From: Hemileia vastatrix
Taxonomy: Eukaryota; Basidiomycota; Pucciniomycetes; Pucciniales; Zaghouaniaceae
Direction of reading: 5' to 3'
DNA: 64,000 nt
Assembly (NCBI GenBank): GCA_030280995.1
Contig: JASXTE010000019.1
Location: 7,799,501 to 7,863,500 of the forward strand
The notes beneath the pieces are model-generated. The model worked only from the letters and a program-made list of their open reading frames with translations. It made no database searches and was not told the origin of the DNA. The translations under genes and the position numbers were made by a program. This document shows, in pieces, positions 1-64,000 of the stretch (within the stretch, counting starts at the first letter, position 1; each line of letters opens with the position of its first letter).

Positions 1-360
1 AAGTGAGTGTGTTTGTGGAGGACATTTTGTATAATTGAATGAAAGATCTCAATTATGTAATGATTCAATAGCTCAATTCTGAGCTCACTAATATACAAGG
101 TAGGATTGTTTCTAAGAAGCTCTTTCAGTAGCTGTTGCTGCTCATCATCTAATAAATTGGGTTGTTCAAGCTGTAGAAACATGTCAGGAATGTTCACCAC
201 AGCTTTAGTGTCTTTTTAATGTTTTTTCCATTGTTGGAAGGAGTTAGAACTAACCATGGAGCTTTTCTCCAAATTGATTTCTTTTAGAGAATCTCCAGAT
301 AAAGCAGATGTTACCACCTTGAATTTGAATGACAGGTCAAACTGTCTGAAAACCATTTCA
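1..360 (-). pseudogene. Relic of a Tc1/mariner-like transposase N-terminus
   Basis: Read on the minus strand, this stretch gives a mostly open frame with residues such as LEQPNLLDDEQQQLLKELL followed by NPTLYISELRIELL. That resembles the helix-turn-helix segment of fungal Tc1/mariner transposases and parallels the DDEQHEFLQELL segment of the transposase relic at 36.1-37.1 kb. A TAA interrupts the frame near position 225. The frame runs off the window edge, so the catalytic part is not visible. The minus-oriented LTR element begins immediately to the right (387). The family call rests on similarity by eye to the second copy and is moderately secure. Confidence 0.5.
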
Positions 361-386
361 AAATGGCTTATACATTGGGCATATAT

Positions 387-1563
387 TGTCAGTACAGTCT
401 AGTATATAAGTATGATATAATAGTGTTATTTTATGGTCCTACTACTTATTAATAAATGATTTAGTGATTAAACCTCAGGGGAAGACTAATAGAATAGTTA
501 TACTCAAATTAAACTCACAATACTTGGATTTAAATGCATGCTAGTGGTGGAAAATAGAAGAATAAAATATAGTTATAGCTATTATAAAGATAATATCAAT
601 TTATAAGGGCTTTATAATATATTTCTGATTGCTAATAATTGTATTGTAGTGTTTGTTTGAAGTGTAGTAATTGAATGATGATAATAAACCGTCAAAATCC
701 CTCCTTACTTATACCCAAATCCACTGGAGTGCACAGACCTTCAATCCAGATGATGTCACTGCTATCCCCGGCAATTACAGCACTGTGAGGGCCCATCACC
801 TCCCCATGGCGTCCACTTCAAGCAGTTTCAACACCCAGACCTCCAGTAAGGACCCTCCATCACTATTAATAATAACACAGAGTCATACCATAAATAGAAA
901 ACCCAGATAAAAGCGGATACCATAAAGAAACAGGTAAAATAAATGATCAAAAAGAGATTTAATGAAACTAAAAGTATATAAAGGAAACAAATAAAATGTC
1001 CAAGCCCCCAATAACATCCCCAAGCATCCACATTAACCCAAAAACATCTTTCCAACCCATAAATCCGTGAATAACCATCCAAGGAAGTAATTTTAGTTGT
1101 CCAAACTGGGTGTATGCGCCTGATATAGGTGTCTATGCTTCTGTAGGCGTTGTGAATCCAATGATTTCGTCCATATGACCTAAAATAAGCAGAAAAACAA
1201 AGTTTATAGGCTATTAAGGGGCTAAAACCCACTTATATACCTAAATATACATAATATACTGCATATTTCACTGAATATGAGATTTATGTATACATATAAG
1301 CTTATGTATGTCAATAATTACTTCATATCACTTAAGATAAGTATATTATGACTCCATTAACACCTTAATAAGTATTATTAGGCCATGGATAAGCTATTTA
1401 AACTATTATAAATTATATAATAGAATAATAATTATATATATATATAATAAAATAATATATATTATTATTTTAACCTTATTTTTAAGATATAAGCTTAATC
1501 TAGTTAAGGTTATCTTATTTTAAGCATAAGAAATACTCAGTCCTAAGGATATTTAGGCTGACA
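387..1563 (-). repeat. 3' LTR of the minus-oriented Ty3-type element
   Basis: This 1177-bp repeat has TGTCAG...CTGACA ends and is nearly identical to 5234-6284 plus 33322-33449. It is recognisably related to the solo LTR at 47782-48959. Several short open frames within it are the same in all copies but have no recognisable protein character. The AT repeat near position 1433-1446 is the site into which the giant transposon jumped in the other LTR. Confidence 0.88.
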
Positions 1564-1681
1564 CTCCCTTACCCCAAAAAAAAACAATAAAAAAAATGTT
1601 AAGACATTTTAATTAATCTTAAGGAATGAAATAATAAAATAAAAAAATAATTTTTATAATACATATACTGAATGAACAGTA

Positions 1682-2430
1682 TTATTTAGATTTAAATTTT
1701 TTCAAGAGATTTTTAAGATCAGAGATTTCATTTTCTGGAATCCACTGGTCATATTCACTTGATTTATTTTTAAATCTTAATAGATACTCAACTCCCTTTT
1801 CTTTAGTAAGGTGTCTCTTTTTAAGTATCTTTTCAATTTCTGCTTTTTCCACTATTTCTTCAGGTTGCTGTTTATGCCTTCCTGATCTTCTTGGAAAGAG
1901 AGCAGTATCATTAGAATGGTATGGTTTTATAAGAGAAATAGGAAATACTGGATGTTTTCTATCATAAGGTGCATATAGAATAACTTCAACAGCATTATTA
2001 CCAACCATCTTTTTAACTACAAATGGTCCAATGAATGGATCCTTCAATTTAACATTACCATTTAAATTGAAATGTAGCGTTGAAATAAGAACTTCATCAC
2101 CCTCTTTGAACATTTGTTCTTTATGGGCTTTATCCCATCTTTTCTTTTCATACTCAAAAGCCTTATTTATACATTCTTGAGCATGTTTTCTGCATAGTTC
2201 CTGCATCTGAAGAAAAGATTTAGTACCTGGATGAATATCCAATCTAGGTAACTTATTAAGAGTTTTAGTAGGGGTATTAGGTACATAACCCAACCATAAC
2301 TCAAATGGCTTTTTGCCAGTGACAGAATGTACTGTACTATTATATGCAAATTCTAAACCTGGGATAAGGGTTACCCAATCATGCGTGAATTTGTCATTGT
2401 CTTTAAAATTAAGACCAAAAGCACAGTATC
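1682..2430 (-). pseudogene. Ty3 integrase C-terminus plus chromodomain
   Basis: The minus-strand frame starts right after the end of gag and reads the late integrase region: an LEFAYNSTVHSVTGKKPFEL motif near its N-terminus, then an SH3-like GDEVLISTLHF segment. It then reads through HPVFPISLIKPYH into a chromodomain-like tail (VEKILKKRHL..., YLLRFKNKSSEYDQWIPENEI). Catalytic DDE residues are absent because the pol segment upstream is deleted. The chromodomain would target integration to modified histones in chromoviruses (family knowledge). The gag/integrase junction near 2430 marks the deletion. The frame has no internal stop but cannot encode a working integrase. Confidence 0.8.
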
Positions 2431-2433
2431 TTC

Positions 2434-4729
2434 TTATATATCCTTAATGATTTTAACATCCTCAAAATTCATTAAAGATTCATTTGAGTCTATATTTAAT
2501 ATTGGATTGTAAAAGATGGACAAATCATCTTCCAACATACAGACTTCATTTTTATCACTATATGAGATATTACTGTCATAATCACTTGAATCATTACTCT
2601 TTTCTACTTCATTTTCTGATTCATGTTGATTTTCAACAATATTTATGTTTTCCTCACATTTGTGACCTTTAACCCAAGGTTTGTTACACTTATAACAAGT
2701 ATTTGTTTCATACTTTTTAGGTACTACAGGTGCAGTAGGTTTTTTCTGCTTCTCCTGAAGTGTTTTTGAATTCTGAGTTTTTACAGGTTCAACATTTTGC
2801 TTATAAGTGGAATACATTGATTCATACTTATGGTTTAATAATATTTCATTGCAAATATTAATAAAGTCAGAATATTCAGTAACATTTAATGTTCTAGCTA
2901 CAACAATGTCTCTGACAGATATAGGTAATTTGTATATTATCTTATCTTTCCATAAGTTAAAATCCATATGAGGCTCAATGGCTTTTAATATTTTGTTTAA
3001 ATTCATTAAAAATACCATAGGTTTGTCACCATTCAACGGATTATACCTAGTCTTCTCATACAGTCTCTGCTGAGTAAGCCTGAATTTAGAACCTCCAAAT
3101 TGTTTTTCAATAAGTTGTTTCCATTCAGCCCAAGAGTAGTCTCTACCCTCACTTAAGACAGCTTCAAACCATAATAAAGCAACATCCTTAAATAAAGAAA
3201 TTAATTTTGATGTTATCTCTTCATCTGGTAACTTATATGAGAATTTCAAGTTGTCAATTCTTTGAATAAAATGTTGCCAATCAGAGCTGGCTTCCCCATC
3301 ATAAGTTGGGTACTGATCTATTTTAGGCCAGTTCTTCTGATTGGATTTTATCTCACTAATCTTAGGTAAATTCAACAACTCATTTACTTTTGATAAATGG
3401 TCTTGTATTTCTTCCTGCACGGATTTGTGACTTACATTTTCAGATTTGACACTACCACCAGATGGTTTTAATTGTGGTGGTACAGGGAAGGAATGAGATT
3501 CACTTTTGCCAATGAAAGGATTATTATTATATTGATTATACTTATGATTATCCTGGTTCATTAGTAGATTGGCAGTTTCAATCTCAACTTTAGTTAATCT
3601 TTGTAGCAGCTCAGAGACACTTTGATTTGTCTGTGCAAAAGATAACTTTGTTCTTGATTCAGTTTTTAATAAGTGTGTTTCATATAATTTTTCTAACTCA
3701 CAAAATTTGTTTGAAAGGTCATTATATTTATTACTCAATGAATCATATTTAAGAGTTAGAGACAAATGTTCTTTCTCTAATTCTTTATTACGTGTTGCTA
3801 ATTGAGAAATGTTCAATGTTAAGGATGAAATTGTATCACTAGTGAGCTTAACTGTCTGTTCCTCACAATCAGTCATTCTATTCCACAATGCTGAAACAAT
3901 TCTATGGACAGTTGGATTATTGTTAAAATATTCCATGTCCTCCTTTTCAATTCTCTCACTCTCCTGTGAACTTCTCATCTCACTAGTAGGTGGTTGCAAC
4001 TGAGGATTAACTGTATTATCATTGTATATAGTACTGTTATTATGGACAAAAGACAAGTCAGGTGTATCTACTCTAAACCTAAATTTCTTAAATCCTCCTC
4101 TATTTTTTGTACAGATTTAACATCAATAGAATTACCTATATTGTAATTATCAGTATTATGTCTAATCTGAGAGGGTAAGTTACTTACCAAGGGATGGTTG
4201 CCAGTCCTGATTTTTGGCGCTTTTTTCCCTTGTAAGGGTGAGCTGAGGAAGTCAGATGAGGGGGTGGATCCCTGTTGCAACTGTGGCTTGTCCACTGTTG
4301 GTGAAACCAGTCCCATTTCCATTTGTCTACCAGGATTTTCTCCTGGGAGTGAGTGGACCCTCCTTGGGTAGGGGGTTGCTGATTTGATTGACTGGGCTGG
4401 CCTCCCTTTAATTCTGCCATTGCCTGATTCATCTGCTGAAATCCTACCTTGCAATTGTTTTGCAACTGCTCTACTTTTTGAACATGAGAGATTTTGATTC
4501 CTCTAGCTTCAGAACCTGTTTGGCCAGGTGGGACAGTTGATCCTGAAGAGGAGGAGACGTCTTTTTGATAGTTATCTTTTTTAAGAGGGCGTCCTTTTCC
4601 TCTATACTCATGCTTTCTGGCTGGGGGTACTGTTGTCCCTCCATGGTGATGTCCTGGAAAGTTTTTATTAGCTTTAGACCTGGTATTATAAGCAGGCTGT
4701 TCACTTACACTATCCTGGGGAGCACTCAT
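2434..4729 (-). pseudogene. Ty3 gag, frameshifted
   Basis: The main 540-aa frame (4056 to 2434) contains a coiled-coil stretch (residues about 65-140), a capsid-like segment and a CCHC-type knuckle (CYKCNKPWVKGHKC), which identifies it as gag. Two overlapping upstream frames (4729-4184 with an AYNTRSKANK start, and 4454-4068) carry the likely N-terminus, separated by frameshifts. It ends at a TAA about 2434, immediately followed by the integrase remnant, so the usual protease/RT block is gone. The long intact frame suggests recent loss or trans-mobilised function. Its RNA is presumably packaged by an autonomous relative (inference). Confidence 0.78.
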
Positions 4730-5233
4730 ATTGTTCAGAATATTTTACGTCTACAAAAGGAAAAACTCTGTGGAATTAGTAGACAAAAGATATTAGTAAT
4801 TATATTACTAATAAAAAGCAATGGAGCTTACCCTGAATTTATATCTTTATTTATTTAAATAAAATATAAGAAAAATTCGAAAAAATCTGTTAAAAATATA
4901 ATAATAAGTTTAACTAGACCTCTATAAGGGTGAATAATTAGCTTACCAAGCTTTAGCCAAATACCAATTTAATTGGGTGTTATATTGGTGTCCAAATACC
5001 AAGTGAAATTGGGTTTATATTGGGTACAGTTACTACTGTAAATATCTAATTTTTATGATAAAAAATTAGTACAATTATTATAAGGGTTCTTTTCCGCAAT
5101 CAATGAGCTATGATGACCCACTAATATGCCGCAGACCCAAATATTTGGTTAATTTTGAGTTGTACTAAGGTAAAAATCACGTCCCAAGGCTTATACTAAA
5201 TAATAAGTAAAATATAAGGAAAGACCCCCAATT

Positions 5234-6284
5234 GTCAGTACAGTCTAGTATATAAGTATGATATAATAGTGTTATTTTATGGTCCTACTACTTATTAATA
5301 AATGATTTAGTGATTAAACCTCAGGGGAAGACTAATAGAATAGTTATACTCAAATTAAACTCACAATACTTGGATTTAAATGCGTGCTAGTGGTGGAAAA
5401 TAGAAGAATAAAATATAGTTATAGCTATTATAAACATAATATCAATTTATAAGGGCTTTATAATATATTTCTGATTGCTAATAATTGTATTGTAGTGTTT
5501 GTTTGAAGTGTAGTAATTGAATGATGATAGTAAACCGTCAAAATCCCTCCTTACTTATACCCAAATCCACTGGAGTGCACAGACCTTCAATCCAGATGAT
5601 GTCACTGCTATCCCCGGCAATTACAGCACTGTGAGGGCCCATCACCTCCCCATGGCGTCCACTTCAAGCAGTTTCAACACCCAGACCTCCAGTAAGGACC
5701 CTCCATCACTATTAATAATAACACAGAGTCATACCATAAATAGAAAACCCAGATAAAAGCGGATACCATAAAGAAACAGGTAAAATAAATGATCAAAAAG
5801 AGATTTAATGAAACTAAAAGTATATAAAGGAAACAAATAAAATGTCCAAGCCCCCAATAACATCCCCAAGCATCCACATTAACCCAAAAACATCTTTCCA
5901 ACCCATAAATCCGTGAATAACCATCCAAGGAAGTAATTTTAGTTGTCCAAACTGGGTGTATGCGCCTGATATAGGTGTCTATGCTTCTGTAGGCGTTGTG
6001 AATCCAATGATTTCGTCCATATGACCTAAAATAAGCAGAAAAACAAAGGTTATAGGCTATTAAGGGGCTAAAACCCACTTATATACCTAAATATACATAA
6101 TATACTGCATATTTCACTGAATATGAGATTTATGTATACATATAAGCTTATGTATGTCAATAATTACTTCATATCACTTAAGATAAGTATATTATGACTC
6201 CATTAACACCTTAATAAGTATTATTAGGCCATGGATAAGCTATTTAAACTATTATAAATTATATAATAGAATAATAATTATATA
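5234..6284 (-). repeat. 5' LTR, part before the giant transposon
   Basis: This matches 387-1437 almost base for base, then stops abruptly inside the AT repeat where CACCACAG begins. The rest of the same LTR continues at 33322. Differences from the left LTR that I saw are single bases only, around 5384, 5433, 5528 and 6049. Confidence 0.9.
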
Positions 6285-6325
6285 CACCACAGAAAAAATG
6301 GGGGGGTATTGCTAGCAATACCCCT
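6285..6325 (+). repeat. Left terminal inverted repeat of the giant transposon
   Basis: It reads CACCACAG, an A-rich heptamer, seven G, the palindrome core TATTGCTAGCAATA, then CCCCT. It is the reverse complement of 33281-33321 except for two A/T differences. The palindrome can form a hairpin and may be the transposase recognition core (inference). Confidence 0.9.
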
Positions 6326-8228
6326 TGCTTGAGCTCCGTTGAGCCACAAATCTATGCTTGAATTATGCACACATCATCACCATGTAGGAAATTGTTTGGC
6401 CTTACATTTAGTCAGAGATTTGTCACAGATTGAGCTCAAGATGAACCTACATTGATCACCGTTTGATCTTGTAAAATCCTAATTTGATCATCAGTTAAGC
6501 TCCCTTTGATCTCACTTTGATCTAACATAAGCTTTTGCATATCCAATATGTCAACTATTCACTTTCAAAAAGATTCATAATGAATTTCACATGGAATATT
6601 AGAAACGAAACCAGTAATTTTGAGTAAATGTCTCATCAAAATGATTAATCTACAACAAAATACCATCAAAATTCAATCTGATTACTGAAAACTTTTGTTA
6701 AAATGACTAATAGATATTTAAATTGGAAAATAATATTCCATTTCTCAATTTCAAATTCAAAATATAAATCCTCGTTTGAAATGTGAATTTTGTAGATTCC
6801 TTGCCTTCCTATATTATGAGTAATATTTGAGGTATTTTACACCTTTGTAAATATGGTGTTGTGCTCCTAGAAATTATCTCTGTTTCAATTCAACTTTATT
6901 GAAGCTTGAGTCCAGAATGATAAATATTTTATAACTATTTTGAGAAAAAAGTCACTAGTAATGAATTTAGCCTTTTATCTGTCCTTTATTAAACCTCACT
7001 TAATCCTACTTAAATCCAAATTGACCCACAAAAACCTTATTTGGGATATTTTTTAGCCCAGGATGATTCAAGATTGGAGCAAAATATTATTTTAAATATC
7101 CAATATGCCTATTGATTAAATTTCTTCAAGCTTACTTTAAATTCACATTAACATTAACTTTCACAGGAAATATTAAACACAAATCTTGAAAATATAGTAT
7201 TTAAAATCATAATAAATATAATATAATATGCTTACAACAAAATTTTCTTTCTGGATTAATTGAAACGAAAAATTGTTCATTTGTGAAAATAGAAAAATAC
7301 TATCCATCCTGAATTTAGAATTCATTTTTAAAAATTTAATGCCCCCTCACTTTCAAGTTTATCATGTATTTCGAAAATTATATTTTTAATAATTTTGTGA
7401 ATAGTACACCTGAGATATAAACTTGGGGATATCAAAAACTAAAACATCAGCAAATTGAAATGTTTTTTATTGTTATGAATGGAAATAATGATTGAAAAAC
7501 ACCATTAGAGCAAGTTTGATTTTGAATAATAGGCATACTTTCTCATGTAAATTTCAATAAAAATAATTTTTATTCTTACTTAAGTTGCGGTGGATACATT
7601 TGAGCTCAAAAAGAATTAAAATTGATAAAATAAGACTTCTATAGTTCATATTCAAAAATGAAATCACCCTTCATTATCTACCTGTAAACTATTTTAAATT
7701 GAATAATTTCAAAGTCAGTATATACTGATGTTATTTTTTCTTCTAAAAAATTTATTATATAGATTAATAGTCATAAACAGTTGACATAGATGTTAAATTT
7801 ATATAAGCAATCTTTAATTCATAAAATGATAAAACTATCTTTTATGTAAAAAGTGATGAAGGAAAAAAATATTATTAAATTTTTGATGCACTATCAATAA
7901 AATTGAAGATAGAGCATATCAAAAGTTTAAACTTAATTTCAATTTTGATATCATCATTTTATTTTATTTTACTTGAGTAGAAAACAGATTTTAAATCTCA
8001 ATATAATTTTAAATCCCATTAGTTTGTAGATTTCAACATTTGAAACTATGAAATAAATATTTATGAAAGAATTTTACAATATTTGCCCTTCTAAAAACTC
8101 ATAAATCCAACTTCAAATCTTCTAACCTTCACAAGTAACCACAATGCATTCTGAAAATACTCTATATTTAAATAATTAAAGGTAAATAAAATTATGTTTT
8201 TATTCTTTATTTCAATTTTTGATAAATA

Positions 8229-8259
<31 letters not shown>

Positions 8260-9967
8260 ATTTCTTAAAAAGTCTAAGAGGGAACTTAATAGTGGTTTTG
8301 GCATTAGATATATAGATTCAACTTTCAAAAAATTTGTTTGGAATAAATTACAAAGACAAAAAGGATATATTTTGATGAAAGAATACTGATTTAGGTTCTC
8401 TTAAAATATTATTAACCATTTTTATGGAATATTAATCCATGTTTATCATTCTTTATGATATTATCATAGAATTTTTTCCTTTTTTAATATAATGATTTTC
8501 TATTGTGTGGTATGTAGGCTAAGATAAGTTTAAAAGATTTATTGAAGATATATATACCAGAAACAGTATAATCTGTAGATTTATAACTATAACTTACTTT
8601 TCTGATGTTTTACATCATTGATAAGTAGCTCATGCATTACACAAGTAAATAATTATAGTCTCTGGAAATAATTCCTTGTGAATTTCAATTTTTTTGTTAT
8701 TCTTAAAATCATTACTCAAATAAACTAAAATTTCTTCAAATATTGATTGAAAGAAGGAGTTACAAAATCTTATTTTGTAGTTATAAAAGTTTGAGTTATT
8801 TTTCATATTATCAAGTATAATGAAAATTTGTAAATTTTAACTTGAAAACTAGTGATCATAGCAAAGTAATACTGGAAGAATCAGATAAAAAGGGTGGAAT
8901 AAAGTCATAGCACAACAGGAAATGATACAAAATTGTTGATTTTTATCTCATAAAATTCAACTTATTTTTAACATATTTTACCACCTTTAGATAATGTTTA
9001 GTGGATTTTAACATTATTATAACAAGCAAACTTAACAATGTTTTGATTTTTTTAACAAAAATAAATATTGTTAGATCATTTTTTTAAAAAATATGACTTA
9101 TTTTTATGCTTTATCTACAATAGTTAGTAGTTTTTTTTGCAGAAATTACTTGTTTTGATATTCTATTTTTGAATTTTTTAAGAGACTTCATTGCATTAAA
9201 GTTTTGTAATAATTTTTCATTAAAGCATCATATTTTAAATCTAGAGAATTGGTTTTGAAATAATATATATTTTCATGTTAATTGACTCATTATTTTTGGA
9301 TTGATAAATTATGTTAAAATTGGGATTGCTTATTTCTAGTGAGTGTACATCATAGTTTGTTTTCAAATCAAAGATTAATAAATGGTGAAATTTGGTAAAA
9401 CTCTAAATATCTTTTAAACCTTTTTGATTTAAATAATGTTTAATGTTATGTAATCATTCTATAAGTAGAACACAGTTAAAATCTGATAATGGTACATTGC
9501 TTTCAATTTCTAATACTAAAATTCTATTCTACTTGAAACAATGTAAACTAAAGCTTGGTATCTCATAAGAAACTCACAATTTTCAAAAATCATATTTCCA
9601 ACTTTTTAAACATGATACACATTAAAATATATTTTTAGAATAATTTCCTAATTAGTTTCAAATACTAGAAAATAATGACCTCAATTTATTTTAATACTTA
9701 AACCATTCTGATGAGTGAATTTCACAATCCTCTAAGTAACATATGGTTACCATTTATACACATATGCATGATTTCTCCTTTTGTTTAATTTTAGCTGAAT
9801 CTAAAAAGTAAAATCACATGTTGAATATCATCTATAGATAAACTTCTTATATTAGAAGCTAATATTTCATATGAGAAATTTGTTATTGAGTTTGGGAAAC
9901 ATTAATAAGTGTTGGGTATTATAATTGAGCCATTTATTCAAGTAAAAAAAAAAGGATGACGTTCTAA

Positions 9968-10006
<39 letters not shown>

Positions 10007-12160
10007 AAAATTAATTATATAGTAGCATTTAACCATGTTTTTATACTAATGTCATATAAAAAAAGGGATTGAACTAAAACTTTCAGTAAAGAAAATAAAA
10101 ATAAGATAAGTTAATATTCTTGTTTATATTCTCATATTTTTGAAATGGCTTACTTAAGGGAGAAAATTATTTGGTTTTAGAGTACAAGAATTTCTAGATA
10201 AAAATCTTCACAATATAGTTTGACCCTCTAAAAAAGAAAATTCCTTAAATTTTACTATCACATTTTATATATTTGTTAAGTAATAGAAAATGGAGTTGTG
10301 TCTTTGACAATGAAGCTTTAGAAAATGAAATAAATGATTTAAATTTATAATATAATTTTTGAAACAATAAATCATGTATTCAAAAAAAATTATATATCTT
10401 ACAATCAAGATAACAGTATTAATTAAGCAACTCTAACAACTTTGGAAAGAAACAAGAAAAAAATAATTAGTAAAATGCATAAGTTATTTTTAGAATTTAA
10501 GGAAACTTAATAGCTCTACCTGTAAACTAGCCTTAAAGCAGGTTTGGATTTAACATGTGGAAATTCATACATAGTACCCTTCCATCATTAGAGCAGAATA
10601 AAATTTATGTAGTTTTATTTTTTTAATTTATAATAGTATTTTTATTTTTGGCTTTTTCATTAGTATAACTATATATTTTTTAACTTTTTTGTTTTTCATA
10701 ACATAAGTTCAAAGCTGCACATCACTACTTCAAGATGAAACTCCATATAATGTAATCAATGAATGATATATTATAATGAATTTTACTAGAGACTTTTCAA
10801 AAATGGTGATTAAGAATACTTATTATAATTTTTTAAATTTTTATTATTATTCTATCTCTTGAAAGGAGATGGCCATATCTCAATTTAATTAGTTTTTCCT
10901 CAGAAAAATTTATTCTTGATCTAAATAAAATTGCATCACTATTAACTAGATGTTATTATACAATTTTAACAATTTTTTTATCTGAACATAGTTGAAAGTA
11001 TGTATAAATTAAAGTGTTTCCACATAGTCTTACTATTATCCCACCATTATTTTCACATTTAGATTTCATTATAACTGTAAAATAAGTTTTTCAATAATTT
11101 TAATAATACCTTAATATTTAATAATTTAGTTACATAGTAGATTTTTTATCCTTTTTTTTTATGAGGCTTATTATATAAACACTACTTTTAGATTTTATCC
11201 ATTTTGATGTCTGATAATTTAAATTTTCATTTAACTACCCAAATTATATCAAAAAAAATTCAAAAGTATATTTTTTTAATGTACTCTTTTTGATAAACTT
11301 ATCATTTCTTATAGGTTATTCTTCAACTATTTATTGTAATTAACTACCCACTCATTTATGGTCTGTTATTGTTGTTCATTACATACAGACAAAATAAGGA
11401 TACTCTCATATTATATTGGAGTTTTAAATTAAAAAGTAAATACTAGTGGCTGGTATTAAATATGAAGTTGTTATAACTAAGTTGAACATTAATTAATTAT
11501 TAAATGGCATTTTATATTACAAATTTTATTGAATGTATATAAAAATAACACTCAAGAAATATATATAAGATATATATATAACCATTGTATATCAAAAATG
11601 AAGTACTTATCAACATGGTCTTTTTAAATGATTTTCAAATTTACTTAAAGAGACATTAATATTACCAATTCAAATTTTATATCAAATACAACAATATTAT
11701 TATTTCATTTTTAATTATTTTACAAAAAATTTGAGTTTCAAAGTAATTTAATTCAGTATTTAATGAATGTTTTTGAAAAATATTTTTAAAAATAGAAATA
11801 ACCCCTCACAAAAAAAAATATAATTTTTTTTACTTACAATTTGCACCATATTTCTACCCTTAAAATATTTGTATTCTTCTAACAAAAATATTTTTTAAAT
11901 AAATTTAAAATTTTTTTCATTATTCAATTACAAAATGTCAAATTTATAATTTATTTTACCTTACTAAAAAATTTAGCTGAAAATTTAATTTTGTATTTCC
12001 AAAAAATAAACTTAAATGTCAAAAATTAAAAAAACAAAATTATAAATATAATTATGAGAAAGAGGTAGATTAAATTTATAATATTCATATAAAAAAAATT
12101 CATATATTTTATGGTGTTTGAATTTTAAATTTAATGTATTAAAAATTAATTATTAAATAA
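6326..12160. other. Non-coding AT-rich left arm of the giant transposon
   Basis: I see no credible gene in these 5.8 kb on either strand. The first 200 bp after the TIR carry repeated GAGCTC/TTGATC-type words typical of CACTA subterminal repeats. The rest is AT-rich sequence with (TA)n tracts near 8230-8262 and 9977-10003. Confidence 0.6.
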
Positions 12161-12958
12161 CCAAGCCAAATGAAATTGGCTTGGATTTTTGGTATCACTA
12201 GAACTTATTTTTTTTCTTTTACTCACATTTTAATTTTTAATTTTTTTTTTTTTCTACATTTCTCATTTTTTTTTTTATGATTTTTAATGTTTTTAAGACC
12301 GAAGTTGCTTTCAAACAACTTCGGTCTAACGTTTCTCTCACTTTCCCACCAGATTGCACCTGGTAGGGAAAGTCGCTTCCATTTTAGAGACCAAAGTCCC
12401 TTGCAGGGACTTTGGTTTCTCTGTGTGCATTGCACAGCCAGAAAAAAACTGGCTGTGCAATGCACTGCATGCAGCACATGCAACACGCATTGCTGCTGCA
12501 AGTAATGCGCATTGCATGCAGCAGAAATGCGCGTTGCATGCAGCAGCAATGCAGGCTGCATGCAGCACATGCAGCCTGCATTGCTGCTGCATGCAACGCG
12601 CGTTTCTGCTGCATGCAGCGCGCATTGCACATGCTGCGCATATCTCATGCAGCTGACTTGATATCAGCTGCATGAAATATGGTAGCGATTGTGCAACGCG
12701 CGTTACTTGCAGCAGCAACGCGCGTTGCACACTGCTTTGGCCACCTCCCAGCCTAGTAAATTAGCTGGGAGGGTGGCAAACATTACAGCAAGCAATCGAA
12801 GTCGCTTTTAGCGACTTCGATTGCTTGAAAGAGACACTTCCAGCCAGGGGAAACCTGGCTGGAAGTACTAAATTGCAATGTAAGGGACCCAAGCCAATTT
12901 CAAAGGCTTGGGTCATAAATTAAGGTTTCTAAAAAGCAGCCAGTATAAATCTGGCTGC
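12161..12958. repeat. Array of about 12-13 consecutive hairpins
   Basis: Back-to-back perfect or near-perfect inverted repeats lie at about 12161-12184, 12296-12327, 12343-12368 (one bulge), 12391-12415, 12427-12463 (15-bp arms), 12512-12617 (about 50-bp arms, one mismatch seen, 5-base loop), 12645-12675, 12691-12730, 12738-12778 (one bulge), 12789-12827 (18-bp arms, 3-base loop), 12836-12866, 12886-12914 and 12936-12958. Arms differ from hairpin to hairpin, so this is not one tandem repeat, although CAGCCAG and CAAGCC words recur. The large central hairpin is built from GCATGCAGCAG words. The array is much GC-richer than its surroundings. Open frames here on both strands are by-products of the symmetry. 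Confidence 0.85.
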
Positions 12959-14002
12959 AATAAAAAGTAAATTTTTTAAATAAAATACATAAAAAAATAA
13001 AAATTTGTTCAAATAAAATATACAACACTCTTTCGCCAGTAAGAAACAGCCTTCCATTGTTACACATAGAAACAAAATCAAATGTTTCTTTCATCAACAT
13101 TGGCCATGTTTCAATATTTTGAACCAAGTAAGATCAGGAAAAAGGTCACGGCAAAAAAATTGCATAATTAAAAGTCTCCCAATTTAATATGGTGCGGAGG
13201 TTCATATTTTAGAAATAGGTGGTGCACATTATAGTTTCCTTTAAAAAAATTCAAAAATGAATTAATTTTGGCGCAATGTAAATTTAAATGTGATGAGTGT
13301 ATGTTTTTTAGCTACGTGAAACATGGTAGCTAGAATTATGTGGCGTCAATTTTTTTTAGATGTGAAATTCAGTGTTCCACAAATGTGCATCTGTACAACA
13401 TGCAGCCAAGTAAATTCTAGCTGGAATTAGTATATGCATAGGAAAAAATGATCATGCTGTGTAAAGTGCCTTGGCAACATCATTCTTGGAATTTAGATGA
13501 AGTTTATCATATGACTTGGAGAGCTGCATTTTTTTGAAAATGTGATCAGTGAAAATTCATGATATATACATCTGTTTGCCACCCAATTTATTTTTCCTTT
13601 CTCTTTCTCACTTACCTTTTTCAAAAATTATCAATCATATTTTTGCTTTATCATTTTGAATTATTGGTACTATTTTCTTGACCTTATCTGATTACCGGTA
13701 AGCAAATTTTTCTTGCTATTGCATTTCATATCATTTTGGTTTGTTACACTTTTTTACACTTTTGACAAGTTAATCTAATGATTCTAATTCTGAATTTATT
13801 TTTATGGTATCTTTTACTGTACCCTTTCGATTCATTATAAAAAAATTCTTTTTCAGTTAACTTAAAGTTTTTTTATTTGTTTGTCAATTTACTTTTCTTT
13901 ATTCCTTATCAAAAATGTTCAATTTATTTATCTAACCATTTATTTTTTAAAACAGTGATTATAAAATAAACTTTATAATTAATTTTGATCAATCAGCTAC
14001 AA
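12959..14002. other. No gene seen between hairpin array and dioxygenase gene
   Basis: This is AT-rich sequence upstream of the dioxygenase gene. A short minus frame at 12900-13127 has no protein-like features. It presumably includes the promoter, but I cannot point to specific elements. Confidence 0.5.
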
Positions 14003-15915
14003 ATGGAAGAAGATTTTATAGACATGTAAGTTCATGTTTTGCTTATCATTTTTCTATATTTCTTTAATACTTTCTCAACCATTATATTATTAATATGAAA
14101 AGTAAAACATCATCTCGTACTTGCTGAAAGCATACAGGATAATGTTTTGCTTTTCATAATAATAATTAGATTGTTTGTACTTTACCTTTAATTTATTGAT
14201 TTTTAAGTTGTTTCAAAGTCTCGTACTTGCTGAAAGCATACAGGACAATGCTACAATTTAAAAATTAATAATTTATTGAAGTATAACTTTCTAAGTCAAT
14301 ATATTGATCAGAGCAAGATTTTTCATTTTATATATGTGGATATCATAATTCCGTAAATTTTTTAATATTACTAGTGTATTGGAGTTATACTTTCATTATA
14401 TTATTAATATTAAGTGTAGAGCCAAATCTCGTACTTGCTGAATGCATACAGGATAAAGCTATACTCTTTATATGTATAATTTAATAAAGTATACCTTTGA
14501 AACGCTTTCTTAATATTTGAAATAAAGAAAAAGTATATAAATTTACTAATATGTAGATATGCTAACTTTTGTATTTCTAATATTGAAGATATGATAAAGT
14601 TAAAGGTATCATTGACTGATAATTGAAATTATGTTACTATTTTCTAATTTTTGATTTTTTTCTATTTTAAATCAAAATTGAATTCTCTTAGGATTGAACC
14701 ATCAATGAGTAACGATTTGAAAAAAAAAAAACCGCCAGGGAAGAACTCTAACAATAGGTGGGCGAAAGACATTGCTACTGGAATGAAACTTGTAAACGCT
14801 CTTGGAATGGATACAAACGGGAAGAAGCCACATTTCTATGCACGATCTTATGCAAATAATATGACAGATTGCAATAATTATTACAATTTTTTTCCTGGAT
14901 GTAGTATTTATAAACCAAAAGGTGTCTTAATACCTAATGTTCTTGTGCAGACTTTTGAAATTCATGAGCTCAAAGAACTAGATATGTTAGAAGCTACGGT
15001 GCGATGCATTAAGGATCTTTCTTACTGCGAACATGAAATTAAAAATAATGGTTATCATCAAAGAGCTGGTGGTTTTGGAAAAATGTTTGGTGGTGGCTTT
15101 ATTTTAGATAGAAAGAAATCTTTACATATTCGTAAGTATCACTTTTTTTAATTTAAATACTGAATTTTTGAATGCTTTTCCTTGCAGATGAATACACTGA
15201 TGATATTGTAAAAACGGATGAATATAAAAAACGAATGAAGAGGATTGCAATGTACTTTGAATATTTTTTTAAAAAAATATCATATGTAAAGTACAATGAG
15301 GCAACTAATCTTTGCGCAAAACTTGGTATTCCTGGATTTTCAAAAGTTTCTAGTGAAGAAGACGGTGTACCGTTTGCTAGTAATTTAACTTGGACATCTG
15401 GAGGGAATGGTAATGGGTTCTCTAATGAGGTTCATCTCGATAAGGATGCAAGTGAGTATACTTTAGGAATATTTTTTCCTAAAGATACAGAAAAAAACAC
15501 CATTCATATGAAGTATGATAAGACCCAACCACGACAAATAGGTGGAGAACTTATGTTTCCCGAAATTCGAAGTAAAATCAACTTTGAAGCAACTAATGGA
15601 ATAACAGTGACATTATGGCCTGCCAATCAACTAAGGCATTTTACCTCAAGATGTCATGAAATTCCTGGCTTCACTAGGATAGGTTCTTCTATTCAAATCA
15701 GCACTAGACTTTTTCATGCTATAGAAAAGCTTAATGTTTTTGATATTGATATTTCAGAATACTTAGAAATTAAAACAGAAAAATTTAGGTTAGAATATTT
15801 GATTAGTGCTTTGAGAGTTTTTTTGAAAAGAGATGACTTAATAGAGGAAGAAATAGAATCAGCAAAGTATTATTTATCTAATGTTAAGACAAATCTAAAA
15901 AATCTAGATATATAA
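14003..15915 (+). CDS. TET/JBP-like 2OG-Fe(II) dioxygenase
   Basis: My model has three exons: 14003-14025, 14692-15131 and 15188-15915, with introns GTAAGT...CTTAG and GTAAGT...TGCAG. It gives 396 codons in phase throughout. The first exon is less certain; a simpler start is the ATG at 14705. The second intron (56 bp) is firm because it restores the frame. The catalytic core shows an HxD pair in NEVHLDKD (His about 237, Asp about 239), followed by GGELMFPEI, a distal His in QLRHFTS (about 305) and a downstream Arg in TRIGSS. This is the double-stranded beta-helix pattern of fungal Tet-like 2OG-Fe(II) oxygenases. That superfamily oxidises 5-methylpyrimidines in DNA or RNA. Fungal TET/JBP genes are known to travel with KDZ and related transposons, which fits this location inside a transposon. 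All expected iron and 2OG ligands appear present, so it may be active. The substrate is not knowable from sequence. Confidence 0.8.
14113..14458 (+). repeat. Three copies of a 32-bp motif in the first intron of the dioxygenase gene
   Basis: Copies at 14113-14144, 14219-14250 and 14427-14458 share TCTCGTACTTGCTGAA, then a variable base, then GCATACAGGA. They are nearly identical while the intervening AT-rich sequence is not. Each ends in a pattern resembling a branch point plus acceptor (GCTGAA...ACAG), so cryptic acceptors are one explanation and protein-binding sites another. Confidence 0.8.
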
Positions 15916-16714
15916 ATATTAAAAATTTATATTATATATACACAACTTAATGCAAATTTAAACATGATAAATACTGGGAGTAGCTGTAACATTTTCAGTT
16001 TTGATAATTATAGTATTATCTATTTCTTTTATTTGTGAAATAAAATAATTTTTTTTCATAATATTATAAGAAAATTTGATTTACTTTTGAGGAAATATAT
16101 AAGTTGTGAAATCTTTAAATGTCATTTTTATTAAATTGGTAGCAAAGGTTCTAAAATAAAAAAAACTATAATAAAGAATTTGAAATATATTAGCCATAAA
16201 AATGTGCTTTTAATGCTACCAAATTAACTGTATAGTATTTTAGGTCAAACAGGCTTATTAATAAAAAAGGTAATAATAAAGAGTTGAAGAAAGAATTTTG
16301 AATCAATGATAGATTAAATTGTATTTTTTTAAGAATGTACTCATTTAATTATTTAAATTGTTCTACTTCTGATTAAAAATGTTACAATCAACGAAAATAT
16401 TTGTAATAAATAATAGATTATATAATATTAAAGGTAAAGTAACAAAACTAGAGCAGTTATCATATTTTTATATAAACAATAAAATATTTAAGAATTTAAT
16501 ACAAGTATTTGAAATCATATAAGTAGATTTTAAAATCTTTGTTATTGCTGGACTTACAATAATTTTTTTTAATAATTAATTTAGAAAATCATGTCAAAGG
16601 TTACTTAATAAATTTCAAAGATGGTCACATTTTTGACGTATTTGAAGGAAAATAACTTGAATTATACAAGATATATCATATAGAAAGAACTTTATCTATT
16701 TACATGTTGGAATA
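15916..16714. other. No gene seen (convergent intergenic)
   Basis: This 0.8-kb AT-rich spacer lies between the 3' ends of the dioxygenase (+) and the five-exon gene (-). I see no open frame with protein character. Confidence 0.55.
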
Positions 16715-19147
16715 TTAATTTATTGAAAGGCTATGTTTAGCAAAAAAAGGTGATACTGGCTGAATGGAGCTCCAGTGATTAAGAAAATCTGCAGAAATAG
16801 CCCTAGCAATTCCCGGAGGACTTGGGGTATCAAATTTTAAAGGAAATGGATCACACTTGCCTATAAAAGGTTTTATTAATGTTAAAATATAGTTATTTAA
16901 ATTTTTCCAAATTATTTCTTCCATCAAATGATTTTTTTTTTCATGTAAATTAAGAAACTTAACTTCTGATATTACCTCCAAGCAATCAGCTGCTGAAGCC
17001 AATCTATGATCTTGAGAGCTCAGAAATAAACCACGGACACCATCAATTATATAGAATGTGAAAGATTGATATCGGTGGTGGGAGTATTCAGAATTTATTT
17101 TGTTTAGTGCAGCCTTTTGTTTCTCTCTCCTTATAGTCAGTTCAGTATTTTCGTTTTTCTCACTTGATTGTTGAGCTTCACTAGTCTTGCCACTTGATAT
17201 TGTTGCAGCACAATATTTTGATTTAAGAATGATAATTGACATAATTATATCAATGATAATATTGCTGATTTGAAGAAGAGTTGACATTGATATATCACGG
17301 GTTTGAAGTGCAGTGGGACCAACTTCTAAGCCATCAGAAATCGGACTCTTCAGATTTGAAAGGTGAGCTAGAAGCTGAAGACCACGTTCAATTGGACAAT
17401 CTGAGTTAATGTTTTGATGTGATGGAAGCTGGCTGAATTCATGTGCGGTCAGATAAAGTGAAGATGATATAAGAGATACCCATGAAGAACGGCAGTGGTC
17501 ACTTGGGATCATTAATCTCATGAGCATTTGGATAAGATTGGATTCAGGGTGATCCGTTTTCTTTGTTGAGGAAAGAATTTCAGTATTTAAACCATCAGGA
17601 TCACATAAATCTTCCATTTTTTTGAAATCAATATTATCGAGTACCCATAGCTGTGAGCTATCAATCTCTAAAAAAATATTTGCTACAAAAGGAAAAAAAA
17701 AATAAGTAAAAGAACAAAAGTCAAGACTAAAAATTATGGTAACTTACATAACTCAGTAAGTTTTGAAAGCCAATCTTCTCCACAAGATTTTTCCCAATGA
17801 AAAGTAAACATTGGAATATTTGACATGGGTTCTTGGGAATAAGTAGAAGAGCGTAATTCGAGGAGAGTAACAATTTCCAACCACGACCTTAGGACCTTTG
17901 CCGTGCTGATTCTACCTTTATAAAAATTATGAATTTTACAGAATTCCTCCTGCAAATCAGATTCTTTTAGAACTGAGGGTGAATAAGTTAGAGGTTTTTT
18001 CGATATCTTGATTGGAGTTGATTTCATTGGTAGAGAAGCTTTCAAAGAGGTCAAAGTAGGTAATTTAGGAGGTGATGGGTATTGCTTCTTAGAAATGAAG
18101 GAATTCGGTGATGAGCTGTTTGAATCATCATCTTTATCAAACATATCAACATGTCTTGAAGAAGATTTTAAACTTTGCTTTTTTTGATGAACAAGCATAG
18201 CTTCATATTCTGATAGTTGATCATCGCTATTTTCATTGCTCTTTTCATCATCTTCATCAGGGAGAGGGCGTTTATGGATGGAACAATCTACAGCAGGTGA
18301 GTTTCTGGTACAAAATATCAAAAGAAAGATAAAAAGTACAATATGTAAGCAATAAAAGAGATATATGATTGAATTTTAAAGATAAAAGAATAACAATAAA
18401 AAAAAAAGGAAACAAGAATATACTCATTATCAAAACCTTTGCTTTTTTTTTGAGATTTATTATTTGATACATCAGAAAATTTATTAGCAGAAGCTGGTTT
18501 AATACGTCGAACAAAAGAGGAGCCTTGGGATAATCTCTTTTTCTTGGAGCGGATAACAGGTGTTTCAAGATTTTCCTTAGAAGTTGAAGCATGAGTTGAA
18601 GCTGATGGTTCATCTGTCTCATCATCATCCCTAATGACAATGACTTCATCAGGAGGAATCATACCCTCCTCATAAGCTACAAATATATATGAAGAAAAAA
18701 AAATATTAATAATCTTATCTACTAATTTAAAAGGAGACAAAAAAGGTGATGAACATACATTTTTCAAGGCTTTTCACATATTGGAGTAATTCATTACAAG
18801 GGTTAGATAAATATGAAGGAGAAGGATTATTGTTAAGGATCTTGACAAGCTCTTCTGTTTTATCTCTAGCCAATTCAAGTAAATTGCGATACTGAACTCT
18901 CGTTATTTCCTGCCTCTCATTGCTAAGTACAGGAGGGTTAGGTGCCATGCCATGTGGCAGACATGGTGCAAGCTCAAAAGCTTCAAAGCGAGTATCAATC
19001 AGAGAGTGGGATGAAACACATTTGGGTGCTGGAAAATCAAATTTTTGAAAAAAAAAAGATATAGAACATAAGTGAAATATATAAATTAAGAGAGAGGAAC
19101 ATGATATACATACAAAGTGGAGGTGTAGGATTTTGTATACTAGACAT
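16715..19147 (-). CDS. Unknown five-exon gene of the giant transposon (693 aa)
   Basis: Exons on the minus strand are 19147-19114, 19028-18759, 18676-18424, 18304-17748 and 17682-16715. All introns are GT-AG (85, 82, 119 and 65 bp), and the phases chain to exactly 694 codons including the stop, which strongly supports the model. The start is the ATG at 19147 (MSSIQNPTPP); there is also an in-frame ATG at 18948. I do not recognise a known domain. The N-terminus contains a compact FELAPCLPHGMAPNPPVL segment. The middle (about residues 110-330) is Ser/Asp/Lys-rich and likely disordered, with basic patches (RSKKKRL, KKSKG). The C-terminal half is more hydrophobic and helical. It converges with the dioxygenase gene. 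The intact splicing pattern argues it is a live accessory gene of the element rather than debris. A DNA- or chromatin-binding role would fit but is a guess. Confidence 0.75.
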
Positions 19148-20179
19148 ATTGATTAATGAATATTAAAAAAAAGTATTCGATATCAAAAAATTATGATGTA
19201 ATATGATGAATAATTATAAGAAACTCTATTCTAGAAAATTGAAGTTGATATTTTAATAGGATAAAAAATTGAATAAGATTAAAATTAAAGTGAGGATGAA
19301 AGAAACAGAAAACATAAAGAGGGGGATTTTATATTATTTGAGCTTTTTTTAACATGTATTATTCATAGTGGGGTAAACTGAGTAACATGCTAAATCACAA
19401 TCTGTTTATATTGAAGCGAAATTTGATGTAGCTAACAGAAAATACTAGTAATTCTTTGGGGACTTTTAGTGTGAAAAACAAATAATAACAAATTTATATC
19501 CCATATTCAAATTGCCACGGGTAAATACAAAATTTTTTAAATTAGAATTTACTCCTAAACAATGGAGATACACTTAATTAGTATATTATATGAAAAAAAA
19601 GGATAATCCTTTATGAATATTTGTTAAATTTAATTTCAGATGACAATGCGAGATTCACATATATACTGATATGCCTCATCAAACAAGAAATGAATTATAA
19701 ATATAAAATTGGTAACATTAGAATTTAAGATAAGAATTTGTTTTTTAAGTGACAGGAGGAGTGTCAGGCTAGGGTGTGGGCACCGTGACCAAACCTTTGA
19801 TAAACTTGGATACAACTAAGGGAAAAAAAAAAATTGAATAGTTTTATTTTGCAATATATCTTAGTCTGCACAAGATATTGCATTGTTGTCCCTAACTATA
19901 CCAAAATTGTTACTTTTCAAAAGTTATAGGACTACTAAGTTGATAAAATATTATTATGAATCACCCAATGAAATACCTTAAGCAACATTCAAAATTATTA
20001 AAATATTAATATTCAATTTGAGATTTGGATTAGCTAATTTTTCACAACTTACCACAGTTTTGATTAATATAATAAAACTTGAAAAAAATTGTTGAGATAA
20101 CCTAGAAATGGGTGCAAGAAAATGATGAAACATATGACTTGAAACTTAACTCATACACTATTGATAAACTTCATGGATC
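19148..20179. other. No gene seen upstream of the five-exon gene
   Basis: AT-rich DNA with no coding character on either strand. It presumably carries the promoter of the minus-strand gene that starts at 19147. Confidence 0.5.
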
Positions 20180-22120
20180 CTGATTAATTTCTATCGAAAT
20201 TAATTTTGAGACTAGCATATTGAATTTTAGCTATGACCAAGTACTGTAAGTGCCATGGTTTGTATTCAATATATTGGTGTTGAAATTAATTTTGATAGGA
20301 ATCAACAAGTATCAGATGGCACCATGCATGAAACACTGACAGAAACCATCAAATTTATGAGGCAATGAACCTCATAATTTCGATCGAAATTAATATAGAC
20401 CCCTGCATATTGAATACAAGCCATTTCACATGGACTACACAGACATAGATAAAATTCAACATGCATGGCTTAATATTAATTTTGATCGAAATTAACCAAG
20501 GCATTAAAACATCAATTTTTATATGGTGTACTTGATCAAACCAGTTTATCTAACTGCTTAGCTTACCTATACTTATAGGAATTTTATGCATAGTCCATGT
20601 CCATATTAATTTCGATCGAAATTAATGTTGACTAATACATAATGAATACATGCTATGCCACTTACACTTTCCAGGCATAGCTACCATTAAATATGCCAGT
20701 ATCAAAAATTAATTTCGATCGAAATTAATGAGCATGATAATCATGAATTTCTGGAGTCAACTGCTTATTTTTATGCATGGTGCCTTGCCAACATTAATTT
20801 CGATCGAAATTACTTTTGATACTGGCATATTGCATGTATATATGCCTGGAAAGTGTAAGTGGCATAGTGTGTATTCATTATGTATTGGTCAACATTAATT
20901 TCAATAGAATTTAATATTGACATTTTCATATTGAACCCAAACCAGCAAACGACCCAAAAAATTCTTCATAAAACTGCTCATTAATTTCGATCGAAATTAG
21001 TGAGCACCATATACATATTGAATGGTAGTTATATCTGGTGTGTGTAAGTTGTAAAGCTTGTGTTCAATGTTTATTGGTCAACATTAATTTTGATCAAAAT
21101 TAATGAGCATTTTGATCATGAACTTTTTCAGTCAGTTAGTTGTTTCAATGCATAATGGCATTCCAACATTAATTTTGATCAAAATTAATGTTGAAATGAT
21201 ATAATGCTTTTTTGCATGACATGTAAAGGACGGCAAGTATTTTTAAGTATTGAAATTTACTATACATGTTGAGGGTAAATATAAAATTTACATATCCATA
21301 TTAATTTCTATAAAAATTAATGTTGACCAATACATAATAAATAGTAAATATGCCTGGCTAGTGTAAGTGGCATAGCTTTTTTTCAATCTGCACTTGGCAA
21401 CATTAATTTCGATCGAAATTAAGGTTCATGATTATCATCAATTTATTCAGTCAGTTGCTTACTGTTATGCATGGTAACATGTCAACATTAATTTTAATAA
21501 AAATTGAATTTGACATGCTACCAAGCATTTTTATGTAAGATGAAAAGTAGGGCACTCTATTGTTAAGTAAACACATTACAATGCATATTGAGCATGTAAA
21601 TATCATTTACACATTAATATTAATTTCAATCAAAATTAATGTTGACCAATAAACATTGAACACAAGCTTTACAACTTACACACACCAGATATAACTACCA
21701 TTCAATATGTATATGGTGCTCACTAATTTCGATCGAAATTAATGAGCAGTTTTATGAAGAATTTTTTGGGTCGTTTGCTGGTTTGGGTTCAATATGAAAA
21801 TGTCAATATTAAATTCTATTGAAATTAATGTTGACCAATACGTAATGAATACACACTATGCCACTTACACTTTCCAGGAATAGACACCATGCAATATGCC
21901 AGTATCAAAAGTAATTTCGATCGAAATTAATGTTGGCAAGGCACCATGCATAAAAATAAGCAGTTGACTCCAGAAATTCATGATTATCATGCTCATTAAT
22001 TTCGATCGAAATTAATTTTTGATACTGGCATATTTAATGGTAGCAATGCCTGGCAAGTATAAGTGGCATAGCGTGTATTCACTATGTATTGGTCAACATT
22101 AAATTCGATTGAAATTAATA
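20180..22120. repeat. Palindromic satellite: about 20 dyad sites in a larger inverted repeat
   Basis: About twenty copies or variants of a dyad centred on TTTCGATCGAAA and flanked by ATTAA/TTAAT occur here, for example near 20605, 20707, 20792, 20894, 20981, 21083, 21168, 21299, 21403, 21486, 21623, 21723, 21808, 21911, 21994 and 22098. In the best-ordered parts the spacing alternates about 85 and 102 bp, giving a superunit near 187 bp. Sequence from about 20600 to 21110 also recurs in reverse complement at about 22128 to 21640, so the whole block is a large imperfect inverted repeat centred near 21365. Decayed dyads mostly differ by C-to-T or G-to-A at the central CG (TTTTGATCAAAA). No open frame crosses it. 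Confidence 0.88.
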
Positions 22121-22334
22121 TGGATACATAAATGTGACATAAAGAGGTATGGACCATCAATTTGTTGAAAATACATTTTTATATCTCATACATTATTTGT
22201 TTTTCTTAAATAAAATGTTACTCTCTCTCAATATCACTTTATAACATTTACCAAGCTGCTTTGAAAAAAAACAGAATACATAAAATTCAATATAAGATAG
22301 CTATATTACACAGAAGATCACCGTTATACCTAAG

Positions 22335-24012
22335 TTATGATGATGTTGATGCTCTATTAATTGATTCCCGAATCTTTACCAGATCAATATCAGCTCCAAC
22401 CCCAAGTGACTCACGTTCATTCACAGATAATCCTTGCAAAAATGTTGCTGAATAGCAATTCTTGGGGAGGTATTTGGGAACATTGAATATACCATTTTGT
22501 GCAACTGTCCTTTCTGATGACCGTGAATATGTTTTTAATGTTGATTTTTTTTGAGCTGGTGTATGGGCTAAGTCCTTTGTCATCTTATCCATTTTTTTAA
22601 ACAAATCATTGAGTTCAGGATTTCGCCATCCAGGAATAGCTCGGATAGGTGCAGTTGGGGCTGGTGCTGGGCCTTCCTCGATATCAGAGATGCACCTAGT
22701 ATCATGAAAAAGCACAACAAAACCTGGCACATCACTGCAGAGATCTCTTGCTAACTTGTAGCGTGCACTAGCAATCTGAATTCCAACTAAATCAGCTTCA
22801 TAATAACAAAAAGCAAAGTAAAATTAAAAACTTACCTTGGTCCGATAACGTTTTACTTGTGCCCTTGCCCTCTTTTCAATCTTTTCTCTTGCTACCCTTT
22901 CCTCTTCTTGCCCAAACAACCTTATCATCTCCTTCCCCTTATTAACTACCCATTTCTCAATAACACATTGAGTGAACTGAAGCTTTGACTGATCGATTGT
23001 ATTCAAGGTGGTGAGCCATCTGGTACAGTGGTCGCATACTATGCTTCCCATGACTTGATTCCAAGTTGATTCTGAAAAATCACGGCAAGTCCAATCAAAC
23101 GTGAATTTCCGAAAACCTTTTTCTTGCAATTCACGCTCTAAGTTTCTTTTGACAGAAAGTGGGATCGGTGCTCCTCCTTTTAGTCCTCGAGGCTCAGGTG
23201 CTGGAAAAAATTCGGGTAGTCGAATTTTGGATCGCAAGAAGGCTATAGAATTGGTTATCAGAAATTGTCGATCAGCTGCAGAATTGGCACGGTTAGAAGA
23301 TTGGACTTGGGTTAGGACAGTTTGAATGGTTTTTAGTTTGAATTGGCTCCAATCTTTCCAATTTTCAATCTCCAAAGGTGTTGGGCTCGCAGGATATTTT
23401 GATATTTGTGTTGGTCCCCCAAGACAATACTTCAGAAAGTGGTAAATATTTCTATTTAGACTGTCCGAGCTCCTGGGAACATCATTCCTTCTAACTAAGC
23501 CTCTTACAGCCCTTAACCCCCGTTCTCGCTCATGAGACTCTGCTGAATTGAGTCTGTGGTAATCACTGATACCCATAATGATTGAGGGATTCACTAACAA
23601 TTCAAATAAGTTAATTAAATTGGTTATTTTTCAATAAAAGAATACACTACAAATTTTACTTACCTGCTCCACTTGTGCTTGCTCCTTGGTTAGGCTGAGC
23701 AGATGATGATTGGTCTCCGAAAAATTCCCTCAATACTTCACTAGCCCAATCTCTTCCTAGCTGATCAGCTTGCTGATCAGCACTTTCAGAAGCAGAAGGA
23801 TGATTGGGATTAAAATTTCTCGGTTCTGAATGAGACTCTTGGCCTGGATTGGGATTAGGTGGTGGGTTAGGATTAGGTGGTACAGATTGAGATGCATCTG
23901 GAGGTGGATCAGCAGAGGGTGGTGGAGGAGTATTTCCAGTATTAGTATGTTGAGGCGGAAAACAATCAGAATCGGTTGGGTCAACAGACATCCCTTCAAA
24001 ATTATCATCCAT
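22335..24012 (-). CDS. Accessory protein A (unknown family, 515 aa)
   Basis: Exons are 24012-23664, 23593-22836 and 22775-22335, with introns of 70 and 60 bp. The total is 516 codons including the stop, in phase throughout. Exon 1 encodes a Pro/Asn/Ser-rich acidic N-terminus (MDDNFEGMSVD...). Exon 2 carries the conserved core, including FTFDWTCRDFSESTWNQVM and a basic helix ending EKRARAQVKRYR. Exon 3 ends with a signature NCYSATFLQGLS. The gene at 28893-30014 is clearly a diverged paralogue, sharing FRKFTFDW-like, WNQV and LPxNCYS motifs and an intron at the equivalent place. I cannot assign a domain. It lies downstream of, and in the same orientation as, the transposase, so co-regulation is possible. 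A DNA-binding or transposase-partner role is inferred only from location and charge. Confidence 0.78.
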
Positions 24013-24429
24013 AATGAACTGTAATAAAATAAAATAAAATAAAAATAATCAGTTGTTAAAATTTATACCTATCAAAGCTAAAGTAAAAAAAGATACTATG
24101 TATATAGTCTTGTAAACGTGTATGTTCTCTTGTCGAAAAATAAAGTGAATAATATATAGCTATCAGCTAAAGTTGGAAGGTCAAACTATTTATAGTAGAT
24201 GAATGAGCAAGAAGATCATTCATTAAGTAAAAATTTTATCATATTTCTCATTATCATGATTTTATTTCTTTCATTCTTACATTTAAGATAAAAATGACTC
24301 ATTGAAAGCATGGGTTCTCTCGCAATAAAAGCAACCAAAGTAATTGTTCACTGGTTTATGATAAGGTAAGTTGGATGCATTGCATTTTTTAATCGAGCAT
24401 TGAATTATTTCTTTCACCATTTACAAATA

Positions 24430-27400
24430 TCACCAATCCTACAAATTTCCCGAATCCCAAATTAACACAAAGATGTTAGTCAACAGAAAATAAATTTGAT
24501 TAATTTTTTCACTCACTACTGTCTGCAGTCCAATGGCAGTGACAACCTCGTCTTTGATTCCAAACATTCCTTTTTTGTGCTCGACAGTAGCTGCATGTCC
24601 AATTATTGCATCTTTCTTAATCACAATTTGAGTTGCTTTGGCTACTCTTACTAACCGACAATGCACTTGTGGGAAAAGCTCATAGGGATCCTTTGATGTT
24701 TCTTCTGGACGGAGCTCTTTGAAAGGACTTACTATTAAATATATTTGATCAATCTCTTCCTTTGATCTGAAAAGATCATCAATTTGCCCAAACTGGCTAT
24801 CTTTTCCATAGTAGAATTCAATTGTTGAATTAGCAATGTGTCGATGGTAACTAGTAAACCTCTTTCCATGTATCAATATGCTTGCTACATTTTCAACTAC
24901 CCGATCCCCACTTTTCTCCGATGGTGTCAAAGCCCGTCTTGAAGTTTCTTTTCCCATTCGTGCCCTTACCCATTTAGTAAATAATGCCATACTTAGATGG
25001 ATCCATTTGTTTTGTTTATCGAGATCAATATGGATTTTTTTAGTCTCACATTGATCATTATCTTCAGCTTCACCAAGATCTAATACCCTAGACTTCCGAT
25101 ACCAATGTTTGAGCATTGTTAGCGGTATCTCTCCTGTGGTAAATATTAATAAATTAGCACAGCTGAGTTTTTAAATCATTTCTTACAAACATTACATACG
25201 TGGATGGTGATTGTTTGGAATTTCAGATAATATATGATTCACCCGCTCTCCAGACCAAGTAGCTGTACCTGATGGTGGACCAAGACGCTTTATCATTTCA
25301 GGATAATGTTGAGTGATATGCAGATTTGGCTTTGCATTAATATTCTTCCAACCCTCTTCAAGGCACTCACGATACTCTAACAGAAATTGATCTAGATCTT
25401 TAAGCTCATTAGTCTGTATATTTTTTAATGTCAAAAAATTGGTGATCGAGCATAATGTTACAAGTGACTTGAGAAGATAATATTCTCTTGGTTTATCAGC
25501 TGAGGAAGCTGAAGATTCAGATTCTTTAAATTTTTCAAACCAAAGGGGTATAAGTGACAAAGGGAAGTAGAGAGTATACAGCATGTGCCATTCTGCTGCC
25601 TTGAGGGATCCTGCCTTTTTAGATCCTACTGATTTTGGAACTCGTGTTAGCCAGGAAGGTCTTCTTACTTGATCAATCATCTTCCATACAACCTGTAGCT
25701 CTGCTGCTGTGATTCGTGGATTACTACTACCTTCATTTTCTTTCTCCTTACCTTTCCTTTTATTTTCTTCATCTCTAGCTGTCTCATTTGATGAGTGAGA
25801 TCCTTCACTCTGTGATATGCTAATGCTTCTTTGCCTTAAGTTATACAATGAATTCCTACTGTCACTGCTTTGAGACTGTACTGAGGCCACATCGCTATAT
25901 GGAGGAATAAATTTGGAGCTGGATGACCTACTCTGGCTTCTTGATCGATTTGTTCCCAATCCTTCATTATCTAGTCCATGATGACTTGATGACTGTCTTG
26001 AACTCGTACGTCTTTGCCGCTTGTGCTGTCTCGTGTGTCCTGTATCATCATCATCATTATTCGTGGTGCTTAAGCTACTTCTACGTTTTTTCGAATGTTT
26101 GTGCAGTGAAGTATCAGAAAAGAAATCATCATCTTCTTCTCTTACATGCCAATTTTTATCCTTTTCCAGCTTTCTTTCTAGATCTTTTGCTGCATTTTGG
26201 ATTTGAAAATAGCTTAGACTGTGATCTTTTAGGTTGCCAAGCATATGTGAATGCATAACATCAATTGAGCAATATTCAGTTGGACGCCAATATTCAAGGT
26301 TATTCAGCTCACTCCATCGTACCCCATGATTTTGAACAATTGATACACGCTCCCAATGTGACTTAGAATTTTTCCACTTTGTTGCCCAGCACATATGATC
26401 CTCATGATTCCGTAATGAAAAATTTCCCACATTCTTTTCACTAATTTCATCTTTAGAGATATTACAGAAAGAGCAGAACATTTTTGCAGAGTGACTCGAA
26501 AAGCCAGCCAATTTTCGTATTGCAGGAATGTCACCTATCAAAGAGAACAATGCAACTCTTAATTTCCGGCCTCGTGGATAAAGATGTGTCTTTTCAATCA
26601 ATATACCATCCCATAGAGTTTGTAGATCATTAACCAGTGGTTTTAGAAGGTGATTAAGCTGTTCACTTGTGGGTTCTGTTGGTCCGGGTATAATAGAATA
26701 CAAAAAAAGATTTTCCATTTTGTATCTATCTTCTTGAGGTAGGTTCATACACACCATCATAATATTGCCTACAGACTTCTGATGACCTCCAATCCTATTG
26801 CCACCAGGCCTAAACCAGTCGACATATAAAGTAAACATTAAGTTGCCTGAAGTTATCGTATATTCATCATCATTGCTATCCAGAGCTGGAGTGGTTATGG
26901 GAAAGTTTTTCCAAATTGAACCATCACAAACATCCTTCATCAAATCACACTCTACACGTTCTGCCACAGGGGTTTTCTTCTCAATCAGAAGCTCAAATTT
27001 GAACAGTTTGATCTTTTCCTTAAGCCAGTCGATAAAAGAATGGTGATGAAATGTTTTAAGAGATAAGTATTTTACATGTTCTTGATGTTCCTCCATCAAA
27101 TACAGCCTTTCATCACATTTAACTGCAATTTGTCCTGCTCCAAACATTTTTAAATAGCGCTTTGATGATGAAAGAAACGGTTGATTGCAACATAGTATAG
27201 ATGGTTGAGATTCAGAGTTATACTCATAAAGAGCAAAGCATTTAGGACAGCATGTTTTAGTGAAAAATGATTGATTGAGCTTTAATCGACTAAAAACTGT
27301 ATCTATCGAGCGTGGGACCAGGCGGACAATGCTATCAGAATCCAGTATTCCACTATCACCTAGAAGTTTGAGCTTCTTAATTTCTTCATCCAAAAATTGA

Positions 27401-27817
27401 GTACAACCTTCTTTGCTCAAATGATGAATCAGAGAAAGCTTTGCTGCCTGCCACATAATTATTTGGCTATACCGTTCCCCGAGATTTGAGTTTCTAGAGA
27501 CTGTTGAAGATACTTCTGCCCCCAATAGCAACTGCCCCTATGTAATAAATCATTGAAACATCATAAAGACTTTAATTCTCACATTGAACTATAGATATAC
27601 AGCTTACTGTTTCTGTGGAGCGGGAACTTCCAATGTTAAGTGGATTGTTGGAAGAAATAACCATCTGGGCCTTCCTATTTCTTTCCTCTTGATGTTTTGC
27701 ATAAGAATTAGAGCTTTTGAAAGCCATACCAACTTCAAAGGACCCAGAAGAAGTTTGATACTTTCTATTGACACATCCAAGATCTTGACATTGACATACA
27801 TGAAAAAATGGAGGCAT
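24430..27817 (-). CDS. Tnp2/Plavaka-like CACTA transposase
   Basis: Exons are 27817-27608, 27537-25200, 25133-24517 and probably 24438-24430. If the last intron is retained the frame ends at 24439 instead. The product is about 1055-1080 aa. The N-terminus has a Cys-rich zinc-binding start (HVCQCQDLGCV) and a second Cys pair (CCPKCFALY). The central catalytic region shows LYVDWFRPGGNRIGGHQKSV, MNLPQEDRYKMEN and SIIPGPTEPT, followed by SHSAKMFCSFC and a CSIDVMHSHMLGNLKDH segment, the fungal Tnp2/Plavaka signature. Residues about 530-680 are a low-complexity Ser/Arg/Lys insertion. The C-terminal part includes TWSGERVNHILSEI joined across an intron to IPLTML. It catalyses cut-and-paste excision and insertion at the TIRs. 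All exons are open with no stop, so the element may still be mobile. Confidence 0.85.
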
Positions 27818-28892
27818 TGTAATTGTGATAATTGTAGGAATAAGTTAGCTATTCGAAGTTACCGATTGAAGGTATTCCTTTTTTTGAAAGGCACTAGCTA
27901 ATATAAGCTACATTTTTTTATCAAAAGAATATGATGGAATATGTGTTGAAATTATTTAAGTTTAAATGTTTAATTTTTAATCGGATAAATTATATATTAA
28001 TTTAAAGTTATGCAGTCTACTTTATTTGTATTCTGTATACTCTCTGCATTTGTACAACAATGCATGCATGTTTATCAGAATATTTTCTATCATAGAAAAA
28101 ATTCTGTTGTACGCACAAGCATCTTAATTATTTTTCTATCAAATGCCTTCTGAGTTATATCTAACTACCCTATAATTATTTGATTTTGATAAAAATTCTT
28201 AGTTATGGACTATAAGAAAAGTAATCCATATTTTTAACATAATTATTTAAAAAATTACCCCAAAAATCAAAGTTAAACCCAAAAATAAGTTTAATATTTT
28301 GTAAAAAACAATCACAAACATATTTCTTTCAACTTGAAAATTGGTCTGTACTAGGTAGAATTTTCTATAAAGAAAAAATCAAAAATACTCAAATAATAGA
28401 TGCTACAAAAGTGTAAACCTTAAAGAATTACATAAAAGCTGAAACCTTGTATAACTTTTCATACATAAATGCGATGAAGTGACACTCTAGTCTATTTATT
28501 CAGGTTGAAAAAAATTACTCAAAAGAATATGTATTACTATCATATTGGACCAAAAATAATTTTTTGGTAATCAAAAAATGAACATAGCCTCACATTTAAC
28601 AAATTATTTTTGTGGAAGAATTTTTTGAAAAGAAAAAAAAATCCGTTTCTTAAATGAGTCTGCTTTTATCACATAATCATTCTCTTTATTTTATACCATT
28701 CCTTTTGAGTTCAAGTTGCATATAAAAATATAATTTATGCATATTATAATTCCATAAAGTCGAAATATTTCTTATTCTTAATTTTTGTGATATTTCTCCT
28801 TAAATCAACTTTGATCATAAAGTTTTGGAGCTCAACAATTTATCCTTCCTCTTTGTTTAATTTAATTGAACACTTTCTTAATCTTATTATTT
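27818..28892. other. Intergenic spacer between divergent transposase and accessory gene B
   Basis: This 1.1-kb AT-rich spacer holds the 5' ends of the transposase (-) and of accessory gene B (+), so it may be a bidirectional promoter. No open frame or recognisable regulatory motif is seen. Confidence 0.5.
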
Positions 28893-30014
28893 ATGAACCC
28901 TAGTAGCTCTTACTTTCCTCATGGAAACCTGCCCACAAACACAAGAACACTTAATAGAATTTTTAATGAGACTTTGCCTCCATTCAATTCTCACTTTTGT
29001 AGATCTATACACAATTTTTGTCGTTCACTTTTGGATATGTCACCAGAATCAAATGGATGGAAACAAAACCCTACTGAAGAGCAATTAGACAGATTTTCAT
29101 CATTCGACATGAATTCTTGCAACATTGCCTTTGAACTACCTCATCCAGAATCAAATTCAGCGGTTTCAGAAAAGTTTCCACCAATTTTCCGTGAATCTTT
29201 TATTGAGCACCTTCGCATGTGTGGTTTCCCAGGATCAACTTTCGCTTGGAACCTAGATTGGTTTGACAAATGGAACCAGGTCTTGGCAAATATTCTCATT
29301 AAACACTGGGACAATGCCTTAAAAACCAATAATTTGATTGCATATCCAATTGACTCAACTCAAATTAGCTTCTCAAATCAAACAGGAGTTCTTCACCGTT
29401 GGTTTTTAGGTCATGCTGATAGATTAAGACTTGGGAAGGATTCTCATAGCTCTCAAGAAATAATCAAAGTGAGAAAGCATAAATATAGAATAAAAAAAAA
29501 AGTATGAAAATCCCTTTTTTTTCAACCGTTTTTATTTATGACCTTTATTTCAAATAACAAAGATTCTTAGAATTCAGTTAACCGAACTAAACTTCTTAAA
29601 CAACTTCCACATTGTGAAACTTATCACAACCTTTTCACAAACATCAAATGTTGTTCAGACACCGAAATTGATAATGATGGATCGTTAAGACGTATCTTAA
29701 TGCAATGGAGGTCTGAAGATTTTTCTAAAGTTGCACAATATCTTGACCAACAACACTTTGATATTCGAGATAATTCAACCTACTCTGGCAGTGTGCTAAA
29801 GGACTTGGCCTTGTACAAAAGAATCAGTTTGGTTTCAACATTATCCCCTAACCTTAATCCTTCTCATGTCCCCCGGGGTTTGCCGAATGACTGTTATTCT
29901 CCCTTATATCTTGCATCTCTAAATCCTCAACAACTCAGACTTTTAAATCCTCAAAATCCCATAAATTTACCTGCTCTCCTTGAAATTCTTTGTTCCTCTA
30001 ATGTGAGTGATTGA
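28893..30014 (+). CDS. Accessory protein B, diverged paralogue of A (350 aa)
   Basis: There are two exons, 28893-29501 and 29571-30014, with a 69-bp GTATGA...CTTAG intron, totalling 351 codons including the stop. The start is the ATG at 28893 (MNPSSSYFPH); the frame is open further up but only to a TTG. Shared features with accessory A are a CGFPGSTFAWNLDWFDKWNQV core (A has GFRKFTFDW...STWNQV), a basic helix before the intron (VRKHKYRIKKK), and the C-terminal signature LPNDCYSPLYLASL. It lacks A's Pro-rich first exon. The last intron occupies the homologous position in both, so the pair descends from one gene by duplication. It is transcribed divergently from the transposase. Its 3' end overlaps the SNF2 model by 17 bp tail to tail. 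Function unknown. Confidence 0.75.
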
Positions 30015-32426
30015 CAAACTCCCTTAATAATAGGTTTGCACACTCATACTCCTCATTTCCACTGTTTGGGACACTTAGACTTGAAAACAAAAACATAATT
30101 TTAATGATTACTATTATCATTAAAATTTATAGAAATGAAATTTGGCTTACATTGTTAGCTCCATTTTTTTCCTTTGAATCTTATACATGCTGAATTCTAT
30201 ACTTCCTTGTACAAAATAATTCAAAACATTTACTTCATTTTGCTGCCCCATTCTATACAGCCGATCAACAGCCTGTTGCTCAACTGCTGGATTCCAATTT
30301 GGCTCCTATTTCAACATTGAACATATAAAAAATTTAATATTTTTGTTCTTAATATGAAATAAAAGACATTGAGCTCACCATTATATATACATTTTGAGCA
30401 CACCTGAGATCTATACCCACTCCTGCAGCCTGAATCGTTCCAACCAAAACTTGGCAATTTTTATTAAAATGGAATTCATGCATATTTTTGTCTCACTTTG
30501 TCCGGCTGAGTTCACCCGTAAGCTGGGTATACCTAATATTGTGGTCATCTAAAGCCATTTTTATTCTATTTTGAAATATTAGAAAATTGTTTTTAATAAG
30601 CCAACACAATTTTGTAAAACAATTCATTATAGAATCACTTACATCTGCAAAAAGTCTGCAAAGTTGGAGAATATAACAGCTTTTGGAAAATTTATATCCC
30701 TTTCACCAGACAAAAAGTTTTTTAAGTGGCCTATAAGATGACAAATCTTTGCGGAATGCTGCCAGGTGAAATCAAAAGTTGGAGTTTCATCCAGATTTTC
30801 GTAGATTGGATGGTTGCAGAATTTTCTTAAAATCATCAGCTCTCTTAGAAACTCAGATGAGTCCCAAGGGAAGTCAGTGCTTCTGGAGGGCCCATATCGC
30901 TCAGTGAATCCTTCTTGAAGCACATCAAGTTTAGACCTCCATGTATCTGCTAATTGAACCGATATCCCCCTTTGAATCTTTTTTGGAAGAGACAAAATTG
31001 CATCCTTTGTTCTACGTAGGCTTATGACTTTCATTAAGTGATTGATTGATTTAATAGAATTAGCCTTTCCTTTTTGCAAACCTGGAAAAAGGAAATTCTT
31101 CCATAACCAGTCTTCTTGCCACTTTTCGATTCTAAGAAAAAATATGAGACTTTGAAGGTCAGTGGGCCTGTTCTGAAGTGGAGTTCCAGTCAAGCATAGT
31201 CGGTGTTGGGATTCCAAGTCAAATATTGTTTGAGCCCTCTGCGAGTAAGGATTTTTAATGTAACTAAAAGAATATTTATAAAAATTGATAATAAAAATTA
31301 AGTTTTAAGTTTTAGATATAGAAATGGGCACTAACTGAGCTTCATCTAAAACAACTCTATACCAAAAGAGCATTTGAGTCACCGGTATCTTTTTTTGGCT
31401 TTGATTTTTTGACATCGTTGGGCTAGCTATTTCATAGGTCGTTAAAACAATAGCAGTGTCCTGTAGCTCATTGACATTAGTATTTTGACAATCCTTCCCA
31501 TAAAGAACCTTGAAAGGAAGTGCATTATCTTCAAAGTGCACACTTATTTCATTGATCCAATTCGATAGTGTTGCCAGGGGGCATATAATCAGTGTGGCTG
31601 AACTCCGATTAATACCTTCTTGATTTTCTGATACCTGGAATTGTCTTGCTTCACCTTGAGTTGCACTTATAAGAGAAAGAGTTGAAAGTGTCTTTCCCAA
31701 ACCCATATCATCAGCAAGTATTGACCCGTTTCCTTCAGGCGGCAATTGATTGTTAGGAAACTGATCTTTATAGTCATCGAATCCAGTTCTAAGCCAATGG
31801 TTGTCCTGGTGCCTCCACATGATATCCAACTTTTCCTTTAACATTCGTTCATTGTCAATCATAAAATTTATTGCTTGAAGTTGATGTGTTTTGAGAACTG
31901 TTTTGATTCCTCGGATAAGTTGATCAGCTTTCCAATCTTGAGTACTCTGAGATATTTGGAAAGAGCCTTCAAAAATTACATGTGGGATATTAAAAAAGAT
32001 AGTGGAGTCGTAGTTCAGGATTGGACATAAATCGATTTGTGCAGAAGAAAATGCTTCTTTAGCAAGACTGATTAGTGTACTTGAAGAAAAGAGGCATCCC
32101 CAAAGTTGATACTGATTACCAAAAACTGGAACCAAGTAAGCATGAAAATAGAAAGGCTTCATAGGATTCAAGGCACTTCTTTGGTTTAAATGGTGAGATC
32201 CAGAGCCAATGTCACCCAATAGTGGTCCAATGTGCTGACTCTGCACTTGAGAAAGATTACCAACAAGGGTTGGTTTTCTTTCTTCAAATAGTCCAAAAAT
32301 ATGAACATTCGAATGGCCTCGCTGTAAAATTGTGGGGGTCGGTGAGTTTTGAAATCTTGAAATTACATTCATATAAATTTGATCGATTGTTATTGAGAAC
32401 TGTCCAACACATCTGAGACTTGACAT
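29998..32426 (-). pseudogene. SNF2 ATPase/helicase, Rad5/Rad16 type, with one in-frame TGA
   Basis: Exons are 32426-31336, 31263-30643, 30565-30379, 30305-30151 and 30079-29998, all GT-AG (or GTTAGT/GTGAGC) introns. Phases chain to 712 codons including the stop. Motifs appear in order: Walker A ADDMGLGKTLSTL (about residue 245), motif Ia ICPLATLSNW, a DEAH box (split by the first intron, followed by YIKNP), motif III CLTGTPLQN, and helicase C-terminal motifs QLTGELSR, QAAGVGIDLRCAQNVYIM and DRLYRMGQ. The single defect is a TGA at 30493-30495 between RTK and DKNMHEF, where relatives would have a sense codon; a CGA-to-TGA change is the simple explanation. It could be a nonsense mutation, a readthrough site or a sequencing error. 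Everything else is intact. The N-terminal 200 residues lack a recognised HIRAN or RING domain, so it is a short version. It would remodel chromatin or translocate on DNA. Confidence 0.8.
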
Positions 32427-33280
32427 ATTAAGTAAGAATAGTATCTGAAGATAGTGGTTGTTAAAAGATGAATTGAAGCAAAAAATGAAGAATCAGTTTT
32501 GAATAAAACGACAAAATAACTTTTTAGCATATGCTATGCTAAGCTCATAATTCTTTCACATGTATTATTATTATCTTTTTAATAAATATTGGAAGTAAAT
32601 CAATGATAACTGAAATGAATAATATGTCTTAAAAATAAATCTTGAGCCTATAGAGTAAATTTTGGTTTGTGGAGGAAGAAAAATTTTCTCAATAAAAATG
32701 TGCATTATTGTTACATTATAATCACAAAATAGAATAATTTCACTCTTATTACACTTATTTATGTTTCTGTCTAATAGTAAAATGCTTTAGATGTCAGTTC
32801 AAAATCCAAATTGAAACTACTACCTAGAACGATATCTTGATACTAACATACTTTTTGTAAGTCTTTGGAAAGACACTTATGGTGATCTCAATAATATTAA
32901 AATTGATTTGAATTGTATGTTTTATCAAATATCTATGTAGTCTAGTGTAATAATTGAGATACTACAGTTTAACCTTCTGTTACCAACTTGGCAAGAAAAT
33001 ATATGTAGATATTCTTAGAACGAATATCAAATTTTGCTTTCCACAAGATGGGAAAGTGAATATTATGATATGTTAAATGATATGTTCAAGCTTTGCTCAA
33101 TCTGTGCTCAGCTCAAAATCAAAGTAATCACCAAGCTCCAAGAAACCTGTGATTGAGTTTGGTTGAACCTAGGTCTAACTGATTACCAAATCTTTGTCCA
33201 ATTAATTTAAATCTGGTTTCACAATGAACTCCCAACAGCCTTCCAACAGCTTTCCAACCACTTCCCAACATTTTTAAATG
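32427..33280. other. Right subterminal region of the giant transposon, no gene seen
   Basis: AT-rich sequence upstream of the SNF2 gene. The last 200 bp contain repeated CTCAATCTG, GCTCAGCTC and AAGCTCC words that echo the left subterminal region, consistent with transposase-binding subterminal repeats. Confidence 0.55.
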
Positions 33281-33321
33281 AGGGGTATTGCTAGCAATAC
33301 CCCCCCAAATTTTCTGTGGTG
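33281..33321 (-). repeat. Right terminal inverted repeat of the giant transposon
   Basis: This is the reverse complement of 6285-6325 at 39 of 41 positions, ending CTGTGGTG. The interrupted LTR resumes at the next base. Confidence 0.9.
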
Positions 33322-33449
33322 ATATATATATAATAAAATAATATATATTATTATTTTAACCTTATTTTTAAGATATAAGCTTAATCTAGTTAAGGTTATC
33401 TTATTTTAAGCATAAGAAATACTCAGTCCTAAGGATATTTAGGCTGACA
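33322..33449 (-). repeat. 5' LTR, remainder after the giant transposon
   Basis: This matches the last 125-128 bp of the left LTR (to 1563) and ends in CTGACA. The next five bases (TATAT) duplicate 382-386. Confidence 0.9.
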
Positions 33450-34152
33450 TATATAGTGAGGCATTAATTTTTGAATAAGAGAAACAATATGAAGAAAGAA
33501 ACTTATGTGAATATAGGATATGGCTTGAAGAAGCAAGGGAAAGTAGATGTAAAGAAGATTTATGGTGCTGTGTAATAATGAAGAAATACAAAAATACAGC
33601 TATGTTATTTAAACTTGGTGCAGCTGTAAATTTTTTGGCCACTTGTTCACAAAAATTTTGGTAGGTTTTATGTGTCATCAGCTGTCAAAAAAAGTTGACT
33701 GAGCATCTACCTTGTGACATGTCACCACCAGAGCTGGCCCACCCCATCCTCCCAATCAATTTCTGGTGAATGATTCCACCCTCCTATTGATCCTGGACAC
33801 TCCCCCCCTCCAGTTCTTCTTTTGTTATCAGCTGAAATTTTTTTCTTTCTCTGGGTCTTCTTTTATAAATTCATATTGTGTAAGTTTCCTTTTTCTTTTT
33901 TCCTTTGTTTTTTTTCATTCACTAACCTTTTTATTTTCTTTTCCAGCATTCTTTCCACTCCAGTTCTTCTTTTGTTATAAGCCGACAATTTTTCCTTTCT
34001 CCAGGTCTTCTTTTATAAATTCATTTTCTGTAAGTTTCCTTTTTCTTTTTTTTAAACTTCCTTTTTTTCAATATTTTTAATGACCTAATATTCTGTATCT
34101 ATTCTCTTTCTATTAGGACTGTAATCTATCTGTTGATTTCAATCTGCCCCCT

Positions 34153-35581
34153 ATGACCTCTCAAAATCCTTTCATAACTCCTCCCAGTTATCCTCCAAGT
34201 TACTCTCTCTTGGAATTAAACAATATTGATCTGAAAAACAACTCAGTAAACAGATTGCCTTCTGTGCCTTCAAATTTATCCAACAATGATCATGAAGATG
34301 ATTCCCTGCAAGCTCTGATAACTATAAATCTTGAGTTCATACTATTCATGAAGAAGAAGAAAGTCTCAGCTGCTTGAAAATTAAAGGCTACAAGTGAAGC
34401 CGGCCCCCCATGCGCAAGATATGTTCTGAACATGAAAAGTTAAGTTTTTTGTGGGATGTTGAAAACACAAGCCTAAGTGCCTTCAAGAGCCGTGCAATTC
34501 AAACTATCAGAGAAGATGAGAATCAATTGTTGGTTGCACACATTGAAATGGAGCAAAATTCTACATTCTGGGTTGGCATCATTTCAAGATCTGGTGAATT
34601 CTCTGTCCAAACGAAAACTAAGTTGAAAAACAATGAAATTCATAAAAAATACCTAAGTGTGGTGCAACTTGCTTTTCTTGACCGTCAAATCATTCTTCAA
34701 TTGGAGCAAATTGATCCCAAGGGTTCTCATGAGGTTTGTTTCTTTGTTTATTTATTATTTTTATTTCTTTAACTTAGTCTCTTTATTTATTTTTTACAGA
34801 GACTTTGAGCATACCAGGATCTTGAAGCAAGTGTTTCACTCAACATTATTGACAACATTTCTTCTTCAGCAACTAAGAGCATGCAAAGAGATGCAGGACA
34901 TTATGAATGTGTCAAATTAATATTGCAAGTCCATCATAAGATGAGTGAAATTACCAATGGGGAACTTGTTCACTTTTGTGTTAATCCATCCAATCCTCAA
35001 GAGTACTTTATACTAACTTACGATATGTCTGAAACTTGGGTAAATGCTATGGTATGTGTCTTGATCTCATCACCTCACCTCAACATTCTAATTAATTTAG
35101 TAATTTATTTATTTATCTCTTTGAAGAAGGAAAATCTGAAAGAAGTCACCTACCTTGTACCTCCCAAAGCCCCCCAATTTGCTTTCAAGATGAAAATTAA
35201 TAAAAAAAAGGGGTTGTGGTTCTAAAGAAATTCAAGTTTCCTCCTCTCCTGAACAGCTTCCAGCCAGCGATTCTTCAGTCTCTATTCTTTCATCTGATCT
35301 GTGTGAGCTTGAAAATAAATCTCCAATGAGTCTCTTCAAATATTTTTTTTCATAAGGCCAAAGTTGATGCAAATAATGTCAAGCTCCAGGAAGCTATTCA
35401 AAAATTAGGTTTGTTGCATTGGAGTCATTTTCAAGACTATAAAGTTGGAAAATTGATTGAAGCTGGTGCTCCAGATGCCCTTTCAAGGGCTTGTATTTGC
35501 ACATGCAATACTTACAAAGCACATCTTAAAGAGTCTCGTAAGTTGAATAAGAAGCAGAAGCACGGTGTTGGTGCAGCTTGA
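34153..35581 (+). pseudogene. Accessory gene of the Tc1/mariner-type element, decayed
   Basis: An ATG at 34153 (MTSQNPFITPPSY) opens a frame that shifts near 34370. The main segment reads from 34410 (FLWDVENTSLSAFKSRAI...) to SHE before a GTTTGT...TACAG intron. After the intron a TGA (about 34806) breaks the frame before AYQDLEASVSLN and HFCVNPSNPQEYFILTY, followed by a further GTATGT...TGAAG intron. The tail around 35380-35581 reads LGLLHWSHFQDYKVGKLIE and ends at a TGA, resembling a small SAM-like helical domain. I do not recognise the family. At least two stops and two frameshifts make it a pseudogene. Its place inside the inverted repeats says it is element cargo. Confidence 0.6.
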
Positions 35582-36062
35582 GGGAATTTGAATGATATAT
35601 TTAATTGTTTATTTTTCAATTAAAAAGCAGACTTATTATAAAATTATATAAAATATGATAAGATATGATGAAATGAATTTTTGTTGAACTTGAATTTCTC
35701 TAAGTTGAATGTGGCATGTCAAAATTTGGCACAATTCCCACACATTTTTTTTTCTAAAAAAAAAAAAAAAAAAAAGTTTCAAAGAAATTTTTTTTCTATG
35801 TCATCAATGTGCCAAAATTATTTCAAAGTTCCTCTTTTTTAGCTAGAAAAAAAAGGAAAAGTAAAATTATATTTCATTGCAACATTTTCATTAAATTATT
35901 TCAAGCTTGCCTTTTTGGTGGCAAAAAATAAAATCATCATTTATTAAATCTGTAATTTATGGTGTCTACATCAAATTGCATATCTTCAAAAGCTATCTAT
36001 TGAACATATCCACTAGCTTTGAAACATGAGTACATCAAATCCGAGGTGAAAACTATTTTGAC

Positions 36063-37095
36063 TCATATGTTAAATATTTCCTCATCATCTGCTCCTCCCT
36101 TCATAACTTGATGAAAACATAACCTGCTCTTCAAAACACCAAAGCATTTTTCTATGGGGTTAAGGTCTGGTGAATATGCAGGAAGATACAGCAATTTACA
36201 GCCCTTTTTTTCTATTATCTCACTGACACATCCTCCATGGTGAATTGAAACATTGTCCATTACAAGGACACTACAAGGCTCAGGAAAAGGATTCATCATC
36301 AGAATCTATGAAAAAAAAAATTATAGTTCTACATGATAAAAATACAAAACAGAAGAGCTTACCAGAATGTTCTCAAGGTAATATTCTATATCAAATCAAC
36401 AAACAGTTTCTAGTTGGGTAGTTGTTGCAACTAAACCAGAAAGGGAAATTTCAGGGATGACTGTAAATCAATGAGAAGCCCTAACATGAGGACAACACTT
36501 TGTTTGTGTTCTTACTTTAGACCAGCCCTTGCCTCGTTGAACTTCATCAAACAAGATTCCAGACTCATCTGTTTTTTAAATTGGAGTATCAATAGAGAGA
36601 ATTTTAACATATGAATTTACTATGTTTACTTACCAGTGAAAACCAGAATATTGGGATTATATTGGCCAACATTTGACATATATCTAATACTCTGGTCATA
36701 ATCTTTCTTGGGTCAACTTTTTTAGTAGTTTTCTTGCTTGTATGGAGGCATATAACTAGCTCATTATGTATAGTAGATAGACATACCTCCAAATCATAAA
36801 TTTCACACAAAGCCTTTTGCAATTCTATTTGGTATTTGATTGTATCAGTTTCAAGCAATTCTTGAAGGAACTCATGTTGTTCATCATCAAGCTTGAATGG
36901 TTGGCCATGCTTGAGGTAAGTTGATGGGTCAGTAACCACAGCTCTTGTGCTGTGGTAGAGCTTCAACCAACAATATAGAGAGTTTCAATGAATTTTTGAG
37001 GCATTTTTTAAATTTATTACTGATAACCATTCCCCATCAATAGTGGCATTGACAGCCTTAACCTTCAATTGGGGGCCGTACTTGATGAACACCAT
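36063..37095 (-). pseudogene. Tc1/mariner DDE transposase, decayed
   Basis: A likely start ATG at 37095 (MVFIKYGPQLKVKAVN) leads into an N-terminal helix-turn-helix. This is interrupted by TGA at 36985-36987, then LYHSTRAVVTDPSTYLKHG and DDEQHEFLQELL. The catalytic part shows a first Asp in DESGILFDEVQRGKGW, a second in VLVMDNVSIHH and the terminal YSPDLNPIE motif, the DDE_3 pattern. The middle is interrupted by several stops and possible introns (36300-36640). The other copy of the N-terminal region is at 1-360. Confidence 0.78.
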
Positions 37096-37479
37096 GGATG
37101 GAAGTTGAGTTGAGAGGAAAGAACACTGAAAAAGAAAAGAAAAAGGATAGTGAATGAAAAAAAACAAAGGAAAAAAGAAAAAGGAAACTTATGAAATATG
37201 AATTTATAAAAGAAGACCCAGAGAAAGAAAAAATTGTTGGCCAATAACAAAAGAAGAACTGGAGGGGGGAGAGTGTCCAGGATTGATAGGAGGGTGGAAT
37301 CATTCACCAGAAATTGATTGGGAGGATGGGGTGGGCCAGCTCTGGTGGTGACATGTCACAAGGTAGATGCTCAGTCAACTTTTTTTTGACAGATGATGAC
37401 ACATAAAACCTACCAAAATTGCTGTGAACAAGTGGCCAAAAAATTTACAGCTGCACCAAGACTAAATAACATAGCTGTA

Positions 37480-38760
37480 ATAATAATAATAATAATTAAG
37501 AAAAAGAGTGAGAACAAGAAGAAGGAAAGAAAGAAATGAGAGTTGAAAAAAAAAAGGAGATGAAAGAGAGATAAGCAAAATAATGAAGAGGAAAGGAGGT
37601 TAGTAAGCAAGGAATAGGATGTTTTAGAAGAGGTGAGCATTGTGGATTGAGGCTGTAAGCAAGAGGATTTTCATCAGTTAAACTTGGTTATGGTGGGGAA
37701 AGTTTTGTTTTCTGCAACAAAAAAACAGCAAGCTTTTGTGCAGTAGCTGTATGGACCCTCACTCAATAATGCTCAGAAATAAATAAATAAAAAAGAAAAA
37801 GAAAAATCTAGTTTTGTATTCTGGTTGAAAAAAGCAGTATGTGTCTAACTCATCAATCTAAGATCCTAAAAATAAAAACATAATTTGGAATAACATGAAG
37901 AAAACAATCCAAAAAAAGCAATTTTTATTTTTATTTTTATTTTTTTTAGCTACACTTAACCTATGAATTATTTTTTCCAGTCAGGTGAAAGACTTACCTG
38001 AGAACATAGCCCAGATATCTCACAGAATGACTTCTCAAAAGCAAAAGTCAAAAAAAAAAAAAAAAAATTGAAAAAAGATAATCAATTTTTTTGTGTTGAT
38101 TCCCCCCAAGTGCCATGATTCACAAATTTCTTAATCATGCCAAGGGAGTCATCAAATTTCTTTCAAAGTTACTCATGAAAAGCAAGGATGAGCCAAAAAA
38201 TGATTCGGAGTAGAAATATCAGTGACTACTTACTCTTCTTCAGTTGCTTCATCATGACCTCAACTTGTGCTCAATCGCTGGTGTAATTATTAGGATTCAA
38301 GGTTGCTGACTTGCTGGCAAATCCACCTTCCATATTTTGTGGTGTATCTTCCAGTTGACTGGGCTTCATTTGTTAAGTAGAAACGTTCGCGTCACTCTCA
38401 GATTTGAAATCGACATAAAACATAATCTGGAATTCAATAGTCCATACTTTATTACTCACAAACTATATATATCAATACATATGCGTCTATCTAGATCCTT
38501 ATATATACATATGCATATGGTATCATAATTTACATTATCACACTTACTCTGCAGACCAAGCACACAACACACGTGATGATATACAATTTAAAAAAAAAAT
38601 AAAGATATTAAAACAACCAAATAGTTTCAACAAAATCTTCTTCAGTCACCTCTAAAACAATTTTATCAAATCCATGTAACTCTAAAAAGAAAAAAAAGAG
38701 GAGGGGGGGAGGAATTAATCTCAACACAACCAAAGTGAGAAAAAAAAAGAGAAAGATGTC
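37480..38760. other. No gene seen between Tc1/mariner element and PHAF1-like gene
   Basis: This is purine-rich then AT-rich intergenic sequence with poly-A tracts near 38047-38066. It probably contains the 3' flank of the minus-strand gene ending at 38761. No convincing open frame. Confidence 0.5.
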
Positions 38761-40236
38761 TCAACTAGTAGGTTTATGTAGAGTTAAGCCGTTTTCTAGT
38801 AAATCGGCAGTTCGATCCAATACCATAGCCTGGGTTGCCTCAGGGGTAAGATTTTGTGAAGTGTTGTCAGGTTGGTCAGGAGAAGGTGGAGGATCTGATT
38901 TGAGATGACTGATAATCTTAGAAGCCTAGACAATAGATAAATGAATCAATCTACAAGTGCCATTTAGTTGGGAAGAAAAAAAGGGGGAGGGGGGAGGAAG
39001 AAGACCAACGGAATCTAAATAAGATACGGTATCAGAAGAAGAAGAAGTCGATAGCGTCCAAGGACATCGACTGTATCGACCAAAAAGGACTTCGCCGGGT
39101 AAATTTGAATGTAAGATGACTTTTAAAAGTTTATGGGTGAGAGGACAGATGAGAAAGTCTATGCCAAGATTGAAGTAAGACATGAAATAAGGATTTGCTG
39201 TGATGAAAACATAAAAAAGGGGAGAGAGAGAGAGAGAGAGAGAGATTAATGTTGGAGATGAAGAAGAGAAGGGGGGGGGGGGGGAAGAGAAGACACGGAC
39301 GAGCATCGGAATGAGAGGAGGGTTGATGAGGGAGAGGATGGGAAGAGGGAGAATGGATGGTCATGCGCTCCTGACGAAAGAAGGAGAGAGAAAGATGAAT
39401 GACGAAGCGAGAAGAGAAGGAGAGGAAAGAAGGACGGACATCAGTTTTCCAAAACGTGCGAAGAGGAGGGCCCAAGTCACAGCGGATGTCCTCGGAAGTT
39501 GAATGGTTGAGTTTGAAGGAAAGAGGCTGGGAGAAGAGGACGAAAGAGAGGGAAGGATGGTGGTTGTTGATGGGAAGATGGATGAGGAGAGGATTGAGGG
39601 GGGCGGTGAGGAGAGAATTAGGGGGGGTGGAAAGGAGAGGAGCATTAGGATTAGGGTTTGAGGAGAGGATGATGCGCGCGAGGAGTTGAGCGGGCTGCGC
39701 AAAGGAAAAGGAGACGCCGGGATAGTTGAGGAGGAGTTCATGTGGATGGACATGGTTTGGAAGGGGAGGATAGGTAGGACCAAACAGACGGTGGATGTGG
39801 CGAGAAGAGAGGGGAAGCGAGTCATTAGCGAGACAGGCTGACTTGTAAGCGATAAGCGAGGGCAGGGGATGGCGGAGAGAAGAGGCGGCTTCGATGTGGA
39901 AGAGACGGTGGGAGGAAGGATCAAAGAGCAGACGGAGACTTGGATCTGCAATGCCGAGGAGGATCGGCGCTGAGTTGGGGAGCTGGATTGACAGATTAAA
40001 TGATGTGCATTATAATAATAATCATGCATTGATATATACATTAACACTCACAGAGTTAGAGTTAGCTTATTAGATTATCCCAAACACACCTGTGCACTCC
40101 ATGACACCTCAACCGTCGAGTATCGCCGTCCTTGTCCACGGAGATAAGTCACTACACTCCAGAGTCCATCCCCCAGATGGAAGGGTCCCAGTCGACTACC
40201 TGGCTCAAGCTCAAGCACCACGTCGTTGGCAGTCAT
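38761..40236 (-). CDS. UPF0183/PHAF1-like protein (364 aa model)
   Basis: Exons are 40236-40090, 39982-39440, 39370-39301, 39197-39028 and 38925-38761. The total is 365 codons including the stop, in phase. The N-terminus (MTANDVVLELEPGSRLGPF, then LGDGLWSVVTYL) and the later SYFNLGIDFLI and KVILHSNLPGE motifs match the UPF0183 family (human C16orf70/PHAF1, plant and fungal homologues). PHAF1 has been linked to phagophore membranes in autophagy. The third intron spans the G-run and the (AG)n tract. The splice sites around exons 3 and 4 use GTCCGT donors and the last intron (GTATCT...TCTAG) is least certain, so the C-terminus may differ. The gene is head to head with DCP2, about 500 bp apart. 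The Ser-rich open frames overlapping it in other frames are artefacts. Confidence 0.72.
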
Positions 40237-40276
40237 GATGGCACTGCGCAGGTTGTATGTCAAAGTGGTGGTGAGT

Positions 40277-40655
40277 AGGATGAATTCATCTACTCTCCCT
40301 ATGCATATTCATCTACTCTCCCTATGCATATTCATCTACCCTCACTATGCATATTCATCTACCCTCACTATGCATATTCATCTACCCTCACTATGCATAT
40401 TCATCTACTCTCCCTATGCATATTCATCTACTCTTACTATGCATATTCATCTACCCTCACTATGCATATTCATCTACCCTCACTATGCATATTCCTCTAC
40501 AATGACTATGCATATTCCTCTACAATGACTATGCATATTCCTCTACAATGACTATGCATATTCATCTACTCTTACTATGCATATTCCTCTACCCTCACTA
40601 TGCATATTCATCTACTCTCCCTATGCATATTCCTCTACAATGACTATGCATATGC
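40277..40655. repeat. 23-bp minisatellite in the shared DCP2/PHAF1-like promoter region
   Basis: About 16 head-to-tail copies of a 23-bp unit TATGCATATTCATCTAC plus CTCAC, TCTCC or AATGAC variants. Each unit contains the palindrome TATGCATA. It fills most of the space between the two divergent start codons, so it may affect expression of both. The unit is not a multiple of three and reads open in several frames only because it lacks stop codons. Confidence 0.9.
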
Positions 40656-40734
40656 ATATGCATTTCCCTTTCCTATTTCTTCCTTCCTCTTTCCTCCTTC
40701 CTTCTTCTTCTTTCCTTCCCACTCATCATCCATC

Positions 40735-43448
40735 ATGTTGCCCTCTTCCTCCCTCTTTGCCACAATTCCCCTCGAACAAATCCTCGAAGATCTCGCTTCA
40801 AGATTCATCCTCAATCTTCCTTCTCCTGAAATAGATCAGATCGAACGTGTGTGCTTTCAGGTCGAACAGGCTCATTGGTTCTATGAAGACTTTGTCCGTC
40901 CTTCCTGTCCGCATCGCAACTTCCCTTCCTATCATCTCAAAACGTTCACCGCTCTTTTCTTCAACAAATGTGCCTTCCTCACCTGTCCTGGCGCTCCTCT
41001 CGCTGGTTGGCATCCCGATGCTGCCTATGAAAAATTCCTTCGCTACAAACATCGTGTCCCCGTATGTGGCGCAATCATCCTCAACCCCGATCGCTCTCAT
41101 GCTCTCCTCGTCAAAGGCTTCAAACAAAATTCCACTTGGTCCTTTCCTCGTGGTAAAATAAACGAAAACGAATCAGAACGCAATTGCGCTATTCGTGAAG
41201 TCAGAGAAGAAACCGGCTTCGATATCTCCCCCTATCTTGCTAACGACATCTCCCCTCCCCTTCCTTCTTCTCCTTCTCCTTCTCCTTCTCCTTCTCCTTC
41301 CAAACCTCTCTCCCAATCTCCCGTCGTCCAACGCGATGGCGATTGTTCTTTTATTGAAATCACCACTCGTCAACAACGTATCAGGCATTACATCGTCACA
41401 AACGTTCCTGACAATACGCCTTTTCAAACTCAAACTCGTCAAGAAATCGGTGTATGTATCTTTATCTATCTATTTATCCATCTATCCATCATCATCATTC
41501 CTTTTTTTTTCTTTTTCATCTGCAGGAAATTGCTTGGTTTCCTCTCACCGATCTGCCGACTTGGACAAGCAAGGATGACAGATCTGTCGTTCACAATATC
41601 AACATTCGCTCTCTCATCACTCTAGATGACCATCCTTCCAAATCTGCTAAATTTTACATGGTAGCCCCTTTTATCAAGTCGGTCTTCTCCTTTGCTTTCT
41701 TTTCCCTTTTCATCCATTTACTCACTCATCTTTCTGTTTTTTTTTTTTAATATATTTATTTTCTTAGCCCTCTTCGAAATTGGCTCGCCACTCACTCTTC
41801 CTTTCAACAAATACCACAACAACCATCTCTTCTCAATCCTATCCAAAATCACTTTTCTTCTTCTTCTTCTTCTTCTCCTCTTCCTCCTCCTACTCCTTCA
41901 CTCCTCCAATCCAAGAGTCTTTTGTTTCCTCCTCCTCAGTCATCTTCATCCCCCTCTTCCATTTCCTCTTCCATTTCCTCCTCCCATGTTCCTTGGAAAG
42001 ACGTGGAGGAAGGTTCAAGAGCCATTCAATCTTTCTTTTTTGGTCATCACACCCAAGAAGATTCGGATATAGAAACCGATATCGCTAGAGGTTATGATCT
42101 AGCAACTTCTTGTCCGTCATCGTTTTTTCTTCTTTTAAAAAACATGACCAAAACTAAAATTACTATTATATATATATATATACATATTCCTTTTTCATAT
42201 ACATACATAGATGCCTCTTCGTTTTGTTCAACTTATCAAGCTCCTTCTACTCAACGTCCAACCCCGGTTCCAGATCCTTCATCCCTCCCTCCTCCTTCTA
42301 TCCCTCTAACAACCCAAACTTCTACCACCACCACCACTTCTTCTTTTCATTCTCCCCCATCTTGGTCTTCTTTATCTCCTACTGCTAGATCTGAGTATCT
42401 TAAACATGGTCATTTAGCTGCTCCTAGACCTCAACCTGCTCCGGCTCAAGTTGAAAGGTTGTTGGCTATGCTTCAGGCTCCTACTCCTGCTCTTCCTACT
42501 TCATCATCATCATCAACTTCCTCCTCCATTTCTCTTCATCATGATCAAAGCAAACATCAAAAAACCCCTACTGTGACTGACCGTCGTCATCGGGATCTAC
42601 CGCCTCATCAGTCACATATCATACTACCTACGTCTACCGCACATCAACATCTGAACCATCAACAACAACAACATCATCATCATCCAAATATCCATGCTCG
42701 CGATAATATCCATGCTCATGATAATATTAATCATAAAACTGCTCAGTTACTTGATCTCTTGATGAACTCCAAACCATCTACTCTTAATACTGCCACTACC
42801 GCTCCCCAATCAAACTCGCTTAACTCCTCATCTTCTATTAGAAATCATTGTTCCCCATTTTCTTCTTCACCATCTTCATCATCGTCTTCTTCTCATTTGA
42901 CTACTATTCATAGTATGTCACATACTGTTGGTGGTGGTAGTAGCAGTAGAAGTGGAGATGGTGGTGCGGCTGCTGCGGCTGCGGCTGCGACCGAAGCGGC
43001 TAACTTACGTGAAAGTCAAAGACAGGAGAAACGTCAAGATTTAGTTCGTCAATTACACTCTTTATTATTGTCTCCTTCTCCTTCTGTTGCGATTATAGGT
43101 GCAGGGTCTAGTGAAACTTTGGGCTCGGGGCCTCCTGGTTTAATAGTTAAAACGTCGTCTTTGGATACTAGGTCTCCGGTTTCTGAACGGAAAAAGTTAC
43201 CTAATCCGCCTACTCTGGTTCAAGCTAATCCGTCTGCTCCTGTTTCCGATGCTTCTGTTCAACCTAAACTTTCTGCTGCTACTGCTGCCCCCCCGGCTGC
43301 TTCTTCGGCTCATTTGGCGAATTTATTAAACCTTTTGAATCCCAATAATAATAATAATAATAATAATAATCCTTCGGCTTCTTGTTATCCACATCATCAT
43401 CAGCCTAAATCTGTTTTAGTTCCTTCGGCTTATCAGCGTGCGCCTTGA
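40735..43448 (+). CDS. DCP2: mRNA-decapping enzyme subunit 2
   Basis: Exons are 40735-41451, 41526-41677 and 41768-43448 (about 849 aa). A further small intron in exon 3 is likely around 42110-42210, where the sequence is AT-rich and ends in an ACATAG acceptor. The N-terminal regulatory (box A) domain has IPLEQILEDLASRFILNLP and HWFYEDFVRP. The Nudix box follows as G140, E146, R154-E155, E158-E159, G161 (GKINENESERN...REVREETG), the catalytic motif that removes m7G caps. A Ser-Pro run (about residues 178-192) is inserted just after the Nudix box. Box B lies in exon 2/3 (EIAWFPLTDLP, FYMVAPFI, PLRNW). The long C-terminal half is Ser/Pro/His/Gln-rich with short Leu motifs (VERLLAMLQ, AQLLDLLMN, LANLLNLLN), like the helical leucine-rich motifs that bind Edc3 and Pat1. 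It acts in cytoplasmic 5'-3' mRNA decay. Confidence 0.92.
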
Positions 43449-43715
43449 TTTCGAATTTTGCTTGGTCTCTTTCTCTCCTTTTAACCATTTAATAATGACC
43501 CTAGTAGTGTTACCAAACCAGTTACTTACATGCCCCAGTATCATCATTTTTTCATGGTAAAGTTTCAACTGGATTAAATGACTAAAATGTTAAGACTTAA
43601 GCTAGGCTGCAGAACTCGCAAAATGCAAAGGGATTTTAGGATTTGAGCCAAGTAAAGTGGTTGAGTTCTAGGGTTTTGTTTATCTGTATACCTTATTCCC
43701 CTTGTTTTTGGTCAC

Positions 43716-43760
<45 letters not shown>

Positions 43761-44099
43761 GTCTCTACCTAGTGACTTTTTTATTTTAATACTGTGAACA
43801 ACTGAGTTGTATGGGTTGGGGATTGAAGGAAGTTTATCTGTATGGATTTTTGAGTTAGTTTTTTTTTTTTTTTTTTTGGAGGAGAAGTTTATTGGTGGGT
43901 TTTGTAATGGTGTTTTTCTTTTGAATTGGTTTTGGTTGAATGTTTTTTAAGTTTGTTTAAGTAGTGGCTTTTGTTGAATTATTATATATATATATATATA
44001 TATATATGTAGTAATGTGATGAGTTGGTGTGCTGGGTTGAAAGTTTAAGTGATGGATTGTTAGTGTGGTGTGTGAGGGGTGTGAGTGTGGGATTTATTA
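43449..44099. other. 3' flank of DCP2, no gene
   Basis: This is the untranslated/intergenic sequence after DCP2, with long (TA)n tracts at about 43717-43756 and 43982-44007 and a T-run at 43859-43877. Confidence 0.55.
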
Positions 44100-45654
44100 G
44101 GGGGTATCAATGTTCAGGGATCCACAAATAGGGATCAGGACTTTTTTTTCCCAAGATTAGATATTAGTAATTGTGGAAAATTATTATCCACTAGCCCCAG
44201 GGCTAGTGGATAAGGAATCCATAATAATGCATTATCCTGCCTCTTGTACCCCAATTTCCATTCCTAATTCCTGATCCTAAACTCATCACATCCATGATTG
44301 GTTTGTAAGCAAGTCACATGACATATAATTGTGGATGCCATCCTTATGTATCTCATCACTCTATGATACTTAATTTTGGTGGTGAACACATGCCATTTTT
44401 TCTCATCTTTATGTTTATGTGTCTCTTCACTCTATGATACTTAATTTTTGTGGCAAACACATAACATTTTTTTCTATCTACACACCTCATCTGCTCATTT
44501 GGTGGCAAATTCCCACTTCCCACTCATCACCTAAACCTTCTACTAACAACCTTTTCTACCAACAATATTGAAGCAACTCTCTACTAGGAAGCAACTTCAC
44601 ACAGCTATGAATGCTATCACATTAGTTTTAGCTGCTGACTCTGACTCTGACTCTGGGTTGGAAGACACTTTAGCTTATATGTCTTTTCAATGATCTTTAT
44701 GAAGAAGAGGATCCCAGACCTGCACCAGCTCTCCCCTCCCTTGAATCACAAAACATTCTTTCCACCAGCATATTCTCTGTCATTATGCCAACCACCCCCT
44801 AACATCTTTAAACACAACCCTTTTAATTTTTTTTTCATACTCTCCAAATGTTCAACTTCTGTGCTTTATTCACTTGGTTTGGTGTTTTTGTTTTTTGCAT
44901 ATTCATTTTTATTTTGAATTTATGCTGAATGTCTCTTTTTTGGATGTCTCATTTGTTTTCATTCACTAGCTCAACATGAAATTGCATATTTTCTGCAATC
45001 GCATAATTTTTCACTGTTTCTTTTTTTCATTCATCCCTCATATCCTTTCCTCCTCTCCTCCAACATCCCTCAAACCAATTTGGTTTCATTTATTTTCTCA
45101 TCTCATCTCTCCAGGTAAGTCATTTTATTCTTTTTTTTTGATTTTTTTGATTGCTAATTATAATTTTTTTTTTTTTTTTTTGTATCTAAATTTTTTTTGT
45201 AAGTGGTTATTTTTGATTTCAATGTTAAAATCAACCTTTTTTTCTCTCCCTCTTTACTTTCTTTTTTTAGCTCCATCAACCTACTCTTCATCCCTCCTTG
45301 GCATGGTCATTGTCCCCCCTTTCCCATATTTCACTGTTTTTTGGTTCCATGTCATAAAAACACATACATTGAACAATCTTTATGCATTTCACTTACTCCA
45401 TATTCAATTTCCCCCAAATTCCAACATCAATCTTTCTCACTCTATTTTTCCTACTTTTCAATCAAGGTAAGTTTCATCTCCTTTTTTTTCATACCTATAT
45501 GATATCTCTTTCCTTCTATGAAAATTTCATACTTAAATATATGCATGACTCTTATCTGGATAACAGTGGACTTATTAAACTCATCTTGTTCTCATCTCCA
45601 TTACCACTTTTCAAGTTTTTTTAAAATTTTGAAAATCAGACTTGGAATCAGGGT

Positions 45655-45965
45655 TAGGTTAATTTAAATCTGATGTCCTTTTGATTGAAGATTCTTCTGA
45701 AGGCTACCTTTCATTTCCCACAAACAGATTTTAATTTGGTTCAGTGGTTGCTGAGATATTGACCATAAAATTTGAGCCTGTTTTTCCCAATTTAAATTTT
45801 TTTATTTCATGTTTTTATGTAACAAATTAGGATTATGTTTATTTAAATCACATTTCCCTTAACTGAAGATTCTCCTGAAGCCTATCTTTCATTTCCCATA
45901 AACAGATTTTAATTTGGTTCATTGGTTGCTGAGATATTGACCTTTAAAGTTGAGCCTTTTTTCCC
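45655..45965 (+). repeat. Tandem duplication of about 180 bp
   Basis: The stretch with GAAGATTCTTCTGAAGGCTA...TTTAATTTGGTTCAGTGG (about 45686-45775) recurs at about 45862-45950 with a few substitutions. A similar smaller duplication of about 105 bp, carrying CAGGGGAGGGTAT, lies at 46790-46940. Confidence 0.75.
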
Positions 45966-47389
45966 AAATATCACATAATTTATTTTGTGTTTTTATATTG
46001 CATAATTAGAGAATAAGGCTTCTGAAAATATTATCTGATGGTTATCTAGGATTTTATCTCCCAAAGCTTAGGATCACTCAATTATTTCTTAGCCAATCAC
46101 TTGAAAAAATTACATTCTGGTTTTCATAACAAGATTTATACCGATAAAAATGACACCAATTATCTTACCTTCGGGATTTTCTCTTATATTAATCCTATTA
46201 CTTGACAACCTATTCCTTTCCCAGCTAAAATAAAAGGTCATGGGTTATACTTTCTGGATCAAAACTATATAACCAATTTTGGATTGGGAACTGGAATCAT
46301 CAAAACTATTTGGAACTCTTCACAGGATCATCACCAAACAACCAAAGCTCCACCTGGCTTGGAATCTTGTCAAGAGTTCACACATTTCAGATGTTCTTTT
46401 CAAATCAGTCTAAACTTAATCCACTGAATAAAAAAGGTAAAAAAAAGGTAAATTTAACAAATATGAAAAAACTTTATGTAGATCAAAAAAGTATGGGGAT
46501 GAGTAGATTCATCAAACATTTTTTATTTTTTCATAAATTTTTTATAAATAACTCTTATATTTAAAATTCATAAAAAAAAATTAATGGGCCATTGACCCAG
46601 TGTTGTATAAACGGTAATCATGACAACATTTATTTTTTTCATGAGGTTCCTCAGCCTACACTTGTGGAAAGTCCCAAACATTTGTTTCTAGATGTATCCA
46701 CATTTTGACTAGAAGAATTGTCATTACTCTGAAACTAATGAAATTGATCAATATTAGTTGTTTATATATTAATTTATGTAATTATATTAAATTTTGGTGA
46801 TTCTCACCGCTTACTTCAATAAAATGCAGGGGAGGGTATCACCAAATTTTCAAATCTGACATGTGAAATTGAAGACTTAGAAAAATTTTGGTGATACCCA
46901 CCCTTTGCTTCAATAAAATACAGGGGAGGGTATTGCCAAATTTTTAAAACAGATATAGAGTTTTGTTGACTTGGCTGTATTTAGAAAAGTAAATTTAATG
47001 ATTTGAATGTAAGGAAGAAGAAATGTATGAGTTTTTCAAATTTTTGCAAAAAAAAAAAACATCTAGAATCAAGACCTTTAAAAAGTCAGCACATATGAAA
47101 TTATCACCAAAAAGAAATAAAGCAAAAATAATTTAAGCAAACAAACAGATAATCTAAAATGTTGCAATAAAATGTTTCACATCTCAGTGAGGAGTGTGTA
47201 CCAAGGATTGATTATTAGCTTTAATGAATTCTATCAAGAAAACTTTCTAAACAAAATAAAAAAACAAGTTATCAAACATTTTCATTTAGCATTCAATTTC
47301 TTCAATAGATTTATTAGCTTTAACACATTCTCTCATGAAATCTTTCTTTTTTGAACCATCTTCAAGTTGATACTTGAGTTTCATTTAAT

Positions 47390-49808
47390 CCAATAAGAAA
47401 TTGTACTCAAGAGCCTTCTCCTCTTTCTTTATCTCAAATTTCTTCTTCTCCAAATCATGTGCCCTCTCATCCCTCTTTAAAGAAATCTTGAATTTCCTCT
47501 CTTCCAAGTCTTGTACCCTTTCATCCCTCTGTAAAGAAAGCTCAAATTTCTTCTCCTCCAAGTCTTGTGCCCTATCATCCCTTTATAAAGAGAGCTTGTA
47601 TTTTTTATTTTGAAAGTTGAGAGTATCTCTTACAACTTCAACTTTACCAAGAGTGAAAAGAAATATTAACAAAATAAAGGAAAATCTCACTTAATTATTA
47701 AGAGGTATGCTATCACTTACCAGATTCACCTTTCTCCAGAAAATCATCAATGGAAGAAAAAGTGGTTTGGGAAAAACTATCTGTCAGTATAGTCTAGTAT
47801 ATAAGTATGATATAATAGTGTTTATTTATGTTCCTACTACTTATTGATAAATCATTTAGTGATTAAACCTCAGGGGAAGACTAATAAAATAGTTATACTC
47901 AAATAAAACTCACAATACTTCGATTTAAATGCGTGCTAGTGGTGGAAAATAGATGAATAAAATATAGTTATAGCTTTATATAAAGATAATATCAATTTAT
48001 AGTAGCTTTATAATATATTTCTAAAGGTTAATAATTGTATAGTAGTGTTTGTTGGAGTTGTAGTAATTGAATGATGATAAATAACCATCAAAATCCCTCC
48101 TTACTTATACCCAAATCCACTGGAGTGCACAGACCTTCAATCCAGATGATGTCACTTCTATCCCCGGCAATTACAGCACTGTGAGGGCCCATCACCTCCC
48201 CATGACGTCCACTTCAAGCAGTTTCAACACCCAGACCTCCAGTAAGGACCCTCCATCACTATTAATAATAACACTGATCCATACCATAAATAGAAAATCC
48301 AGATAAAAGCGGATACCATAAAGAAACAGGTAAAATAAACAATCAAAAAGAGATTTAATGAAACTAAAAGCATATAAAGGAAATAAATAAAATTTCCAAG
48401 CCCCCAATAACATCCCCAAGCATCCACATTAACCCAGAAACATCCTTCCAACCCATAACTCCGTGAATAACCATCCAAGGAAGTAATTTTAGTTGTCCAA
48501 ACTGGGTGTATGCGCCTGATATAGGTGTCTATGCTTCTGTAGGTGTTGTGAGTCCACTGATTTTGTCCATATGACCTAAAATAAGCAGAAAAACAAAGGT
48601 TATAGGCTATTAAGGGGCTAAAACCCACTTATATACCTAAATATACATAATATACTGCATATTTCACTGAATATGAGATTTATGTATACATATAAGCTTA
48701 TGTATGTCAATAATTACTTCATATAACTTAAGATAAGTATATTATGACTCCATTAACACCTTAATAAATATTATTAGGCCATGGATAAGCTATTTAAACT
48801 ATTATAAGTTATATAATAGAATAATAATTATATATATATATAATAAAATAATATATATTATTATTTTAACCTTATTTTTAAGATATAAGCTTAATCTACT
48901 TAAGGTTATCTTATTTTAAGCATAAGAAATACTCAGTCCTAAGGATATTTAGGCTGACACTATCTCTGTTTAACTTTCTTTGACTGTTGATATTAAAAGT
49001 AGTTGATGGTCTTTGCTTTTTTTTGGAGGTAAAGTTTTCCTCTTCATCATTGATGCTAGCTTTAGACTCACTTTCTTGAGGATCCTGGGTTCATTCATTA
49101 GCCTTTTTATAAATAAAAAAATAAAACAACTAGATAAGAAATAAAAACATACTTGAGTTAGATCAGGTTGAATTATATTGCCATAAGGATCTATTGAAAA
49201 GATATCTTGATTTGTGGAAGTTAAATGAGGGGAGGCTTGAGTAGTAGAAGAAGAAGAAGAAGAAGGTTTGTTTTGACATCATGTTTGGAGATATAATTTT
49301 CACCATTCAACATTTTTGCAGAACTAACATCAGCTCGCTCTCCAAAAATAGCATCCATCTCTTTAAAGTGTGGACATAAAGATTCAAGTTTATCATCTAT
49401 TGATTTTATGCCCTTACTGATATTGATGTCAGCAATACCAAAACAAGTAGAAATTGAAAGTGTCTTTTCCTTCTTGTATTTGGCTCAGTAATGCTTGAAG
49501 TGTTCAGACATCTGTTTAGGCAAAATATCAATCCTTCCCCTTTTCTAATTTTTTAATTCATTGGCCATTAGAAGATAGCCATTGACTTTTGATGCAGGGG
49601 GCCATCCTACTTTAGTTGCATTCTCTGTACTAGAACAAGAATCATAATTAGTTTTTATTTTTAGCCAGTTCATAAGTATGGGATGATCATCTTTTTTTAG
49701 TTGAACAGTCTTTGATTTCTCAGATGAGCGGGGGAAAGAGGGAGTAATGGGGTTTGATGAACAACTGGGGAAATCCTTCCTTTGAGAAGATCTATGACAA
49801 CAAGGCAT
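47390..49808 (-). pseudogene. Transposon-associated coiled-coil gene, decayed and split by a solo LTR
   Basis: The start ATG at 49808 leads to a globular segment (DDHPILMNWLKIKTNYDSC, KVGWPPASKVNGYLLMANEL), then TAG and TGA stops near 49545 and 49485. An open stretch follows with DDKLESLCPHFKEMDAIFG. The reading continues to about 48960, is interrupted by the solo LTR (47782-48959), and resumes with SFSQTTFSSIDDFLEKGES. After an intron comes a repeated coiled coil (QRDERVQDLEERKFKISL, three repeats at 47400-47600) with a TAA. The N-terminal segment looks like a small trihelix/Myb-type DNA-binding domain, but I cannot confirm the family. It is non-functional as it stands. Confidence 0.6.
47782..48959 (-). 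repeat. Solo LTR of the 1.18-kb LTR family
   Basis: TGTCAG...CTGACA ends with the same internal sequence as the LTRs at 387 and 5234, but with clearly more substitutions, so it is older. The flanking five bases CTATC (47777-47781) repeat at 48960-48964, a perfect 5-bp target duplication around a lone LTR. It is inserted in the coiled-coil pseudogene. Confidence 0.9.
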
Positions 49809-50592
49809 GTTGAGATATTTAAAGATGAAAAGGAGAAGAAAAAAACAGATGAGATGGGAAGTGTTTCTGAGAAGATAGAATCAATAGATAGGGTGGGAGT
49901 GCGCAGCAAGGAAGGAAGCCTGGGATATCCAGAAAGTTGTCCAAGATGTGGTTGTAAAAAATTGAGGATAAAAATGTTGGATAGAGTTAAAAATTGACAT
50001 GTAAAAGGTCTAATAACCCAATTATTAGAAAAAATAATTGTGGAAGATAATTGGGGTATAATGATTTTTATCCGCAATTAATTTAATTGCGGATTGGTCA
50101 ACATTGATACCCCCTATTGTTTGAGTTGCAGTTGGAGTTGGAGTCTCTTTTTTTTGGTTTGGTGAGAATTTATGTAATTGTTATTTGAGTTTATTTATTT
50201 TATACAGTTATATATATATGAGCACATGTGACCCATGCACAGCATGGGTTTTAGTGGAATCAGGATTTCTGGAATTTTAATCTGGAATCAGAATTTTTGT
50301 GTCATTGTAATGAGAAAGAGATGCTATCATGAAGAATATGCATTTAAAAATTCCAAAAAAAAATTATATAAATTGGTCAAGGAAAGCAGGTGATGATTAA
50401 TCATTCCAAACAAAAGTTTAAGCTTCAAAAACAATGGCGGTATGAGCATATTAATTATTGTAAGTTGACTATTGGTAATTGATGTTTTTACATCAAATTA
50501 ATCACTCAATGTTATATAACTTCATGACCAATATAAAGAAGTAATTGATGAAGATGATCAAAAAAATGATGTTAATTTTGATGATGATGATG

Positions 50593-50903
50593 TGTTAGGA
50601 CCTAAGAGGGAAGACTACTACTAGCGCTGATGCTAGCCTAAGATTGGACTGACTATGCTACTAAGAAGTGAGACTGACTAGACTTACTATGATGGGATTA
50701 CCAGAAGTGAGACAGGACTGACTATGCTGATACATCAGTGAGACTAAGAAGTAACTGGACTACTATATAAGTTGTCCAATGAGGAGCACCCCACAGAACT
50801 TGCCCAATAAAACCCCCTTATGCAATATCCCTTGCTTCTTCCTATTACAATGCATAGTGCCCAAAGTGCTCCTCCTCCTCATCTCTCAACCCAACTCCTA
50901 ACA
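50593..50903 (-). repeat. 3' LTR of the minus-oriented Ty3 fragment
   Basis: It starts TGTTAGGAG on the minus strand and ends CCTAACA. It aligns with 52005-52244 in reverse complement along most of its length. No 5-bp duplication is seen, as expected for one LTR of a fuller element. Confidence 0.78.
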
Positions 50904-52004
50904 TTACCCTCTTTTTATGCCTCCTGCCCCTTGCACCCCTTATCAAAATCCTTCATCTTCTCCTTAGCATTATCTAAGTTCCCTACTGTCTCCCAAGACC
51001 TATCTCCTAATCCATAACCTTCTTAGTGCACCAGGTACTGAACCTTCCCTCTGTGCACCTGCTTAGCAATAATCTTTTCTACCTAAAACTTCTCTTCATC
51101 TCCAACATAGGCTGGTTCTAGTGGTTCTTCTGGGCACCCTGGTATTGTTTCTTCTTGGTTTTCTGTGAGTAAGGAGATATTGAACACTGGATGCACTTGT
51201 CTCATTGAGATTGGTAACTACACTTCATATGCTGAGTCAGATACTCTGTGCTTGATCTTAAATGGACCCACCTTCTTGTGATCTAGCTTGGTGCTTGGGA
51301 GTAATTTAGAAAGAAATTGTGAGCTTAGCCAAACCTTGTCACCTACCTGTAGCACCAAATGTTGAGCCTTTCCTTGATCATGATGGCACCTCATTTACTG
51401 TTGGGATATCTTGAGAACTGCTTCTAATTCCTGTTGTATACTCAGTAGTTTCTGAATTTTTTCTTCAGCTTCTGAAACTTGAAATTTTGATGGGGTATAA
51501 ATTGAGAATGTTGGGTGGTATCCATAGTTGGAATAGAAAGGTGACATTCCAGTTGCTGAATGCGTTTGGTTGTTATATAAGAATTCAGCCAATGGTATCA
51601 GTTGCACCCAATCATCTTGCTAATAGTTAATGAAATGGTGCAGGTATTGTTATATTGCCTTTTTCAATATCTCTGATTGCCCATCAGTCTGAAGATGCCA
51701 CATTGTTGAAAAAATGGGCTTAATTTTTAGTTTCTAATACATTTCCTTCAGAAGCTTAGAGTTGAAAGTCCTTCCACTGTCTTATACTATACTTTCAGAT
51801 AATCCATGTAGTTTCCAGACATGCGCCACCATTAAGTCTGAAATACCCTCTGATGTAAACTTTGTAGTAGTGGAGACAAAGTGAGCCATCTTAGTGCAGC
51901 ATTCAAAAACTGTGAGGATAGAATTCTTTACATGTGACTTTATTAACTCCACTATCAGGTCATAAGAGAGTTTCTTCCATAGCTGATTGGCAATGTATAG
52001 CAGG
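50593..52004 (-). mobile_element. 3' end of a minus-oriented Ty3 element
   Basis: On the minus strand, integrase C-terminal sequence (LAEFLYNNQTHSATGMSPFY at 51607-51395) leads into a chromodomain with stop codons (EPAYVGDEEKF, VEKIIAKQVHRGKVQYLVH, then EGYGLGDRSWETV). This is followed by a purine tract and a 311-bp LTR (50593-50903). The LTR family is the same as that at 52005-52244, which lies in the opposite orientation. The upstream part of the element is missing at the junction with that LTR. Confidence 0.75.
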
Positions 52005-52244
52005 TGTTAGGATTTGGTTGAGAGGTGAGGAGGAGGAGCACTATGGGTGCTATGCATTGTGAGAGGCAGGATAGGGGATATTGCATAAGGGGGTTTTATG
52101 GTGCAAGCACTGTGGAGTGCTCCTCATCAGACAACTTATATAGTAATCCAGCCACTTCTTAGTCTCACTGTGGTATCAGAATAGTCAGTCCCATCCCAGG
52201 CTAGTTTCAGAACTAGTAGTAGTTTGCCTTCTTAGGTATTAACA
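52005..52244 (+). repeat. 5' LTR of the plus-oriented Ty3 element
   Basis: It starts TGTTAGG and ends TTAACA. It is about 70 bp shorter than the related LTR at 50593-50903 and is followed 38 bp later by gag. Confidence 0.72.
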
Positions 52245-52281
52245 TTTTTTCTGATCTTAATTGGTGCAATGCTGAAGAACA

Positions 52282-53136
52282 ATGAATACCTCTGGGAAAC
52301 CTGATGCAGCAACCCTTGCTGCAATGCAAGAACAAAACACCAGACTCATAGAAAATCTAGCTGAGGAATGGCCCTCATACCATAGTCCAACAGAAGCAGA
52401 AATGGATGCTTCTGAAGCCGTGGAACAGGCACAGCCTACAACACCAGTCCAGTTTGTTAAAAGCCCAAAAATTGAAGTCCCAGCAATATTTGATGGAAAG
52501 AAAGGTCCCTGGGCAGATCAGTACACATTGAATGTGAGCCTTTATGTCCTGCTCAACAGTCATCAGTTCCCAGATGAGAAATCAAAAATTGAGTTCACAA
52601 TCTCTTACCTCACAGATGAAGCAGTATGCTGGGCAAGGCCATATACAAAGGAACTCCTTGGAAATGGTTATTCCAAAACAACTTTATGTCATCTCACGGC
52701 TGCTTTCAAACTGGCCTTTGGTGACCCCAATGTGGCCACAACCTTGGAGCATGCTCTCAACCAGTTGCAACAGAAACACTCTGTTGCCAAATATGTGTCA
52801 GAATTCCAGGGCCACACCAGCTACATTACAAAATGGGAATAGGGAGCACTCTGGTTTCACTTCAGAAATTGGCTCTTGCAAAAAATCAGGAACACCCTAA
52901 ACAGTCACCTTTTTCCAACCTCCCTCCAAGAACTCATTGATCTGGACCTCCAAATTTATAACAAGTTTACACATCAGCAGATGGATGGTTGGAGTGGTGC
53001 CTGTCAGTGGCACAGCTTTGCCTCATCAAGTGGGGCCAGCTCCAAGGACCCAAATGCCATGGACATTGATGCAGTAAATTCATGTGGTGCTAGTGGAAAA
53101 AAAAGTTATCTGAAAATGAATACCAGAGGCATATGA
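52282..53136 (+). pseudogene. Ty3 gag, frameshifted
   Basis: The first frame (52282-52842, MNTSGKPDAATLAAMQEQN...) contains a capsid-like segment (TPVQFVKSPKIEVPAIFDGK, FTISYLTDEAVCWARPY). It stops after YITKWE and continues in another frame at 52876-53136 with PNAMDIDAVN, a pattern typical of fungal Ty3 gag. No zinc knuckle remains recognisable. Confidence 0.7.
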
Positions 53137-53384
53137 GTAGAGGTCTGTTCCTCTAATGTGGGAGTGGTGTTCATCTGGAAAGGGAGTGTAGAGAGAAAAA
53201 AAGGGTTAGTGAGGTAGAGGATAGCACAGGAAAGGCACAGGTAAAAGACAGTTCTCAGGAGTGAAGGTTGTGCCCTCCAAAAGCTGATTAGAGGGAAAGG
53301 ATAAGGGTGACTTAGTAGAAGAATTATCAGCTTTTAAGTCACTTGAAGTAAATTATAATCACCTTATACTAAACTTTCCTTTGA

Positions 53385-54240
53385 TGACCCTTGACACCAC
53401 AACAAATGTATGGGCCCTACTGGACTGTGGGGCCACAGACTGTTTTATTTCCAACAAGTTTTTACAGAGAAATAAAAAGAAAAAATGGACCACCCTAGGC
53501 ATCTAATTATTCTTGATGAATCCCCAGGTGGGGTAGAAGAAGTAAGATAAAAGGATTTTTGGAGGTTTTGGGGTGACAGAAGGGAGTTGTAGTGCAGGGC
53601 ATATGCGGCAAACCTAAAAGACTAGTAAAACCTTGTACTGGTGATGACATGGCTACACCTATATAAGCCATAAATTGATTGGAAAAAAAAGAAGGCTCAG
53701 ATGGGAAGGAAAGGGGATGCTGGCGCTAAAGTACTGGCCCCCTGGCCCCCTCAGGGGTCAGGGACCTATCCCGGAAAATCTTCTGATGTTTTGTTATCAT
53801 CAGTTGAATTTCCACCAGAACTGATGCTTCCTCTTGATTTTAAGCAGCAGGATGGAGATGGGGTGCCAATGGGAAGCAATGGGGAGGAGCAGAAAGGGGG
53901 TAAAGGGCACCAAAAAGAGGAGAAGGTGCAACTAAGAAAAGGGAATGCAGAAGATGGAAAGGTAGATGGTGCAGAGAAATTATTTTTTCCCTGGCCTCTG
54001 CAGGGGTCAGGTGCCCCTCCTGGTGACTCTCCTGGTATTTCATTATCATCAGTAGACTTTCTGCAAGAGCTGAAACTTTCTCTTGATGCTAAGTTTCAGG
54101 ACTTGGAGGGGGAACTGGAGAAAGAAGAGGAACTGGAATGTGACACAACAGCTTGGAACATATCTGCCAAGATTGCAGCCAAGGTCCAGTCCTCAAAGCC
54201 AACAAAAAACCTCAAGAAAATTTTTGCTGAGGCTTATTGA
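53385..54240 (+). pseudogene. Ty3 protease remnant and repeated linker
   Basis: A retropepsin active-site motif (WALLDCGATDCFIS, normally DSGAT) lies at about 53409-53450 in a short open stretch. After several stops a 179-aa frame (53701-54240) follows. It contains two imperfect 40-residue repeats, beginning APWPPQGSG and FPWPLQGSG and each followed by an LSSVxF...EL segment, separated by a Lys/Gly/Glu-rich spacer. This is the region between protease and RT. Its role is unknown. Confidence 0.6.
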
Positions 54241-54331
54241 GAATTATTACCACTGTTTGGAGAGGGAGAAGCCAGGACCCTACCACCTCATCAACCATAC
54301 AAATTTTCTATTGATCTTTTGCCAGGAGAAA

Positions 54332-54592
54332 CACCACACAATATGGGGGGCGGACTTGCTAGCGAGTCCGCAACCTTGGACCCAAACTCACCACAGATTG
54401 AACACACATTGAGCTATTGATAAAGGAACCATACAATCAGGGATGAACACCACTCAGCAGAACAGTTATAGGTGGGTGTTCAAGTAGAGTTCAGAATGGG
54501 TTCAGTATGAGTTCAGTATGAGTTCAGTCTTAGTTCCATCTGAGTTCAGGTTGATGACTTGCTAGCAAGTCCACCCCCTATATTGCGTAGTG
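54332..54592. mobile_element. 261-bp MITE with CACTA-like ends
   Basis: It begins CACCACACAATAT, then a G-run and the palindrome GGACTTGCTAGC. It ends with GCTAGCAAGTCC, a C-run and ATATTGCGTAGTG. AAA flanks both sides, a 3-bp duplication. Removing the element and one AAA restores a continuous RT reading (LLPGE into TSQYSC). The interior has five to six spaced GAGTTCAG words, like subterminal transposase sites. End layout (CACxAC, A/T stretch, G-run, palindrome around GCTAGC) is that of the giant transposon at 6285, so it is probably a non-autonomous member of a related family. Confidence 0.85.
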
Positions 54593-55620
54593 AAACCTCT
54601 CAATATAGCTGCATAATCCCAAAGATTATTGGTGAAAGTTTAAAGAATGGTTATATTAGGGAATTCAGGTCTCCCTGGGATGTTCCTGTCATATTTTCAG
54701 GAAAAAAGGATGGGTCACTAAGACCTTGAATGGATTTCAGAAGGTTAAATGCATTGACGGTAAGGAACAGATATCCCCTTCCCTTTACTAGTGAGATAAT
54801 TGATAGTCTTTACAGTGCAGAGATCTTTAAATATCTAGATCTTAGGGAAGGTTACCACAACATATGTGTAAAAGAAGGTAATTAACACAAACTGGAAGTC
54901 TGCACCAAATTTTGTCATTTTGAATGGTTTGTAATGCCATTTGGTCCATTTAATGCACCTGCCACTTTCCAACACTTCACCAACAGCATCTAAAGAGACA
55001 GAATACAGATAGATGTAATGGTATATCTGGATGAAATCTTAATTTACTCCAGATCATTTGAAGAACATCAAACATGTGTAAAGGACTTTTTGAAGCACTT
55101 GAGGGAGGCCCAGGTATGGTTAAAGCCAGAGAAATGTGTCTTCTCAGTGAGTGAAATCCCCTACTTGGGTATGATCATTTCAAAAAATATGGTGCAAATG
55201 GATCAGGAGAAAGTAAAGGCAGTAACAGAATGGCTGACACAAGTATCAGTAAAGGAGATCCAGTAATACCTAGGCTTTGAAAGTTTTTACCACTGTTTTG
55301 TTGAAAATTACTCCCACATTTTCCAACCATTGCATGACCTCACAAAGAAGGAAGCCAACTTTATCTGGACAAGTAGGCAACAAGATGCATTTGACTACCT
55401 GAAAAGCCAATTTGTGACATCCCCTATTATTTCAATACCTGACTTATTGAAGCTAGTTGTTCTGGAATGTGACTTCTCAGATTTTGCACTAGGTGCAGTA
55501 TTATCTCAATATGATGCTGAAAATGCCTTTCAACCAATAGCTTGTTTGTCATGAACACTTCTAGGCACCAAATTAAACTATAAAATATATGATGAGGATT
55601 TATTGGCACTAGTAGAAGCA
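54593..55620 (+). pseudogene. Ty3 reverse transcriptase/RNase H, broken; RNase H resumes at 60960-61191
   Basis: RT motifs are visible in order: MDFRRLNALTVRNRYPLP after a TGA, YLDLREGYHNI, FVMPFGPFNAPATFQHF and MVYLDEILIYS. The last is the catalytic YxDD box with the second Asp changed to Glu. Then come LKPEKCVF and, in RNase H, LECDFSDFALGAVLSQY. Stops occur near 54726, 54884, 54992, 55264 and 55552. The frame is cut by the copia element at 55621 and continues at 60960 with YTDHKNLVTFLTTK. Dead element. Confidence 0.82.
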
Positions 55621-55625
55621 GTATG

Positions 55626-55794
55626 TGTAGCACAGTGTCAGCCTGTAGAACTCCGGAAAGAACCGTTATTGCATTGCTTACCTGTAGCACTGTGTCAGCC
55701 TGTAGAACTCCGGAAAGAACCGGAGAACAGGAGACACCGCTACTACAGTCTATATCACAATGACTATGTACATAAGGTGCCTAGTCACATAACA
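55626..55794 (-). repeat. Copia 3' LTR
   Basis: 169 bp, matching 60786-60954 with about two differences seen (near 55699 and 55785). It adjoins the GTATG duplication. Confidence 0.9.
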
Positions 55795-55946
55795 TCCCCC
55801 CCACATGGTCATTTAAACTATTCCAGTCTAATTATCCTTCCTACTTGTAAATAACCATCATAAAATTAAAAGAAAGTGAAAAGAAATATAAAAGAGAAAA
55901 AAGAAATAAGAAAGAAAAGAAATAATCCCCCCCATTCCACTATATT

Positions 55947-57275
55947 TCACCATACACAGACATCTTTCCTTTTGTTGAAAGTTAGAGATGGGCCCAGTGC
56001 TTTGGTTAGAATATCAGCACGCATTTTTGCAGTTGGAACCCATTCTAGAAAAGCTTTCTTAAGAAAGAGCTGTTCATTTACCAAGTAGTAACATCTGCTA
56101 ATATGTCTTGTCCTCTTTTCTCCAGGATTATTTTTTGCATTGGAGACAGCCCCTTTATTGTCACAGTGAAGCCTGACAGGTGGAAAATCAGGGTATAGAT
56201 CTTGAAGCAAGTTTGAGATCCAAATTGCATCCTTCATTCCACTACTAAGAGAAACATATTCAGCTGTCATAGAAGAGTCACTAACAGTTAGTTGCCGTCT
56301 TGATGTCCATACAACAGGGCAGCCATTGAGCAGTAAAAGATGACCAGATTGAGCTCTGGCAAACTCTTTGTTGTTCCATGTGGCATCAGTGTAAGAGAGC
56401 AATTCAAGGGGGCTGTCTCTATCAGGATGAAGGTGGAAAGAAAGTTTAGCGTTGTACTGTACATAGCATAATAGGTGATTGAGTGCCGTCCAATGAGTGG
56501 CTGTTGGTTTCGAAGAGAATCTAGAAAGGAAATTAACTGGGAAAGAAAGGTCAGGCCTAGTCGCCACTGCAACATAGCTGAGAGCACCTAGAATAGAAAG
56601 ATATTTGGTAGTGTCAATTGCATCCTCATCTTCTGTTGCTGTCCTGATTTTCAGTTTCTGAGGCAGTGGCGATCTGGTGACTAATCCTGAAGGGTTGTGT
56701 TCTCTTAAAATCTTGTTAATAAGTTGAAAATTGTTGAGATTAAAGCCTTCAGGGACCTCTTCAATACCTACACCTACAATGCCGTTCACCTTTTCATTCC
56801 ATTTTACCTTCAAAGATCCATCTAAACCATCCTCCAGCTCCTTCAACACCTCCTCACTACTACCAGTCACAATTCCATCATCAATATGTATCCAAACTAC
56901 ACCCAAACACCCTTTCTTCCTTAAGATATAGAAACTTTTGTCGTATTTGCTAGCTTTATATCCTAAAGAGTCAAGTTTGTCAGCAATGTGTAACCACCAA
57001 CATCTTGCTTCCTGCTTGGTGCCATATAGAGCTTTCTTCAGGCGGAGGGCACTGTCTTTATCCTTCAGTTTATAACCTTCAGGAGGATGTACCCATATAG
57101 CTTCATTAATTGGGCTATGAAGATAGGCTGCCATGACATCAAAAGACTTTACCGGCCACTTGTGATATGCTGCAAGAGTCAGGAGAACACGCTGTGATGC
57201 AAAAGTCGCAGTGGGAGCAAAAGTTTCAGCAAAGTCGATGCCATATTGTTGAAGGAAACCTTTTGCTACATATCA
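55947..57275 (-). pseudogene. Copia reverse transcriptase and RNase H
   Basis: The frame from 57134 reads MAAYLHSPINEAIWVHPPEG, KALYGTKQEARCWW and VVWIHIDDGIVTGS (the catalytic pair, normally YVDD). RNase H follows with LLSYTDATWNNKEFARAQSG, QLTVSDSSMTAEYVSLS and the terminal RTRHISRCYYLVNEQL. Upstream the frame is continuous through FAETFAPTATFASQRVLL back to a TGA at 57273-57275, where an Arg codon is usual after YKA. Apart from that stop it is intact. Confidence 0.85.
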
Positions 57276-58985
57276 TGCTTTGTATGTTGGTGATTCTGAA
57301 GAAGGGTTTTTGATGGTGAATACCCATTTTGCATTGGTGATTTTACTGCCTGGTGGGACTTTTTCTTCATACCAAACATCCATATTCTTCATGTTAGCTA
57401 GTTCTCTTCTGCATGCCAGTTCCCATTTTTGATGGTCAGGAGATAGCATGGCTTGTAGATGAGTTCTAGGGATAACATCAGAGTGTGAAAAACCTCTTTG
57501 GAAAATTTCCGTGACAGTTTTTTCTTGTGACAGGAGTGCTTCTTCATCTTTGAAATCACCTAATTTCATATTGTTGAGAATTGACTGAAGAGAACCTTTT
57601 GAGGGTGTTGTCATTGGAGCTTGTAGAGCAGTGTCATGATTGGGAAGGCAATCACCAGGGAAAACAGCCATGGCTGATTCAAAAAAGGTGTTTAGTTCTT
57701 CATGCCAGAAAATCCAGCCAGCATTGTTTAAGGAATAGCCTACACACTTACAAATCAAAGCACGTTGATCGAGCTTTCGGCGTGTCTCTTTTTGGATATG
57801 GACAAATGCTGTTTCACCAAAGATGCGAAAGTTGGAATAGTTTGGGGTGGAATTGTATAGTAGTTGAAATGGGGTTTTGTCACCTGTTCTAACATTAGGG
57901 ATCCGATTGTGAATATGAGCTGCCCACTTGTATGCCAAACCCCAGAATGATTCAGGTAGTTCTCTGGCAAGGAGTATGGTTCTTGCAATGTCACCAACTG
58001 TTCCATTCTGTTCGTGGTGATGAGGGCATGTAACTTCATGAGTAGCACCAATGTCGGCCAAGATCTGAGACATTTTATTGCTGTGCATCTCACCTCCATC
58101 AGTGCGCAAAACCTGAAGCTTCCTCCCAGTGACATTTTCTAATTTTTTATAGAAAGAAACAAAACAAGAAGTTGTCTCAGATTTGGCATTCAGTAAAAAC
58201 ACCTCACCATATGAAGTTGAGCTTTCTCTGAACATTGCTGCCCATCTAGCACCATGAATAGTGGGATCCATGGGACCAACAAGATCTCCAACAATTAAAC
58301 TCATCAGGGATTCTGGTTTTGATTCACAAGTGGCTGATGGTTTCCTAGTGCTCTTCGCAATCAAACAATCTTCACAGTCAATCTTACCTGCACGCATAGA
58401 TAATGGTAATCCAGTGCCCATACCAGCATTGATGATTTTTCTGATGGTTTCAGTGCTTACATGTCCTAGTCTTCTATGCCAATCCATCAGGGAACCTTTG
58501 GCGGCAGGTGGACGATTGATATGATGATTCTTTTTTACAGTGCGGAGTAATGAAGGGTGCAAGGAATAGCAATAAGAAGGAACATCATTTGGATTGCAAG
58601 TACTAACACTAATTACATCCAAGACCCATCTTCTTCTGGTATTCTCTACCCGGCCAGTCATAATCAACTCCTCTTTCATATAAATCCCCAAATTTTTATC
58701 TTCAGAACACAAACCAAAACAGAAACCACAGTTCACTAAACCAAATAGAGAAATTAGGGTTGTCCTAACATCTGGACAATAGAAGACATTGGTAATAGTG
58801 ACTATTTTACCATCCCCTTTAATTTTTAAATCTCCTATTCCAGTGATGAATGAAGAAGGACTGTTAGTGGCCATTTTGACTGGAATCTGTTTTTTAAGAA
58901 GTTTGAAATTGCTGAGAAGGCTCACATTGCCGGTGACATGATGAGTTGCTCCACTGTCCAAGATAGAATAGTTGTCAGCGATCAC
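57273..58985 (-). pseudogene. Copia protease end, GAG-pre-integrase and integrase
   Basis: This starts with a protease-like active site (SILDSGATHHVTGN), then the zinc-binding pre-integrase segment (WHRRLGHVSTETIRKII, CEDCLIAKS). The integrase core follows with GDLVGPM, LRTDGGEMHSNKM and HHHEQNGTVGDIARTIL. The 570-aa frame is bounded by TGA stops on both sides (58995-58997 and 57273-57275), so the polyprotein is cut in three. Confidence 0.85.
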
Positions 58986-58994
58986 ATCAGGAGA

Positions 58995-60554
58995 TCATTC
59001 AGCACTATTCAGATCAATGTGATCAACCATTTCATATAACGCCTCAATGTTTTGTTCAAAGATAGTGAGTTCATTAGCTTCAATTTGAACATCTCTGGCA
59101 CAAATTGGACCACGTTGAGGGCGTTTGTATGGAATGTATACTTTCTTGTATCTTGTGTTGGGGTCAGAAGCATACGCTGTTGCACGTTCCCATATAATGT
59201 ATAGTTTAGCTGAGAAGTTGGAAGAAAGTGGATTATATGGACAGTGTGCCACAATATGAGCAGTGGAGTGGCATTCATGGCAATTAGGACGTGCACCAGG
59301 AAGCCTGTAAGAGTCAGTCTTCCTTTGAAGTTGAGAAGCAGCATTTAGGGATGGTTCAACAGTAAGGGTCGCAGCAGGTGATGACATTCCTTCTCTATCA
59401 GTTCTTTTTTGGACTAAACTTGGCATAAGTTGGCAGAAATCTTCATACGTGACCATCTTTGAGTCAGGGTGGTTATCCAGAGCAACACATAAATCAACAT
59501 AAAGGTCTTTCAGGGTTGATGGTAGTAATGCATGTGACATGAGAGCTTTAAAGACTTTCTGATCAAAAACAATTCCTTGCCGTTTGATTGCTTCAAAATA
59601 TTTGTTGAATGCAGTCAAATACTCATTGTGCGATGTGAAAGGAGTTTGTTTTAGATTGAGGAAGTTGCAAATCGCAGTCATTGCGGAGGTGTGATTGGAT
59701 CTGGTAAATTTTTTGCTGATATGGAGATAAGTTTGGCGTGCATTCCAATCAGTTGATATTTCATGTCATAAACTTGGGGAGATGGAGTGTAGAAGAATCA
59801 AGTGGGTGACTCTATCCTCTAATTGATCAGGACCATTACCATCATTCAACGCGTATGCTTGTGTGCCAACAAAATCTTTAATGAGTGCTAGGACATTACT
59901 ATGCCAATAAGAGTAGTTACATCCACTTGCATCAAGATTGGGAATGTATTTAGTGAATTCAATGACATTACGTAAGGTGCGTTGTCACTCAATCATGCTT
60001 ATAGGGGGCTGTTGTAAAGGCGGCGACATGTGTGGTGGTAATGGGCAAGAATTACTGGGGAGATCAGTCTGTCTAAAGGGGGAGACTGATCTCCAAGCCG
60101 GTGTGGTGCTATTGGTGTCGCTCATAGTAGTGGTTTGTGTTGTGGGATGTGGAGCAGGATGAGGGGAAGGAGTGGGGCAATGAGGAGGAGGGGTGGGATT
60201 AATAGATAGACCCTCAATGGCTTGAGTTAGGCCTTCTATTGGAAATGGGGAGTGGTGTGTGGGCTGTGGAGCAAGTGGTGTGACTTTGTCACTAAGTCGC
60301 GCAAGAGAGGAGGTCGCAAGTTTAGATTTTGGACTCGCGAGTGCAAAATCTGAGCTTGCGACTTGGCCCAAGCTCGCAAGTGATAGGGGAGGTGGGTAGG
60401 GTTTATTTGCAGGCAATAGGGGAGGGGTATCTTGTCTAGCAGGTGGTAATGGAGGGAGAAAGGGACTAGTGGTGGATTTGTGTGTAATGGGGGAGGATGG
60501 GGATCCCGGAATGGGAGTTATTGTGGGAGCAGGGGTTGGGGAGATTTCTCGCAA
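58995..60554 (-). pseudogene. Copia gag
   Basis: The N-terminal frame (60554-59985) is very Pro/Ser-rich and ends SMIE at a TGA. The reading continues through LDASGCNYSYWHSNVLALIKD to another TGA (59766-59768), then NARQTYLHISKKF and the frame at 59681-58995. That frame has a knuckle-like CHECHSTAHIVAHC (CX2CX4HX4C). At least three stops break the gag-pol reading. Confidence 0.78.
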
Positions 60555-60785
60555 GGTGGAAGAGCGAGTTGTACGTTTTTTAGTAGAGGTGTCAATGTGA
60601 GGTTTTATTTAAAGGTTTTTTAATTCAAGGTCAGAGATTGAGTGGCTAAGTTTTTTACCAGCGCGAGATGAATTTTCAGACATTTGCTAGGGGTTTTTTT
60701 GGCTACAAGCGTTCCTAGTGTCGCTAACACTAGTGGAGTTATCTTTTGGCTAACCTTTCAGTGCCCGCGAATACAGCCCATAACC

Positions 60786-60954
60786 TGTAGCACAGTGTCA
60801 GCCTGTAGAACTCCGGAAAGAACCGTTATTGCATTGCTTACCTGTAGCACGGTGTCAGCCTGTAGAACTCCGGAAAGAACCGGAGAACAGGAGACACCGC
60901 TACTACAGTCTATATCACAATGACTATGTACATAAGGTGCCTAGGCACATAACA
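60786..60954 (-). repeat. Copia 5' LTR
   Basis: 169 bp, near-identical to 55626-55794, followed directly by the GTATG target duplication and the resumed Ty3 RNase H reading. Confidence 0.9.
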
Positions 60955-61191
60955 GTATGCACCTGGAACAATTATTTGGAAGGAGGGCCTCACAGGTTAC
61001 AAGTTATTATTTACACAGATCATAAAAACCTGGTTACATTTCTAACCACAAAAATGCTGACTCCCCAGCAGGTGCACTGGGAAGAACTGCTAAGTAGCAT
61101 TAAATTTGTTGTTACATTCCAACCAGGGAAGAAAAGTGGAAAACCTTATGTGCTATCACAACAACCTGACTTGGGCCCAGAACTAGGCTAA

Positions 61192-64000
61192 CTACACACT
61201 ATTGGGGTGATATTGTTGAAGGGGGAACTTGATGAAAGGGTAATCCTAGAAAAAGTGTTTTGTAAGATGAGGATTTGATATAATGGATAAGAAGAGGGCA
61301 GGAAAATGATGAGGGATTGAAGGACACAGGGTCAAATATAAGAGGACTTGTAGGCAAGTTGTTTTTTGTCTCTCAGACTACCCCCAGAGTAACTTCAGTA
61401 GTAGCTCTAGCAGTCCCACAAGGAGTGTGAAAATCACTAAAATCATTTTCAAAATTTATTTTTACACAAGGTAAAAAGGACCTTACCATTATTTGAACTT
61501 ATTTTGGTGTTCCAGACAAGGGTAGGACCATTGTCTTGAATCCAATCACTTCCAATCCCTGCTTCCACCCTAACTGATCACTCACATTTTCCTGCTTCAT
61601 CAATCTTCTACTCCCATGATCTTGAGCTGAGACTCTCTCCTATCAATCTACATATGCTCTTATATTTAACTCTGCACTCATGCACTGTGACTCCCCTTTC
61701 CAAACACAAGCTAAAAAATACCCCAGTTTTAGCTTATCTAGATATTTTCATTTTTTTTAGGTTTTTAATTTCTTGAATTTCAAAGCAATTATTTGGAAGT
61801 TTAGACTAACCTAGATATTTTTAATTTTTTAATTTTTATATTCTTTAATTTTTTTCAAAGAACAATGGCAGTTTTAACCACTGTAGACATTTTTACTATC
61901 ATGTTATTTTATAAATGTTACAGAATCATTAGCTGGATGTTTAAAATTCTCTATATTTTTTTTCTTTTTTTTCCTTTTATCAATTTTGATCAGTTGTATC
62001 AACATAATCAATTGAGAGTTTAAAAATTTTAAGATTATTTTTCTCATTTTTCCCTTTTCTTATTAGTTTAGTTTTAAGATAATTGATGTAAAACTAAAGT
62101 CATGTTTTACATTTACTTTGTTTTTTTATTAGGTGATGATTTAAAATATGGGAAGAAAGAGAGAATGAGAAACTGATGTGAAAGAATTAAGACAAGAGAA
62201 GCAAGAGGAGGGGGAGAGCAAGATATACATATAAATATGTATATAAGAAGTAAAAAAAATAACAAGATTTAATGAGAGCCAGCACCAGTTCATGTGCTGA
62301 AAAGAAGCTGTGTCTTTTCAGAATGTGACCTAGTGCTTGCTCACATGCACCCTTGTGTGAGATGAATTAAAAATTGCTTCACTTGTGATCTACTTGACCC
62401 AATTCCTTACAGCCTTACTCTCAAGTCACATGCTGAAAAGAAGCTGATTATTTTCAGCACATGACCTGGTGCTGGCTCCCAGGCACCCTTGTGTCAGATG
62501 GAAAACAAGTTTCTTGAATTTTAATCCATTTGAACCATTTCCTGACACCCCCATTCTCAGGGTCATGTGCTGAAAAGATGCAGTGTTTTTTCAGCATGAG
62601 ACCTGACATTGGAGGCATGAAGTTATGATTCAAATGAATCAAAAGTCATAGAAAAATTTGATTCATTTAACCCAAGGGGGCAGGAGAGAAATACACTAGG
62701 TCATGTGCTGAAAAGACACAGCATCTTTTCAGGAACACACCCTGAAAGTAAAAGGGTGCAAGAGGAGGTGATTATGGCAAATGAGGAATATTGGGAGCAT
62801 CCTACAGAAGCATGGGGTATTGGGATAGAGTCATGAGAGTGCAATAAAGCTCAGGAGATATAGGGTGTGGAAAATGGCTGATTAGAACCCACAAGGAGCT
62901 ATGTGGGGAAAATGGGAACACAAAATACATACATGAAGTTAAATTTAAAGGCCCTTCTGAGTAACCAGGGGGGGCTGAGTGGGGTGCCCCTGGGTTCCAA
63001 AAAAGGGCTACAGAGGGAAAAAAGAAAGACTTTTAACAGTTTTTTACATATTATTTCCTTTCCAATTTTTGAAGGTCTAAATTACATGATGGAATTATTA
63101 AAAAAAAATCCAACCCACATACTTTATTTAACTGAATTTACTTGTACTTTTTAGAATATGCCAGGCTTTAGAATATTTAATCATTAATAATTTAAATCAA
63201 ATCAATTAAAAAACCATCCCACTGTATTTTAACTCTGGCTTCTGCATAGTGTCAAAATTTCTGTGTCCTTCAAAAGTAAGATCATCCTTAATGAGGGTGT
63301 TGCACTGAGGATTAGCAAGTGCTATAGAGGAAACAAAGATTGGCCTATCTGCAGATTTAACCAAGGAATTAGAGCACAAAATTTCAAGATTTTTGAAAGT
63401 AAGATAGAGGACAAAAATTTATTACACAAAATACATCATATACTTGAGACACAGTGTTCAGAGCACTCTATAAATAATCATCACATTATTATCAAATATA
63501 TGACGTTTTTAAAATAGAGACAGAACCCAACCAGCCAACAAGCCCTTAAAAGTATGACCTAAAGCCTTTATCAGAATTGAAAATTATTCAATAAGTCAGA
63601 CATCATGATATATAATCAAGTATTTTATTTGAGTGATAATAATCTTGATATAACTGCACTCAACATGTACTCATAATACAAGTTTTAAATTTTAGTTACT
63701 TAATTTATACTGGACTAGCATTAATGAAAGTCAAGTATAAAATCATCTGAACAGTTTTAAAAAAGAGCCAACTTCAAAAGAAACCAAAATGAAATGTCAA
63801 TATAGAAAGTCATTCAATAATATTAAGGAGTAATGACAATACTGAGAAAAGACTACGGCACAGCTAGATCAAATTCCAACCAACCAAAAGTCATTTTCAA
63901 TATTAAAAATACTTCTTTAATATTAAATAATCATATTAAATTATGAGAACCAACCATAATTCTTCACTTCTGATTTCCACTTCCCAAAAATGAATGCACA
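61192..64000. other. Decayed or intergenic sequence, no gene recognised
   Basis: After the Ty3 RNase H fragment no further integrase or LTR can be read. Short open frames (62903-63154, 63263-63517) lack protein-like composition or a recognisable motif. The only clear structure is the hairpin repeat at 62285-62760. Confidence 0.5.
62285..62760. repeat. Four copies of a hairpin-containing repeat, period about 136 bp
   Basis: CATGTGCTGAAAAG (or CACATGCTGAAAAG) followed 8-12 bases later by CTTTTCAG plus CACATG variants occurs near 62292, 62428, 62565 and 62700. Each copy can fold into a stem of about 8-14 bp. Sequence between copies (CCTGGTGC..., CACCCTTGTGT...) is also partly conserved, so it is a diverged tandem repeat. 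Confidence 0.75.

What the first reader, a model, noticed from the sequence alone, without database searches (positions are those of the whole stretch)
6285..33321. A 27-kb CACTA/Plavaka-like giant transposon with intact ends and target duplication
Seen directly: 41-bp TIRs (39/41), CACCACAG termini, and a 3-bp duplication demonstrable because the interrupted LTR has an intact sister copy in the same window. Known: CACTA elements make 3-bp duplications and carry subterminal repeats, and are usually well below 20 kb. Here six multi-exon genes and two structured non-coding arrays travel together. The transposase exons are fully open and the host LTR pair is almost identical, so the insertion is recent.
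Basis: partly seen in the sequence, partly recalled or inferred. Interest (0 to 1): 0.92.

Follow-up and report, generated by a model that had tools for sequence, protein, structure and literature searches.

The report
Giant rust-like transposon carrying demethylase gene
A 27,000-base "jumping" DNA element, freshly inserted inside another one, carries its own cutting enzyme plus a gene for a DNA-demethylase-like enzyme and a chromatin-remodelling motor, and most of its body lacks the mutation scars seen in most of the mobile DNA around it, as if it shields itself from the fungus's silencing system.

Summary
6285-33321 is one 27,037-bp DNA transposon with 41-bp ends (39/41) and CACCACAG..CTGTGGTG termini, sitting in the 3' LTR of a Ty3-type retroelement with exactly 3 duplicated bases (ATA), measured against two sister LTRs. 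The transposase is Transposase_21, with DDE and zinc residues present; RAG1 is its best structural match. Termini and duplication fit fungal EnSpm/CACTA; "Plavaka" is not supported.

TET-carrying EnSpm elements are already published from rust fungi (Kojima 2025). Unusual here: size, SNF2, a duplicated unknown protein, and a 2-kb array of twenty 22-bp palindromes. The host Ty3 element keeps 4 of 97 expected TCG sites, the hypermutation footprint reported for Pucciniomycotina; the transposon's coding DNA (130 of 280) and most of its noncoding DNA show no TCG-specific loss. This fits TET-based self-protection but does not prove it: the gene-free left arm is TCG-poor, and two other stretches of the window keep TCG too. 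Host unnamed (rust inferred); genome-wide copies could not be searched. New variant of a known kind.

The parts
387..1563 (-). intact LTR of host Ty3-type retroelement, sister of the interrupted LTR, 1177 bp
   Evidence: chromodomain and Tf2-like SH3 in 1685-2443 minus
5233..6284 (-). first piece of the interrupted LTR (1052 bp), ends in ATA
6282..6284 (.). target site duplication ATA, left copy
6285..6325 (+). left terminal inverted repeat; contains perfect 22-bp palindrome GGGGTATTGCTAGCAATACCCC at 6303-6324
6326..12200 (.). left arm with no gene found, 22% GC, CpG O/E 0.11
12457..12629 (.). GC-rich short repeats forming an inverted repeat (59-nt arms, 5-nt loop), strong predicted hairpin
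14705..15915 (+). TET-like 2OG-Fe(II) dioxygenase gene, exons 14705-15131 and 15188-15915, 384 aa; HxD at 225-227 and H293
   Evidence: PF20515 E=2.2e-23; model; motif positions
16715..19147 (-). gene P2, 5 exons, 693 aa, no Pfam match at E<=0.1
20183..22119 (.). array of 20 copies (up to 6 mismatches) of 22-bp palindrome ATTAATTTCGATCGAAATTAAT, spacing mostly 85-88, 101-103 and 130-132 bp; contains a 506-bp inverted repeat (20600-21104 / 21619-22124, 97%)
22335..24012 (-). gene P3, 3 exons, 515 aa, unknown, paralogue of P5
24430..27817 (-). transposase gene, main exon 25200-27537; Transposase_21; D240, D336, C355/C358, H429, E764 (numbering of the frame 25192-27537)
   Evidence: last tiny exon uncertain
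28893..30014 (+). gene P5, 2 exons, 339 aa, paralogue of P3 (BLASTP 2e-10)
   Evidence: one search gave an alternative end with a third exon
30147..32426 (-). Rad5-like SNF2 ATPase gene; in-frame stop at 30493-30495 in the C-terminal helicase lobe of this copy
   Evidence: SNF2-rel_dom 5.8e-58, RAD5 best PDB match 5.8e-25, stop seen
33281..33321 (-). right terminal inverted repeat, same 22-bp palindrome at 33282-33303
33322..33324 (.). target site duplication ATA, right copy
33322..33449 (-). second piece of the interrupted LTR (128 bp), followed by the retroelement's own TATAT duplication at 33450-33454

Best explanation
A recently transposed, 27-kb, TET-carrying EnSpm/CACTA DNA transposon of a fungus (probably a rust). 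A RAG1-like DDE transposase cuts at the CACCACAG ends and inserts with a 3-bp duplication (ends and duplication shown; activity inferred). The cargo is best read as an anti-silencing kit: the TET-like dioxygenase oxidises 5-methylcytosine in the element's DNA and the SNF2 ATPase opens its chromatin, so that the element's gene-bearing body escapes the TCG hypermutation that marks most of the retroelement DNA around it (enzyme families and mutation contrast shown; causal link inferred). The palindrome array is probably a binding platform for an element-encoded dimeric protein, perhaps P2, P3 or P5 (inferred).
For: Ends and 3-bp duplication against two sister LTRs. Transposase_21 3.3e-15; in the alignment with 12 homologues D336, C355, C358 and H429 are invariant in 13 of 13 rows, the first D is present in 11 of 11 rows that reach it and the last E in 4 of 4; the 43 Foldseek matches at E<=0.001 are all chains of RAG recombinase entries, next BbRAGL. 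PF20515 Tet-like 2.2e-23. SNF2 5.8e-58. Kojima 2025 describes TET+ EnSpm with CAC..GTG ends and 3-bp duplications in rusts and proposes the anti-hypermutation role. TCG kept/expected against other NCG kept/expected: element coding 130/280 vs 190/442 (ratio 1.08, bootstrap 0.88-1.36); element noncoding without left arm and array 35/93 vs 60/161 (ratio 1.01, 0.66-1.60); host Ty3 4/97 vs 56/193 (ratio 0.14, 0-0.30); 49-55 kb 2/150 vs 36/299 (ratio 0.11, 0-0.29).
Against: The left arm 6326-12200 is TCG-poor (5/59) and CpG-poor (other NCG 11/81), so protection is not element-wide. The contrast is not uniform outside: Copia frames 21/102 vs 69/205 (ratio 0.61), the 33.6-37.5 kb TIR element 7/83 vs 19/137 (ratio 0.61: most CpG lost in every context, little TCG bias), solo LTR 2/15 vs 12/37 (ratio 0.40), and 60-61 kb 13/30 vs 39/96 (ratio 1.06, no bias); the 38.5-43.5 kb stretch is CpG-rich too. 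So low TCG loss is not unique to the element. The SNF2 gene is interrupted in this copy. No match of the TET exon to a solved TET structure at E<=1, no homologue at E<=0.001 in the protein collection, and its fold prediction failed (pLDDT 36.5). One copy seen; host and methylation unknown.
Confidence: 0.55

Rival explanations
1. An ordinary TET+ EnSpm element, as already published, that is merely long: SNF2, P2, P3 and P5 are passengers and the palindrome array is a satellite without function. The TCG contrast only reflects that the element's lineage was young or gene-like.
For: Class already described. SNF2 is interrupted here. Stretches at 38.5-43.5 kb and 60-61 kb show that other DNA in the window also keeps TCG.
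Against: Noncoding parts of the element outside the left arm lack TCG bias too (ratio 1.01, interval 0.66-1.60). The palindromes are conserved (85% pairwise) while their flanks are not (41% ungapped, 190 pairs; sites were picked by likeness to the consensus, which inflates the first figure). P3 and P5 are open and duplicated.
Confidence: 0.35
2. A composite: EnSpm ends around a region assembled from other nested insertions, so that the 27 kb is not a normal mobile unit.
For: Composition is uneven: left arm 22% GC and nearly CpG-free, 12.3-12.7 kb GC-rich hairpin, right part gene-rich.
Against: Self-comparison found no LTR or long TIR pair nested inside, only the two structured regions and short repeats at 14.1-14.5 kb (alignments under about 60 bp and short TIRs would be missed). 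The unit moved as one into an LTR whose partner is nearly identical, with a matching 3-bp duplication.
Confidence: 0.1
3. A Plavaka element.
For: Published EnSpm transposases of rusts resemble Plavaka; the only named homologue found is from the basidiomycete Earliella scabrosa, 37% identity over 18% of the query.
Against: Termini CACCACAG..CTGTGGTG match neither published Plavaka type (TGT..ACA; CATCA..TGATG).
Confidence: 0.12
4. Assembly artefact joining two distant element ends.
For: Reads were not available.
Against: Both LTR pieces, the 3-bp duplication and the retroelement's outer TATAT duplication fit one nested event.
Confidence: 0.03

Closest known systems
TET+ EnSpm families of rust fungi (Kojima 2025, PMC12730594; parts 1-5 of 7 of the text read, supplement not readable here)
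   Same: CAC..GTG termini, 3-bp duplication, EnSpm transposase resembling Plavaka, TET/JBP-like dioxygenase gene
Plavaka transposons (as described in PMC12730594)
   Same: transposase related; some carry TET/JBP genes
   Different: different termini
16-20 kb En/Spm of Chondrus crispus (seen only as cited in a passage of PMC6431247)
   Same: enlarged En/Spm with several ORFs
   Different: red alga, smaller; genes not compared
VANDAL/VANC anti-silencing transposons of Arabidopsis (PMC10398659, abstract and section list seen)
   Same: possible analogy: element-encoded anti-silencing with tandem-repeat noncoding target
   Different: different transposon class (MuDR, per PMC12730594) and different proteins; no binding shown here
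Starships (listings and passages)
   Same: large cargo-carrying fungal elements
   Different: Starships use a tyrosine recombinase; here a DDE-type transposase with TIRs

Membership tests
EnSpm/CACTA (fungal) | termini CAC..GTG with inverted repeats | tested here: met
   CACCACAG..CTGTGGTG, 39/41
EnSpm/CACTA (fungal) | 3-bp target duplication | tested here: met
   3-bp excess against two sister LTRs
EnSpm/CACTA (fungal) | Transposase_21 with DDE and C(2)C/H motif | tested here: met
   PF02992 3.3e-15; D240, D336, C355/C358, H429, E764; the assignment of the catalytic triad is by motif, and the exact H(3-4)H spacing was not settled
EnSpm/CACTA (fungal) | RAG1/Transib-type fold (CMCT clade) | tested here: met
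EnSpm/CACTA (fungal) | shared subterminal repeats | tested here: inconclusive
   TTGAGC near both ends (3 left, 2 right, inverted); TTGATC x5 left only, CCAAC x5 right only
EnSpm/CACTA (fungal) | phylogenetic placement of transposase with rust EnSpm | not testable with these tools
   reference transposases not held
Plavaka | termini TGT..ACA or CATCA..TGATG | tested here: not met
TET/JBP-like dioxygenase | Tet-like 2OG-Fe(II) domain with HxD..H | tested here: met
   PF20515 2.2e-23, HLD at 225, H293
TET/JBP-like dioxygenase | oxidation of 5-methylcytosine | not testable with these tools
   needs an assay
Rust (Pucciniales) host | TCG-specific hypermutation in repeats | tested here: inconclusive

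The most novel reading that the evidence does not exclude
A giant transposon carries a multi-part, self-targeted anti-silencing machine: an element-encoded protein binds the TCGA-rich palindrome array and recruits the TET dioxygenase and SNF2 remodeller, keeping the coding body free of methylation-driven TCG hypermutation. The gene-free arm far from the array would be left unprotected, which would explain its TCG loss.
Probability: 0.2. Interest if true: 0.82.

Novelty: new variant of a known kind. Interest (0 to 1): 0.6.

Why it matters
Transposon-borne TET genes have been proposed to fight silencing and hypermutation, and the proposing paper says their function is not experimentally validated (PMC12730594). 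This locus is a natural side-by-side: a young TET-carrying DNA transposon inside a young retroelement, with opposite TCG footprints over most of its length. If the pattern holds genome-wide it makes that proposal testable from existing assemblies and methylation calls, and the palindrome array offers a concrete candidate targeting site.

Tried and rejected

Literature: in the listings (open-access library; several lists cut to 6-20 of up to 216 papers) I saw no paper on a CACTA element with an SNF2 gene or a giant CACTA in a rust. Papers: PMC12730594 parts 1-5 of 7 read plus passages; PMC6431247, PMC13066641, PMC12774611, PMC12210899 passages; PMC10398659 abstract and section list; all others listing only.
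Full report
Check of the observation. The 41-bp ends pair at 39/41; the best of 200 shuffles gives 28/41. The element interrupts one LTR of a Ty3-type retroelement (chromodomain and Tf2-like SH3). The interrupted LTR is 1052 + 128 bp against 1177 bp in its intact partner, three more. The third LTR in the window (47782-48959) has an identical TA tract at the site and gives the same 3-bp overlap, ATA; its single extra base lies elsewhere. Outside the whole nest the retroelement keeps its own TATAT duplication; the third LTR is a solo LTR with CTATC on both sides. The LTR pair differs at 4 positions (1050/1054 and 128/128). The insertion at this site cannot be older than the retroelement's, because the intact LTR lacks it. 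So this is one recent insertion of one 27,037-bp unit.

Genes. A simple splice-aware model, trained on the long open frames of this window, gives six genes. On the plus strand: a two-exon TET-like gene (PF20515, 2.2e-23; HxD and the distal H are present) and P5 (two exons; an alternative third exon). On the minus strand: P2 (five exons, no Pfam match), P3 (three exons), the transposase (open frame of 781 aa) and an SNF2 ATPase. P3 and P5 are paralogues (2e-10). The SNF2 protein's best solved match is RAD5 (5.8e-25); its C-terminal lobe has an in-frame stop in this copy, so not every cargo gene looks functional. No transcript data exist here, so exon borders are predictions.

Classification. 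Kojima 2025 reports rust EnSpm families with TET/JBP genes, CAC..GTG ends and 3-bp duplications, and says that no TET+ Plavaka was found in Pucciniomycotina in that study. The present element meets those criteria and fails both published Plavaka termini. It is therefore filed as TET+ EnSpm. The supplement with the family table could not be opened, so identity with one of those families is not excluded.

Noncoding parts. Each end carries a perfect 22-bp palindrome GGGGTATTGCTAGCAATACCCC. Inside lies a 2-kb array of 20 near-copies of another 22-bp palindrome, ATTAATTTCGATCGAAATTAAT (3 perfect, the rest with 1-6 mismatches), spaced mostly 85-88, 101-103 and 130-132 bp. The element holds 13 perfect palindromes of 18 bp or more (2 in the ends, 11 in the array) against 0.35 expected, low-complexity ones left out. 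Palindromes are 85% alike pairwise while their flanks are 41% alike without gaps (190 pairs); choosing sites by likeness inflates that gap. Of 26 CpGs in the array, 21 lie in palindromes. The array also contains a 506-bp inverted repeat, 97% identical, which could form double-stranded RNA if transcribed. Symmetric change in the two palindrome halves was not significant.

Mutation footprint. Pucciniomycotina are reported to hypermutate TCG sites in repeats (PMC12730594). In this window the host Ty3 element keeps 4 of 97 expected TCG sites against 56 of 193 for the other NCG contexts; 49-55 kb keeps 2 of 150 against 36 of 299. The transposon's coding DNA keeps 130 of 280 against 190 of 442, and its noncoding DNA, left arm and array set aside, 35 of 93 against 60 of 161. 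The ratio near 1 in noncoding DNA argues against coding constraint as the sole cause, though its interval is wide (0.66-1.60). The array is above expectation for TCG (44 against 28) and poor in other contexts (8 of 63). Results against a clean story: the 5.9-kb left arm has 5 of 59 and 11 of 81; the Copia frames are intermediate (21 of 102 against 69 of 205); the TIR element at 33.6-37.5 kb lost most CpG in every context with little TCG bias (7 of 83 against 19 of 137); the solo LTR is small (2 of 15 against 12 of 37); 60-61 kb has no bias (13 of 30 against 39 of 96); and 38.5-43.5 kb also keeps CpG.

How it most likely works. Shown: ends, duplication, gene families, array, footprint. Inferred: the transposase mobilises the unit; TET oxidises 5-methylcytosine and SNF2 opens chromatin to counter silencing; a self-encoded protein reads the array. 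The anti-silencing idea for transposon TETs is Kojima's; the footprint contrast, the SNF2 partner and the array are what this locus adds. The array-as-target idea borrows from VANDAL elements, whose anti-silencing proteins bind tandem-repeat noncoding DNA (abstract).

Host. Low GC, CpG loss and the TCG footprint suggest a rust such as Austropuccinia (33.8% GC, passage), but no tool named the genome.

Noticed in passing
33595-37479: A 3.9-kb element with inverted ends of about 365 bp (93% identical) lies 145 bp outside the host retroelement; poor in all CpG contexts (TCG 7 of 83 expected).
   Followed up: partly
47782-48959: Solo LTR of the same retroelement family with a 5-bp CTATC duplication.
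   Followed up: yes
38500-43500: CpG-rich stretch (O/E 0.65) with extreme strand skew and a 23-bp repeat x16 at 40284-40657, in an otherwise mostly CpG-depleted window; no Pfam match in the one long frame scanned (41751-43445).
   Followed up: partly
6326-12200: 5.9 kb of the transposon with no gene found, 22% GC and 8 CpGs; cause unknown.
   Followed up: partly
55950-59765: Copia-type retroelement frames (RVT_2, Pol_BBD, gag pre-integrase) between 169-bp repeats at 55626 and 60786 (99% identical).
   Followed up: no
12457-12629: Isolated GC-rich hairpin (59-nt arms) inside AT-rich DNA of the transposon; could be a small nested foldback element.
   Followed up: partly
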